Shown piece by piece: positions 1 to 64,000 of a DNA stretch of 64,000 nt. Origin of the DNA: Prostheceraeus crozeri (taxonomy: Eukaryota; Platyhelminthes; Polycladida; Euryleptidae); the NCBI GenBank assembly GCA_907163375.1, contig CAJQUW010001866.1, positions 186,001 to 250,000 of the forward strand, read 5' to 3'. How positions within the stretch are numbered: position 1 is the stretch's first letter; each line of letters starts with the position of its first letter. The translations under genes and the position numbers were made by a program. The notes under the pieces were generated by a model. It was not told the origin of the DNA. It did no database searches and saw only the letters and a program-made list of their open reading frames with translations.

Positions 1-48
1 TTTGAGCAAAAATCTGGACCTCTACCCTCTATTTGCACGGTTCAGCCC

Positions 49-918
49 TTATTGTCGACTTAGCACCCCCACTATTATTATCACATCAACAGAAGGGATG
101 TAAGTATTAATGAAACATATTAGATGTTCCTGGAAATAGTGAGCTTTTGTATTAACATTGTCTGATTTCTGTAATAGTCCCATCCAGTTAAAGTTACATA
201 CTTGGAAAAATAAAGCATCTAGGTTCGATTGTCTGAAATCATAAAGCTTGTGAGACTGCACATTTATCTCATTAGGCTTCGAAAGATAACATTTTGAAGG
301 ATAACAAGTTAACATTAGATGATAAGAATTTCCCAGTGGGGCATTGTACTGTACGTTTTTGGCATCATATACTTGAGATATGTCATTTGAGATCAACAGG
401 TGGTCTAAGATAGCGTTTTGCCTAGTCGGATTGATGATTATATCGCACATATCCATATCAGAACAAAACCTTGTCACATCAAAAGAGTTCAAATCACCAG
501 CCAACATTAAATGATAATGAGGCTTAGTTACACAAAAGTCGTCAATCAACTTCACTAGATCGTTGTATATGTCATTCAGTTTTGATGCGCTTAAACTTGG
601 TGGGATGTACAAGCATAATAAACATAACTTGAACGAGGAAATATCAATAATCAGATATTCAGATTTATTTGGTAAATGGTACGATTCAGAAATATTAGAG
701 AATGAAATATTCGATCTGAGAAACAGTGCAACTCCACCACCTCTTCGGCAGGATCGGTCACTCCGACATGAACTATATCCTGGAATATTGATCAGATCTG
801 AATTTATTAGACTGCTCAGCCAGGTGTCTGTCACACAGATTATATTGGGAGATTTTAGAGAAGCATCAAGTTTCAGTTCGTCAATTTTTGGTAGTAAAGA
901 ACGTGCATTCAGTAACAT
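49..918 (-). pseudogene. LINE ORF2 fragment: AP-like endonuclease domain
   Basis: This 289-residue reading frame is the N-terminal endonuclease/exonuclease/phosphatase (EEP) domain of a non-LTR retrotransposon ORF2. Such an enzyme nicks target DNA to prime reverse transcription. Visible motifs, in order, are NARS near the start, DTWL, RGGGVALFL, AGDLNSFD, LDHLL and a late SYHLML, the usual Asn/Glu-type metal and Asp/His active-site layout. The frame stops at position 49 and no reverse transcriptase follows inside the window, so the copy is truncated or continues in a disrupted form to the left. An ORF1-type protein lies just upstream on the same strand, which fits the normal LINE order. The clade was not determined. 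Confidence 0.85.
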
Positions 919-950
919 AACAGTAGGATATGTTGAATCCTGTAAAACCT

Positions 951-1723
951 TTACCGAAAATTTGCATTGGGATCTATCGTTACAACTTTGTTATTGCGGA
1001 TGGTAACTTTTTCGCCAAGATCACGCCTTGCTTTCAATTCTTTTCTCAATAAAATATTTCTGTCCCTTTCCATTTTTGTATAGTCAGGATTTATGAACAC
1101 TTTTGAATATTGAGGAAAGTCTTTAAGACTTCTCGCCTTTCGGAGAAGAGCAGTGCGTTTATTTTCATCAACACATTTAAATCTGAGAAGTCGACGTTTA
1201 TCAGTATCAGATTTTCGTCCAATGCGATTTGAAGATTCCACATCAATATTATCCATTTCAAGAGCGTTACATAAATCATTAATGGCTTCATTGTCTTGTT
1301 TTATTCTAGATTCATAGGTTCAGGAAGACCAGTCACAATTAGGAAATTTCTTCTGTTCAGTCTTTTCTGTAGCTCGCTAAACATAGCCTCACACGAACCG
1401 TTTATGTCATTTTTCATTTGTTCATATTCATCTTGTAGCTTGTCATGTTTCTTTTGCAGATCTTCGTGCTGTTTGATGAGCAGATTAAACTTTTCAGTCA
1501 GAGGACAAATATATTTTTGAAGTTGATTCTCAATAACCGCTGAAATATTATCAACATCGATGGAGTCATTCTTCTGTTTGATATTTTCTGTTGTTAGGGA
1601 TCTCCTGGAGCTAGATTGTGTCTTTAGATGCAACATAGCTCTGATGACATCTTTCTTCGTGATAGAAGATTTAGATAAATCATTTTCTGGTAAAGCAAGA
1701 AGTTCCTCCACTGATAGTACCAT
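951..1723 (-). pseudogene. LINE ORF1 protein, broken by one frameshift
   Basis: Two frames together form an ORF1-type nucleic-acid-binding protein. The first part (from the ATG at 1723 to 1301) has a long Lys/Glu/Gln coiled coil (KHDKLQDEYEQMKND) followed by an RRM-like strand NFLIVTGLPE. The second (951-1256 and a little upstream in that frame) is a basic C-terminal domain with RLLRFKCVDENKR and ILLRKELKARRD. The reading continues across about 1300 only after a one-base frame change, so this copy is inactive. It sits directly upstream of the endonuclease fragment, and a tRNA-like sequence lies about 45 bp upstream of its start. Confidence 0.7.
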
Positions 1724-1767
1724 GGTAACCTGAATGTAACTACACTGCCAAAAATAATTGTCACCAC

Positions 1768-1842
1768 AGGGTATCGAACCAAGAGACAAAAGTACTATTC
1801 GCTGTCCAGTCGAGGAACTAGACCACTAGGCCACACAACCAA
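1768..1842 (-). ncRNA. tRNA-like sequence with Pol III A and B boxes
   Basis: On the minus strand an A-box-like TGGCCTAGTGGTC (1821-1833) is followed, with tRNA-like spacing, by a B-box GGTTCGATACC (1770-1780). The acceptor stem does not pair cleanly, so this is a tRNA-derived sequence (SINE head or captured promoter), not a working tRNA. It lies immediately 5' of the LINE ORF1. Confidence 0.6.
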
Positions 1843-1854
1843 CTAGAGCTAGAA

Positions 1855-2440
1855 CGATTGTCACTATTAAGTTAATTCGAGAAACCGTGAAATCACTTGT
1901 GTGACGTAGATAATTCAGCAGTTGGTTTTGATCGAGGCAGCAACCACAATCAACCGATGAGAAAACTCACTGAATTTTATGGTGAAAGGGAGAATTTTCG
2001 GTATATCAAGAATCCCGTAGAGCGACAAGAAAAACTGATATCATATCCAGAACAACGACAATTAGATGGTTCCAACGATATAAAATTTTCCAAATTTGAG
2101 TGGATAATGTCAATATATGAAGCAGATAACACTATATGCACTGGCAGACGCGAGAGACACGACCGATCACTTCGACAGTTGATGTGGAACGCCACTGGAG
2201 AAGTAGACTTGTTAGACTTGTTAGACTATTTAGACTTGTTAAATGAATCAGAAAATTGTCATGGCGAAGGATTAGCAGATAATCCTCTTTTTTTAAAATG
2301 AAGGGTATCTCGATCTTTAACTTGTCTTCCTTGGAGCCAGGGGATAGCACTAAAAAATTGTTATCAAAAGGTTGTAAATTTACTCCATCAACAAAAAGAA
2401 ATGCTTTAGATTGTGAAAATGATGTGTCAGAATTTTCCGG
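1855..2440. other. Unassigned stretch with a short tandem motif
   Basis: There is a 134-codon open frame at 1897-2301 and a short TTAGACTTG tandem near 2213-2240, but nothing resembles a known protein family or RNA. It probably is decayed repeat DNA. Confidence 0.4.
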
Positions 2441-2623
2441 AATATGAGATTAAGGAATTATTTTAAGGATGATAATATAACGAATTCAGATATTCAATTA
2501 GTACGCAGTCCCTCCAACTTCACTCCTTCTAAAGGTTTGAATAATAACCTTGACAGTATAATAGACCTCATTGAAAGTCAAGTCCCAACGCTATTTACAG
2601 AGACTGCTAAGTTGTATCACAAT

Positions 2624-2646
2624 TTAATAATAATAATAATAATAAT
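2624..2646. repeat. (ATA)n microsatellite
   Basis: Seven or eight ATA units are visible. They lie at the 3' side of the minus-strand LINE fragment that follows, so they may be the simple-repeat tail of that LINE copy. Confidence 0.85.
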
Positions 2647-2649
2647 CGT

Positions 2650-3131
2650 TTATTGACGAAATTCCCATTAATGAGAATCGTGGGGACAAATTTATTCGTA
2701 TAAATTACAAGTAAATTAATGTAACAAAAAAAACTAATGTCAAAAATTACACGTCGAAACCACTATTCGCTAGCTTGGACATTGTATAGACGAAAGAATT
2801 TCTCGTCATATCATTGCTAGATAAAGGAAGACTGAACTTTCCTGAGTACATCAGTCGATCAGGTGTTAGGTGATTCAGGCGATGTGAAGGACTTTCAAGT
2901 CGTCGGTACTGCAGTGGTACAAAGAAAGGGCATTCACAGTTTGATGAACCACAAGTTATTCTGTGGCATATTTTTTGAATAGCCTCTATTCTATTTTCTT
3001 GAAAGACTTTAATGTTTGAAAAAATTGGAGCACAGTAATTGAGAATGCTTCTAATGCAGGCGTAATATATATCAACCAGATTATGCTTTGGAAGAAAGCT
3101 CTTCAATCGGTAGAGAAAATTCAATCGGTGG
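2650..3131 (-). pseudogene. LINE ORF2 3' end (post-RT region)
   Basis: The minus strand encodes the region downstream of the RT active site: RLNFLYRLKSFLPKH, IRSILNYCAPIF, RIEAIQKICHRI and CECPFFVPLQYRR, ending at 2747 and followed by a short 3' UTR and the ATA tail. Only the C-terminus is left, typical of 5'-truncated LINE insertions. The frame joins unrelated antisense sequence near 3131, where an opposite-strand copy of a related family starts. Confidence 0.75.
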
Positions 3132-3728
3132 TCCAAGGAGCAAAATTTGAAGCTTAATACCAATAAATCTAAGCTCATGTACATTAGAAAATCGAGCGGA
3201 ACAGGATCCCCAACAATGGAATTGACCCAATGCCAGAGCATGAAGATTCTTGGTCTAACCTACAGCAGCTCGTTGAAATGGTCTACCCACATCAATACGG
3301 TATGCAAAAAGGAAAGTCAGCGCATTTACTTACTTAGAAGTCTGCGAAAATATTTATCAAAGAGAGAACTCGTGATGGTCTACAACAAGTTTATTAGATC
3401 AATTCTTGAATACAATGCACCAGTATTCGTTGGATTGAATAAAGAAGATGCACTGGCTCTTGAAAGATTACAAAGACGTTGTCACCGTGTCATCTGTGGA
3501 GCTGATTGCGGTTGCTTCTTGTTTGAGCCTCTCAGTGTTCGACGAACAAATAGCGCTTTGAAACTTTTTTTGAAGACTCAACAAAGGGATAACCTACTAC
3601 ATGAGTGTTTCCCGGCATTTCTTCAAAACCATTCTACAAAATTGTTGATGCCAATTTTGCGAACAGACCGACGATCAATGTCTTTCTTCCCCTTCTGCAT
3701 TAAAGAATACAACCAAAGGTATGAGTAA
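3131..3728 (+). pseudogene. LINE ORF2 3' end, related family, opposite strand
   Basis: The plus strand carries a second post-RT fragment with MKLNTNKSKLMYI, KILGLTYSSSLKWSTHI, IRSILEYNAPVFV and LQRRCHRVICGADCGC. The same motif order as in the neighbouring minus-strand piece shows that both are tails of related LINE families. It begins abruptly at about 3131, lacks the RT catalytic core, and ends with a normal stop at 3726-3728. Confidence 0.75.
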
Positions 3729-3849
3729 AGAACTGACTAACTTGTGTCCATCAAGACCAACCTGACATGCATGTGTATCTTAATTTTTGATTATGCCTTC
3801 CTTTTATTTGTAATGATGATTTCCATTCAACAAATATATACAGATATTA

Positions 3850-4422
3850 TTATAGAATATACATTTTGGACGCACTTTGTTTACAAATTTGTTGGATATG
3901 AGAAGTCCAATCCAGATTTGCGGAAATAGTCACTCCGAGAAGTTTGATGTGATTTTGAGCATCAATATCATGAAGTGCCCAACTTCGAAAAGTCCAAGTC
4001 ACGTCTTCGGTGCAAAAACATCTGTTGACATTTGTCCACTTTGATTTTCATCTTGTTCTCGGTGGTCCATTTAGAAATATTGGAGTACTCCATAGTAAGA
4101 AGGCTTTCATCGTCACCAGATCATATTGGACATGCTATCGTCAAATCATCCGCGTATTTTGTTAAATGAGCACATTTGGTTTTTTAGATCCGATATAAAA
4201 TATGTAAACAAGAGAGGCCCAATTAATGACGCCTGAGGCACTACACAAGTCAAAGGCAAAGCATCACTGAGAAACATCTTCCATAAGGTATGGCGGTATC
4301 TCCCACTCAGGTAATTCTGAATAAAATTGATGACAAAGGGGTGAAATCCATCGATGACATTTTATCGATGACTATGTCATGCGGCAAAGTGTCGAATCCC
4401 TTTTCAAGGTCAATTAATTGTC
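3850..4422 (-). pseudogene. Degraded LINE reverse-transcriptase core
   Basis: Translated on the minus strand with frame changes, this stretch gives pieces typical of a LINE RT palm, including FDTLPHD, VVPQASLIGPLLF and YFISDL. Several stops and indels interrupt it. It abuts the Penelope-like reading frame at 4423, which explains why the latter lacks its N-terminus. Confidence 0.6.
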
Positions 4423-5580
4423 ATGCTGTTCACCTGCATTCCTGTCGACCGTACTATTGATTACATCATCTCTAACATAGCTGAAAATGAGCTTCCAGTC
4501 TCCAAGCGCACAATGCGGGAGCTGCTTAACTTAGCTTGCAAAGATGTAATGTTTTCTTTTAATAACCAACTTTACAGACAAATTGACGGCATGTCTATGG
4601 GTTCAAATTTAGGCCCTACCATGGCATCTTTTGCCATGAGTTTTGTAGAATCCAAATTTGAAAAGTTTTGTGGAAACAAGTTTGTCTTTTATAAAAGATA
4701 TGTTGACGATTGTTTCGCTATATTCAAGACTCCTGCTGATGCCAAAGAGTTCTTTGAATTTATAAACACGTTGGATAATGACATCAAATTTACCATGGAA
4801 GATGAGAAAGACAGAGGTATTTGTTTCCTTGATATCATGATCAAACGTGAAGATAGTCAGTTTGTTACTTCATGGTATCAAAAGGAGACAAATACTGAGG
4901 TTTACACTCCTAGTTGTTCTCACGCTCCAATACAGTACAAATTGGCTGCTATGCGTTCGCTGTTTTATCGTGCTAGGCGCATTTCGTCAAATTCTGAGAT
5001 TTATCAAAATTCTTGCTTGAAAATGAAGACAATTTTTATTGATAATGGGTATGATGAACATACCATACACAAAGTTAAAGCGAAAGTTGACAATCAGTTT
5101 GGAGTTGAAAAAGAGGTTAAACCTGAAAATTTGAAAATCATCAATTGGCAATTTCCTTTTATCCGTGAAACAGCGCCTGTTCTGAAAAGCAGAATACATG
5201 AGCTAAACAAATTGTTACCAAGCAATGTAAAAATCAGAGCGGTCTTTCAAACGTTGAAGACCAGAATGTTCTTTGGAAATAAAGATATTATTCCCTCCGA
5301 CTTCAAATCAAAATGTACGTATTCGTACACCTGTGGACAATGTGAATATGTCTATATCGGGGAGACTTCTAGACATTTTATTACTCGGATCTCAGAGCAC
5401 ATGAAGGGGCACCCAGTACCCACTGAAATATCAGTTCATCCACACGCGCTAGAGAGAAAGAATTTTAAAGTCATTGCGTGCACCAACAATCACAAGATTC
5501 TCGAATCGATTCTGATTAAAAACAGTAATAATTTGCTGAACAATAGAGACGGTTCCTTTCCACTTCTGCTAAATCTATAG
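4423..5580 (+). pseudogene. Penelope-like element: RT palm plus GIY-YIG endonuclease
   Basis: This 385-codon frame is the C-terminal half of a Penelope-like retroelement protein. The RT part includes RQIDGMSMGSNLGPTMASF (about residues 48-66) and the catalytic RYVDDCFAIF (about residue 90). A spacer is followed by a GIY-YIG endonuclease with CGQCEYVYIGETSR and an RISEHMKG segment near the end, then the stop. The family normally has several hundred more residues before the first motif here; those are lost at the junction with the LINE debris at about 4420. The frame itself is open, so the insertion is fairly young or the truncation occurred at integration. The start codon shown is only where the open frame begins. 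Confidence 0.88.
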
Positions 5581-5759
5581 CTATGTCATTGGATTCAAAC
5601 TACGTCATTTCATGTCTGTCCTTTTTCTGTTTCATCTGTACATTGTCATCTGACGCCATTTTAACAGTGTTCATTTCATATAAAAATGATTTTACCTTGT
5701 TTTATATCAATCCATTGACAAAGGAGCCTGTAACGCTCTGAAACGCGTTTGGATAAAAG

Positions 5760-5761
<2 letters not shown>
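5581..5761 (+). other. Penelope-like element 3' tail
   Basis: This non-coding tail follows the stop. Near 5708-5755 it has GGAGC...GCTC followed by TGAAACGCG, the same layout as the terminal ribozyme-like motifs of Penelope elements, but the hammerhead core is not intact here. Confidence 0.45.

Positions 5762-5802
<41 letters not shown>
5762..5802. repeat. (TA)n microsatellite
   Basis: About twenty uninterrupted TA units. They lie at the 3' end of the minus-strand tRNA/hammerhead element and may be its tail, or may belong to the end of the Penelope copy. Confidence 0.95.
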
Positions 5803-5806
<4 letters not shown>

Positions 5807-5844
5807 AGTAACCTGGCAATTGATAAATTTATCAAATTATGCCA

Positions 5845-5886
5845 CCACGAGACATGTTTCGGCCTGTTGGGCCTCATCAGTCGTGG
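5845..5886 (-). ncRNA. Hammerhead ribozyme, minimal type I
   Basis: On the minus strand the 42 nt fold into a textbook hammerhead. Stem I is CCACGA with TCGTGG (6 bp). The core is CTGATGA, then stem II GGCC-CAACA-GGCC (4 bp, with the conserved G-C closing pair), then GAAA. Stem III is only 2 bp (AC/GT) with a 2-nt loop, followed by the C of the cleavage site. Very short stem III hammerheads are known from Penelope-like elements and other eukaryotic retroelements, where activity often needs a dimeric form. A tRNA-like head lies directly upstream, so the ribozyme seems to belong to a Pol III-driven short element, as in the schistosome hammerhead SINE. Confidence 0.82.
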
Positions 5887-5887
5887 G

Positions 5888-5958
5888 TAGGTTTGAACCA
5901 GCGACGTTGAAGCTAGAGGACGTGCAAGCATACCCTCTAACCACAAGGCCACCGGACC
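5888..5958 (-). ncRNA. tRNA-derived SINE head
   Basis: The minus strand has an A-box-like TGGCCTTGTGGTTAGAGGG (5933-5951) and a B-box GGTTCAAACC (5890-5899) at tRNA spacing. The 3' acceptor strand is absent; the sequence runs straight into the hammerhead. It interrupts the 3' end of the gypsy integrase gene on the same strand. Confidence 0.75.
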
Positions 5959-5962
5959 ATCT

Positions 5963-6276
5963 GTTGAGAGCGTGAATATCACAGTGGCCTCAGTGCCTGA
6001 AAATTCAAGCTTGCCCGATGAAAGGCTTTTCACAAGAACAGATGATCCTACAGGGAAGTTCCTATCTTCATACCTACGAGTCACTTGACCCCGATTGTGA
6101 GCTATATTCTCTGCAGCTTGAGTAAAGTGATCAAGGGAGAGGTATCTATGGCTAAGAGGGGGCAATGACAGGTCTTTCACACGGAAAGCTAAGAAGAATT
6201 CTGAAGGTGTGAACCCCGTGGTGCTGTGTCTATCATTACGCAAGACCATCAGAGCTGTTGGTAGGACCTTAGACCA
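5963..6276 (-). pseudogene. Gypsy integrase C-terminal part
   Basis: In the same frame as the integrase core, beyond the TAA at 6277, the translation continues with ALMVLRNDRHSTTGFTPSEF and VGSSVLVKSLSSGKLEF, the usual C-terminal SH3-like region. It is lost at the junction with the tRNA-headed element near 5960. Confidence 0.8.
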
Positions 6277-7464
6277 TTAGTCTCTAGGGAGATTCAATTC
6301 CGCGAGTAAAGCCTTTATTTTCTGTTCGAGTGTCACATTGAACCTCTCACAGATGCCGTTAGAGGAAGGACGATAAGCTGAGGTTGATAGCTTTTTAACA
6401 CCGAAGTTTGAAAGATATTCCTGAAATTCATGACTTTGAAACTTTGTGCCACGGTCAGACAAGAGACTATCCGGAAACCCATATCGACTGAAAAAATCTC
6501 GGAAGCATGTAATCAGGGTCTTGGTGCCTAGGTCCCTAACAGGGTAAACTTCTGGAAAGCGGTAGAATGCATCGATAATAACCAGTAAGTATCTGTTTTC
6601 GTTGCTACAGGGCAGTGGTCCAATATAATCAGTGGCAATGAGTTGCATTGGTGCATCCAACAAATATGGTTTCAAATGTGGGTTCACGTAACGCGGCTTT
6701 ACTAGAGAGCATACTCTACACCGGGAAATGAAGTTAGCAACATCTTTCCTAAAGTTGGGCCAAAAGAAGGTCTGCCGTATTTTCTCAGACATGTTGGTGC
6801 TACCCTGGTGTCCGTAATGAGCTGAGGTGAGTATTTTGTTTCTCAAAGATGCTGGGAAGAAAACTTGATCCTCATAATAAATCATACCTGACCGAATACT
6901 CAGCTTTTTGTGCAGACTCCAAATTTCATTCGAGATGCCGGACGGGCGGTCACTTTGTTTCTTCTCGACAAATCTGAACATTTTGCGCAATTCATTATCA
7001 TTCTTCTGGTGTCGAACTATTTCCTCGTCCATAGTGCGTATTACCATGTCCTCATCAACGTCAGCCAGAGCATACATTCGAGACAGTGAATCGGCTACGA
7101 CATTGTTCGTACCTTTGGTATATCTGACCTCAAAATCAAAATCTCCCAAACTTATCCTCCATCGACTGACCTTAGTGGAAACTTGGTTAGCTTCAAAAAG
7201 GTACTTCAAAGGTTGATGATCACTCATGACTGTGAATTTTCTACCCAGGAGGAGAGAACGCAATTTTTTCATAGACCATATAATTGCAAAAGATTCTTTA
7301 TCAATAGTACTCCATCGACTTTCTACATCGGTTAGTTTCTTTGACACAAAGGCAATAGGCTGGTGGGCTGAATTAGTCAAACAAGCTCCAACGCAGTCTG
7401 TAGAAGCATCAGTGAACAGCACGAGTTTCTCTTCGGGCGATGGTAAAACTAAGATAGAACTCAC
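6277..7464 (-). pseudogene. Gypsy RNase H and integrase
   Basis: The RNase H part shows LVLFTDASTDCVGACL, DKESFAIIW and VMSDHQPL. The integrase has the HHCC zinc domain (HYGHQGS...CRVCSLV), then the DDE core: ATDYIGPL, LLSDRGTKF and NGICERFN with the normal spacing before the Glu. An in-frame TAA at 6277 cuts it before the C-terminal domain. Confidence 0.88.
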
Positions 7465-7509
7465 AAGGCCATCTTTTAGCGATACAAAGGACCGCTCCGC
7501 AGTTTCATC

Positions 7510-8418
7510 CTAACTCAAGCTTTCCGACTTTGTCATATCATACAAGCATTTTGCTGTATCCGCATATTGTGGTATGTAAGTGCGAAAGTAATTCATCATG
7601 CCAAGAAAACGTTCGAGCTGACGGACAGAAGTATGCTTTGGAAACCAAAGAATGGGTTCAATTCTCTCTGGATCCGGCATGATCTTACCATCACTAACCT
7701 TGTGTCCTAAAAATGAGACACTGGACTGATGAAAATGGCACTTCTGCATATTCAACGACAGTTTGTACTCACGAATTTTCGACAAGACAGTCCTGAGAAT
7801 GCAATCATGCTCTTCCCGATTAGGCGCATGAATCAGCAGATCATCCAAATAGATTGCAACTCCTGTCATTCCACTGAAAATTTGTCTCATCAACTCGGCT
7901 ACATAATCCAACCGCATTCTTGAGGCCAAAAGGGCATCGACGGAACTCATAAAGTGCACCACATGAAGCCGTTTTGTCATAATCGATTTCTGACAGAGGC
8001 AACTGATAGTAAAATTGTGAAAAATCAAGAACGCTGAATACCTTGGACCCATGTAATCCCTGCATCAAATCCTGTGAATTCGGAACTGGAAAGGCATCCG
8101 CTTTTGTTGCACGGTTGAGGGGTCTGTAATCTATCGCCATGCGGAATCCCCCATTTCTTTTTGGTATAATCGCAGGAGCATGTCTCCACTCCGATCTGGA
8201 TTCCTGTATAACACCCTGGCTAAGTAGCTGGTCAATTTGTTCTTTACAAATATTCTCGTCTCGGGGACTCAATTTGCGTACTTTAGCTTGATGAGGTACA
8301 GTGTTTTCATGCAACTCTATTATTGAGACAGATGGAAGAGTGCAGCGTGAGCTTTCCAAATTACGATCAAAAACGTCAGGGAACTCAGATGGAACGTTTT
8401 TAGGCCTGCTGGAAACAA
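7510..8418 (-). pseudogene. Gypsy reverse transcriptase, frameshifted
   Basis: The RT is split over two frames. The upstream one holds EQIDQLLSQGVIQ, FRMAIDYRPLNR and VFSVLDFSQFYYQLPL; the downstream one holds VAIYLDDLLIHAP (the YLDD catalytic loop) and SFLGHKVSDGKI. The frame changes near 7905-7930, and another stop lies at 7510 before the RNase H. These breaks make the copy inactive. Confidence 0.85.
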
Positions 8419-8419
8419 A

Positions 8420-9133
8420 TTATGTCGGAAGGCTTGAATCAGAGCTGTTCGGTGTGCAAACAATATCATCAGTTGCTCTATCATTGAGCTGAATCGATCG
8501 AAATTGGTTCAAAAAATCCATACCTAATATACACGTCTCTTTCAATCGTGGAGCAACGAAAAACGACGCTTCATAGGTTTTGTCACCAATCGTGAAAGAG
8601 CCAGAAATCCGCTGTCTGAACTCAATGGGATCGCCATCAGCCTGCATTGCTCGATGGAAAGTGGAATGTACAGCCTCAAAAAGGCGGTGCTTTAGAATAA
8701 AGTCCTTCGGTAGTACGGAGATAGTCGCACCAGTGTCGATAAGTGCTTCTACGTCACAATCAAAGAAAGATCCTTGCAGCCATCTCAACTTGTTGTTGTA
8801 ACCTTTGATGGACGTGATATTGAACAAAGAGCCCAACCGGCTAACCTCAGAACGAGAATCATCAATTTCATTTGACATCTCCTGAACAACAGATTGGATA
8901 TTGAACAAGGCGTTCAGACTTCTACTAGGTTTGTTTCGATCAGCTTCCTCATCGCGCTTCTTCTTGAGACAGTATTTCTGGATGTGCCCATATTTATAGC
9001 AATAGTGACACTGAATTCTATTCCTATCTGAGCTGCCTGCGCCAACAAGCTGTGGGGAAAAATGGACATTTCTCGGACCTGACCGCGATTGTGACCTTGC
9101 AGCTGGACTACTGCTGCGCGACCTCAAATTCAT
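8420..9133 (-). CDS. Gypsy zinc knuckle and aspartic protease
   Basis: A basic N-terminus is followed by a CCHC zinc knuckle (CHYCYKYGHIQKYC, about residues 42-55) and a retropepsin-like protease with ALIDTGATISVL and, later, ILGMDFL. The zinc knuckle binds genomic RNA and the protease cuts the polyprotein. A stop at 8420 separates it from the RT region, which in an active copy would be continuous. Confidence 0.85.
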   Translation of the reverse strand: MNLRSRSSSPAARSQSRSGPRNVHFSPQLVGAGSSDRNRIQCHYCYKYGHIQKYCLKKKRDEEADRNKPSRSLNALFNIQSVVQEMSNEIDDSRSEVSRLGSLFNITSIKGYNNKLRWLQGSFFDCDVEALIDTGATISVLPKDFILKHRLFEAVHSTFHRAMQADGDPIEFRQRISGSFTIGDKTYEASFFVAPRLKETCILGMDFLNQFRSIQLNDRATDDIVCTPNSSDSSLPT

Positions 9134-9711
9134 AACGTTGAATTTTCCGAAACAGACTTCTCTTGAGATCTTATCTCTTCAACTTTGGCAGAACTACTCT
9201 CATGAGCAAGACAAATCTGGATGGCTCGGTCCAGCGTCAACTCATTTTCACCCAAAAGTCTCTTCCGCAAGTCGTCGGATTGAACTCCTAAAATCAGTTG
9301 GTCACGAATATTTTGGTTATACACACTGTCAATTTTTGAATTTTCAAAATCACAATTTCGTGCTACCGCATGGAGTTCATTCACAAAAGGCATAATTTTG
9401 CCTGTTTGCTTCAGACACCGAAAGGTGTACCGCTCAAAGGTCAGGTTTGCCTGGGGAATGAAGAAATCTCTTAGGGCCTTCACCAAATTCTCATATGGGT
9501 CCTTCGCTTTATTATAGTGCAATCCTGAGATAATCCGTAAACAGTCATCTCCGATACAGTTCAACAAGACAACGTGGCGTTGAGAACTATCCAACGTCGT
9601 TCCTATCTCAACCACAGCCAAGTAATTTTCAAATCCTGTCATCCATCGCTCGAAATCCTTTGGATTATCCGTAATTATCAGGTCCTTAGGGGGCATTCCT
9701 AACAACGCCAT
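9130..9711 (-). CDS. gag: Gypsy gag (capsid-type) protein
   Basis: This 193-residue frame starts MALLGMPPKDLI and contains FERWMTGFENYL and a helical capsid-like region (DLRKRLLGENELTLDRAIQ). That matches the gag of invertebrate Ty3/gypsy elements, which assembles the particle around the RNA. The nucleocapsid zinc knuckle is not in this frame but at the start of the next one. Its stop overlaps the next start as ATGA, so the downstream frame would be reached by re-initiation or a -1 shift. The frame is intact. Confidence 0.8.
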   Translation of the reverse strand: MALLGMPPKDLIITDNPKDFERWMTGFENYLAVVEIGTTLDSSQRHVVLLNCIGDDCLRIISGLHYNKAKDPYENLVKALRDFFIPQANLTFERYTFRCLKQTGKIMPFVNELHAVARNCDFENSKIDSVYNQNIRDQLILGVQSDDLRKRLLGENELTLDRAIQICLAHESSSAKVEEIRSQEKSVSENSTL

Positions 9712-9800
9712 TAACCTACAATTAGTAAGTTATAAAAATATATATCAAAAAATGGTGTATTATTTACTAATGACGTAATAAAACATGTAGCAATTATAGA

Positions 9801-9817
9801 TCCTGCTCGCGATGCCA
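9801..9817 (-). promoter_or_regulatory. Putative primer-binding site
   Basis: The minus strand reads TGGCATCGCGAGCAGGA, whose complement looks like a tRNA 3' end with a CCA-type terminus. It lies 3 nt from a CCTCACA that would be the end of the 5' LTR, and upstream of gag. Confidence 0.5.
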
Positions 9818-9820
9818 CAA

Positions 9821-10167
9821 TGTGAGGATTACATGCAGAGAAATTAAAGCGATGATTATCAGAAAGGAAAACGTTCCTGTATTATATATAGAAACTCCAT
9901 TTCATATATCATACTGAGAGTTCATGCAATATAAATGATACATCTAAAGTTTCATTCACCACACATTCATAGAATAGAACGCGTAAAATTTGTGTGCATC
10001 CGGATTCCCAATGTTAGGCGCTATGACTGACTATCAGTCTCTTTCTATATCTTTGTCTCTGTTGTTCTTACAAAGTTATCATACAATCAACTCTAGTCAA
10101 AAGTATTTTAGGCCCAACCCTTTGATGATAATAGGTAAACAACTTTTTTCGTCTAAAGTAAGATGTA
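9821..10167 (-). other. Probable LTR remnant and flank
   Basis: From TGTGAGG at 9821 (reverse complement ends in CA) the sequence is AT-rich without genes and may be the remaining LTR. Its outer edge could not be fixed because no second copy exists in the window. Confidence 0.35.
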
Positions 10168-10492
10168 AGTTTATTTAGTAGATGAGTAATAAACCACATA
10201 AATCTGGGATTAAATTCGTTTTATTAGCCGATGTTGACAATCCGTATGTAACGGGTTTCCATACTTAGGAGCCGATAATATCCGACTCGTTCATTTAGCA
10301 ATGAGGCCTTTGGGGCCGCATTTACATGGCGGTTATAATGTTACGATGGACAACTTCTTTACCGAAAAAACATTAGCTGTTGATTGTCTTTCCCAAAGTA
10401 GGTATATAAGAGAGGTATGCAATCAAAGCATGATTTGTGGGGACATCTATGATATTACTTTTTCGCCAGCTCTTATAAGCAGTTTTATTTGA
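10168..10492 (+). pseudogene. piggyBac transposase fragment (DDE core)
   Basis: Two frames give NKPHKSGIKFVLLADVDN followed, after a stop and a shift, by HLHGGYNVTMDNFFTEKTLA. This is the part of a piggyBac DDE transposase around the second catalytic Asp (TMDNFF). It is short, shifted and inactive. A piggyBac C-terminal fragment of possibly the same family lies far away at 38.5-39.1 kb. Confidence 0.8.
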
Positions 10493-10947
10493 TATCTCAA
10501 TTGATAACAGAAGACTATTGAATTATTAAATGGAAGGGACTGAATAGCTATGTCAAAACTATGAAGCAGTGAAAAATCACATAGTTATCCGTAGACGTTT
10601 GGAAGACAAAAACATAGATGAAGTTCCATTTCTATGGTTAGAATGTCAGAGTTGATTTGGCATAGAAATTAAATGATTGCTAAGGTACTTAATAAACGAC
10701 AGTAAACCACTCATTTATCTACACATTGATGTGGGTGTTATATGATTGTTTTCCTATATTAATGCATTTGCCAACTTTTGCCCACTGAACATATTGTAAT
10801 CTTTGTCTGGAATCTATAAATACTTCATCTTCTTGTTGATAACCAGTTGTGCATGCATTCATTGATCAGTTTTAGATTTCAATTGACTAAAATGATCACT
10901 GAAATATTGATTGTCAGTTAGTGACAGGTCTAATGAAAATAAGGAAA
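10493..10947. other. AT-rich stretch without recognisable features
   Basis: No open frame, RNA or repeat was recognised here. Confidence 0.5.
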
Positions 10948-11432
10948 AATGATGAATGATGATCCTGCCTTAAGCTGCAGATGCTATGTATTAATTGCAT
11001 TTGAATATATTGAGCAATTAACACAATAGTTCCTCGGCTTCCGGCAAATCGCTGAAAAATAAAACTATATTCACAACAGAAAAATGGAAAGCAACACGAA
11101 ACATTCAGATGATGAATGATGCTCCTGCCTTAAGCTGCAGATACTTTGTATTAATTGCATTTGAATATATTGAGCAATTAACACAATAGTTCCTCGGCTT
11201 CCGGCAAATCGCTGAAAAATAAAACTATATTCACAACAGAAAAAAAGGAAATCAACACGAAACATTCAGATGATGAATGATGCTCCTGCCTTAAGCTGCA
11301 GATACTTTGTATTAATTGAATTCGAATATATTGAGCAATTAACACAATAGTTCCTCTGCTTCCGGCAAATCGCTGAAAACTAAAACTATATTCACGACAG
11401 AAAAATGGAAAGCAACACGAAACATTCGGAAG
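10948..11432. repeat. Tandem repeat, three copies of about 159 bp
   Basis: Three successive units begin GATGAATGATG(A/C)TCCTGCC at about 10,951, 11,111 and 11,272 and share TAAGCTGCAGAT, TTGAGCAATTAACACAATAG and CTTCCGGCAAATCGCTG. They differ at a few positions. The unit codes for nothing obvious. Confidence 0.9.
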
Positions 11433-11647
11433 CAAGTTAAAGCATTTGTGACATCGGACTCTGAATTAAGCAAACGTAGATTTGATTTTATCGGTTAGAA
11501 TATTATAGGCTGTATCAATTCACAAAAGGTCTTCCAACGAAATTTATATTATAAAGCTATATAAAATAAACCAACGTTTCTCCTTTGTTAATAGATACTT
11601 AACTAGTGCGCCGGCGTAATAAGTTTCCAATCCTACATTCAACAGTG

Positions 11648-11653
11648 TATAAT
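11648..11653 (+). repeat. Target-site duplication, left copy (TATAAT)
   Basis: TATAAT directly precedes the element's terminal AG. The same six bases follow its terminal CT at 34,882-34,887. Six-base duplications are the rule for Polintons. Confidence 0.82.
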
Positions 11654-14440
11654 AGTAGTAACAAAAGGTCCAGAATAAACACAGCGCGCCCCCCCCTCCC
11701 CCCCTACCCCTACCCCTACCCCTACCCCCCTACCCCTACCCCCCTCCTCTCTTCCTCCTCCTCCCTGTCCTGGGGTGTTGTGCCGCCCGGGTGGGCTTGG
11801 GTGCCGGCCTGGTGGACGTGGTGTGCCGGCCTGGTGGACGTGGTGTGCCGGCCTGGTGGACGTGGTGTCCATCGTCTTCCTCGTCAAAAATGGTCTCAAC
11901 AAGTTTTTCCACCCGGGGGGGGTTGGGTGGGAGGAAATCCAAAGTGTCGAAATTCGATGCGCCAGTGCTACCATCGTCTTCCTCGTCAAAAGTTAGGTCG
12001 ACAAGTTTTTCCCACCCTACCCCCCCCTACCCCCCCCCGGGAGAGCTAGCTGCTATCTCGGCTTCTAGTGGACGGATTTTGTTCGTTCGGGTTGCATTCG
12101 AAAGAGGATGAAAAACTAACCTATGACATTTTTTGGCGCGAGTCAATCCGATCAGCCGTTCAAAAGTTAGAGCGGTTACAAGATTTTAGGAAAGGTTGAA
12201 AAAATCCTAAGTGTCAGAGTGACTGTGTACGGTAAAAATGAAAATTTTTTTCCAAAGTGTCGAATTTCGATGCGCCAGTGCTGCCATCGTCTTTCTCGTC
12301 AAAAGTTAGGTCGACAAGTTTTTTCCCACCCTACCCCTACCCCCCTACCCCTACCCCTACCCCTACCCCTACCCCCCCCGGGAGAGCTAGCTGCTATCTC
12401 GGCTTCTAGTGGACGGATTTTGTTCGTTCGGGTTGCATTCGAAAGAGGATGAAAAACTAACCTATGACATTTTTTGGCGCGAGTCAATCCGATCAGCCGT
12501 TCAAAAGTTAGAGCGGTTACAAGATTTTAGGTCGGAGCTCACCTGAAAAAATCCTAAGTGTCAGAGTGACTGTGTACGGTAAAAATGAAAAATTTTTTCC
12601 AAAGTGTCGAATTTCGATGCGCCAGTGCTACCATCGTCTTTCTCGTCAAAAGTTAGGTCGACAAGTTTTTCCCACCCTACCCCCCTACCCCTACCCCTAC
12701 CCCTACCCCTACCCCCCCCCCCGGGAGAGCTAGCTGCTATCTCGGCTTCTAGTGGACGGATTTTGTCTTACAGCTACTCGTTTGAAAGAGGAGAAAAAAC
12801 TGCTCGACGACATTTTTTGGCGCGAGTCAATCCGATCAGCCGTTCAAAAGTTAGAGCGGTTACAAGATTTTAGGTCGGAGCTCACCTGAAAAAATCCTAA
12901 GTGTCAGAGTGACTGTGTACGGTAAAAATGAAAATTTTTTTTCCAAAGTGTCGAATTTCGATGCGCCAGTGCTACCATCGTCTTTCTCGTCAAAAGTTAG
13001 GTCGACAAGTTTTTCCCACCCTACCCCCCTACCCCTACCCCTACCCCCCCCCGGGAGAGCTAGCTGCTATCTCGGCTTCTAGTGGACGGATTTTGTTCGT
13101 TCGGGTTGCATTCGAAAGAGGATGAAAAACTAACCTATGACATTTTTTGGCGCGAGTCAATCCGATCAGCCGTTCAAAAGTTAGAGCGGTTACAAGATTT
13201 TAGGAAAGGTTGAAAAAATCCTAAGTGTCAGAGTGACTGTGTACGGTAAAAATGAAAAATTTTTTCCAAAGTGTCGAATTTCGATGCGCCAGTGCTACCA
13301 TCGTCTTTCTCGTCAAAAGTTAGGTCGACAAGCTTTTCCCACCCTACCCCTACCCCCCTACCCCTACCCCTACCCCTACCCCTACCTCTACCCCCCCCGG
13401 GAGAGCTAGCTGCTATCTCGGCTTCTAGTGGACGGATTTTGTCTTACAGCTACTCGTTTGAAAGAGGAGAAAAAACTGCTCGACGACATTTTTTGGCGCG
13501 AGTCAATCCGATCAGCCGTTCAAAAGTTAGAGCGGTTACAAGATTTTAGGTCGGAGCTCACCTGAAAAAATCCTAAGTGTCAGAGTGACTGTGTACGGTA
13601 AAAATGAAAATTTTTTTCCAAAGTGTCGAATTTCGATGCGCCAGTGCTACCATCGTCTTTCTCGTCAAAAGTTAGGTCGACAAGTTTTTCCCACCCTACC
13701 CCCCTACCCCTACCCCTACCCCCCCCCGGGAGAGCTAGCTGCTATCTCGGCTTCTAGTGGACGGATTTTGTTCGTTCGGGTTGCATTCGAAAGAGGATGA
13801 AAAACTAACCTATGACATTTTTTGGCGCGAGTCAATCCGATCAGCCGTTCAAAAGTTAGAGCGGTTACAAGATTTTAGGAAAGGTTGAAAAAATCCTAAG
13901 TGTCAGAGTGACTGTGTACGGTAAAAATGAAAAATTTTTTCCAAAGTGTCGAATTTCGATGCGCCAGTGCTACCATCGTCTTTCTCGTCAAAAGTTAGGT
14001 CGACAAGTTTTTCCCACCCTACCCCTACCCCCCTACCCCTACCCCTACCCCTACCCCCCCCCCGGGAGAGCTAGCTGCTATCTCGGCTTCTAGTGGACGG
14101 ATTTTGTCTTACAGCTACTCGTTTGAAAGAGGAGAAAAAACTGCTCGACGACATTTTTTGGCGCGAGTCAATCCGATCAGCCGTTCAAAAGTTAGAGCGG
14201 TTACAAGATTTTAGGTCGGAGCTCACCTGAAAAAATCCTAAGTGTCAGAGTGACTGTGTACGGTAAAAATGAAAAATTTTTTCCAAAGTGTCGAATTTCG
14301 ATGCGCCAGTGCTACCATCGTCTTTCTCGTCAAAAGTTAGGTCGACAAGTTTTTCCCACCCTACCCCCCTACCCCTACCCCTACCCCCCCCCCGGGAGAG
14401 CTAGCTGCTATCTCGGCTTCTAGTGGACGGATTTAGTCGT
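11654..14440 (+). repeat. Left subterminal array with CCCCTA tracts
   Basis: Eight units of about 330 bp each start with a C-rich tract of CCCTA/CCCCTA repeats and then CCGGGAGAGCTAGCTGCTAT (tract ends near 12,038, 12,378, 12,720, 13,052, 13,397, 13,726, 14,062 and 14,393). Two unit variants mostly alternate, marked by GTTCGTTCGGGTTGCATTCG or GTCTTACAGCTACTCGTTTG and by the tails AAAGGTTG or TCGGAGCTCACCTG. A 22-bp GTGCCGGCCTGGTGGACGTG motif is repeated three times near 11,800-11,870. The G-rich strand runs 5' to 3' toward the element end, as in a telomere. Confidence 0.93.
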
Positions 14441-14916
14441 GCCATAGCTCGTTTGAAAGCTAAGAGTGAGACAAATTCACTGAAAGAAACGGCTTGTTCC
14501 TATCTGTCTTCGTTTAGATGTGAGACGCCATTTAAGATTTTGGGACATTGGCGAAAAACGACAGAGTTAGAATTTGGGACGTTTTGGGCTGTAGCTTCAA
14601 AACGAAGCATCGGATTGGAAAACGGATTTCAGATTTGGAATCAGCGTGAAATTCTCTATCTGTACGGTGAGTTTCAAGTCAATCGGAGATTTTGATGTCA
14701 ATCGGAGAGAAAAATTTTCAACATTTTTCGAAAAAACGACAGAGTTAGAATTTTTGCGATGGCTGCCTACTGTGGAGCCAAAACGAAGCATCGGATGGGA
14801 AAACGGAGGCTAGATTTGGATTCAGCGTCAAATTCTACGTGGATATGGTGTATTTCCAGCTCAATCGAACCTCCAGAATCGATGATAGACGGGTTTTCAG
14901 TGTTTGGATGATGGGT
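14441..14916 (+). repeat. Inner subterminal repeat block
   Basis: Diverged repeats of about 150-180 bp share CGACAGAGTTAGAATTT, CAAAACGAAGCATCGGAT and TCAAGTCAATCGGAGA. The same block occurs mirrored at about 31,600-32,070 and in the second element at about 63,000-63,780. Confidence 0.8.
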
Positions 14917-14951
14917 ATTACGTCATCAGCTGATCGCAACACACTATATAA
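14917..14951 (+). promoter_or_regulatory. Promoter: CRE-like site, E-box, TATA box
   Basis: ATTACGTCAT (14,917-14,926), CAGCTG (14,927-14,932) and TATATAA (14,945-14,951) lie in a row, pointing inward to the spliced coiled-coil gene. The block is conserved in the mirror copy and in the second element while neighbouring sequence differs, which argues for function. Confidence 0.7.
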
Positions 14952-14974
14952 GCTGGGAACCGAGAGAGACTTGT

Positions 14975-15654
14975 CATTAAGACGAGAGCGATTGTCAGAG
15001 GTAGGTCGTCTCTCTGAGCTCCGATGATAGCTTCGGACATTCCAAATCCCGAGTTTCTGAAAGAAACCGACTTAGAAAATTTCATTGCTGATATCAGCTA
15101 AGGCGTCAGACTTAGAGGTTAGCCAGGAGATGGCCTTCGTCTCCAGGCCATAAAAGACTCCAAAATTTTAAAGGCTCGTAACTTTGCTTCTACAAGTCCG
15201 TTTGACTTGATTTAAAAAAGGTTCGGTCGCTATTGACCTGCCCTAAGTGATAGACTACTTATAAAATTTCATAAGTAGTACTAAAAAGTTGAAAAATTTA
15301 AATTCACTAGTTTTGGAGGTTTTCTGGGGTTTTCGACCCTGCTGAATTCAACTAAGGCATTTATAATGTTGTACGAGGCGAGCTTCAGCTCGAGACTTGT
15401 TTCCTGATGTAAATAACTCCACCGATTTTCATGTCAAAATCGGGGTCCGAATACCAACACAGTGATATGACGCACGCTCTGTCCGTCGGAGGTTGGATTT
15501 GTGGGCCGAGGCCTTGGAGTTGGGATAAGATCCCCTCTGAGTAATGCCTGTAACGGATTCATCAGCTTAACTTGTCTATCCTCGACGACTACATGTAAGA
15601 CAATATCATTTCGTTTGCTAACAAGCGACTTTGTTTTTCTTGCAGTTTCACGTT
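14975..15654 (+). other. 5' leader with one intron
   Basis: A long non-coding leader lies between the TATA box and the ATG at 15,655. A likely 51-nt intron (GTAAGA at 15,595 to TTGCAG at 15,645) ends nine bases before the ATG. Confidence 0.55.
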
Positions 15655-16871
15655 ATGACTACCTCGAAAAATGTACGATTCCTCGTGGGGAAATGCTCCT
15701 GTGGGAGAATTGCTCGCGGAACTGAATTGAAAAAGCATGTTGCGGCGTTTGATGGACATGAGAAGCGTGTGTTGAAGAGAGTGTGCGTAGTTGAGCGTGT
15801 TGAGTGTGGGAAGGATGAGGCGGCGGAGGATTTTTATAAAAAGCATAAAGAGTGTGAGTCGGGGAAGATTACGGATAGCGATTTTAAGGCGTGGTTTGAG
15901 GGTTTGTTGTTGGAGGATGAAGAGAATGAGGCGGTGAAGACAATTGAGGCTGCGGTTGAGAAAGAGACTGAAGAGAGGGTAATTAAGAAAGCGCCTGTAG
16001 TGCCTGTAGTGAGGGTGATTGAGAAAGTACCTGTAGCGCCTGTAGTGACTGATGCAGACCTCGATCGCGATCTCGCTATGAGCGAGATGAGTAGTGAAGA
16101 GGAAGAGAGCGAGGTGAGGGGTGTTGTAATGCAGAAGAAGAAGAGTATTGTTGAAGAGCGGGACGCGACGATGAGGAGGCTTTTCGGTGACAAGGTTACC
16201 TTAGGAAAGCCAAAAGCCTCCTCATCGCCTCAGAAAGATCAGAGGTCGAGTGATTGCTTTGAATACAATCAGATGAAGGATCGAATGAGTGCGATGGAGA
16301 ATACGAATAAGAGAGTGCTGGCGGAGAATGAGTTGTTGAAAGGGAAAGTGAGTGCGATAAAGCAGATGAAAGAGGAGATGGTGATGATGATGGAGGCGGA
16401 GAAGCGTTGGTCTGAGGAAAAGAAAGAGATGATGGCGAAGGTGTCTGAGTGTGATGAGTTGAAGCGTGTTTTGAAGAAGCAGAAGGCTGAATGTGAGAGA
16501 TTGAGAGTGATTGCGAAGGATGTGGATGAAGTGAGGGCGATAAATGAGAAGTTGGGGAGTGAATGTGAGAGAATGAGTGGTTTGTTGAAGAGAGGAGTGA
16601 AGAGGAGCTATGAGGTACACCTCCCCCTCTACGAGAACGACATCTGCGACGTGCCCACTATGACAGATGACCCTGATATAACGCAAATGTGCTACGAGGG
16701 GGAGGGGGTGAAGTGTCTCCATTTAAATTTGAAAATAGACGGACAATTGGAGGACTTCATCGTCAGAAAAGTGAAAAAGAAGAAGCCGAGTAAGTTACTT
16801 TAAAATATATTTTCTAATTCTAATCTAATTCAATTTCCTTTCTATTTTCAGAGTTTTTACAAAATTCTTGA
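15655..16871 (+). CDS. Zinc-binding coiled-coil protein, left-arm copy
   Basis: The ATG at 15,655 opens a protein of about 380 residues. It has a Cys/His N-terminus (KCSCGRIARG, later HKECE), an acidic, Ser- and Val-rich middle with APVVPVV repeats, a long charged coiled coil (KQMKEEMVMMMEAEKR...RVLKKQKAECERLR), and a C-terminal module with MCYEGEGVKCLHLNL. An intron at 16,790-16,851 (GTAAGT...TTTCAG) replaces the unspliced C-terminus and gives a stop at 16,871. A homologue with an intron in the equivalent place is found at 60,651-61,823. It is the gene nearest the terminal repeats in both elements. Function is unknown; DNA-end binding or a structural role would be guesses. Confidence 0.8.
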
Positions 16872-16880
16872 GTCGACCCA

Positions 16881-17225
16881 CTAACCTAATCCCGTGAACG
16901 AACCATAGGTCCTCTTAAGGGCCCCTTCTAATGTAGCTAAAGTGGTCCCAAGCCCACGACATGCTTTCAAGCATGGATACAGAGGGGAAGGTAACAATGC
17001 AAATGAAGTTCGGTGTAATACTTCCTTTCGACGGGCGTTCCTGTATAGGACGGCGGTGAAACCCATAGCTATGTATACCGCAAGGGACATTCGGCAATGG
17101 TCAATCTTGTTAAACCTCTCTGCGTCATGTTTGCAAGTGATTGCCTCTGTCTCAACGTAGTATGCATTCGCGCCAGGGCGACATTTAGCCAACTGTCGAA
17201 GGTTGCCTAAAACTTTCCATTGCAT
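16881..17225 (-). CDS. Conserved hypothetical ORF, 114 residues
   Basis: This minus-strand frame (QLAKCRPGANAYYVETEAI, CRMSLAVYIAMGF) is recognisable in all three copies in the window, though the second element's copy (60,269-60,508) changes frame near its end. In the mirror copy one substitution creates a stop just after the start. No known family was recognised; it may be an exon of a longer gene or a decaying gene. Confidence 0.4.
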   Translation of the reverse strand: MQWKVLGNLRQLAKCRPGANAYYVETEAITCKHDAERFNKIDHCRMSLAVYIAMGFTAVLYRNARRKEVLHRTSFALLPSPLYPCLKACRGLGTTLATLEGALKRTYGSFTGLG

Positions 17226-17246
17226 ACGTTATGAGAACCATGAGTT

Positions 17247-17447
17247 CTACCTGTCTCTATCAATGAGACGAATTGATGAATGGAATGAAATGGGAGGACA
17301 CTCACGCGCCACACGCAACATAACACACTTCTCTCTTCCGTAGTCTAACAAGCTCTTTACACATGGATCGCAGTCGATTGCTATCCCTGTATCAGAAGTG
17401 TAAGCTATCTTAATTTTATCTAACACTATTTCACCTACCATTATCAT
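17247..17447 (-). CDS. Conserved hypothetical ORF, 66 residues
   Basis: It encodes MIMVGEIVLDKIKIAYTSDT and CDPCVKSLLDYGREKCVMLR. It is almost the same in the second element (60,050-60,247), with only a few changes at the start, which suggests coding constraint. Function is unknown. Confidence 0.45.
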   Translation of the reverse strand: MIMVGEIVLDKIKIAYTSDTGIAIDCDPCVKSLLDYGREKCVMLRVARECPPISFHSSIRLIDRDR

Positions 17448-17591
17448 CCATATGAAATGTTATAAGAATTGCAAGTTAAACTAAGTGTGCTACTATTTCC
17501 AAATGAAAAAGTATACATGGTTAAATCATCCACTGAAGCCCCATTCAAGTAAGTCAGTATGAAAGCAAAGATAATATGAAATAAAAATTTA

Positions 17592-17807
17592 TTATGGCAT
17601 GTATTTCAAAAGGTCTTCATCGTCAATATCATCCCAGAGTCTGGCTTCACATAGATCACAAAAACAGTTCACTTGCTTCAATCGTTCTTCTACCGCGAGC
17701 CTCACTTTGTCGATGTACTCCCACTCCGCTATAGTTCGTGGCTGGGAGTTAGGGGTGTACCATTCCCATAATTGGTGGAGGAATTTGGTGCTGGCGGTCT
17801 CCATCAC
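17592..17807 (-). pseudogene. C-terminal half of a conserved small protein
   Basis: The 71 codons (STKFLHQLWEWYTPNSQ... WDDIDDEDLLKYMP) match the second half of a 148-residue protein of the second element (59,456-59,902). The N-terminal half is missing: homology starts at the equivalent of about 17,807, and repeats follow. This is one of the breakpoints between the shared right end and the sequence peculiar to the palindrome. Confidence 0.65.
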
Positions 17808-18420
17808 TATTCGTGAGTGTCGTTAGAAAGTGTATCATGGTTTGTAAAAGTTTTACTGCAACACAGGTTGATGTATAGTTAGAAAAGTTTGATCATCAAC
17901 GTTGTATTCGTAAGTCTAGTCAGAAACTTTATCATGTTGTACAAAAGTTTTATTGCAACACAGGTTGATGTATAGTTAGAAAGTTTGATCATTAACGTTT
18001 TATTTGTAAGTCTAGTCAGAAAGTGCATCATGGTTTGCAAAGTTAGTGTAGTCAAATAATTTTACTGTGACACCCGTTTGAGAAAGTAAAGTCTGATCAT
18101 CGAAGTTGTATTCGTGAGTGTCGTTAGAAAGTGTATCATTGTTTGTAAAAGTTTTACTGCAACACAGGTTGATGTATAGTTAGAAAAGTTTGATCATGAC
18201 GTTTTATGAAACACACATGTCATGAAATGTAAGCGTTAGTGTAGTCAAATAATTTACCGCGACGCACGTTTGTGAAAATAAAGTTTGATCATTGACGTTA
18301 TATGATTGACCGAACTCATCACAGCACTAGAAAGTTTTAGAAGGTTTTATTTACTGCACAGTGTAGATTGTCTTGTAACTTACTTTCACAGCGTTAGAAA
18401 GTTTTATTGGAGACAGTTGC
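17808..18420. repeat. Degenerate tandem repeats, left arm
   Basis: Units of roughly 110-130 bp recur, with GTTAGAAAGTGTATCATGGT, GTTTTACTGCAACACAGGTT and AAGTTTGATCAT. They lie between the truncated small gene and the RING/exonuclease genes. Confidence 0.75.
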
Positions 18421-19135
18421 CAAATGTTTCCCTATTAGAAATTCAAACTTCATGACTGTTAGATTAGCTTCATCAGGTTTAGTAAAAGCAGTTTTCTACT
18501 GCAGTAAGACTGCGAGTTTAGAATGTTATATGAAAACAGTGTCCATCACAGCGCTAGAAAGTTTTACTGCGCTGTGTAGATTGTTTCACACAAGGTCTTA
18601 TAGTCAGCGTTGAATGTTTTATAAAACCAGATGTTGTCACACACGTTGAGTGTATGAGAGCTAGTTCCATGACATTGAATCGCATGGATTGTAAAGTTCA
18701 TAATCCAAGGCTAGGCTCCTGTACGGTTGGATTTAGGGTTTTATATTACATGCGTTAACCGTTCGTGTAGAATATGTGAAGCAGATGTTCGCTTAAATGC
18801 AAATGTTGAAATAAGTTTTGTAAGAAGTCTTTGACAGGTTGTTGTGAAACGTAGCGAACGTTGAAGAAATGTTTCTGCAGTCACACTCGTTAGCGTGCCA
18901 GCTTTACTAAATGTATTCTATTCTCCAATGAGAATTGTTGTCTAATGAGAATCAAGCCTTCCACAGTGAGAATCATTCCATCGTTGAATCATACAAGTGA
19001 TGGACGCACATTCTCTCTTTGGGATATCATTTTCAAAGTGAATGGGCTATATTATGGTCAGCACAAGGATAACAAAATAGTCTCTCTCGATATACACTGA
19101 ATCCATCCTATATATTCCAAAGCCACCCAACGTAG
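18421..19135. other. Probable upstream region of the RING-like gene
   Basis: No strong coding signal. It contains AGAATTGTTGTCTAATGAGA and GAGAATCATTCC near-repeats at 18,930-18,980. Confidence 0.35.
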
Positions 19136-19390
19136 ATGACATTATTGACTTCCTTAACGGGGGTGGTACGAAGCGCAAGTCGGACAATAATGCTACCTCC
19201 AAACGCAAGTCAAGGAAAGAGAATTGCTAATCCTTTCCTAACTCTACCCTATGACAATTCGCTTATGTGCTTTGAGTGTCGTAGACGTGGTCTTATTAGA
19301 TACATTTTACTTCTTCGTTGCCATCATATCATTTGTGTATTTTGTCGTGAAAAGCATCGATGTAATTCTTCATTTTGTAATATGTTATAG
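19136..19390 (+). CDS. Small RING-like zinc-finger protein
   Basis: The C-terminal half reads MCFECRRRGLIRYILLLRC followed by HHIICVFCREKHRCNSSFC. The spacing C-x2-C, C-x-H, C-x2-C and a last C pair resembles a C3HC4 RING finger, a fold used by E3 ubiquitin ligases. The frame upstream differs between arms by one G in a homopolymer (five in the left arm, six in the right), so the start is uncertain and an internal ATG (VRSASRT) may be used. It is followed 52 bp later by the exonuclease-like gene. Confidence 0.5.
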   Translation: MTLLTSLTGVVRSASRTIMLPPNASQGKRIANPFLTLPYDNSLMCFECRRRGLIRYILLLRCHHIICVFCREKHRCNSSFCNML

Positions 19391-19442
19391 AACGCTTCCT
19401 TAGATGTGTAAATTTCCGTTTTAGGCTTCTATCATCATTTTT

Positions 19443-19973
19443 ATGGATTGTGAGGGTGAACCTGTACAGGAGCTCAGTGCTATTGCTATGAACAATTGGA
19501 CATATCAGATTGTTAGTGTCTATCATCAACATGCCAACTGCGATCCCAATGTTGATCAATGGGCGAGAAAACACATTCATGGACTTAATCTGAAATATTT
19601 GCAAGACTATGGCTTTTCTTGTGAGAGTGCTCTTCTTATTGACTTTAAACGATGGTTAGCTGCTTTCAATGTTATACGCATCTTTTGTATTAATCCTGGT
19701 AAGGAGAGGAAAGTATTTCCCAATCTAATCATTGATGATATTTTGCTCCCGCCTTGGGATAGTAGAGTGAATCAACATTATCATGAAGTCACGAAACGTT
19801 TTAAGGATTTGTGTGTTCCTATTTTGTCTGTTCGTTGTAGTAGCTACGTTCATAACCAATGCTTCTTTCCTCCTTACCTCAACACTGCCAAAGTCCTGTA
19901 TGGTTATCATTGCTCGCTGTATGATAGTTACCAGCTGTGTCTATTTTATCTCTTTCAAACCATTGATTTATAA
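19443..19973 (+). CDS. DEDDh 3'-5' exonuclease-like protein
   Basis: The 176-residue frame begins MDCEGEPVQELSAI, an ExoI-type D-x-E motif followed by the usual V-x-E-x-x-x-I strand. HIHGLN and DFKRWLAAFNVIRIFCINP follow in the middle, and near the end HCSLYDSYQL gives the H-x4-D ExoIII motif. This order fits DEDDh exonucleases, which remove 3' nucleotides. The middle catalytic Asp is not obvious (NP where D is usual), so activity is uncertain. A TTTTAG just upstream could be a splice acceptor, so the real start may lie in an earlier exon. Both arms carry the same protein. Confidence 0.55.
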   Translation: MDCEGEPVQELSAIAMNNWTYQIVSVYHQHANCDPNVDQWARKHIHGLNLKYLQDYGFSCESALLIDFKRWLAAFNVIRIFCINPGKERKVFPNLIIDDILLPPWDSRVNQHYHEVTKRFKDLCVPILSVRCSSYVHNQCFFPPYLNTAKVLYGYHCSLYDSYQLCLFYLFQTIDL

Positions 19974-20091
19974 TGCATGCTTGTTACCGTTATTCAATAA
20001 ATGTTACTATGAGAAGAGTTATTGTTTTCATGCAATGAATGGGTTAGATAAAGGGCGATCATGTCTTTCTCAAACGACTGTGGAACATTGA

Positions 20092-23010
20092 TTTCCATGA
20101 TGAAGATTTAAACAGTTAGATTCGATGACGAATAAGATTTACTAGTTTGCAAGTTAGACTAAGCGTTCTATTATTTGTAAATGAAAGATATAGTTTCAAC
20201 AGTGTGTACGTTAGAAATAAAGTTTTATCTGTTTGTAAAATGAGATTGTAGGATTTACTAGTTTGCAAGTTAGACTAAGCGTTCTACTATTTGTAAATGA
20301 AAGATATAGTTTCAATAGTTTACAGATTACAAAATAAAGTTTCAATAGTGTTTATGTTAAAAATAAAGTTTAAGCTGTTTGTATGTTAGAAATAGAATAA
20401 AGTTTCAACAGTTTGTCGATTAAAAATAAAGTTTCAACAGTGTGTACGTTAGAAATAAAGTTTTATCTGTTTGTAAATGAGATTGTAGGATTTACTAGTT
20501 TACAAGTTAAGAATAAAGTTCTATCTACTTGTATGTCAGAAATGAAATAAAGTTTCACCAGTTTAAAAGTTAAGAATAAAGTTTCAATAGTGTGTATGTT
20601 AAGAATAAAGTTCTGTCTGTTTATATGTTAGAAATGAAATGAAGTTTCGCCAGTTTACAAGTTAAGAATAAATTTTATCTGCTTGTATGTTAGAAATGAA
20701 ATAAAGTTTCAATAGTGTGTACGTTAGAAATAAAGTTTCAATAGTGTGTATGTTAAGAATAAAGTTTTATCTGTTTGTATGTTAGAAATAAAATGAAGTT
20801 TCGCCAGTTTACAAGTTAAGAATAAATTTTATCTGCTTGTATGTTAGAAATGAAATAAAGTTTCACCAGTTTACAAGTTAAAAATAAAGTTTCAATAGTT
20901 TGCAAGTTAAAACTAATGTTTCAATAGTGCGTATGTTAAGAATAAAGTTTTATCTGTTTGTATGTTAGAAATAAAATGAAGTTTCACCAGTTTACAAGTT
21001 AAGAATAAATTTTATCTGCTTGTATGTTAGAATTAAAACAAAGTTTCACCAGTTTACAAGTTAAAAAATAAAGTTTCAATAGTGTGTACGTTAGAAATAA
21101 AGTTTCAATAGCGTGTATGTTAAGAATAAAGTTTCAGATGAAAATAAAGTTTCAAAAGTGTATATGATGGAAATAAAGTTTAAGCGCTTTGTGCGTTAGA
21201 AATAAAGTTTCAGCCGTTTACAAGTTAAAAATAAAGTTTCAACAGTGTGTACGTTAAGAATAAAGTTCTATCTGTTTATATGTTAGAAACAAAATAAGAA
21301 TGAAGGTTCACCAGTTTACAAGTTAAGAATAAAGTTTTATCTGTTTGTATGTTAGAAATAAAACAAAGTTTCAACCGTTTACAAGTTAAAAATAAAGTTT
21401 CAGATGAAAATAAAGTTTCAATAGTGTGTATGATGGAAATAAAGTTTAAGCGCTTTGTGCGTTAGAAATAAAGTTTCAGCCGTTTACAAGTTAAAAATAA
21501 AGTTTCAACAGTGTCTACGTTAAGAATAAAGTTCTATCTGTTTATATGTTAGAAATAAAAACGAAGGTTCACCAGTTTACAAGTTAAGAATAAAGTTTTA
21601 TCTGCTTGCATGTCAGAAGTGAAATAAAGTTTCACCAGTTTAAAAGTTAAGAATAAAGTTTCAATAGTGTGTATGTTGAGAATAAAGTTCTATCTGTTTA
21701 TATGTTAGAAATAAAATGAAGTTTCACCAGTTTACAAGTTAAGAATAAATTTTATCTGCTTGTATGTTAGAAATAAAATAAAGTTTCACCAGTTTACAAG
21801 TTAAAAAATAAAGTTTCAATAGTGTGTACGTTAGAAATAAAGTTTCAATAGTGTGTATGTTAAGAATAAAGTTTTATCTGTTTGTATGTTAGAAATAAAA
21901 CAAAGTTTCAACCGTTAACAAGTTAAAAATAAAGTTTCAGATTAAAATAAAGTTTCAATAGTGTGTATGATGGAAATAAATTTTAAGCGCTTTGTGCGTT
22001 AGAAATAAAGTTTCAGCCGCCTACAAGTTAAAAATAAAGTTTCAATAGTCTGCATGTTAAGAATAAAGTTCTATCTGTTTATATGTTAGAAATAAAATGA
22101 AGGTTCACCAGTTTACAAGTTAAGAATAAATTTTATCTGCTTGTATGTTAGAATTAAAACAAAGTTTCACCAGTTTACAAGTTAAAAAATAAAGTTTCAA
22201 TAGTGTGTACGTTAGAAATAAAGTTTCAATAGCGTGTATGTTAAGAATAAAGTTTTATCTGTTCGTATGTTAGAAATAAAATGAAGGTTCATCAGTTTAC
22301 AAGTTAATAATAAAGTTTCACCAGTTTAAAAGTTAAGAATAAAGTTTCAATAGTGTGTATGTTAAGAATAAAGTTCTGTCTGTTTATATGTTAGAAATAA
22401 AATGAAGTTTCGCCAGTTTACAAGTTAAGAATAAATTTTATCTGCTTGTATGTTAGAAATGAAATAAAGTCTCACCAGTTTACAAGTTAAAAATAAAGTT
22501 TCAATAGTTTGCAAGTTAAAACTAATGTTTCAATAGTGCGTATGTTAAGAATAAAGTTTTATCTGTTTGTATGTTGGAAATAAAATGAAGCTTCGCCAGT
22601 TTACAAGTTAAGAATAAAGTTTTATCAGCTTGTATGTTAGAAATAAAATGAAGTTTCACCAGTTTACAAATTAAAAATAAAGTTTCAATGGTGTGTACAT
22701 TAGTAATAAAGTTTCAACCGTTTACAAGTTAAAAATAAAGTTTCAACAGTGTCTATGTTAGAAATAAAGTTTTATCTGTTTGTAAAATACGATCGTAGGA
22801 TTTACTAGTTTGCAAGTTAGACTCAGCATTCTACTAGTTGTAAATGAAAATATCGTTTCAACAGTTTACAGATTAAAATAAAGTTTCAATAGTGTGTATG
22901 ATGGAAATAAAGTTTAAGCGCTTTGTGCGTTAGAAATAAAGTTTCAACAGTTTACAAGTTGAAAAATAAAGTTTCAACAGTGTATACGTTAGAAATAAAT
23001 GAAAGTAAGA
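20092..23010 (+). repeat. AATAAA-rich satellite-like array, left arm
   Basis: Nearly 3 kb of imperfect repeats built from modules such as AATAAAGTTTCAATAGTGTG, TATGTTAAGAATAAAGTTTT and ATCTGTTTGTATGTTAGAAA. Nearly every module contains AATAAA on the strand read from the exonuclease gene toward the axis. No coding frame of note occurs. Confidence 0.92.
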
Positions 23011-23086
23011 ACTTCATCGTATGAGTATTCAAACCATGTTTTGTAAATCAAATGTGTATAGTCCTGACATGATAGAATCAAATGAA

Positions 23087-23108
23087 CTTGACAAACGCGT
23101 TTGTCAAG
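23087..23108. repeat. Axis of the palindrome: perfect 22-bp inverted repeat
   Basis: CTTGACAAAC-GCGTTTGTCAAG is self-complementary about 23,097/23,098. A few bases further out the symmetry has a small indel, then resumes through GATAGAATC and GTCCTGACATGATAG on both sides. Confidence 0.93.
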
Positions 23109-23111
23109 CTT

Positions 23112-23356
23112 GATTCTATCATGTCAGGACTATACACATTTGATTTACAAAACATGGTTTGAATACTCATACGATGAAGTTCTTACTTTCATTTATTTCT
23201 AACGTACACACTGTTGAAACTTTATTTTTCAACTTGTAAACTGGCGAAACTTTATTTTGTTTCTAACATATAAACAGCTAAAACTTTATTTCTAACGTAC
23301 ACACTGTTGAAACTTTATTTTTAACTTGTAAACGGCTGAAACTTTATTTCTAACAC
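23112..23356. repeat. 246-bp duplication beside the axis
   Basis: GATTCTATCATGTCAGGACT occurs at 23,112 and again at 23,357. The first copy and the repeats after it form an extra segment present only on the right of the axis; the left arm pairs best with the second copy. Confidence 0.8.
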
Positions 23357-23419
23357 GATTCTATCATGTCAGGACTACACACATTTGATTTACAAAACAT
23401 GCTTTGAATACTCATACGA

Positions 23420-26400
23420 TGAAGTTCTTACTTTCATTTATTTCTAACGTATACACTGTTGAAACTTTATTTTTCAACTTGTAAACTGTTGAAACTTTAT
23501 TTCTAACGCACAAAGCGCTTAAACTTTATTTCCATCATACACACTATTGAAACTTTATTTTAATCTGTAAACTGTTGAAACGATATTTTCATTTACAACT
23601 AGTAGAATGCTGAGTCTAACTTGCAAACTAGTAAATCCTACGATCGTATTTTACAAACAGATAAAACTTTATTTCTAACATAGACACTGTTGAAACTTTA
23701 TTTTTAACTTGTAAACGGTTGAAACTTTATTACTAATGTACACACTATTGAAACTTTATTTTTAATTTGTAAACTGGTGAAACTTCATTTTATTTCTAAC
23801 ATACAAGCTGATAAAACTTTATTCTTAACTTGTAAACTGGCGAAGCTTCATTTTATTTCCAACATACAAACAGATAAAACTTTATTCTTAACATACGCAC
23901 TATTGAAACATTAGTTTTAACTTGCAAACTATTGAAACTTTATTTTTAACTTGTAAACTGGTGAGACTTTATTTCATTTCTAACATACAAGCAGATAAAA
24001 TTTATTCTTAACTTGTAAACTGGCGAAACTTCATTTTATTTCTAACATATAAACAGACAGAACTTTATTCTTAACATACACACTATTGAAACTTTATTCT
24101 TAACTTTTAAACTGGTGAAACTTTATTATTAACTTGTAAACTGATGAACCTTCATTTTATTTCTAACATACGAACAGATAAAACTTTATTCTTAACATAC
24201 ACGCTATTGAAACTTTATTTCTAACGTACACACTATTGAAACTTTATTTTTTAACTTGTAAACTGGTGAAACTTTGTTTTAATTCTAACATACAAGCAGA
24301 TAAAATTTATTCTTAACTTGTAAACTGGTGAACCTTCATTTTATTTCTAACATATAAACAGATAGAACTTTATTCTTAACATGCAGACTATTGAAACTTT
24401 ATTTTTAACTTGTAGGCGGCTGAAACTTTATTTCTAACGCACAAAGCGCTTAAAATTTATTTCCATCATACACACTATTGAAACTTTATTTTAATCTGAA
24501 ACTTTATTTTTAACTTGTTAACGGTTGAAACTTTGTTTTATTTCTAACATACAAACAGATAAAACTTTATTCTTAACATACACACTATTGAAACTTTATT
24601 TCTAACGTACACACTATTGAAACTTTATTTTTTAACTTGTAAACTGGTGAAACTTTATTTTATTTCTAACATACAAGCAGATAAAATTTATTCTTAACTT
24701 GTAAACTGGTGAAACTTCATTTTATTTCTAACATATAAACAGATAGAACTTTATTCTCAACATACACACTATTGAAACTTTATTCTTAACTTTTAAACTG
24801 GTGAAACTTTATTTCACTTCTGACATGCAAGCAGATAAAACTTTATTCTTAACTTGTAAACTGGTGAACCTTCGTTTTTATTTCTAACATACAAACAGAT
24901 AGAACTTTATTCTTAACATATACACTATTGAAACTTTATTTCTAACGTACTCTTATTTCTAACATATAAACAGATAGAACTTTATTCTTAACGTAGACAC
25001 TGTTGAAACTTTATTTTTAACTTGTAAACGGCTGAAACTTTATTTCTAACGCACAAAGCGCTTAAACTTTATTTCCATCATACACACTATTGAAACTTTA
25101 TTTTCATCTGAAACTTTATTTTTAACTTGTAAACGGTTGAAACTTTGTTTTATTTCTAACATACAAACAGATAAAACTTTATTCTTAACTTGTAAACTGG
25201 TGAACCTTCATTCTTATTTTGTTTCTAACATATAAACAGATAGAACTTTATTCTTAACGTACACACTGTTGAAACTTTATTTTTAACTTGTAAACGGCTG
25301 AAACTTTATTTCTAACGCACAAAGCGCTTAAACTTTATTTCCATCATATACACTTTTGAAACTTTATTTTCATCTGAAACTTTATTCTTAACATACACGC
25401 TATTGAAACTTTATTTCTAACGTACACACTATTGAAACTTTATTTTTTAACTTGTAAACTGGTGAAACTTTGTTTTAATTCTAACATACAAGCAGATAAA
25501 ATTTATTCTTAACTTGTAAACTGGTGAAACTTCATTTTATTTCTAACATACAAACAGATAAAACTTTATTCTTAACATACGCACTATTGAAACATTAGTT
25601 TTAACTTGCAAACTATTGAAACTTTATTTTTAACTTGTAAACTGGTGAAACTTTATTTCATTTCTAACATACAAGCAGATAAAATTTATTCTTAACTTGT
25701 AAACTGGCGAAACTTCATTTTATTTCTAACATACAAACAGATAAAACTTTATTCTTAACATACACACTATTGAAACTTTATTTCTAACGTACACACTATT
25801 GAAACTTTATTTCATTTCTAACATACAAGCAGATAAAATTTATTCTTAACTTGTAAACTGGCGAAACTTCATTTCATTTCTAACATATAAACAGACAGAA
25901 CTTTATTCTTAACATACACACTATTGAAACTTTATTCTTAACTTTTAAACTGGTGAAACTTTATTTCATTTCTGACATACAAGTAGATAGAACTTTATTC
26001 TTAACTTGTAAACTAGTAAATCCTACAATCTCATTTACAAACAGATAAAACTTTATTTCTAACGTACACACTGTTGAAACTTTATTTTTAATCGACAAAC
26101 TGTTGAAACTTTATTCTATTTCTAACATACAAACAGCTTAAACTTTATTTTTAACATAAACACTATTGAAACTTTATTTTGTAATCTGTAAACTATTGAA
26201 ACTATATCTTTCATTTACAAATAGTAGAACGCTTAGTCTAACTTGCAAACTAGTAAATCCTACAATCTCATTTTACAAACAGATAAAACTTTATTTCTAA
26301 CGTACACACTGTTGAAACTATATCTTTCATTTACAAATAATAGAACGCTTAGTCTAACTTGCAAACTAGTAAATCTTATTCGTCATCGAATCTAACTGTT
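23420..26400 (-). repeat. AATAAA-rich array, right arm (mirror)
   Basis: Mirror image of the left array, so AATAAA now appears as TTTATT on the plus strand. It is about 75 bp longer than the left one, with local gains such as the segment near 24,950. Confidence 0.9.
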
Positions 26401-26537
26401 CAAATCTTCATCATGGAAATCAATGTTCCACAGTCGTTTGAGAAAGACATGATCGCCCTTTATCTAACCCATTCATTGCATGAAAACAATAACTCTTCTC
26501 ATAGTAACATTTATTGAATAACGGTAACAAGCATGCA

Positions 26538-27068
26538 TTATAAATCAATGGTTTGAAAGAGATAAAATAGACACAGCTGGTAACTATCATACAGCGAGCA
26601 ATGATAACCATACAGGACTTTGGCAGTGTTGAGGTAAGGAGGAAAGAAGCATTGGTTATGAACGTAGCTACTACAACGAACAGACAAAATAGGAACACAC
26701 AAATCCTTAAAACGTTTCGTGACTTCATGATAATGTTGATTCACTCTACTATCCCAAGGCGGGAGCAAAATATCATCAATGATTAGATTGGGAAATACTT
26801 TCCTCTCCTTACCAGGATTAATACAAAAGATGCGTATAACATTGAAAGCAGCTAACCATCGTTTAAAGTCAATAAGAAGAGCACTCTCACAAGAAAAGCC
26901 ATAGTCTTGCAAATATTTCAGATTAAGTCCATGAATGTGTTTTCTCGCCCATTGATCAACATTGGGATCGCAGTTGGCATGTTGATGATAGACACTAACA
27001 ATCTGATATGTCCAATTGTTCATAGCAATAGCACTGAGCTCCTGTACAGGTTCACCCTCACAATCCAT
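26538..27068 (-). CDS. DEDDh exonuclease-like protein, right-arm copy
   Basis: The 176-residue protein is identical to the left-arm copy at 19,443-19,973, with the same D-x-E start and H-x4-D end. Two identical convergent copies would double gene dosage and give complementary transcripts if transcription ran through the axis. Confidence 0.55.
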   Translation of the reverse strand: MDCEGEPVQELSAIAMNNWTYQIVSVYHQHANCDPNVDQWARKHIHGLNLKYLQDYGFSCESALLIDFKRWLAAFNVIRIFCINPGKERKVFPNLIIDDILLPPWDSRVNQHYHEVTKRFKDLCVPILSVRCSSYVHNQCFFPPYLNTAKVLYGYHCSLYDSYQLCLFYLFQTIDL

Positions 27069-27120
27069 AAAAATGATGATAGAAGCCTAAAACGGAAATT
27101 TACACATCTAAGGAAGCGTT

Positions 27121-27348
27121 CTATAACATATTACAAAATGAAGAATTACATCGATGCTTTTCACGACAAAATACACAAATGATATGATGGCAACGAAGAA
27201 GTAAAATGTATCTAATAAGACCACGTCTACGACACTCAAAGCACATAAGCGAATTGTCATAGGGTAGAGTTAGGAAAGGATTAGCAATTCTCTTTCCTTG
27301 ACTTGCGTTTGGAGGTAGCATTATTGTCCGACTTGCGCTTCGTACCAC
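27121..27348 (-). CDS. RING-like protein, right-arm copy
   Basis: Same zinc-finger part as 19,136-19,390. The extra G in the right arm changes the frame upstream of the internal ATG, so the copies differ only in a possible N-terminal extension. Confidence 0.5.
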   Translation of the reverse strand: MVRSASRTIMLPPNASQGKRIANPFLTLPYDNSLMCFECRRRGLIRYILLLRCHHIICVFCREKHRCNSSFCNML

Positions 27349-28091
27349 CCCCCGTTAAGGAAGTCAATAATGTCATCTACGTTGGGTGGCTTTGGAATAT
27401 ATAGGATGGATTCAGTGTATATCGAGAGAGACTATTTTGTTATCCTTGTGCTGACCATAATATAGCCCATTCACTTTGAAAATGATATCCCAAAGAGAGA
27501 ATGTGCGTCCATCACTTGTATGATTCAACGATGGAATGATTCTCACTGTGGAAGGCTTGATTCTCATTAGACAACAATTCTCATTGGAGAATAGAATACA
27601 TTTAGTAAAGCTGGCACGCTAACGAGTGTGACTGCAGAAACATTTCTTCAACGTTCGCTACGTTTCACAACAACCTGTCAAAGACTTCTTACAAAACTTA
27701 TTTCAACATTTGCATTTAAGCGAACATCTGCTTCACATATTCTACACGAACGGTTAACGCATGTAATATAAAACCCTAAATCCAACCGTACAGGAGCCTA
27801 GCCTTGGATTATGAACTTTACAATCCATGCGATTCAATGTCATGGAACTAGCTCTCATACACTCAACGTGTGTGACAACATCTGGTTTTATAAAACATTC
27901 AACGCTGACTATAAGACCTTGTGTGAAACAATCTACACAGCGCAGTAAAACTTTCTAGCGCTGTGATGGACACTGTTTTCATATAACATTCTAAACTCGC
28001 AGTCTTACTGCAGTAGAAAACTGCTTTTACTAAACCTGATGAAGCTAATCTAACAGTCATGAAGTTTGAATTTCTAATAGGGAAACATTTG

Positions 28092-28704
28092 GCAACTGTC
28101 TCCAATAAAACTTTCTAACGCTGTGAAAGTAAGTTACAAGACAATCTACACTGTGCAGTAAATAAAACCTTCTAAAACTTTCTAGTGCTGTGATGAGTTC
28201 GGTCAATCATATAACGTCAATGATCAAACTTTATTTTCACAAACGTGCGTCGCGGTAAATTATTTGACTACACTAACGCTTACATTTCATGACATGTGTG
28301 TTTCATAAAACGTCATGATCAAACTTTTCTAACTATACATCAACCTGTGTTGCAGTAAAACTTTTACAAACAATGATACACTTTCTAACGACACTCACGA
28401 ATACAACTTCGATGATCAGACTTTACTTTCTCAAACGGGTGTCACAGTAAAATTATTTGACTACACTAACTTTGCAAACCATGATGCACTTTCTGACTAG
28501 ACTTACAAATAAAACGTTAATGATCAAACTTTCTAACTATACATCAACCTGTGTTGCAATAAAACTTTTGTACAACATGATAAAGTTTCTGACTAGACTT
28601 ACGAATACAACGTTGATGATCAAACTTTTCTAACTATACATCAACCTGTGTTGCAGTAAAACTTTTACAAACCATGATACACTTTCTAACGACACTCACG
28701 AATA
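28092..28704. repeat. Degenerate tandem repeats, right arm
   Basis: Mirror of the repeats at 17,808-18,420. Confidence 0.75.
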
Positions 28705-28920
28705 GTGATGGAGACCGCCAGCACCAAATTCCTCCACCAATTATGGGAATGGTACACCCCTAACTCCCAGCCACGAACTATAGCGGAGTGGGAGTACATC
28801 GACAAAGTGAGGCTCGCGGTAGAAGAACGATTGAAGCAAGTGAACTGTTTTTGTGATCTATGTGAAGCCAGACTCTGGGATGATATTGACGATGAAGACC
28901 TTTTGAAATACATGCCATAA
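28705..28920 (+). pseudogene. C-terminal half of conserved small protein, right arm
   Basis: Mirror of 17,592-17,807. Similarity to the second element starts at about 28,707 (pairing with about 59,688) and continues outward, which fixes the inner edge of the shared right end. Confidence 0.65.
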
Positions 28921-29064
28921 TAAATTTTTATTTCATATTATCTTTGCTTTCATACTGACTTACTTGAATGGGGCTTCAGTGGATGATTTAACCATGTATA
29001 CTTTTTCATTTGGAAATAGTAGCACACTTAGTTTAACTTGCAATTCTTATAACATTTCATATGG

Positions 29065-29265
29065 ATGATAATGGTAGGTGAAATAGTGTTAGATAAAATT
29101 AAGATAGCTTACACTTCTGATACAGGGATAGCAATCGACTGCGATCCATGTGTAAAGAGCTTGTTAGACTACGGAAGAGAGAAGTGTGTTATGTTGCGTG
29201 TGGCGCGTGAGTGTCCTCCCATTTCATTCCATTCATCAATTCGTCTCATTGATAGAGACAGGTAG
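29065..29265 (+). CDS. Conserved hypothetical ORF, 66 residues, right arm
   Basis: Mirror of 17,247-17,447, identical protein. It ends AGACAG-GTAG, so splicing to a later exon is conceivable but no in-frame acceptor was found. Confidence 0.45.
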   Translation: MIMVGEIVLDKIKIAYTSDTGIAIDCDPCVKSLLDYGREKCVMLRVARECPPISFHSSIRLIDRDR

Positions 29266-29319
29266 AACTCATGGTTCTCATAACGTATGCAATGGTAAGT
29301 TTTAGGCAACCTTCGACAG

Positions 29320-29631
29320 TTGGCTAAATGTCGCCCTGGCGCGAATGCATACTACGTTGAGACAGAGGCAATCACTTGCAAACATGACGCAGAGAGGTTT
29401 AACAAGATTGACCATTGCCGAATGTCCCTTGCGGTATACATAGCTATGGGTTTCACCGCCGTCCTATACAGGAACGCCCGTCGAAAGGAAGTATTACACC
29501 GAACTTCATTTGCATTGTTACCTTCCCCTCTGTATCCATGCTTGAAAGCATGTCGTGGGCTTGGGACCACTTTAGCTACATTAGAAGGGGCCCTTAAGAG
29601 GACCTATGGTTCGTTCACGGGATTAGGTTAG
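29320..29631 (+). pseudogene. Conserved hypothetical ORF, right arm, stop near start
   Basis: Mirror of 16,881-17,225. At 29,296 the right arm has T where the left arm and the second element imply A, turning the fourth codon into TAA and creating GGTAAGT. Only an internal start remains. Confidence 0.45.
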
Positions 29632-29640
29632 TGGGTCGAC

Positions 29641-30857
29641 TCAAGAATTTTGTAAAAACTCTGAAAATAGAAAGGAAATTGAATTAGATTAGAATTAGAA
29701 AATATATTTTAAAGTAACTTACTCGGCTTCTTCTTTTTCACTTTTCTGACGATGAAGTCCTCCAATTGTCCGTCTATTTTCAAATTTAAATGGAGACACT
29801 TCACCCCCTCCCCCTCGTAGCACATTTGCGTTATATCAGGGTCATCTGTCATAGTGGGCACGTCGCAGATGTCGTTCTCGTAGAGGGGGAGGTGTACCTC
29901 ATAGCTCCTCTTCACTCCTCTCTTCAACAAACCACTCATTCTCTCACATTCACTCCCCAACTTCTCATTTATCGCCCTCACTTCATCCACATCCTTCGCA
30001 ATCACTCTCAATCTCTCACATTCAGCCTTCTGCTTCTTCAAAACACGCTTCAACTCATCACACTCAGACACCTTCGCCATCATCTCTTTCTTTTCCTCAG
30101 ACCAACGCTTCTCCGCCTCCATCATCATCACCATCTCCTCTTTCATCTGCTTTATCGCACTCACTTTCCCTTTCAACAACTCATTCTCCGCCAGCACTCT
30201 CTTATTCGTATTCTCCATCGCACTCATTCGATCCTTCATCTGATTGTATTCAAAGCAATCACTCGACCTCTGATCTTTCTGAGGCGATGAGGAGGCTTTT
30301 GGCTTTCCTAAGGTAACCTTGTCACCGAAAAGCCTCCTCATCGTCGCGTCCCGCTCTTCAACAATACTCTTCTTCTTCTGCATTACAACACCCCTCACCT
30401 CGCTCTCTTCCTCTTCACTACTCATCTCGCTCATAGCGAGATCGCGATCGAGGTCTGCATCAGTCACTACAGGCGCTACAGGTACTTTCTCAATCACCCT
30501 CACTACAGGCACTACAGGCGCTTTCTTAATTACCCTCTCTTCAGTCTCTTTCTCAACCGCAGCCTCAATTGTCTTCACCGCCTCATTCTCTTCATCCTCC
30601 AACAACAAACCCTCAAACCACGCCTTAAAATCGCTATCCGTAATCTTCCCCGACTCACACTCTTTATGCTTTTTATAAAAATCCTCCGCCGCCTCATCCT
30701 TCCCACACTCAACACGCTCAACTACGCACACTCTCTTCAACACACGCTTCTCATGTCCATCAAACGCCGCAACATGCTTTTTCAATTCAGTTCCGCGAGC
30801 AATTCTCCCACAGGAGCATTTCCCCACGAGGAATCGTACATTTTTCGAGGTAGTCAT
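29641..30857 (-). CDS. Zinc-binding coiled-coil protein, right-arm copy
   Basis: Mirror of the gene at 15,655-16,871 with the same encoded protein. The equivalent intron is 29,661-29,722. Transcription starts outside, near the terminal repeats, and runs inward. Confidence 0.8.
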
Positions 30858-31560
30858 AACGTGAAACTGCAAGAAAAACAAAGTCGCTTGTTAGCAAACG
30901 AAATGATATTGTCTTACATGTAGTCGTCGAGGATAGACAAGTTAAGCTGATGAATCCGTTACAGGCATTACTCAGAGGGGATCTTATCCCAACTCCAAGG
31001 CCTCGGCCCACAAATCCAACCTCCGACGGACAGAGCGTGCGTCATATCACTGTGTTGGTATTCGGACCCCGATTTTGACATGAAAATCGGTGGAGTTATT
31101 TACATCAGGAAACAAGTCTCGAGCTGAAGCTCGCCTCGTACAACATTATAAATGCCTTAGTTGAATTCAGCAGGGTCGAAAACCCCAGAAAACCTCCAAA
31201 ACTAGTGAATTTAAATTTTTCAACTTTTTAGTACTACTTATGAAATTTTATAAGTAGTCTATCACTTAGGGCAGGTCAATAGCGACCGAACCTTTTTTGA
31301 ATCAAGTCAAACGGACTTGTAGAAGCAAAGTTACGAGCCTTTAAAATTTTGGAGTCTTTTATGGCCTGGAGACGAAGGCCATCTCCTGGCTAACCTCTAA
31401 GTCTGACGCCTTAGCTGATATCAGCAATGAAATTTTCTAAGTCGGTTTCTTTCAGAAACTCGGGATTTGGAATGTCCGAAGCTATCATCGGAGCTCAGAG
31501 AGACGACCTACCTCTGACAATCGCTCTCGTCTTAATGACAAGTCTCTCTCGGTTCCCAGC

Positions 31561-31595
31561 TTATATAGTGTGTTGCGATCAGCTGATGACGTAAT
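31561..31595 (-). promoter_or_regulatory. Promoter: CRE-like site, E-box, TATA box, right arm
   Basis: Mirror of 14,917-14,951: TTATATA (31,561-31,567), CAGCTG (31,580-31,585), ATGACGTAAT (31,586-31,595). Confidence 0.7.
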
Positions 31596-32089
31596 ACCCA
31601 TCATCCAAACACTGAAAACCCGTCTATCATCGATTCTGGAGGTTCGATTGAGCTGGAAATACACCATATCCACGTAGAATTTGACGCTGAATCCAAATCT
31701 AGCCTCCGTTTTCCCATCCGATGCTTCGTTTTGGCTCCACAGTAGGCAGCCATCGCAAAAATTCTAACTCTGTCGTTTTTTCGAAAAATGTTGAAAATTT
31801 TTCTCTCCGATTGACATCAAAATCTCCGATTGACTTGAAACTCACCGTACAGATAGAGAATTTCACGCTGATTCCAAATCTGAAATCCGTTTTCCAATCC
31901 GATGCTTCGTTTTGAAGCTACAGCCCAAAACGTCCCAAATTCTAACTCTGTCGTTTTTCGCCAATGTCCCAAAATCTTAAATGGCGTCTCACATCTAAAC
32001 GAAGACAGATAGGAACAAGCCGTTTCTTTCAGTGAATTTGTCTCACTCTTAGCTTTCAAACGAGCTATGGCACGACTAAATCCGTCCAC

Positions 32090-34881
32090 TAGAAGCCGAG
32101 ATAGCAGCTAGCTCTCCCGGGGGGGGGTAGGGGTAGGGGTAGGGGTAGGGGGGTAGGGTGGGAAAAACTTGTCGACCTAACTTTTGACGAGAAAGACGAT
32201 GGTAGCACTGGCGCATCGAAATTCGACACTTTGGAAAAAATTTTTCATTTTTACCGTACACAGTCACTCTGACACTTAGGATTTTTTCAGGTGAGCTCCG
32301 ACCTAAAATCTTGTAACCGCTCTAACTTTTGAACGGCTGATCGGATTGACTCGCGCCAAAAAATGTCGTCGAGCAGTTTTTTCTCCTCTTTCAAACGAGT
32401 AGCTGTAAGACAAAATCCGTCCACTAGAAGCCGAGATAGCAGCTAGCTCTCCCGGGGGGGGGTAGGGGTAGGGGTAGGGGTAGGGGTAGGGGTAGGGGGG
32501 TAGGGGTAGGGTGGGAAAAACTTGTCGACCTAACTTTTGACGAGAAAGACGATGGTAGCACTGGCGCATCGAAATTCGACACTTTGGAAAAAATTTTTCA
32601 TTTTTACCGTACACAGTCACTCTGACACTTAGGATTTTTTCAACCTTTCCTAAAATCTTGTAACCGCTCTAACTTTTGAACGGCTGATCGGATTGACTCG
32701 CGCCAAAAAATGTCATAGGTTAGTTTTTCATCCTCTTTCGAATGCAACCCGAACGAACAAAATCCGTCCACTAGAAGCCGAGATAGCAGCTAGCTCTCCC
32801 GGGGGGGGGGTAGGGGTAGGGGTAGGGGGGGTAGGGTGGGAAAAACTTGTCGACCTAACTTTTGACGAGAAAGACGATGGTAGCACTGGCGCATCGAAAT
32901 TCGACACTTTGGAAAAAAATTTTCATTTTTACCGTACACAGTCACTCTGACACTTAGGATTTTTTCAGGTGAGCTCCGACCTAAAATCTTGTAACCGCTC
33001 TAACTTTTGAACGGCTGATCGGATTGACTCGCGCCAAAAAATGTCGTCGAGCAGTTTTTTCTCCTCTTTCAAACGAGTAGCTGTAAGACAAAATCCGTCC
33101 ACTAGAAGCCGAGATAGCAGCTAGCTCTCCCGGGGGGGGGTAGGGGTAGGGGTAGGGGTAGGGGTAGGGGGGTAGGGGTAGGGTGGGAAAAAACTTGTCG
33201 ACCTAACTTTTGACGAGAAAGACGATGGCAGCACTGGCGCATCGAAATTCGACACTTTGGAAAAAAATTTTCATTTTTACCGTACACAGTCACTCTGACA
33301 CTTAGGATTTTTTCAACCTTTCCTAAAATCTTGTAACCGCTCTAACTTTTGAACGGCTGATCGGATTGACTCGCGCCAAAAAATGTCATAGGTTAGTTTT
33401 TCATCCTCTTTCGAATGCAACCCGAACGAACAAAATCCGTCCACTAGAAGCCGAGATAGCAGCTAGCTCTCCCGGGGGGGGTAGGGGTAGGGGTAGGGGT
33501 AGGGGTAGGGGGGTAGGGTGGGAAAAACTTGTCGACCTAACTTTTGACGAGAAAGACGATGGTAGCACTGGCGCATCGAAATTCGACACTTTGGAAAAAA
33601 ATTTTCATTTTTACCGTACACAGTCACTCTGACACTTAGGATTTTTTCAGGTGAGCTCCGACCTAAAATCTTGTAACCGCTCTAACTTTTGAACGGCTGA
33701 TCGGATTGACTCGCGCCAAAAAATGTCGTCGAGCAGTTTTTTCTCCTCTTTCAAACGAGTAGCTGTAAGACAAAATCCGTCCACTAGAAGCCGAGATAGC
33801 AGCTAGCTCTCCCGGGGGGGGGGTAGGGGTAGGGGTAGGGGTAGGGGGGTAGGGTGGGAAAAACTTGTCGACCTAACTTTTGACGAGAAAGACGATGGTA
33901 GCACTGGCGCATCGAAATTCGACACTTTGGAAAAAATTTTTCATTTTTACCGTACACAGTCACTCTGACACTTAGGATTTTTTCAACCTTTCCTAAAATC
34001 TTGTAACCGCTCTAACTTTTGAACGGCTGATCGGATTGACTCGCGCCAAAAAATGTCATAGGTTAGTTTTTCATCCTCTTTCGAATGCAACCCGAACGAA
34101 CAAAATCCGTCCACTAGAAGCCGAGATAGCAGCTAGCTCTCCCGGGGGGGGGTAGGGGTAGGGGTAGGGGTAGGGGTAGGGGGGTAGGGGTAGGGTGGGA
34201 AAAAACTTGTCGACCTAACTTTTGACGAGAAAGACGATGGCAGCACTGGCGCATCGAAATTCGACACTTTGGAAAAAAATTTTCATTTTTACCGTACACA
34301 GTCACTCTGACACTTAGGATTTTTTCAACCTTTCCTAAAATCTTGTAACCGCTCTAACTTTTGAACGGCTGATCGGATTGACTCGCGCCAAAAAATGTCA
34401 TAGGTTAGTTTTTCATCCTCTTTCGAATGCAACCCGAACGAACAAAATCCGTCCACTAGAAGCCGAGATAGCAGCTAGCTCTCCCGGGGGGGGGTAGGGG
34501 GGGGGTAGGGTGGGAAAAACTTGTCGACCTAACTTTTGACGAGGAAGACGATGGTAGCACTGGCGCATCGAATTTCGACACTTTGGATTTCCTCCCACCC
34601 AACCCCCCCCCGGGTGGAAGAACTTGTTGAGACCATTTTTGACGAGGAAGACGATGGACACCACGTCCACCAGGCCGGCACACCACGTCCACCAGGCCGG
34701 CACACCACGTCCACCAGGCCGGCACCCAAGCCCACCCGGGCGGCACAACACCCCAGGACAGGGAGGAGGAGGAAGAGAGGAGGGGGGTAGGGGTAGGGGT
34801 AGGGGGGTAGGGGGGTAGGGGTAGGGGTAGGGGGGGAGGGGGGGGGCGCGCTGTGTTTATTCTGGACCTTTTGTTACTACT
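32090..34881 (-). repeat. Right subterminal array with TAGGGG tracts
   Basis: Eight ~330-bp units mirror the left array, with G-rich TAGGGG tracts of slightly different length. Unit two from the end carries the AAAGGTTG-type tail here but the TCGGAGCTCACCTG-type tail in the left arm, so the arrays are not exact copies. Confidence 0.93.
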
Positions 34882-34887
34882 TATAAT
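34882..34887 (+). repeat. Target-site duplication, right copy (TATAAT)
   Basis: Follows the terminal CT and matches 11,648-11,653. Confidence 0.82.
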
Positions 34888-37800
34888 TTTATCCTAAACA
34901 TATTGTTGTTGCTAACTGGTGCTAACTACATGTACAATCACTTTACTTCAGTTGGTTGACTAGTTGCGGTCTCACTCCCATCTAACCTGAAATTAACACT
35001 TGCATTCTTCATTCAACGAGTGCCAGGATTAGAAATAAATACTTCCATTTTTTCGCCAAATAATCGGCTTGATTGATTATTTTCTATTTGAAGGAAGCCA
35101 AAAACCGTGATATTTCGGTAAAAATGTCTATTTAGGCGAGACCTTTCGAACGGCAGACAGTCATCGTCAGGCGAATGAGACTCATGTCACAAATGCAGAA
35201 CACAAATAAAAAACGGTCCCCAACGTTTTCAAATTTGTCCAAAAGCCGTAGAAATGAATCAATCGTCACAAAACTTTAAACACACGTAGGTGAGGATATC
35301 TCTAGCCACATACCAAATTTTGGCAAATCGGATATGTTCTTTTTGAATTAGAAGCGATGACTTGAAGTGCAGCGATGCCGGCAGCTTCATCTGACTTGTC
35401 AGTGACCTCAACGTCTGAGCAGAAGGCTCTTGAGGTCAACAAAGTCATTTCTCTACAACTCGTGAAGCGATGATGACCGCGCCACATCCCTCAAATGGCA
35501 TTGAATGAGACGAAGAAGTAGAGAGAACAATACACGAGTAGCAATGATGCGTCGAACAGACGAAGTTAGATCAAGCTGTTGACATCGCTACACTTTACGT
35601 TATTGTCTCTAATGCAAGAAGTACTTGCAGCTCTGCATAGAATTTTGCATGTAGGTAGAAAATATGCTTAAGTACGTGTATTCGAAGTTTGGTGACGATT
35701 CTTGCAGATTCTAGATAAATTTGGGAGAGATAACCCATAAGTACCAAAGAAACTTATGTATTGCATCAGATTGTAGGAAACGATCCATTTAGATTAGTGA
35801 GTTAACTTTACATTTTGATGATTTGTAGGCACTCATAATGAAGAATTTTATGAAATAGTATTTTAAAGCTTCATATTTTTCACTTGCTATTTTTCTGCTT
35901 TATGAGAGATCTTTGTTTCATCCTAGCACACACGCATGCTTTATTCTATGAATGTATACTGTACACAAAATAATATGTATGGTGGTTATTTTGTAAACTT
36001 GCAGTTCATATAGTATATTTTTTGGTTGAAGGAAGACCTTTTCTAAGTTGATAATAAGTTGATTATTAAGCTTCGGCTATAAGCTTAGATAAAATATAAA
36101 ATAACAAGCAATAGCGAACAACGTCATTACAAGTAGGTGTTAGATTCTCTATGATAGGTGGACGATTAACTTGACGATCGATATAGTACAATAAATTATG
36201 ATGAAGTCAACTAGATATGCAAGTCTGTAATTTTTTTGGTGTGTTTTGGAACTTAACGTGTCTATGTGTAGGCCTACATTAATACCCACTAGCCTATGAT
36301 ACAAGTGCATATACATATGTATAGACCTACATTAATAATCACTGACATAAATCATCATGTTGTAGTGCCCATCATTGAGCAGATAAATAGATTTCGCACC
36401 ATCAGTGTCTGATTCGTTCTATTTTACCTGATGTCAAAAAGCATCACCCGAACTACGAAGCAAGGTAATCAATGCCCGCTTGAAATTTTTGAATATGACT
36501 ACTCACAGAGATTATATAAGGTCATCAATTTGTATCTTCTGATATGCCAAAAAAATGTTCTCAAACATGCCGATTTTATTTAAAATTGAAAGCTGTATAA
36601 TTGTTAAAGAGACAGATTCAGCAGATAATGATGTGTAAAATACATAACTCTGAAATTTCCGGTTCATTCGATTAGGGCAAGCTGTACTATATGAATAAGA
36701 TAGCCCTACTGTAAATGAATCATGGGTAACCTGTTCAACAGATATCCACTTCTAAGAAGCAGACGCTCAATTCTAGCGATTATTGCTAAAAAAGGTTTTG
36801 CAGAATATTTGGCAGTGATCATGTCATACAGAAATTTAACCGTTCAAAATAATTCGTATTTCGACGAATTGTCTCGTCTAAATAACCTCACTGCATATTT
36901 TCGGATGTCGGTACACACTTTCACGGGGGAATAACTGGGCCTCAGTTATCCGGTTATTTACACGCAACATTGCGTGCGAATAATACGTCATTTAGTGACT
37001 GATCAGTCATCATCAAATCAGGTCATGAGTTGGCAATACAAAATCAACTTTATATTAGGTGATTGAAAAGGCTGTAGAACCGCTTATTTTCTTAAAATGA
37101 AAGTACTAACTCCCATAATGCACCACCTTTCGTCAGCTGCCATTCCTTTTTCTTAAATAGGCCTACTGAAACTGTTCTTAAAGAACGCTCACTATTCAAC
37201 GTCGCAACTTGGAAGAAGCTATTCTTATGACATTCGTGTGGTAAACTGGATTGAACCGGATCATTTTTGCGAAATTTATTTAGTTGCTCATGCATAGGTC
37301 ACGTGGTGAAAATTAACGCACTGTCTGCATTTATGGTGATTGCTTTTACTTTCATTATATGCCAAAGATTTGACCGACCTACTGATCCAGGTGAATGTGT
37401 CATAATTTTTTATACTTCATCAACCACTAGATGAATGGGATGTACGTCAACAATGAACCTTGTCATAAATGAGTTTTAGTGGACTATGTAGTTGAACATA
37501 AATGAATTGGCACTGAAAAGTTATACTCTTGCTAACTGAGATGTAGAACCGTGTTCATGAGACATCAACTGCATTATATGTAGTGACCTTTCAATAGGTG
37601 TTGCGCAAATTTGACGATTTAAGTTGAATAAACCTGCTATCATTAACAACAACTTACCAGACGCCATTTTACGCGGTCAGAATGATTCTTCCACAGCAAA
37701 ATTTATAACACCATGCGCCATTCAGCTTGTCGTTCACACAGTCTCACTGAGTCACTGTCTGTCACTGTCTGTCACTGTCTGCTTTACTCTTTAATAACAA

Positions 37801-38540
37801 CAGTCAGACAACGATTCAGTATGACGTCACAAGTGTAAACGTCGAGTTATTTGTGTGGGAGTATCGTTCAATTCTCATGATGACGGTGGAATTTCCAACA
37901 GCTGGTTACTCTGGGCACAGTGACTTAAGACATCGCTAAAATAAGGGCATGCTGTGTTGTTTAAGGACACACACAAGGGTCACGTGCTTCAACCACGCAG
38001 AGTTGACCTTCACTGTGATGGGAAACGTAGCATATCCATCATAGGCAAAAATGTTACTAAAAAAGCAAGCAAAGATTCCTTTCTTCTCTTTCCAGGAAAT
38101 ATTTGTATTAGATGCAATCTTAAATATGTAGATAAACAATATCTAAGCGCAAAATGAAGCAATTGCTCCACTGTTTCATCTGTAAAACCATACCATTCAG
38201 AAATGACTCGTCCATCAGCAAAATTGGCATGAAATATGAGAAGCCTGATGAATTTTGTGTAGGAATCAATTGGAAAATTGAGTTTTTGCCAAAAATTTTA
38301 GCCACAGTAACTTTTTGAAATTGGTAAATGTGAATTTCTGAAAATCATCTTGGCGAAAAAAGATGGCGGACATGTCGCCAAAAAAAATACATTAGAGTAA
38401 TGAGTTGATTGCACACTTAACATATTTAAACACTTTGGTCTTTCCAAAGACATTGCGATCTTTGGAACATCTCGTAGCAACAAACGAGAGCTACAATAAT
38501 ATTATTTAGTACAATAATACAAAAATATTATTATAACATT
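34888..38540. other. Sparse non-coding DNA
   Basis: No supported gene. Near 35,130-35,180 the minus strand has CTGACGATGACTG and CGAAAGGTC, resembling Penelope terminal sequences but without an intact ribozyme core. At 37,750-37,780 TCACTGTCTG is repeated three times. The remaining short frames look random. Confidence 0.5.
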
Positions 38541-39070
38541 ACATGTATTTCATCAATGAATTCGGCTGAGTTGTATTCTACCATGCTTCAAGTGATAATT
38601 GTACCAGGCAAATGTAAAACAAATAAATCAGTGCATCTATTGACAACGCATCACGGTAGAATCGAGAATCATGGGCCAAAAAGTAAGCCCTCAACTGTCA
38701 TGGACTACAACAAACCCAATTATGGCGTAGAAGTTATGGCAAGGTGTCATACATGCAAGATTAGTGGTCGCCGTTCGACAATACAGGTATTTTGTGATTT
38801 ATTGGACCTAGCAGCTGTAAAAGCTTTCATACTTTTAAAAAGTGGAACAAATATGAAAATAAGCTGTCGAACATTTCTCCTTGAATCAGCCAATGACATG
38901 GTTGGTGTTCCAGCAGATGTATCAAGCGTTAGCATTAGTGAATCTGCAAGTAGGTCTAGTATCAGAAGGAAATGACAAGTCATGAACGATGGAGGCAGCA
39001 AAACTGCTGCTAAATGTTCACTTTGTAAGAAGTAGACTTGCGGAAATGTAGAAGTCATGTGCCTGTTGTA
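38541..39070 (+). pseudogene. piggyBac transposase C-terminal fragment
   Basis: The frame 38,556-38,975 has STVMDYNKPNYGVEVMARC, GRRSTIQVFCDLLDLAAVKA and NMKISCRTFLLESANDM, the C-terminal catalytic part of piggyBac DDE transposases. Beyond the stop a decayed Cys-rich tail (KCSLCKK, then TCGN) is visible, equivalent to the piggyBac zinc-binding C-terminus. Stops and the missing N-terminus make it inactive. Confidence 0.82.
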
Positions 39071-39109
39071 TGCCAGAAATGTTTTCAATAGACAATAGCG
39101 TAATGGCAA

Positions 39110-40030
39110 CGGGATTCACAGTTTCATATTTTTAGACTTGGTTTGATACTTTTAATATTTGTACTGTTATAGATTTTTGGCAGCCATTCATGAACATACA
39201 CATGCATTTCAACGCGTGAAAAGAGCATTTCAACAACTGAGAAGAATCTGTCAATTTTCAGTGGAATTCATAGTTTTGTACATTTTCATTTTTTACTTGA
39301 AAAGAAATCATGTATTCATTCGTATTCGATTCGCACATGTACTTACAGTACATGTAGATGTACATGCACGGAAATTTGCACGATCGTGGTAACCATGCAA
39401 TCATTCCTTAGAACAAACTGATGCAAATTGTATATCTTTATTCTGTGGCCATTGATTTCTCGAACTTGTGAAATTCAATCCGTAAGTATGATATGCATAT
39501 GCAAACTTCTAGTTATGCACAGAAAATTTTTAAAAAATCGCAATTTACACTATTTTTCAATTTTTACAGATATAATTTGCCTTTAGAAAAATACAGCATT
39601 AATTTTTGAATCTGTCTCCTTGAGGTCTTTCAGAAAATGTGTGATATATAGGTTCTGCGCGATATTGATAGAGACTGATACGGAATTCCAATACGTCTTT
39701 CTAGGTAAGTCACTGTCTCGTCCTTCTTGTGCTAGCGGTTAATCGGTGTTCCACTTCGTAGCTAGACTGTGTTTATGGTACAAATTGCACACCAGATAAT
39801 TTTAGTGATATTATGATATTATTTCAATCCACACTGAGTCCAGATCGTAGAATTATTTTATTGGTGATTGTGGTGGAATTTAGGCCCACCATGGTTAAAA
39901 TACAGTCCTGCGCATTGGATTAGCATATTTTCACAGAAAATGACTTTTCCTCAAGTATGTTGCATATTTTCTCAGGAATTCATTATATCAAGCGAAAAAC
40001 ATCCTCTGTTGCGGTATATATATTCGCATG
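39110..40030. other. Non-coding AT-rich stretch
   Basis: No coding frame, RNA or repeat was recognised beyond short AT-rich runs and a TACATGTACTTACAGTACATG-like imperfect inverted motif near 39,335-39,370. Confidence 0.45.
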
Positions 40031-40041
40031 CATAATGATTA

Positions 40042-40617
40042 TTACAACATGGCATGATGTTGAAGCCAGCGAACAGCATTGTCTGAGACAGATGATGGTT
40101 CCTTAACACCACCAGATAGAGAATATAACGGACACTGATCAATAATGTGAAGCATTGTTTGTGGTAGTCCACAGTCGCAATTAGGAGATTCACGTACGCC
40201 CCACTTGTAGAGCATGCTAGCGCAAAGGCCATCTGTTGAGTATCTGTTCGGTATCTGTTGAGGGCGCACTACAAGCCACGAGAGAGTTGGAAGCCTGGAA
40301 GGGGACGCGTCGGATCACTTATCAAATCTCGGTCACGGACTGGGAATTGCTCCCACCATTCCCGCCATGATCTGTTGAGGTCGAAGTTCTGAGGTGGGTT
40401 TCGCCAGATAGGATGACGAGAATGGAGTCTCAGGTTCGGATGATCCAAAAGATCATTGTTCATAGGGAGTTCGGGCATGGTCATTATGGAATCGAGCAGT
40501 CTGTTAGTGCTCAACTCTCGACGGATGTGAGGAGGAGCGATTTTACATGCAGTACAACATACAGCGATGTTGCGGTAATCAATCACAATGCAGTATGGTG
40601 AGTCATTCATGTTCATA
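40042..40617 (-). pseudogene. LINE ORF2 C-terminal remnant
   Basis: Two frames joined near 40,269 give SWREWWEQFPVRDRDL, LPGFQLSRGL and then ANMLYK-like text with SPNCDCGLPQTMLHIIDQCP and a final WLQHH. The CxCG...TMxHIxxxCP pattern is the usual C-terminus of many invertebrate LINE ORF2 proteins. The upstream RT is missing. Confidence 0.75.
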
Positions 40618-41278
40618 TCTACGCATGTTCATCATTCATATCTACGCATTTCTAGTCTAACTAAATCATTCTAACGTCTGACTTCGATTGTCTGTGTTGG
40701 AGACTGCATACAACAATATTAGTACAGTAAAATTAGACTAAATAAAGGCGTTACCCGGACAAAATCAGGAGAAAGCTGAAACTTGGTGTACTTAAACTTC
40801 ATGCTGTGTTAATGAACGTTTCCAAAGTCCCAAGAGATGTGTTGTGTGCTTTTTGAGTAATGTTGTCCTAAAGATGCCAACTTTCATTGTGCTGTCCACA
40901 GTTTTCTCTCTCTAAATCAAGTTATTTTTATCACATGATTGGTGAATCATCCTATGCGTAACAGCCATCGTAGCGATGTCGCTTGACGTTCAACGGGAAA
41001 GGCTCTATCAGCTCTCTTCTCATTGGTTCCTCTGATGGAATGACGTGAATGCAATGTTCAATGCGAAGCTGCTAATTGAGCGCGGGAATTTGATCTGCTA
41101 CAGATTTCGGCTTTCGATCATCTGTTTCACGTGCATTTGATCTGGAATCATTATTATAAATCATATAGGGCATGTAAATTGTAAATCAATGACATTAGCA
41201 ATACATAATCAAACATGACATGTATACTCGTATTTTGCGGAGATTCTCTAGATTTATTGGATACTGTAACTGTTAGAA

Positions 41279-43283
41279 GTGGGCATTGCGAATATTATTG
41301 AACTAAATAGTAGCAAATGCGATGGAAGAGGCGAGGCTCTTAAAAACGTTAGTGAAATCACGGTTCATATTGAATGCAGGAGAAAGTACACACGCCATGT
41401 TGATAGAGAGAGAAGTAGAAGTCCAACAACTGCGCCATCTAAAACGGGTAGACCCGCTACTGTTCCACGATTAAGATCGACAAGCAAAGCGGTGTTTAAT
41501 TTTCAAACAGATTGTCTATTTTGCGGTGAACTTGCAGTAGCTGACAATTCGAAGCATGCCGTTCATAGAAGAAGAAAAGTGCATCTGACACGCACCTTGA
41601 GTATAAGAGACACAATCTTAAAAAGACCACGTGATCGCCATGATGAATGGGGCAATGATGTTCTTCAAAGAAATTGCCATGCTATTGATTTAGTGGCCTC
41701 AGACGGTCGTTACCACCACGACTGCTGCGTTCAGTTCCCAAAAGTGAAAGCCAAAGCTGAGCCAAGTAGGCCTGAGAATAGCGTATCTGCAGATAGCTTT
41801 CATAAGTTATGTGAATATATTGACGAACATGATGACTGTCAATTTACTATCCATGAGTTGCGTAGCATAATGGCAAGCTTTGCTGATGCAAATGAATTCG
41901 TTCATTCCGAGAGACATCTAAAGAGGAAGCTTCTTGAAGTCTATGGTCCACGTATTACTATAACTGAGATCCCCGGCAAAGTAAACGTTCTCATGTTGAA
42001 AGACACAGCGCATAAAATTCTTTCAAATGGTACACTGACAGAGATTTAGAGGAACAAAAAAGAGCGCGAAAGAATTGTGAAAGCTGCAGCAGCGATAATT
42101 CGTGAGGATATTCGCCAAATGTATTTAGACTGCTCAAACTACCCAAATGCGGATGAGATAAACGCAGATGATAGTCATCTGATTCCCAACTCATTGCGAA
42201 AATTTACCGACAATGTTTTGATCAGCAAATCTGTCAGTAATTCATCAAATGTCATTCGTAGGCGTAAGACAATTAACCATGCGGTGATGTTCGCTTGCCG
42301 ACCTAGATCATTCATATCACCATTGCAAATTGGTTTATCTGTTTTCCTACACAGAACCTATGGGTCTAGGCTTCTCATTGACATCTTGTCGGGTATGGGA
42401 TTCTGCAGCTCATACTCAGAAACCATGAAATATCAAGACTCAGCCATGGTCAACTCAATTCAAAAATACATGTAAGTGAAAATGGCTTTGTTCAATTTGT
42501 ATTCGATAATGCTGATGCCAATACACGAACATTCGATGGAATGGGAACATTTCATGCATTGGGAGGTATTCGATGCATGACTCCTTCAGCTGCCGTAAGT
42601 GTAGGCACTGATATTCCACGAATTACCAAAGAGACAAAGGCCAAGTCTGAGAATGAAATACCAATTCACCATTACAGGAAACCGAAAGTTTCAGGTCTCT
42701 CAACTATCTTTGTCGAGGATCTAAATGTCCACGCAGCCACTGAATACGCTATAAAGAAATCCCAGGCGTTCAAGTTTGACATGTTAAGGATCCACAATAT
42801 AATACCTAAAGCTGATACCGGAAGCTCAGGAGTTGGTTGGAATGGCTATATGCAAATTGCAGTTGACGACGGCACGATTTGTAGTACCAGTCGAGTGATG
42901 GCAGTTCCATTCATTGACTTGGAACCAGGAAACTTGACTACCCTTTTCTCGGCTCTCAAATTCGCGGCAGAAGAATGCACAGCTAAAAAGCAATGCTGCA
43001 TTGTCACATTCGATCAACCTCTTTACTTGAAAGCCGTTGAAATCACTGCGTCTGCTGACAAAAATGATATATTATCCTCTGTCATGGTTCGTTTAGGAGG
43101 CTTCCATCTGCTTATATCTTATTTAGGAACGATAGGATATATCATGGAGGGAAGTGGCATTGAAGAAATGTGGCAAACAGTTTATGCAAAGAACAGCATA
43201 TATCAAATGATGTCTGGTCATGCTTACGAACGATCAATTCGGGCTCATTTACTTGCGTATCAGTCATTGGTTATACTGATCAC
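41279..43283 (+). pseudogene. Large transposon protein, N-terminal part
   Basis: The frames at 41,279-42,049, 42,077-42,475 and 42,541 onward belong to one protein. It starts with Cys/His-rich segments (DCLFCGELAVAD, VHIECRRKY, GRYHHDCCVQF), includes VFDNADANTRTFDGMGTFHA, and runs to the hAT insertion. Breaks are a one-base change in the A-run near 42,052 and a 2-bp insertion near 42,472. Proteins of this type occur in many copies in marine invertebrate genomes; I do not know a verified function. Confidence 0.65.
43276..43283 (+). repeat. hAT target-site duplication, left (CTGATCAC)
   Basis: Eight bases repeated at 46,201-46,208, the normal hAT duplication length. Confidence 0.95.
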
Positions 43284-46200
43284 CAGTGGCGGCCCGTCCA
43301 TATGGGCGCCTGGGGCGCAGCCCTCCATTAAAAATTATTTACATCAAAGAAAATTTACACAGAACATTGCGCTGAAACGCAACTGATCTGACAGACTGAA
43401 TTGAACTATCAATGGTTCAACCTGTACTGCTTAACACATTCGAAGCGTGGTTCAGTGACTCATTCAGACGTCACTCTCCCTCTCTTCTACCGGATGGGGC
43501 GCACAGTCCGTGCGCCTTGATTCATACATGTTTTGCTGATCATACATCTGCATACATCGAAGATTTTTAGCAGCTTCGCACGCGTAAACAATGCATGGAT
43601 GGGGCGCTCTCAAAAAGGCCCTCTGTCTCGCTTTCGTACATTCTGATTACGTAACGCCGCGCGTGCGTTAGGAAGTCAGATTTTGGTCAAACTTATGTTA
43701 TTCTGATGCGTGTATACAAGCCTTGGACTGGCGAAACACTTTCAATCATAACTGTCTCACTGTGTCGACTGAAGATGAATCAGATTGCATATCTTTTAAG
43801 AAAGCCGTTTTCTCAACATTCCCTAAAAGAAAAAATTGAAATTAGAAATCTCGGTCCGCCAAGGCCACGACTCAACGGCAGCCAAGCTCACGTTTCAAGC
43901 GACAGAGGACGAAACTACAAGAGAAATTTTAATACAGAATGGTATTCGAGATGTGAATGGCTTTGTGGATCAGATGAACTGGAAGCTGTATTTTGTTTTC
44001 CTTGTGTGCTATTTGGTGGTGATCATCGCTGGACTTTACATGGATACAAGGACTGGAAACACCTATCGTCCAGAATACAGCAACATGAACAGTCTCGCAC
44101 CCATCTTGCTTCTGCTTATCAACTTGGAACTTTTGGAGAGAACAACATCGCGCAGCTACTGGACGAAAGTTATAGACTCTCCATAAAGCAACACAATGAC
44201 AGAGTGAAGTCAAATCGCTATATTCTATCCAGAATAATCGAATGTATCAAATTCTGTGGTGCTTTTGAACTTGCCCTACGCGGACATGATGAGACAGAAG
44301 ACAGCATCAATCCTGGGATCTTTAAGGGATTGATAGATTTCACCGCGAGTCTCGATTCAGCCATGGAGCAACATCTCTCATCGGCGACTGTGTTTAAGGG
44401 GACATCAAAGATAATTCAAAATGAACTTTTGGAGTGTATTTACACTGTTTGTGTCAATCATTTGAAGAATGAAGTGAAGTCTTCGCGTTTCATCAGCATC
44501 ATATGCGACGAAACTACTGACGTGTCCAACAAAATTCAGTGTGTATTTGTGATCCGCTATCTCCATCATGAGGATGTAAAAGAACGTTTCATTTCATTTT
44601 CTCAAATCACAGCTCCGAATGCAGAAAGCATTACCAAAACAATAATCGACTGCCTGAACAATATCATCGAAGCTTCTGATACAGACAAACTCATCTCACA
44701 AAGCTATGATGGGGCTGCTGTCATGAGAGGAGCTCATAATGGTGTGCAGAAATTGGTGAGAGATAAATTTCCATTTGCTCATTATATACACTGCTATGCT
44801 CATCAGTTGAATTTGATTATGTCGAACGCGTCGTCTGACATAGTGAAAGTAAGAATTTTTTTCGCAAATTTATCTGCATTTTCTTCGTTCTTTTCGCTTT
44901 CACCGAAGCGAACAGCTGTCTTGGAGTCATTGTCTTCAAGTCGGCTACCAAGACCGTCGGCGACTAGGTGGAACTTTCGATCGCGATTAGTCAGCACTGT
45001 GCTTGAAAACCGACAAAGTTTAATCCAGTGTTTCACGATCATAACGGAAAGCACTGATTTTGATGACAACAGTATTCATAGCGCAATGGGACTTAAGAGA
45101 CTTTTGTCTGATGAGGAATTCATGTTTTTTCTATATTTTTTCAATTACATTATGCTTCATGTTGATATCTTATCAGCCCAGTTGCAAAGCCGTGATTGTG
45201 ATTCATTGTCTGCTCGAGATAACATTCATGATTTTTGTCGTGCCATTGAAAGTGCCAAGAACAGGATTGACAAAATATGGGAGAAATTTCATGAAGAAGT
45301 TTATTTTGACTCGACAACTCGCACGTTTGCTCAAAAATCGGAGTGTATTGATTTCGCCGTAAAAGTGTGCTCATTGATTAATTATTAATGATTGTAACAT
45401 ACGCTTTGATTTCTGCAGGCATCTTTCTGCAGCACAATTAATAAGAAGTGACAGATTTGCTGAGTACAGCAACAAATTCCCTGACGCTTATGTCGATGAA
45501 GTTGTTGATGCTTATCCTTTCATAAACAAAGAAAAACTGAAATCTGAGTTGAAAGTGCTATATGAGCGGAGTGATCTGCAGAAAGGCACAGGTGCGATCG
45601 GCATGTATAAATTTTTGTCGAGAAGTGGGTTGGAAAAATGTTTCTCAGAAACTTGTGTAATTTTGAAAATTGTTCTGACAACTCCCATGTCAACAGCTGA
45701 AGCTGAACGGTGTTTTTCAACCATGAAGCGCATAAAAACATTCTTACGCAATACCATGACAGATAACCGCATGAATGCTCTTGCTATGCTTGCTATTGAC
45801 AAAAACCTTGTCCGAAGCATTCCGAATTTTAACGAACAGGTTATTGACATTTTTCAAACTTTGAAAGAGCGAAGAGTCGACTTCGCTTATAAATCGTGAA
45901 TAAATCAAAATGATAAATGAAGTCGTTTTTACATTTGATGCCGGTTTCTGTTATCAAATTCACTTTTTTTCTTTCTTTACTTAACTAGGAAGTGTTCGAG
46001 CGATGATTTTGTTTTTAAGTAGGCTTCCGAAAATAATGTCATTATGAAGGACCACAGTAGCATATTTGCAGTGAGGCTTATCATGTCATAAACAGGCATT
46101 TACATAGGCGTACATGAAGTATAGCCTTAGTACATGATGGGCTAAGATGAAGACGTTTGTATTGCGCCCCACATGAGCAGGACTTCACGAGCCGCCACTG
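43284..46200 (+). mobile_element. hAT transposon, complete, 2.9 kb
   Basis: It starts CAGTGGCGGCCCGTCC and ends (opposite strand) CAGTGGCGGCTCGTGA, with matching GGGGCGCA motifs further in, and is flanked by CTGATCAC. It carries one transposase gene that is open after removal of a short intron. It sits inside the coding region of the larger element, so it arrived later. Confidence 0.93.
43706..45899 (+). CDS. hAT transposase (ZMYM/DUF4371 type), one intron
   Basis: The N-terminus has a TTF/BED-like zinc region (WYSRCEWLCGSDELEAVFCF). The RNase H-like core has ISIICDETTDVSN (first Asp) and LISQSYDGAAVMRGAHNG (second Asp), and the C-terminus has the hAT dimerisation region with STAEAERCFSTMKRIK, supplying the Glu. 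A 52-nt intron (45,367-45,418, GTGCTC...CTGCAG) joins the two frames without a break and gives about 713 residues. It lies within intact TIRs, so the element may still be active. The start could also be the internal Met of MNQIAYLLRKPF. Confidence 0.88.
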
Positions 46201-46208
46201 CTGATCAC
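46201..46208 (+). repeat. hAT target-site duplication, right
   Basis: CTGATCAC, matching 43,276-43,283. Confidence 0.95.
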
Positions 46209-48536
46209 ATCAAATTTCTGTGACTTTCGAACGGACTTTCTTGAAGGATTACATAATTTATCAGAGAACGCTCTGTTAAGTAAGATAGCAGGTAAAGAAG
46301 CATGCTCATCCCATGATCTGACATTTTTCGCTCAAAAGTTTGAATCGGTTATTGATAACCTCTCATGTTCAGATCGCACCTCCAAGCTTTGGATTCAGTA
46401 TTTGAAACAATTGATGTTAGTGATGCAGTTTATCAGAGCCGAGCGATTAGGGAACTGGAATCTTCACCTCCACACCGTCAAAGAAATGCTGCCATATTTT
46501 CATGCTGCAGGGCATCTGCTTACGCTAAATGTGCGCATCTTTATGTGCAGATGCTTCATCTGAGAGACAAGCTTACTCCATCCGAATATTATCGTTTTGT
46601 AAATAAAGGATTTTTCACGATTAGGCGAAATGATCGACTCTGGTCTGGAGTTTGGACCGATATGTGATTTGAGCAAACTTTAATGAGATCTTTCAAATCT
46701 ATCGGAGGCTTGACTCACGGACGTGGAATTACTCAGAACACACTTGCTAGATGGGTGGGCGCCGCACCGGTATGCATGGAGATAAATGAGGAGATAAGAA
46801 CATTCTGTAACATTCAGTCCACAGACCTTGAACACAAGGAACTTAGAGAAAGTCGCCAGACTCGAGATGCTCATGATCGTGCACTTTTTCTTAATTGGTT
46901 GCTTCAACATAACCCATTTGATCAGGAATCCAGCGGCTTAGTTTGCTTATCATCAGGTGTAGTTGCGAACGATGAGGTAAACTGTGAGAATCCAACAGCA
47001 GTAGGTCAGGCCCTAGTGAAGAAAGCCATAGGCAAATCCTACTCAGAACTACGACATAGCCGCAAAGACAGAGTTGTAACGCACGCGTTATCGAAAAATG
47101 GCATGAAAGTTCGTAATGACAAGATTGCTATTAGTTCTCAAATGTTGTTCAGTCGCATGATTTGTGTGTCCAAGGGACCTGATGTCCTTAGGTCCTATTT
47201 CTCTTATGAACTAGCCTCTCGACCACCATCTCTGCTTGATGATATTTCTTTGAGGAAAGGGACAAAATCATCATTACTAGATATTTTTCAACTAGAAAGA
47301 AATAACAGTGACATTCCTCTTGACAATTTCATTTTTGTTATCGATGGAGGTTATCTTTTACACACCGTAACTTGGCAGAAGCCTACCACCTATCAGATGA
47401 TTTTAGAGAATAATGTTCAATTTGTTATTGGAAATTATGGCCACAATTCAATTGTCGTTTTTGATGGATATCCTGAAACACCTACCACAAAGAATGAAGA
47501 GCAGCGTCGGAGAGTCGCACGCGGAAATACCCCTGACATTGTTTTCAGTGAAGACATGTACGTGACGGTACCGCAAGCACATCTTCTTAGAAATGCGAGA
47601 AACAAAGCCAGATTGATAGACTTTTTGAAAATAAAATTTTCTTCCGCTGATATTGCCGTGGTAGAATCCATAGATGATGCTGATAGAGAAATTGTTTCTT
47701 GTGCGATAGGTAGATGCAACAATCAAATTAGTCCGGTTACCATTGTAGGACAAGACACAGACCTCTTGGTTTTGGCCATTGCTCTTTCTAATCCGGATGA
47801 CGACTTATGCTTCTTGAAGCCAACTATCGGCAACATGTCACGCAAGCTTGTTAGTGTGCAGAGATTAGTCAAAGAGATTGTCGATCTTAAGGATTGTCTA
47901 CTTTTCGCTCATGCTGCGACAGGTTGTGACACAACGTCGTCGTTGTTTAGGATTGGGAAAAAGAAAGCATTACAAGTTTTACAAAAAAATGATCGACTGA
48001 GGGAATCGGTCCAAGTCTTTTACAACACACATGCTAGCAAGATTGATATTGATGCTGCTGGAGTTGACTTTCTTTTGAACTTATACGGACCACTAGGCTG
48101 CAAGTCGTTAGAAGAATTGCGCCACACCTTATATTCTCGCTCTATTGCCAAAAAACCCATTCATGGGAGCTTTGATCTCGCGAGTCTCCCACCAACTAAT
48201 GACGCTGCTCGACAGCATTTCCATAGGGTATTTCTACAAGTACAGCAATGGCTAGGAGTGCAGTTAGAGCCTGCGCAATGGGGGTGGACCTCATCAGACA
48301 ACCAACTAAGTCCAATTCTGACTCTGTCACTTCCAGCCACTGAAAAGGTGCTCAAGATCATCTCTTGCAAATGCAAGACATTATGCGGAAAAGCATGCAG
48401 TTGTCAAAAACTGGGTTTGCCGTGCCCAGTTATGTGTGGTCACTGCCTGGGCAACTTCTGCCTTAATGCACCACACATAGAAGTTTAGAGGGAAACGACA
48501 CCAGAACCTCAGGACATTGTGGATGATGAGTGAATT
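46209..48536 (+). pseudogene. Large transposon protein, C-terminal part (PIN-like, Cys-rich tail)
   Basis: The protein resumes directly after the hAT. A stretch with LTPSEYYRFVNKGFFTIRRN is followed, beyond a TGA at about 46,665, by RSFKSIGGLTHGRG. The long frame to 48,488 holds a FEN/PIN-like nuclease pattern: FVIDGGYLLHTVTW, IVVFDGYPETP, DDADREIVSCAI and GQDTDLLVLAIA, all rich in acidic residues at strand ends. The tail ISCKCKTLCGKACSCQKL and CPVMCGHC is a Cys-rich zinc module. A stop at 48,486-48,488 precedes a further 15 codons that look like the original end. At least one frame change and two stops make the copy inactive. Confidence 0.65.
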
Positions 48537-48541
48537 ATGAA

Positions 48542-48814
48542 TTTTCGATTATGATGACATTGAAAGCAATCCTTAATAATGACAATGGACTTGATTTCCC
48601 CAATAAAGGATTTCTATTGTGAAATATTGACTTGTTCTTCTTTTTTAATGCATGTACATTTCATTGAGATCATATTTTATGAGTTTGGAAAATATAAGTA
48701 GTATGATGCGTATTATTTTACTTTTTTTATTTTTCTCGAAAGGCACACATTATATTTCTTGGGGAATTTTGACCTAAAGTTGAACACGTAAACCACTATC
48801 GATATGCAAAAAAC
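48542..48814. other. 3' UTR of the large transposon
   Basis: AT-rich, with AATAAAGG near 48,602, a probable poly(A) signal; no gene. Confidence 0.5.
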
Positions 48815-48864
48815 CAGCTTTCGCCTAATTTTGCCGGGGTAAAAATCTAATTTTCCTGCACTAT

Positions 48865-49014
48865 ATGGGAAGACATCGTAATACTACGGATTGTACCGTT
48901 GCTGAAATCGTTTCACTGCGGACCGAGGGACTAACTCAAGCTGAAATTGCAAGTAGACTCCGCATTAACCAACAAATTTTTTGTCGAGCACTCAAGCGGT
49001 ATGTTGAGACGTAA
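48865..49014 (+). pseudogene. Tc1/mariner-type transposase N-terminal scrap
   Basis: The 49 codons (MGRHRNTTDCTVAEIVSLRT, EGLTQAEIASRLRINQQ) resemble the first helix-turn-helix of Tc1-like transposases. A stop follows and no catalytic domain was found. It directly abuts the right end of the 8-kb transposon. Confidence 0.5.
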
Positions 49015-49811
49015 AATTTTTCTGCTCGTAGGCGACCACCTACTCATCCAGGACCACCAAACCATAGGGCATAATTTTCGTAGTGTGAATGAGGTCCAGG
49101 TTGGTGACCAAACCACGCTATTTCCATTTTTGTTGGTAAACGGGCTGGAAGATGGCGTAACGCTAGATGAGCCGTTTTATGGGACACTCGAACATTTCAG
49201 GGCGGTGATCAAGTATTTGCAGCGTGAGGTACGTCCTGTCAATGCATGCCGGTCCTGTTATTCGCATAGTGCGATCACATCTCAGCCGTAGATCCATTTC
49301 GACACCGCTGACATTTGTATAACTAACTAGATGTACTTCCGCATGAAGCCACTCACAAGATTATCAACAGCACCAGCAAACAATGGCAGTATAGCGGACA
49401 GGGAACCGTTTTTTTGACTCAACAGACGACGATGACTGGCGACACTGCATCGTTTCCAACCGGACACTGACTTCATCAACCGGCGAAGGACTTTCTTCAA
49501 TTTTGTCAGTTACCTTCAACTTTGCCGGGGGCGAGAGCGCGCCCCGGTGACTAAGCTAGCGGACTGTTGACACGACCTTCCAGATGAATGCATCTTTGGC
49601 ACTACCCAACGCTTCTCGTTGCTGGGTGGGGGTCGACCGTCGCAATTTTGCTAAAGTCTTCGAGAAGTTGCCATCGCTCACGCCCCGGCAACGTTTCCGT
49701 CTCGTCCCACTCCTTCAGCGCGGCATTGAGATTGTCAAGCGTGATGCATTTCAGCTGCATTCGGATAGCGTAGACCCTTGGCGGCCATTTCCATGCTAAC
49801 ACTACCCATGA
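49015..49811. other. Unassigned stretch before the Polinton remnant
   Basis: Several short frames, none recognisable. A minus-strand frame (49,602-49,865) has a hydrophobic N-terminus but no other support. Confidence 0.35.
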
Positions 49812-50165
49812 TACCACGCTGCCGAGAAACAAGCACACAGTCCCAATAACGAAATGAATAACCACTTCATTAGCACAATAGGCTCAGCAAGTAGACACGG
49901 GGCGGGCGTTGTGTTCACTACAGTACTCTGCTTCACACCAGTGAAAGAGTTTAAGAGTGGATATACTATTTATGCATTTGATTTGACTGCTGACAGCGAT
50001 ATTAGTGCACCCTATCGTCAAGCGAACGTGCCTCATAATATTCGTTTGGATTTGACGTTCAAAAGAACACTACCTGAGACGATCAATGTATTAATTTATG
50101 CAGTCTTCGATTCAAATATTGAAATTACAAAGTATCGTGACGTGATTCTTCAGTATAATCGTTAA
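49812..50165 (+). pseudogene. Polinton capsid-type protein, C-terminal remnant
   Basis: Only the last ~100 residues remain: FKSGYTIYAFDLTADSDI, IRLDLTFKRTLPETINVLIY and FDSNIEITKYRDVI. This pattern is the C-terminus of a protein conserved in animal Polintons (the F54H12.2-like group), which I believe is capsid-related, though I could not confirm whether it is the major capsid protein. Its start is lost where the element is cut on the left, and its stop overlaps the protease start (TAATG), as in a compact viral gene cluster. Confidence 0.6.
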
Positions 50166-50626
50166 TGAGTTGGTTGACTGCTGACGATATTAAGACTAAA
50201 GTGCAGCGTAATGCAGACGAAGCGACGTTGAAAGCTTTCGATAATGTCTATTCACTCGATACCTTACCACCTGCAGTAAATCACTATCCCATCTTTATTG
50301 TGCTAAACACTCATTCACAGAATTTAGGCGGTGAGCATTGGAAAGCGATCTTTATTGGAGAAGACCGACGTGGTGAACTATTTGACTCTCTTGCTCAACC
50401 TCCAAATATACCAACACAGCAGTGGTTGAGAAAACATACGCGTCAATATCAGCGAAATGAACGCATACTACAACATCCACTTTCATCAATGTGTGGTGCT
50501 TCTGTACTGTACTTCATCTTAAAACGTTTACATGTATCTCGATTTGCATCTGTTATTCAAAACTTTTCATGTAATCCATCCTCTAATGAAAAAATGATTT
50601 GTAAGTTCTATCATGATTTGAAATAA
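50165..50626 (+). CDS. Adenain-type cysteine protease
   Basis: The 153-residue protein matches the adenovirus/Ulp1-like proteases of Polintons, which mature virion proteins. The catalytic His is in LGGEHWKAIFIG (about residue 59), the acidic residue in GELFDSLAQ, and the Cys in PLSSMCGASVLYFIL (about residue 118), with a preceding Gln-bearing YQRNERILQ. Order and spacing are correct and the frame is intact. It overlaps the upstream capsid remnant by one base. Confidence 0.85.
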   Translation: MSWLTADDIKTKVQRNADEATLKAFDNVYSLDTLPPAVNHYPIFIVLNTHSQNLGGEHWKAIFIGEDRRGELFDSLAQPPNIPTQQWLRKHTRQYQRNERILQHPLSSMCGASVLYFILKRLHVSRFASVIQNFSCNPSSNEKMICKFYHDLK

Positions 50627-50652
50627 AAACATCATGTTGGAAAAATTGTTTT

Positions 50653-51198
50653 TTATTTTACAATCCGCTGGGTACGTACATACTCAATGAGATAGTCTAG
50701 GATCATATTTGCTTGTACATGAGATTTTAGTCCAGTAATGATCACTTTACTATTATGAAAGATTGCCACATGCACAGGTAACCAACAACTAATGAGAGCT
50801 GCAGGAAAAAGTTCGGGTTCATAACACAAACTGTAACTGCTGGTACGAATCTTCAAAAATGATAGACTGTCACTCAATTGAGTAGAGATCACCATATTGT
50901 CCACAGTCAGATTCGACATCACACACCTCTCCCTCTTCCATATCCGACGTAGTAGTCTTTGTAGCTCTAAGCGCATTGACTGCGCCGATGAATGAGAAAG
51001 GGCGCCGAGAATCTGTACAGTCCCATTTGGGAAGAGTTGAAGATTCCGTGAATTGTTCATCTTCACCACTAACATTTGAGGGCGGCCCGGGTAATACTTG
51101 CTGTTTGGAAGCTGTTGGTGTAATGTTGTGAGATCGATTTTGGTGTAGAGTCTGAAGCGACGGAGAATGTTGACGATGGTGTAGCGATGGCGCTTCAT
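50653..51198 (-). CDS. TATA-binding-protein-like protein
   Basis: The 181-residue protein from the ATG at 51,198 has the two-repeat layout of TBP. Repeat 1 (about residues 6-86) has KIDLTTLHQQLPNSKYYPGR, LVVKMNNSRNLQLFPNGTV and an ILGALS turn. Repeat 2 (about 97-178) has LTVDNMVISTQL, YEPELFPAALI, VHVAIFHNSKVIITGLKSH and a closing helix. YEPELFP and the (I/L)-x-F-x-x-(G/S)-K-V-x-x-T-G-x-K signature are highly characteristic of the TBP core. TBP bends TATA DNA and nucleates transcription, so a virus-like copy could direct expression from the element's own TATA promoters. The frame is open upstream of the ATG, but there it overlaps the neighbouring gene in another frame. Confidence 0.75.
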   Translation of the reverse strand: MKRHRYTIVNILRRFRLYTKIDLTTLHQQLPNSKYYPGRPQMLVVKMNNSRNLQLFPNGTVQILGALSHSSAQSMRLELQRLLRRIWKRERCVMSNLTVDNMVISTQLSDSLSFLKIRTSSYSLCYEPELFPAALISCWLPVHVAIFHNSKVIITGLKSHVQANMILDYLIEYVRTQRIVK

Positions 51199-51520
51199 GA
51201 TGAAAGAATGAGTAAATTGAGCGATGTACCTTCCTTTTATACTTTTCCCAACTACTTTGATGAAATGTGAAGTTAGTATGAAGTTGGGAATGATAGAGTT
51301 GAATTCGCCGATTGTTGACGCGCAGCCAGATGCGATTTCCAATACGTGAATGTCTTTTCATATAGAAGTATTTCAAGTCCTTCATGATATGATGTAGAGA
51401 TTGAAAATGACGATAAGATAAAGCAAAATCTCTTCTCACATTTCCAGTTGAATCTTTGAAATAGACGTTTCGATCATGATCCGTTTCAATACGTTGTAGG
51501 GAATCTAATTTCCAACTCAT
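51199..51520 (-). CDS. Small PC4-like paralogue B
   Basis: The first ~105 residues of a minus-strand frame (open to 50,870, where it overlaps the TBP-like gene) read SLQRIETDHDRNVYFKDSTG, RDFALSYRHFQSLHHIMKDL and IWLRVNNRRIQLYHSQ. They align with the next upstream small protein. A basic strand followed by (R)-G/D-x-x-L-x-x-x-x-F-x-x-L and a helix resembles the PC4/p15 ssDNA-binding fold, but this is tentative. The overlapping part in the TBP frame is probably not used, unless splicing or a frameshift fuses the two. Confidence 0.45.
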
Positions 51521-51542
51521 GATGTGTGGTAGTCATGTCTGA

Positions 51543-51911
51543 TTAAGATTTGCATAGTAGGGCGATGAACTCACGACGAATAAATGTCATGATGGAGCGA
51601 TGTATATATCTTCTATACTTCTCCCAATTGTATTTGCGAAATGAGAAACAGTTTGCGGAATGAGAATGGTAGATTTGAATTTCATTTCTGTAATGTTGAA
51701 GCCAAACTTGATCACCCAAGGAGATGAATCTTAATGTTTCAAAATATTCCAAATCCCTCATGATATCATTGAGGTTGACAAATTGTCGCCATGTTAATGT
51801 AATTCCTCTTGATGTATGACCATGAGAATTTTTGAAATGTACGTTTCCATCACGATCAACTCTGATATATTGTAGAGAGTCCAAAATCCAAGTCTTCATG
51901 ATGTTATGCAA
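51543..51911 (-). CDS. Small PC4-like paralogue A
   Basis: This 122-residue protein (WILDSLQYIRVDRDGNVHFK, SRGITLTWRQFVNLNDIMRD, NWEKYRRYIHRSI) is a paralogue of its neighbour. Both show two strand-rich halves, each followed by an amphipathic helix. PC4/p15-like coactivators or another small ssDNA-binding fold are possible. It is divergently placed to the structural gene that starts 24 bp away. Confidence 0.45.
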   Translation of the reverse strand: MHNIMKTWILDSLQYIRVDRDGNVHFKNSHGHTSRGITLTWRQFVNLNDIMRDLEYFETLRFISLGDQVWLQHYRNEIQIYHSHSANCFSFRKYNWEKYRRYIHRSIMTFIRREFIALLCKS

Positions 51912-51934
51912 AGTTGCAGATCAGCAATATAAAA

Positions 51935-53332
51935 ATGTCGTTTTATCATATTTTGCTTAGCAATGCGGCTACAAAGAGATTTACTAGTAATCGAGCCGCA
52001 CTCTTTTCTACTCCCATTGATCATGCACAACAGCTAAATGGAAATTGGGAAGTGGGTGTCACTCAACTTGTTTATAGCAACTGTGTCTATACTTTTGATC
52101 ATGAGGTGATGACTATTAATATGAGGCGTACAGCTGCTTATCAATGTGAAAAGGGGTGCCGAGTATACATTCCACAGTGGCCAAAGAAAGATCTCTTATC
52201 ATGTAAAAAGTTTATATATGATTTCTTGAATAAAGCGAGTAAACATATTGTCCAATTTACTCCGCACAATGATGATTATACTTATGTACATCATGTAGTT
52301 GAGAAAGATTGGATTGTTGGTTTAAGTCCAAGTTTAAGAAATGATTTAGGCTACCTCGCTAGCGCCTTAACAAGCTATGATAATTTTAACGTTAATTACC
52401 ACATAAGTGGTCATAAACAGTTAATATATCGAGAGGAAGCTTATTATGTAGATCTTATTCCAAGAAATGAGAAGACGTTGGTGAAGAAGATTGTGATTAA
52501 GCCAAGAAAGACAAACATGACTCCTGAAACATTATTGAAGAAATTTAATTATCTCCTTCGAGTTGATGGTAAACAAGTGGCAACATTGACTTATATTAAA
52601 TCATCTAATCATATTGCAATAAGCAAATTAAATGATGATGATCTAGTATTAGTTTGTTCAAAAGATTTTCATCAGTTCTTACGACATCGTTCTGCAGCTG
52701 TTCATGAAAAATCTGATATGCAACATTTACCATGTGAAAGGTCAAATCAATTTGATACAGAATGGGCCGTATCTTTATACAGAAAGTGTGTAGAGCCTTT
52801 AGGTGGTACCTTACATGAAACAAGAGTGTTGATACCTCGCATTATTACTTCGGTTAAATTGGTTGTAGATTATTTAAATGAAGTGATTAATGACCAACAT
52901 ATTTCATTTTCTGAAAAAGAAGGTACTTTGTCTCTCACTATAAGTGGAAAAGGTATTGAACTAATTATGGATAAAACTCTAATGGACATTTTGGGTTTTG
53001 ATCAAAATATCTTTAAAAGTGGTACTGTAACCAAAGCTAGCGCAGACATGTCGCTATCGCGTCGTATTAACTATTTTCAGATATATTCCAATATTGGTGA
53101 AGATGTACGTGTGGGAGATGTTGAAGCTCCATTGCTAGCAATGATACCATACCAGCCAAAAAGCTGCAGTATTTTATCTGAGCATACTTTCAAGAAAGTG
53201 CATTATACAAAGCTGAAATCAAACTACATCCCACAAATTGATATTGCCATTTATGACGATGCTGGTGCGTTGATTCCTTTTCATAAAGATGCTGTGACAA
53301 GTATCACACTCCATTTCCGAATGAAGAGTTAA
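51935..53332 (+). CDS. Polinton structural-type protein 1
   Basis: The ATG at 51,935 opens about 465 residues. The N-terminus has FYHILLSNAATK and a LNGNWEVGVTQLVY motif (about residue 35); the C-terminus has FQIYSNIGEDVRVGDVEAPL and a final ITLHFRMKS strand. The W-E-V-G and V-G-D-V-E-A-P-L motifs are typical of a large protein of animal Polintons of presumed virion role; its exact part in the particle is not established here. The frame is intact. A homologue follows directly downstream. Confidence 0.65.
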   Translation: MSFYHILLSNAATKRFTSNRAALFSTPIDHAQQLNGNWEVGVTQLVYSNCVYTFDHEVMTINMRRTAAYQCEKGCRVYIPQWPKKDLLSCKKFIYDFLNKASKHIVQFTPHNDDYTYVHHVVEKDWIVGLSPSLRNDLGYLASALTSYDNFNVNYHISGHKQLIYREEAYYVDLIPRNEKTLVKKIVIKPRKTNMTPETLLKKFNYLLRVDGKQVATLTYIKSSNHIAISKLNDDDLVLVCSKDFHQFLRHRSAAVHEKSDMQHLPCERSNQFDTEWAVSLYRKCVEPLGGTLHETRVLIPRIITSVKLVVDYLNEVINDQHISFSEKEGTLSLTISGKGIELIMDKTLMDILGFDQNIFKSGTVTKASADMSLSRRINYFQIYSNIGEDVRVGDVEAPLLAMIPYQPKSCSILSEHTFKKVHYTKLKSNYIPQIDIAIYDDAGALIPFHKDAVTSITLHFRMKS

Positions 53333-53371
53333 TGCAAACGTATGCTAATATATTTTTCCAATGTGAATAAT

Positions 53372-54892
53372 ATGGAAAGTGAAAATAAGGACTCGTTTCT
53401 AATCTACTTGCCCAGTAATGCTTCTATGAATAAATTTCCCAAAAATAAACCATCAGACTATCGAGTAGAATTAAATCGGCCACTGCATTTAGAAGGTGAA
53501 TGGGAGGTTGGCGTTTCTAGTATTTGCTATGATAGCAATATTCAGAATGTGAATGATTTGGAAGAAATGATATTGACTCCTCGCACCCATGATGGAATAA
53601 CGATGAATAATGCATTTCAGTTCCCATACAATTTAACATGAGATGGAAAGTGGAACTATGAATGGATTCAGATAAAATCAGATTCTTATGAACCATTTGG
53701 GAATGAGAAAATTATTAAGGCATTCAACAGTGGTAATACTTCCATCATGAAGAATAAAAATCAGAAAGCTTATGAGTTTACTATCTATCATTGGAGTGGG
53801 AGACAGTTCCTCCGCTTTCATTCTTTTACTAAAGGTCTTACGCTGAGGTTGGATAATGAATTCTATCCACATCTTGGTTTTGGTCATGGACTACATCTAA
53901 CATCAATTGCTACTGCAAATGTTAAAAAAGTTTATTCAAATCGAATCAACAAATTTCATTATAGATTTAAAATATTTGATGAAGATGTTGTAGAATGTGA
54001 AGAACGCATCATTTTGAAAAAGCGTGGTGTTCAACCTTTATCACTTATTGAGTTAGTAAAACGATGGAATGAGACTGTGGGTAAGAAGTATGGAGAGAAA
54101 ATTATGGCGAACAAAAATAAGTTGGTTATTCAGAAATATAATGACAAACTTACAGTTTATTTCTCTCCAACCTTGCGTCATTTTGTAAGACATTATACAC
54201 CTATTATTGGAAGCGGTGTGGTGTATGCTTCTCATGAATATCACACTAAAGCTGATTCAGTTAATGATGAATGGTGGGTGGACATCTATGGCGATCGCAT
54301 CAAGAAAATTTACCAGTCTTATGAAGAATCTAAAGTTGCTATCAATATAATGCCGCGTCTATATCATACAGTTGAAAGCTTCATTCATGTAGTAAATCCT
54401 TATATACAACAGAAGTTGAAGCATGTGATGAAAAGTAAATATGATGTAAAGACACACCACATTTCGTTTTCAATTGAAAATCAACGCGTTGTTCTGAGAC
54501 TGGGTGATGACATTCAATGTCAATTGAGTAAAAATTTGAAGAAACTCTTTGGTTTTTCAATGCTACAAACAGTGTTTGCTGCTGCGCATACGATTGGTAT
54601 AGAAACACCAATGACACTTGATAAACATGAACAGCACCTTTACATTCAAAGTGATTTGATTCTACCTATTTCTGTTGGTGAGAAAAAAGAATACATTTTA
54701 CGTGATTTCATTCATGATAAAGACGCTTCATATGGAATAGTCGAGAAGATGTTTGAATCTATTTTCTATCATCCCGTCGTCAAACAAACTATACCCTCTA
54801 TTGCTATCAAAATTACCAATGGTTTACAAGAGTGCATCCACGTGAAAGATACTAAATCCCTCATAACGTTAGTGTTTCGGAAAACAAAGTGA
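53372..54892 (+). pseudogene. Polinton structural-type protein 2, one stop codon
   Basis: The frame begins MESENKDSFLIYLPSNASMN and has LHLEGEWEVGVSSICY (about residue 45), repeating the W-E-V-G module of the previous gene. Later DEWWVDIYGDRIKKIY and LKKLFGFSM parallel segments of protein 1, so the two are ancient paralogues. The only break is an in-frame TGA at 53,639-53,641; frames before and after are the same and otherwise open to 54,892. Confidence 0.65.
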
Positions 54893-55197
54893 AGTCTTTA
54901 TACAACATTTATTGAAATGTGTACATGAATGTGAAGCAATAGACTTTATACAACATCCACTGAAAATATATACATGAGCGCACTTCAATAAACATTGCTA
55001 TATACAAAAAGTCTTTTTACTTCGTGAAGGGTGGAAATATACAGGGATAGGAAAAATGTCTTTCAGTGGAAAAGTCATCACATGGGGAATGTACAGATGT
55101 GGACACATATTCACAAGGAAAAAACAATCTCATGCGATACATAAAACAACAATGTTTATCTACAGAAATCAACATCAAAATACTAAGTTAAGGATGA
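54893..55197. other. Convergent 3' ends
   Basis: AT-rich spacer between the plus-strand structural genes and the minus-strand polymerase. TTCAATAAAC at about 54,987 is a poly(A) signal for the plus strand. CAACATTTATTGAA-type motifs serve the other strand. Confidence 0.5.
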
Positions 55198-58100
55198 TTA
55201 TGCTAAGACGTCTCCTGAATGTGGTAGTGTGAGTTTAATTCTTTTGGGTGGTGGTATGTTTGTGTCAGGATGTCCATGTGGAAGAGATATGTTGTGTTCT
55301 AGCCAGCACCTCTTATCCTCCCATGCTGAAAGCGCCCGTTTCCTAAAAGTATGAGTTTTGATCTCATGCGACTTAGATTTTAAGATTGTCATATTGACAA
55401 ACGTTATATTTTTATTTCTATAGGCTTTCCTGAAATTCTTATGTTTCATATTTTGCACAATGGATTTTGATATGCCTTTAGCGCGCTTAATGCTGTCATC
55501 ACTATCATTTAATTTCATACTGTACATTTTTGGACGGAGGAGAATCATTTCATCTATTTCCTTCCCTCCTGTCTCATCCTTAAATCAGCCAAGTTTTGCC
55601 TTATTTTTGATGGAGTAGAGTGGGTGATCAGTAGGATAATTTGATGTATCAAAATATCTTTCTAAAGATTTTCCTACTTCATTGAAATTTAAATCTTTTT
55701 GAGTGGTAATACCTAAGAAGAAACTATCTGTATCGCCACACAACAAACGAACCTCTTTTACGAGAGGACATGGTTTTAGTATTTTATAAAAGAGTTGGTA
55801 CATTTCAAGCTTAGAGTAATCTAGTACAGCTTGACCAATATAGATGGGCTTGCACAACTCAATTTCAGATTTTATCATTTTAACACCTACAAGGTCCTCA
55901 TCGATAATGTCTCTATCGATGAATAGAGGTGATGAGACCAATTTCTTAAATTTTGTAACATCATTGACTAGTTTATAGTTTACACGTTTTCTAACATCCT
56001 CCATCGTCTTACCAAATAGACTGTTGTTCTTATATTTATAAAAATCTTTTTCAAAGTTATTTTGGGCTAGTGCACGTTTCTGGCTGTTGCTATCAATATA
56101 TGGTTTGAGGAAGGCTTTCTGTCTAAATTTAATAATGCGGTGAACTCTTTTTAAAATCATACCCATTTCTAAATAAAATTTTAAGATGCTAAAGTGGACT
56201 AGATAGTTTTCCTTATCATACTGGGTGAGTAAAAGTTTGCGGCAAGGCTTATAGTCGGGTTGACCGCATGATTCTAAATCTTTATGAAATTGTTTCATGA
56301 AGTCGGAAAACATATATTTGGTCACTTCACCTGATTCGGGTGCGAGTGGAAAATCTACGGTTTTATGTTTAATATTATTTGGATAGATTAGATCTATCTC
56401 AAAATAATATCCCCAATCACCTTCATCTGGAATTGCTAGTATGTTAGAAGGGTTGGAGAAATGTTGAATTTCACTATCATCTAACCAGCTAAACTCAGAG
56501 TGAGGGAGTAGTTTGGATAATGAACTACCATACAAATTATTTTGGTCATAATACTTAAGATGGGTATGATCATTACCTACTACTTTTGATTTTAACCTAT
56601 GTTTATTTACAAATGTGAGACCACCGCGAATTCCTCGCTCAAATAAATTATACATCTCTGGATCTTGTAAGAGATGAATGGTCTCACCAGTCATTTTAAA
56701 AGCAGACTTAAATGACATGGCTGGCAGACTGACAAAGTGGACGGGATCTAACTTATCTTCTTCTAATGCCACTCGTCGAAACTCCTGAAATACATCAGCC
56801 AGCAAAAATACATCTAACTTAAGGTAGGCAATCATATTTTCACCAAATGTATGGCAGTCAAATTTTATCCATGCATCTTGTGCATGATCATAATCTTCGG
56901 TCTTACATTCTGCACCGCTCAAATCATTTTTAAATTTATCTATGGGCGGAAGAGAAGTCTCGCTGAGTTTACTAATTGCATCAAAATATGCATATGGAAA
57001 GACTCCTTTCCGTGTGATGACTTCATCGGTTAGATTTGGATATTGTTTCTCAAGATTTTGTGTTAGTGGAAGAGACTTCAGATTTTGCACGAGAGAGGCC
57101 AGTGATGCAGTCATAAATTGGTAGGAATCTAAAAATTTTATATCAAAATAGACCGTCTTATTTTCTTTAGTTTTATCGACAGGCACTTTTGCTGTCATGG
57201 CCATAAACTTCTCTCTCGTTTGTGCTATTACATCAAGCTTCCACTCTTTCATTTGACCTAAACCTCCTTTTATTATCATATGGCTGTCGTAGCCCTTGAA
57301 ATTATGGAAAATGACGGGTAATGTACGCCGTTTCATCCTCAGCGAAAAATTGCATTTTGAACATAGTGCGTTTCTAAATTTACCAGTGATGTGATCATGG
57401 TCGCGCACTTTCTTAATCTTATCATCATCAAATGTTTTCCTACATTTGGGGCAAACGTTGCAGCTATCAAATTTTGCTTGATCATCTGCTGTCATATGCA
57501 ATGATCTGCGATAGAGTTCACCATCATACTTTTGCTGAAATTTTACAGCCTGTTCGAGGAATTGTAGGAAATGGTAAATACAATCCTCACCTTGCCAGAC
57601 GCGCATTTTATTTTGCCTACCCCTAAAGTGATCATGCCATACTTCATAGCAGGAAATGGCTGCTGCTCGATGGGTGTTATCATCGATATAGCATTCGATG
57701 TCAGCATAGATGACACGAAGAGGACTTAGTTCATCGCCATTCTCTCTATATGAAAACTCCTTATCTTTGGGCATGCGCTCCATTTGCAGTTTACCTCGCT
57801 TACACCATTCGTAATGAGTTTCAAATTTGTTTTTACTCCTAAAGTTCCGAATACATCTGTCGCAGTAATATAACTCTCTACTAGAGTTTTCTAAGTGGTG
57901 GTATAAGCGAGAGATTTTGGGAATGCCGCAGTAGTGCCATTCCTCACTATCATCCTGTTTTACTAATAACAGGTTTACTGTACGTTCATAACAACTCGAA
58001 CGCGAGTTGTAGCGCACACCCTTCAATCCTTTTTCCCAAACATGGAGAACTATTTTAATGTTGTTCAATTTTTCAAATTTTTCTATATCTTTAATTTTCA

Positions 58101-59184
58101 TATCGTCACTATTACAGTCATCGAAGTTTAATTCATTCTCCCACTGTTGATACTTACTCTTGCGGTATCGGCTATTCTGTACATCATTATAGTGGAGAAT
58201 GGAGAGGACAGCATATTTAAAACATTGCGATTCACAATCTACAGAAATGACTGCTGTTTTATTTTTTAAACTGTTCGGAAGTTTAAAGGAGCCTCGTCCA
58301 GAGTAGTTCTCTAATAAAGTGATTTTAAATAAGGCGGACTCAATGCCGTCAAAAATGAGACCACTATCGCGCTCGTTAAATTTATCAATATTTAATTTTA
58401 ATCCTTTGATGTGAAAATTTATCCAAGACTCATAGTCTACAACCTCGGTTGCAGGAGAGGAGGGTATGTGAAACTCCAACCTCTCTATTATTTGTCCAGT
58501 ATGGTGGTCGATTTTTACATATTTTATTTTAAGATAGATGAGCGCCTTCATTCTAAAATTGTCTAAATTGTTGAAGAGCGCTTCTATCAATGATGAATTT
58601 TGATGAAACCATTCCTCAAAGTTAGCAATGGTTTCTGAGGAGTCCATCTGGTAGTTCCTCACTAAATTATTTATGGACACTTCAGTGAGTCGGATAGAGG
58701 AGGTGCTGTTAGTATAACTATCGTCACTGTGTGTATGTTGAAGTCTGTGCGAAGATAGTTCAAAACGTGTCTCGAAGGACTGAATGCATAAATCGCAAGA
58801 AAAGGAGACATCGTTAACAGAATCATCCCTACCTTCGGAGATTGATGCCGGCTTAGGTCTACAAACACCTCGCTTGATGTGTCGGATGAGATCACGCTTC
58901 CTCGTGAAGATGTGTCCACAGTCAGTACATTCCCGATCGTTGCATTCCCGCGACAATGTTGATATGGACTCGCACGAGATGGAACTGGTATCACCTGAAA
59001 GAGAAATCATTCTTTCATCTCTGTTCAAGTCTCAGTGTATTGTTACAACCTACCTTGACTCAACAACTCTAAACTTTCCTCGAGAAGGGAGGGCGTTGGT
59101 GATGAAGTTGATGCCTGAAATTGAGGAAAATGCTATTAGCCACACGTTTGAGGGAGATGAGTGAAGAAATTTTCAACTTACCAT
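55198..59184 (-). pseudogene. polB: Protein-primed DNA polymerase B, spliced, one stop codon
   Basis: A family B polymerase of about 1,290 codons. The N-terminus has two C2H2-like zinc fingers (CTDCGHIFTRKRDLIRH and CDLCIQSFETRFELSSH). The exonuclease has VIYADIECYID, FHNFKGYDSHM and YLKLDVFLLADVF. The palm has YYDQNNLYGSSLS, NNSLFGKTMEDVRKR and the catalytic CGDTDSFFLG. A CxxC-HDHITGKFRNALCSKC zinc region precedes the exonuclease end. Two introns, 59,115-59,181 (GTAAGT...TTTCAG) and 58,995-59,053 (GTAGGT...TTTCAG), link an exon holding just the ATG (59,182-59,184), a 61-nt exon and the main exon in frame. The only break is a TGA at 55,585-55,587; the C-terminal part (YSMKLNDSDDSIKRAKGI) continues in frame to 55,198. 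Confidence 0.9.
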
Positions 59185-59455
59185 TTCAATGAAATCAAGT
59201 TTAAGGTTGATACTTCAGTCAAATAATACGTCTCAAATTTGGAATTCACTAGAGAGCAGTTCACTTGTACACCTCAAATATAGAATTCGCTAGAGAACAC
59301 TTCACTTATACGTCTCAAAGACGGTGTGAAATGACACGAATGTCACTTTGCATATATACTTTCATATTCATCATTCATTGGCTGTTCATTCTGATTGGTT
59401 GCTTGTTGATACTTCAGAATTAGAAAACATTTCAAAGTCATTATTCACAGTCAAC
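59185..59455. promoter_or_regulatory. Divergent promoter region with short repeats
   Basis: Between polymerase and the plus-strand gene lie two or three imperfect ~50-bp repeats (TACGTCTCAAA, GAATTC(A/G)CTAGAGA(G/A)CA, TTCACTT) and a CATATATACTTTC TATA-like box at about 59,351, about 105 bp before the ATG at 59,456. Confidence 0.45.
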
Positions 59456-59902
59456 ATGACAAGCCCTCCGACCACACCAAACACAAAATTCTCTTCTCCA
59501 TGCTCAACATCCAAGGCGCTCGTTGCACCAAACGCTCCAACGAAGGGGAAGGTAGAGAAGGTGTACCGACTGGACAATATCAGAAAGTTGTCATTACCAG
59601 CGGACAACGAAGAGAGTGTATGTGAGAAGGAGTGTCCCGACTTAACAGGCGTGAGGTGGAAGTATCTCCAGTACGATACTGACGATGTGATGGAGATCAC
59701 CAGCACGAAATTCCTCCACCAATTATGGGAGTGGTACACCCCTAACTCCCAGCCACGAACTATGGCAGAGTGGGAGTATATTGACAAAGTGAGGCTCGCA
59801 GTGGAAGAACGATTAAAGCAACTGAACTGTTTTTGTTATCTATGTGAAGTCAGACTCTGGGACGATATTGATGATGAAGACCTTTTGAAATACATGCCAT
59901 AA
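59456..59902 (+). CDS. Conserved small protein with acidic C-terminus
   Basis: This 148-residue protein starts MTSPPTTPNTKFSSPCS, has a Ser/Thr/Lys-rich N-terminus, and ends in a conserved half with STKFLHQLWEWYTPNSQ, LKQLNCFCYLCEVRLWDD and DEDLLKYMP. A C-x-C-x2-C cluster may bind metal. The second half is found in both palindrome arms, where the first half is missing. No known family was recognised. Confidence 0.65.
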   Translation: MTSPPTTPNTKFSSPCSTSKALVAPNAPTKGKVEKVYRLDNIRKLSLPADNEESVCEKECPDLTGVRWKYLQYDTDDVMEITSTKFLHQLWEWYTPNSQPRTMAEWEYIDKVRLAVEERLKQLNCFCYLCEVRLWDDIDDEDLLKYMP

Positions 59903-60049
59903 TAAATTTTTATTTCATGTTATCTTTGCTTTCATACTGACTTACTTGAATGGGGCTTCAGTGGATGATTTAACCATGTATACTTTTTCATTTGGAAATA
60001 GTAGCACACTTAGTTTAACTTGCAATTCTTATAACATTTCATATGGGCG

Positions 60050-60247
60050 ATGATGGTAGATGAAATAGTGTCAAATAAAATTAAGATAGCTTACACTTCT
60101 GATACAGGGATAGCAATCGACTGCGATCCATGTGTAAAGAGCTTGTTAGACTACGGAAGAGAGAAGTGTGTTATGTTGCGTGTGGCGCGTGAGTGTCCTC
60201 CCATTTCATTCCATTCATCAATTCGTCTCATTGATAGAGACAGGTAG
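60050..60247 (+). CDS. Conserved hypothetical ORF, 65 residues
   Basis: Almost identical to the palindrome ORFs at 17,247-17,447 and 29,065-29,265 (KIKIAYTSDTGIAIDCDPCV). The few changes lie near the start. Function is unknown. Confidence 0.45.
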   Translation: MMVDEIVSNKIKIAYTSDTGIAIDCDPCVKSLLDYGREKCVMLRVARECPPISFHSSIRLIDRDR

Positions 60248-60268
60248 AACTCATGGTTCTCATAACGT

Positions 60269-60508
60269 ATGCAATGGAAAGTTTTAGGCAACCTTCGACA
60301 GTTGGCTAAATGTCGCCCTGGCGCGAATGCATACTACGTTGAGACAGAGGCAATCACTTACAAACATGACGCAGAGAGGTTTAACAAGATTGACCATTGC
60401 CGAATGTCCCTTGCGGTATACATAGCTACGGGTTTCACCGCCGCCCTTTACAGGAACGCCGTCGAAAGGAAGTATTACACCGAACTTCATTTGCAACGTT
60501 CAAGTTGA
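60269..60508 (+). CDS. Conserved hypothetical ORF, 79 residues
   Basis: It matches the 114-residue ORF of the left arm up to VYIATGFTAALYRNA, then changes frame after a one-base difference (GCCGTCGAAAGG against GCCCGTCGAAAGG) and stops early. Either this gene is decaying or the longer version is not the functional one. Confidence 0.4.
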   Translation: MQWKVLGNLRQLAKCRPGANAYYVETEAITYKHDAERFNKIDHCRMSLAVYIATGFTAALYRNAVERKYYTELHLQRSS

Positions 60509-60650
60509 CTGATAGCAGATTCAACTTAATGATAGTATTCGCCAGTCCGAAGACTGCCCAGGGCAAACCGCGAGGAGGTTCTATCATGTCTTGCCCCATG
60601 GTGGCCCTTAAGAGAGCCGATGGTTCGTTCTCGGGGTGTGTGGTAGGGAC

Positions 60651-61823
60651 TCAGGCTTGCTGTTTCGACTGCGGCTCCGGCAACGGGGCGGGTGGTCGCT
60701 TCTCTTGGATGTCTGTAAAGAAAGAAGTAGTGAGTTATCATCTTACATTTTAATTTAGTCATTTTTACTTACAGATCTTCTCGGACGCTTCCTCATAAAG
60801 GAAATTCGAGATCGGATCACGATGATCGAAGGTGAAGTGTAGACACTCCACCCCTTTCTTCACCCGAGAGTAGCATTTCTCCCCTCTTCCACGCTCGTAC
60901 AAGAGAGGAGTTTCTGCTACTCTCCCCTTTCTAATAGGGATGTACAGACGACTGGAACGCAACCTTCGATCGGGATCCACCAGCTGCGCTGAACGGTGCA
61001 GCTCGTGGTTCGTCTCGACCACCTTAGCCATCTGCACACGGAGTCTCTCCACTTCCTCCTTCAACCTTCGTATCTCCTTCTCCCTACTTTCCCTCTCTGC
61101 TAGTAAAGCCTCTTCTCTGGCTTTCCCCTCGAGAGTCTTGAGCCTCTCCTGCTCCAACTCGCCATCCCGCTCGCTTAATCTCTCCTTCACCTTCTTCATC
61201 TCTCCGGCCACGTTCTGTAGGTCCTCATACTTTGCCTTGTATGAGAAGGCCTCCTCCTTCAACTTCTCCACCTCTTTCTTTAGTCTATCCCGTTCGGCGA
61301 TCACCGGCGGGCGCTTGACAAAATTGCGACATTGTGTTGCAATTCCACTCGCAGTTACGGCTGTAGGGGTCTCGCGATCGAGGTCGACGTCCTCGATAAG
61401 TTGCGACTGTAGCTCTCCCTCCTCCTCCTCACTATCGCTGCTGGTCAGCGAGCTCTCGCTACTAAGTGAGGATACAGCGGCAATCGCTTCAATCGCGGAT
61501 TGTAGCTCAGTGGCCTCAGTGGTGAAGAGTGAACTCCGTTCTTGCTCGCTGGCAGATTGTAGCTCCAAAGAGCGGAGCTCAATGGCGAAGAGTGAACTCC
61601 GTTCTTCTTCGCCTACTTCGCCTGTTTGACACTCGCTGTGTTGTGAGTGCCAATCCTCCAGCCGCTCACTTAAGCGACTGACTTTGTGGGCTCCGCAATA
61701 GTAGCGAGCGACCCCTATCTGTTTCTTGTTAGTGCAAGCGTGCTTCTTGAAGGCGTCAGCTCGGAATACCTTCCGGCATTGACACAGTTTGAAACTGGTC
61801 TTCATATTATTGTATTTCGGCAT
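60651..61823 (-). CDS. Zinc-binding coiled-coil protein, diverged homologue
   Basis: About 370 residues from the ATG at 61,823. The N-terminus has CQCRKVFRADAFKKHAC and YYCGAHKVSRLSERLEDWHS, then comes a Ser/Glu-rich segment with repeats (SELRSLELQSASEQERSSLF-like), a long coiled coil (RDRLKKEVEKLKEEAFSYKA onward), and the C-terminal KCYSRVKKGVECLHFTF module shared with the palindrome genes. An intron at 60,713-60,772 (GTAAGT...TTACAG) lies at the equivalent position and adds a Pro/Gln-rich tail with a stop at 60,651. Sequence is much diverged from the palindrome protein while flanking non-coding DNA is close, which suggests rapid change or replacement of this gene. Confidence 0.78.
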
Positions 61824-62514
61824 TTCTGAAGCGAAAAACGGAAAACAATGATTTTACACTTAGTGAGGAATGATAGATTTAAGTGTAGTGAGTGGCACTC
61901 GATCCCGTCAACAGCCCGAAGGCCTTGTACTGATCACTAGGGAAGTGAGAGATCTTCCCCGATACCCGCTATTTACAGCTGAAGACATCATTGTCACTGC
62001 CCCGAAGTGGTAACAGCAACGTCGAGTCAAAGGTAGTGAACAGTAGCTGGGATCTAACCCCTCAAAGCTGCCTTAGACTTAGTTAAATTTGAAATCTGAT
62101 AGCAGATTTGAACTCAGCATACTTGAAAACCTTAAGGAAACATTCCAAGTCATTGCTTTGATCATCTTGATAGCAAGCCGTAGAGAGCTTGATTCACCAG
62201 CGTTTTGCAATGGAGATGTTTAGAGGCCACCCATGACAAGATAGCTAAGACTCAACCGATTGGCGTTCAAAGTGCTACGTTGAGAGCTGTGTCAAATGCC
62301 CAACATGAGACATGAGTTGTCCCAGCGGTTACGGTCTCAAATATGACACATTCCCTTGCCACACTTATCACTACGGCATCGTCCGCCGTCCCGAAGGAAC
62401 ACCCTGTCAGTGGAATATTACAGCAAAACTCTCCGTGTCTTGCTCGCTTTCAGTGAAAAGCCGCTTATATCATGAGAAGACTGGCTCAGACATCATTAAA
62501 AATGCTTTCATTGA
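61824..62514. other. Leader region of the coiled-coil gene
   Basis: Non-coding, with a CGCTTCAG acceptor-like site just before the ATG on the minus strand. It is not similar to the equivalent region of the palindrome (about 30,900-31,160). Confidence 0.45.
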
Positions 62515-63466
62515 CTTCAGCAAGGTCGAAAACCCTAGAAAACCTCCAAAACTAGTGAATTTAAATTTTTCAACTTTTTAGCACTACTTATGAAATTTTA
62601 TAAGAAATGTGTCACTTAGGGCAGGTCAATAGCGACCGAACCTTTTTTGAATCAAGTCAAACGGACTTGTAGAAGCAAAGTTACAAGCCTTTAAAGTTTT
62701 GGAGTCTTTTATGGCCTGGAGACGAAGGCCATCTCCTGGCGAACCTCTAAGTCTGACGCCTTAGCTGATATCAGCAATGAAATTTTCTAAGTCGGTTTCT
62801 TACAGAAACTCGGGATTTGGAATGTCCGAAGCTATCATCGGAGCTCAGAGAGACGACCTACCTCTGACAATCGCTCTCGTCTGAATGACAAGTCTCCGTC
62901 GGTTCCCAGCTTATATAGTTTGTGGCGATCAGCTGATGACGTAATACCCATCATCCAAACACTAAAAACCCGTCTATCTCCGGTTCTAGTGCTCCGATTG
63001 AGCTGGAAATACACCATATTCATGTAGAATTTGACGCTGAATCCGAATCTGGCCTCCGTTTTCCCATCCGATGCTTCGTTTTGGCTCTACAGTAGGCAGC
63101 CATCGCAAAAATTCTAACTCTGTCGTTTTTCCGAAAAATGTTGAAAATTCTTCTCTCCGATTGACTTGAAACTCTCCGATTGACATGAAACTCACCATAC
63201 AGATAAAGAATTTCACGCTGATTCCAAATCTGAAATCCGTTTTCCCATCCGATGCTTCGTTTTGGCGCTACAGCCCAAAACGTCCCAAATTCTAACTCTG
63301 TCGTTTTTCGCCAATCTCCCAAAATCTTAAATGGCGTCTCACATCTAAACGAAGACAGATAGGAACAAACCGATTCTTTCAGTGAATTTGTCTCACTCTT
63401 AGCTTTCAAACGAGCTATAGCACGACAAAATCCGTCCACTGGAAGCCAAAATCGAACCGAGCTGTC
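62515..63466 (-). repeat. Subterminal region shared with the palindrome
   Basis: From AAACCTCCAAAACTAGTGAA onward this stretch closely follows 31,170-32,110 of the right arm, with the same order of promoter, GAAGCATCGGATGGGAAAAC-type repeats (read on the other strand) and CGTCCACT(A/G)GAAGCC. Confidence 0.88.
62911..62945 (-). promoter_or_regulatory. Promoter: CRE-like site, E-box, TATA box, second element
   Basis: TTATATA (62,911-62,917), CAGCTG (62,930-62,935) and ATGACGTAAT (62,936-62,945), identical in order and spacing to the palindrome copies. Confidence 0.7.
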
Positions 63467-64000
63467 CAGAGGGGGGGGGACGTCAGCGAAACTTTTTCTC
63501 GCCGATTGACTTGAAACTCACCATACAGATAGAGAATTTCACGCTGATTCCAAATCTGAAATCCGTTTTCCAATCCGATGCTTCTTTTTGGCGCTACAGC
63601 CCAAAACGTCCCAAATTCTAACTCTGTCGTTTTTCGCCAATCTCCCAAAATCTTAAATGGCGTCTCACATCTAAACGAAGACAGATAGGAACAAGCCGAT
63701 TCTTACAGTGAATTTGTCTCACTCTTAGCTTTCAAACGAGCTATGGCACGACAAAATCCGTCCACTGGAAGCCAAAATCGAAGCAAGCTGTCCAGAGAGT
63801 GGGGGAGTCAGCGAACATGCTGTGAACGTGAACCAACCTGGCCGGCACACCACGACAGACCACAACCTCTGTCGTTCCAGAGTGGGGGGAGGGGGAGGGG
63901 AGGGGGAGGGGAGGGGGAGGGGGGGAGTCAGCGAACATGTTGTGAACGTGAACCAACCTGGCCGGCACACCACGACAGACCACAACCTCTGTCGTTCCAG
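63467..64000 (-). repeat. G-rich subterminal repeats, running out of the window
   Basis: Units resembling those of the palindrome repeat at about 63,060-63,420 and 63,480-63,780, each ending in a G-rich tract. Then a ~118-bp unit (GTCAGCGAACATG...CTCTGTCGTTCCAG with a GGGGGA tract) occurs twice. The tracts are GGGGA-type and not TAGGGG. The element end is not reached. Confidence 0.85.

Follow-up and report, generated by a model that had tools for sequence, protein, structure and literature searches.

Polintons (Mavericks) have inverted ends starting AG and are flanked by 6-bp target-site duplications, and foldback or Galileo-type elements have target duplications of 7–9 bp. Adenoviruses form symmetric snap-back defective genomes, and the junctions of such genomes are independent, arising repeatedly during replication. 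Long perfect palindromes are generally regarded as unstable, and as uncommon in chromosomes. Polintons are among the known systems closest to the element described here (PMC4028283, PMC6431247), and a retroviral-type integrase within the element is one of their traits (PMC4028283).

The window analysed here, a stretch of 64,000 nucleotides from the polyclad flatworm Prostheceraeus crozeri, holds a palindromic insertion (Table 1) that is quite probably one copy of a high-copy, non-autonomous family of palindromic Polinton derivatives, born of one fold-back and then spread as a unit. With Polintons the family shares 6-bp duplications, AG inverted ends and ends common to an element with a PolB region; it differs in being a single segment present twice in inverted orientation, and the four arm frames scanned gave no match to a polymerase (Pfam), an integrase (the retroviral type included), an ATPase or a capsid protein. 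Because the arm has neither a DNA match to the polymerase frame of E2 (Table 1) nor, in these frames, a Pfam match to a polymerase, the window element is filed as a Polinton derivative and not as a complete member with all the genes. From foldback and Galileo-type elements the family differs in its ends and in a target duplication that is 6 bp in the perfect cases, not 7–9 bp. Foldback-type elements (Drosophila FB; Galileo, PMC3573991; Tm1, PMC3169594) resemble it in having very long inverted repeats that contain tandem repeats and have almost nothing, or nothing, between them, but they belong to cut-and-paste superfamilies, whereas the palindromes have helpers that look Polinton-like and arms with open frames. 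The snap-back defective genomes of adenoviruses and of AAV (PMC8235507) also have one end duplicated in inverted orientation and depend on helpers; here, by contrast, the palindrome is integrated, present in hundreds of copies and marked by one junction in 391 of 439 central cores. Inverted duplications formed in yeast by fold-back priming (PMC10622511) share the fold-back start but are chromosome rearrangements, not mobile elements. Among the listed papers on related elements, judged by titles and the starts of abstracts, none was seen to describe a palindromic Polinton family.

The original prediction, made from the sequence alone, was of a mirror-arm palindrome bounded by TATAAT duplications, and this was borne out: self-BLAST of the window gave a single long inverted match (11654–22768 against 34881–23789), with TATAAT on both sides. 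Further alignment carries the arms to the centre, where 22950–23081 pairs with 23110–23241 (99%), with 28 nt between them. Between 14435 and 22999 only 4 mismatches and 2 gaps (1 and 75 nt) separate the arms. A further 20 aligned mismatches and 14 gaps fall in the terminal array (11654–14434), most of them within C/G-run microsatellites; as we read the alignment, the right arm has one more unit, about 240 nt long, adjoining the centre. The arm-to-arm alignment stops at the element ends, beyond which the flanks differ, and comparison within the window gave no match between the left flank and the arm. Terminal inverted repeats beginning AG are present in the window element and in the copies read elsewhere. 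The two matches of AGTAGTAAC in the window lie only at the element ends, a motif that is weak evidence by itself, as two matches also occur in 5 of 100 shuffles.

Table 1. Positions of the palindromic insertion, its parts and the second element in the window.
Feature	Position	Strand	Basis or remark
Palindromic insertion	11654–34881		starts AGTAGTAAC, ends GTTACTACT; self-BLAST and arm alignment
Left 6-bp target-site duplication, TATAAT	11648–11653	.	read directly
Right 6-bp target-site duplication, TATAAT	34882–34887	.	read directly
Left arm, starting AGTAGTAACAAAAGGTCCAG	11654–23081	+	self-BLAST, arm alignments
Right arm, mirror of left arm	23110–34881	-	arm alignments
Central 22-bp perfect palindrome, CTTGACAAACGCGTTTGTCAAG	23087–23108	.	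ATGAA just left, C just right
Terminal array, left arm; units of about 330 nt containing CCCCTA runs	12015–14434	+	
Terminal array, right arm	32078–34587	-	
A+T-rich satellite, 29-nt units, left arm	20143–22999	+	
A+T-rich satellite, 29-nt units, right arm	23185–26375	-	
390-codon open frame, left arm	15631–16803	+	coiled-coil-like by eye
390-codon open frame, right-arm copy	29709–30881	-	
84-codon frame	19136–19390	+	RING-like cysteine/histidine spacing (weak); PF14634 E 0.33, below Pfam cutoff
176-codon frame	19443–19973	+	DEDDh exonuclease-like by motif
176-codon frame, right-arm copy	26538–27068	-	
E2, part of second, non-palindromic Polinton-like element	50159–63923	.	rough bounds
TATA-binding-protein frame in E2 region	50653–51357	-	PF00352 E 1.4e-19
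1147-codon E2 frame	55585–59028	-	Endonuclease_7 domain; no Pfam polymerase match

Between the arms, 22 of the 28 nt make up the perfect palindrome CTTGACAAACGCGTTTGTCAAG, for which the window has one match with up to 3 mismatches allowed and 100 shuffles have none. In the 2.05-Gb host assembly this core was found at 439 places, a count of junctions present and not proof of both complete arms at each place. The same ATGAA/C asymmetry, that is, the same 28-mer junction, stands at 391 of the 439 cores (200 in one orientation, 191 in the other), with 38 unclassified as to asymmetry; the symmetric C form was found at 10 places, and backward controls gave 0. The retention of the asymmetry in so many cores argues for transposition as a unit. 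With its perfect stem, CGCG turn and fixed unpaired asymmetry, the core could form a hairpin.

Other copies carry duplications of their own. The original prediction had proposed looking for further insertions with AGTAGTAAC ends, and these exist: the 20-bp terminus occurs 425 times in the host assembly, and other loci have their own 6-bp duplications. A second copy (C11370:13546–37386) has the same 20-bp ends, the duplication AATGAA and the window's letters at its centre, asymmetry included, and palindromes on C13943 and C8346 are flanked by TGAGTG and ATCGTT. Both flanks were read for ten elements, eight of which have a perfect 6-bp duplication (the window element and those on C11370, C13943, C8346, C149, C199, C315 and C436); the remaining two are that on C4051, with 5 of 6 positions matching (GAGGTG/GGGGTG), and a pair of ends on C499 without a duplication. 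The pair on C436, with the window's 20-bp terminus and the duplication GACATA, encloses E2-like and PolB-region sequence, its PolB region being 84% to that of the second element in the window, and is the sole PolB-type element read at both ends. Through the 6-bp duplications and the 20-bp ends common to this element, the claim of a real Polinton-type insertion is upheld.

Among 100 of the 425 ends that were listed, 38 form 19 converging pairs, 19.3–28.7 kb long. The asymmetric centre lies inside six of the 19, within 0.9 kb of the middle in five of them, and its exact form is absent from the other 13, one being the PolB-type C436 and 12 having unread interiors. Seen from the centre, the contigs in both lists have 76 asymmetric centres among those listed; 10 of these have a fitting window-type end (six in pairs, four beside a lone end), the rest having other or unread ends. 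Segments of the arm gave converging pairs as well: 15600–17800 on 6 contigs (best 40 of 3268 candidates), and 18200–20130 on 10 contigs, making 20 rows, with no diverging pair among the best 40 of 5035 candidates.

Each arm contains three reading frames, together with tandem arrays of three kinds whose units are about 330, 97 and 29 nt long, the 29-nt satellites adjoining the centre. The 390-codon frame has no Pfam or PHROG match; its position resembles that of an E2 frame at 60765–61823, whose protein gave no match in the arms by tblastn. In the 176-codon frame, D-x-E near the start and H-x4-D near the end form what we take to be a DEDDh exonuclease-like motif, and one of the 18 members of its family has a weak RNase_T match (E 0.032); against solved structures the family gave weak, unrelated-looking matches only. 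Rfam at gathering scores gave no matches. Nor did viral contigs, from which records near the host genome may have been excluded, match the 20-bp terminus, the 176-codon family or the E2 polymerase frame.

The second element, E2, seems to extend to the right beyond the window. A search for its left end was negative, AGTAGTAA being absent from both strands between 35 and 64 kb. It has 14384–15372 (94%) and 16998–17823 (96%) in common with the arm. Its 1147-codon frame presumably encodes a family-B polymerase, to judge by motifs seen by eye, and its 476-codon family gave weak, unrelated-looking matches only against solved structures. Because nothing in the arm matches the polymerase frame at the DNA level, the palindrome would need helper elements, and the non-autonomy first proposed for it is supported. 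The Polinton link of the original interpretation likewise stands. Its single integrated snap-back form is right as to the insertion but too small as an account, since the element is no one-off molecule but one of several hundred relatives that have a junction in common.

We infer that a Polinton-like element either folded back at the 22-bp core or was copied around it, giving two inverted copies of one end; a polymerase snap-back could have been this founding event, as could another fold-back route. The palindrome would then have spread as an intact unit, copied and integrated by polymerase and integrase from PolB-bearing relatives with the same termini, its integration leaving 6-bp duplications. 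Such copying and integration would be possible because the palindrome has a valid element end on either side, and would perhaps be easier for a strand-displacing polymerase because the displaced strand of a self-complementary genome would fold into a full-length hairpin. Several observations count against this account: no integrase was seen among the ORFs scanned; in the few interiors read no PolB-type element continues, as a parent element, through the 17.8–23.1 kb part of the arm past the core; 13 of the 19 end pairs lack the exact asymmetric centre; the C499 pair has no duplication; and some arms of different elements are more alike (1 mismatch) than the paired arms of a single element, which differ by as many as 8. 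A bolder version, which we consider rather unlikely, is a self-complementary Polinton lineage that, after one fold-back, persists as a 23-kb palindrome; its displaced strand would snap into a hairpin of 11.5 kb whose turn is conserved, and one end type would be enough. If true, copying would proceed without a separate second-strand start and the centre would serve as a hairpin terminus. The lineage would then be, among transposons, the natural equivalent of self-complementary parvovirus genomes, and with several hundred copies it might rival its helpers in the host genome.

Alternatively, the mobile form might be a single arm, an 11.5-kb hairpin-capped linear DNA or snapped-back single strand, with the palindrome as the product of copying through the hairpin and the core, with its ATGAA/C bulge, as a true hairpin terminus like poxvirus or parvovirus ends. 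The stem, the CGCG turn, the fixed asymmetry in about equal orientations and the satellites beside the core would all fit. So would the five palindromes that were read at either end, in which both ends are of one type within an element and types differ between elements, as if both arms had been copied from one. Unit transposition of a duplex palindrome, however, predicts the same asymmetry and the same ratio of orientations, matched ends are equally explained by gene conversion between arms, and the scan of four arm frames turned up no recognisable hairpin-processing enzyme, which leaves the one-arm form improbable. Were every copy an independent snap-back of an ordinary Polinton, arms should be closest within an element, and on average they are (1.0 mismatches per kb in 6 pairs, against 2.3 between elements), with three variants private to both arms of a single element. 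Independent snap-backs, or re-copying of one arm through the centre, would be expected to leave differing junctions or symmetric centres. Because 391 of the 439 centres keep the same asymmetry, against 10 of the symmetric C form and 38 unclassified, a snap-back at each insertion is very unlikely, and the core counts bring it close to refutation.

A shade less probable again is a loss during assembly, in which the unique body of an ordinary Polinton dropped out from between very long terminal repeats. The assembly does seem to break inside elements, 24 of 32 lone minus ends lying within 13 kb of contig starts, but the same junction was assembled 439 times and collapse would not join arms through one 22-bp palindrome with the same asymmetry each time; moreover, the 21 listed PolB-class matches to the coiled-coil region (17 read) each occur once per contig and not as inverted pairs. 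The near identity of the arms is what a sequencing or library fold-back artefact at the window locus would produce, but the flanks differ and carry the duplication, the C11370 copy is independent, with the same centre and another duplication, and hundreds of centres exist, so that such an artefact is refuted. An assembly artefact is rejected in view of the C11370 copy, the 439 cores and the 391 with the same asymmetry.

The assembly of this one genome contains central junctions of a single kind by the several hundred, and their fixed asymmetry is a built-in marker that separates unit transposition from repeated snap-back. The family offers a route to asking how Polinton-like elements replicate and how long palindromes are dealt with in the cell. 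Among ten mid-point pieces, the full core was found in two, part of one half in three and no core within 1.2 kb in five; the altered centres with part cores can possibly be read as repair footprints.

In an alignment of the window with itself, positions 11654-34881 form a near-perfect palindrome, both ends of which start with AGTAGTAACAAAAGGTCCAG and are adjoined by TATAAT. The arm-to-arm alignment has 4 mismatches and 2 gaps across the inner part (14435-22999); the terminal array, which is rich in microsatellites, accounts for a further 20 aligned mismatches and 14 gaps. The core of the palindrome is CTTGACAAACGCGTTTGTCAAG, a perfectly self-complementary sequence of 22 bp, bordered by ATGAA at the left and by C at the right before the mirrored arms begin. 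A short way left of the insertion, a 160-nt tandem unit is present three times (10949-11427).

Features of the palindrome (arm contents in order from outer to inner) and of the E2 region, and perfect target-site duplications (TSDs) by contig
Feature	Position	Remark
Left arm	11654-23081	
Right arm	23110-34881	
Array of ~330-nt units with CCCCTA runs	outermost in each arm	
390-codon frame	each arm	coiled-coil look by eye
Array of 97-nt units	each arm, inward of 390-codon frame	
Short RING-like frame	each arm	weak
176-codon frame	each arm, outward of 29-nt array	
A+T-rich array of 29-nt units	innermost in each arm	
Cysteine protease-like frame	50159-50626, E2 region	by eye only
TSD TATAAT	window	perfect 6 bp
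TSD AATGAA	C11370	perfect 6 bp
TSD TGAGTG	C13943	perfect 6 bp
TSD ATCGTT	C8346	perfect 6 bp
TSD GATGTT	C149	perfect 6 bp
TSD CGCGTC	C199	perfect 6 bp
TSD TGCGTG	C315	perfect 6 bp
TSD GACATA	C436	perfect 6 bp

The window palindrome is a member of a family, not a single event. Genome-wide searches used the host assembly of 2.05 Gb (14165 contigs). For an arm query covering 15600-17800, 40 of 3268 candidates were scored, giving 73 rows; among the matches listed, full-length converging pairs occur on 6 contigs (C1532, which holds the window at 186001-250000, C11370, C4051, C3101, C627 and C13943), and C4940 has one full-length match, unpaired. With a second query, 18200-20130 (40 scored of 5035 candidates), 20 places form converging pairs on 10 contigs, separated by a gap of 4.3-9.4 kb, and the other 20 of the 40 scored rows listed are unpaired. 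The remaining matches listed for the first query comprise 21 (96-97%), each on a contig of its own, that break off at position 1909 of the query, 6 further contigs matching over 1-1399 (98-99%) plus other pieces, and short pieces. Seventeen of the 21 were read (L014-L030): the arm match runs up to window 17413-17435 in all 17, and the best 6 matches listed for each include, in 15 of the 17, the N-terminal part of the polymerase frame of E2, a second, non-palindromic Polinton-like element of the window. Because these matches come one per contig, mostly with that N-terminal part, relatives of the family-B polymerase (PolB) class appear, among the matches listed, to carry the coiled-coil region once.

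The 20-bp terminus of the window occurs 425 times in the host assembly (194 and 231 by strand), and its backward control 0 times. Both flanks were read for 10 elements, a set that leaves out C421, where the contig stops in the right flank, and C3101, whose left end was not reached. A perfect 6-bp TSD is found in 8 of the 10; in C4051 it has 5 of 6 bases alike, and C499 has none, with both flanks read. Interiors were read for 7 of the 10, C199, C315 and C499 being known from ends and flanks: arm matches show the window, C11370, C13943, C8346 and C4051 to be palindromic, C149 contains inverted satellites and an asymmetric centre, and C436 contains E2-like and PolB-region sequence.

A 28-mer across the asymmetric centre (ATGAA on one side of the core, C on the other) occurs 391 times in the host assembly, 200 forward and 191 reverse, with 0 for the control. 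The bare core is found at 439 places, of which 10 have C on both sides and another 38 are unclassified. Among the centres read, those of C11370, C3846 and C3101 share the window's asymmetry (in C3846 the sequence farther out differs by a few bases), C837 shows this asymmetry the other way round, C13943 is symmetric, and C4051, C8346, C514 and C535 retain one core half or part. The C4051 centre (L040) carries AACGCGTTAATATAAGTTAACGCGTT, an inverted repeat, in place of one core half, perhaps as a repair footprint of the palindrome centre. No core is present in the 1.2-kb mid-point pieces of C6044, C7334, C6325, C116 and C7278, or in a piece of C627 (L094) that missed the centre. The 100 window-type ends listed include 19 converging pairs, 19.3-28.7 kb long, and an asymmetric centre lies inside 6 of these, far off the middle in C421. 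On contigs covered by both lists, a window-type end stands at a fitting place for 10 of 76 asymmetric centres. The same 100 ends include 32 lone minus ends, and 24 of these are <13 kb from a contig start (a check of minus ends, with the 30 lone plus ends outside it), as expected if the assembly often breaks inside such elements.

Over ~3.7 kb, the two arms of an element are separated by 1 to 8 differences, averaging 1.0 per kb across 6 pairs; between arms of different elements the mean is 2.3 per kb and the minimum 1 position. Of the variants in 13 arms, 3 are shared exclusively by the two arms of one element, and 28 are confined to one arm. The termini read fall into 3 types, and each of the 5 palindromes with both ends read has one type at both ends. 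Together, the arm similarities, private variants and matched ends point to some copying between arms, the asymmetry of the centre nonetheless being mostly retained.

The family probably arose from a Polinton-like molecule through a single fold-back at or near the core; copying of the folded molecule would have given a palindrome in which both ends are valid. Helpers carrying the same ends would supply polymerase and integrase, and the palindrome would thereafter have spread as a unit. No parent element running on beyond the core was found among the interiors read. A less likely alternative is that the mobile form is a one-arm, hairpin-capped DNA of ~11.5 kb, the palindrome being made by copying through the hairpin. 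The centre counts predicted by this rival equal those of unit spread, and sequence alone does not separate the two.

The four left-arm frames scanned gave no match to polymerase, integrase, ATPase or capsid. The 390-codon protein has 1 database match (99%) and the 176-codon protein has 20. In the alignment of the latter, D-x-E near the start is kept in members reaching there, and H-x4-D lies near the end, which we take to be the DEDDh exonuclease pattern; the sole relevant library match is a weak one to RNase_T in 1 of 18 members.

Two blocks of the E2 part at 50-64 kb also occur in the arm, at 94% and 96%. Its 1147-codon frame has an Endonuclease_7 domain and no match to a Pfam polymerase model; motifs read in it by eye are presumably those of family-B polymerases. 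A TATA-binding-protein frame lies inside the E2 region (50653-51357, minus strand; PF00352, E 1.4e-19). The E2 frame at 60765-61823 corresponds in position to the arm's 390-codon frame, and tblastn found no similarity between them. For neither of two adjoining frames of 476 and 416 codons (51902-54892, plus strand) is there a convincing match in the library; the 476-codon protein matches 35 database entries. The contigs of P0027, a relative of the 476-codon protein, and P0007, a relative of the 176-codon protein, are both 21290 long, which suggests that the two genes can share one element. Between the palindrome and E2, the region 41270-48488 holds a 606-codon frame without a convincing library match and a DUF4371 frame (43706-45388), which we assume to be hAT-like.
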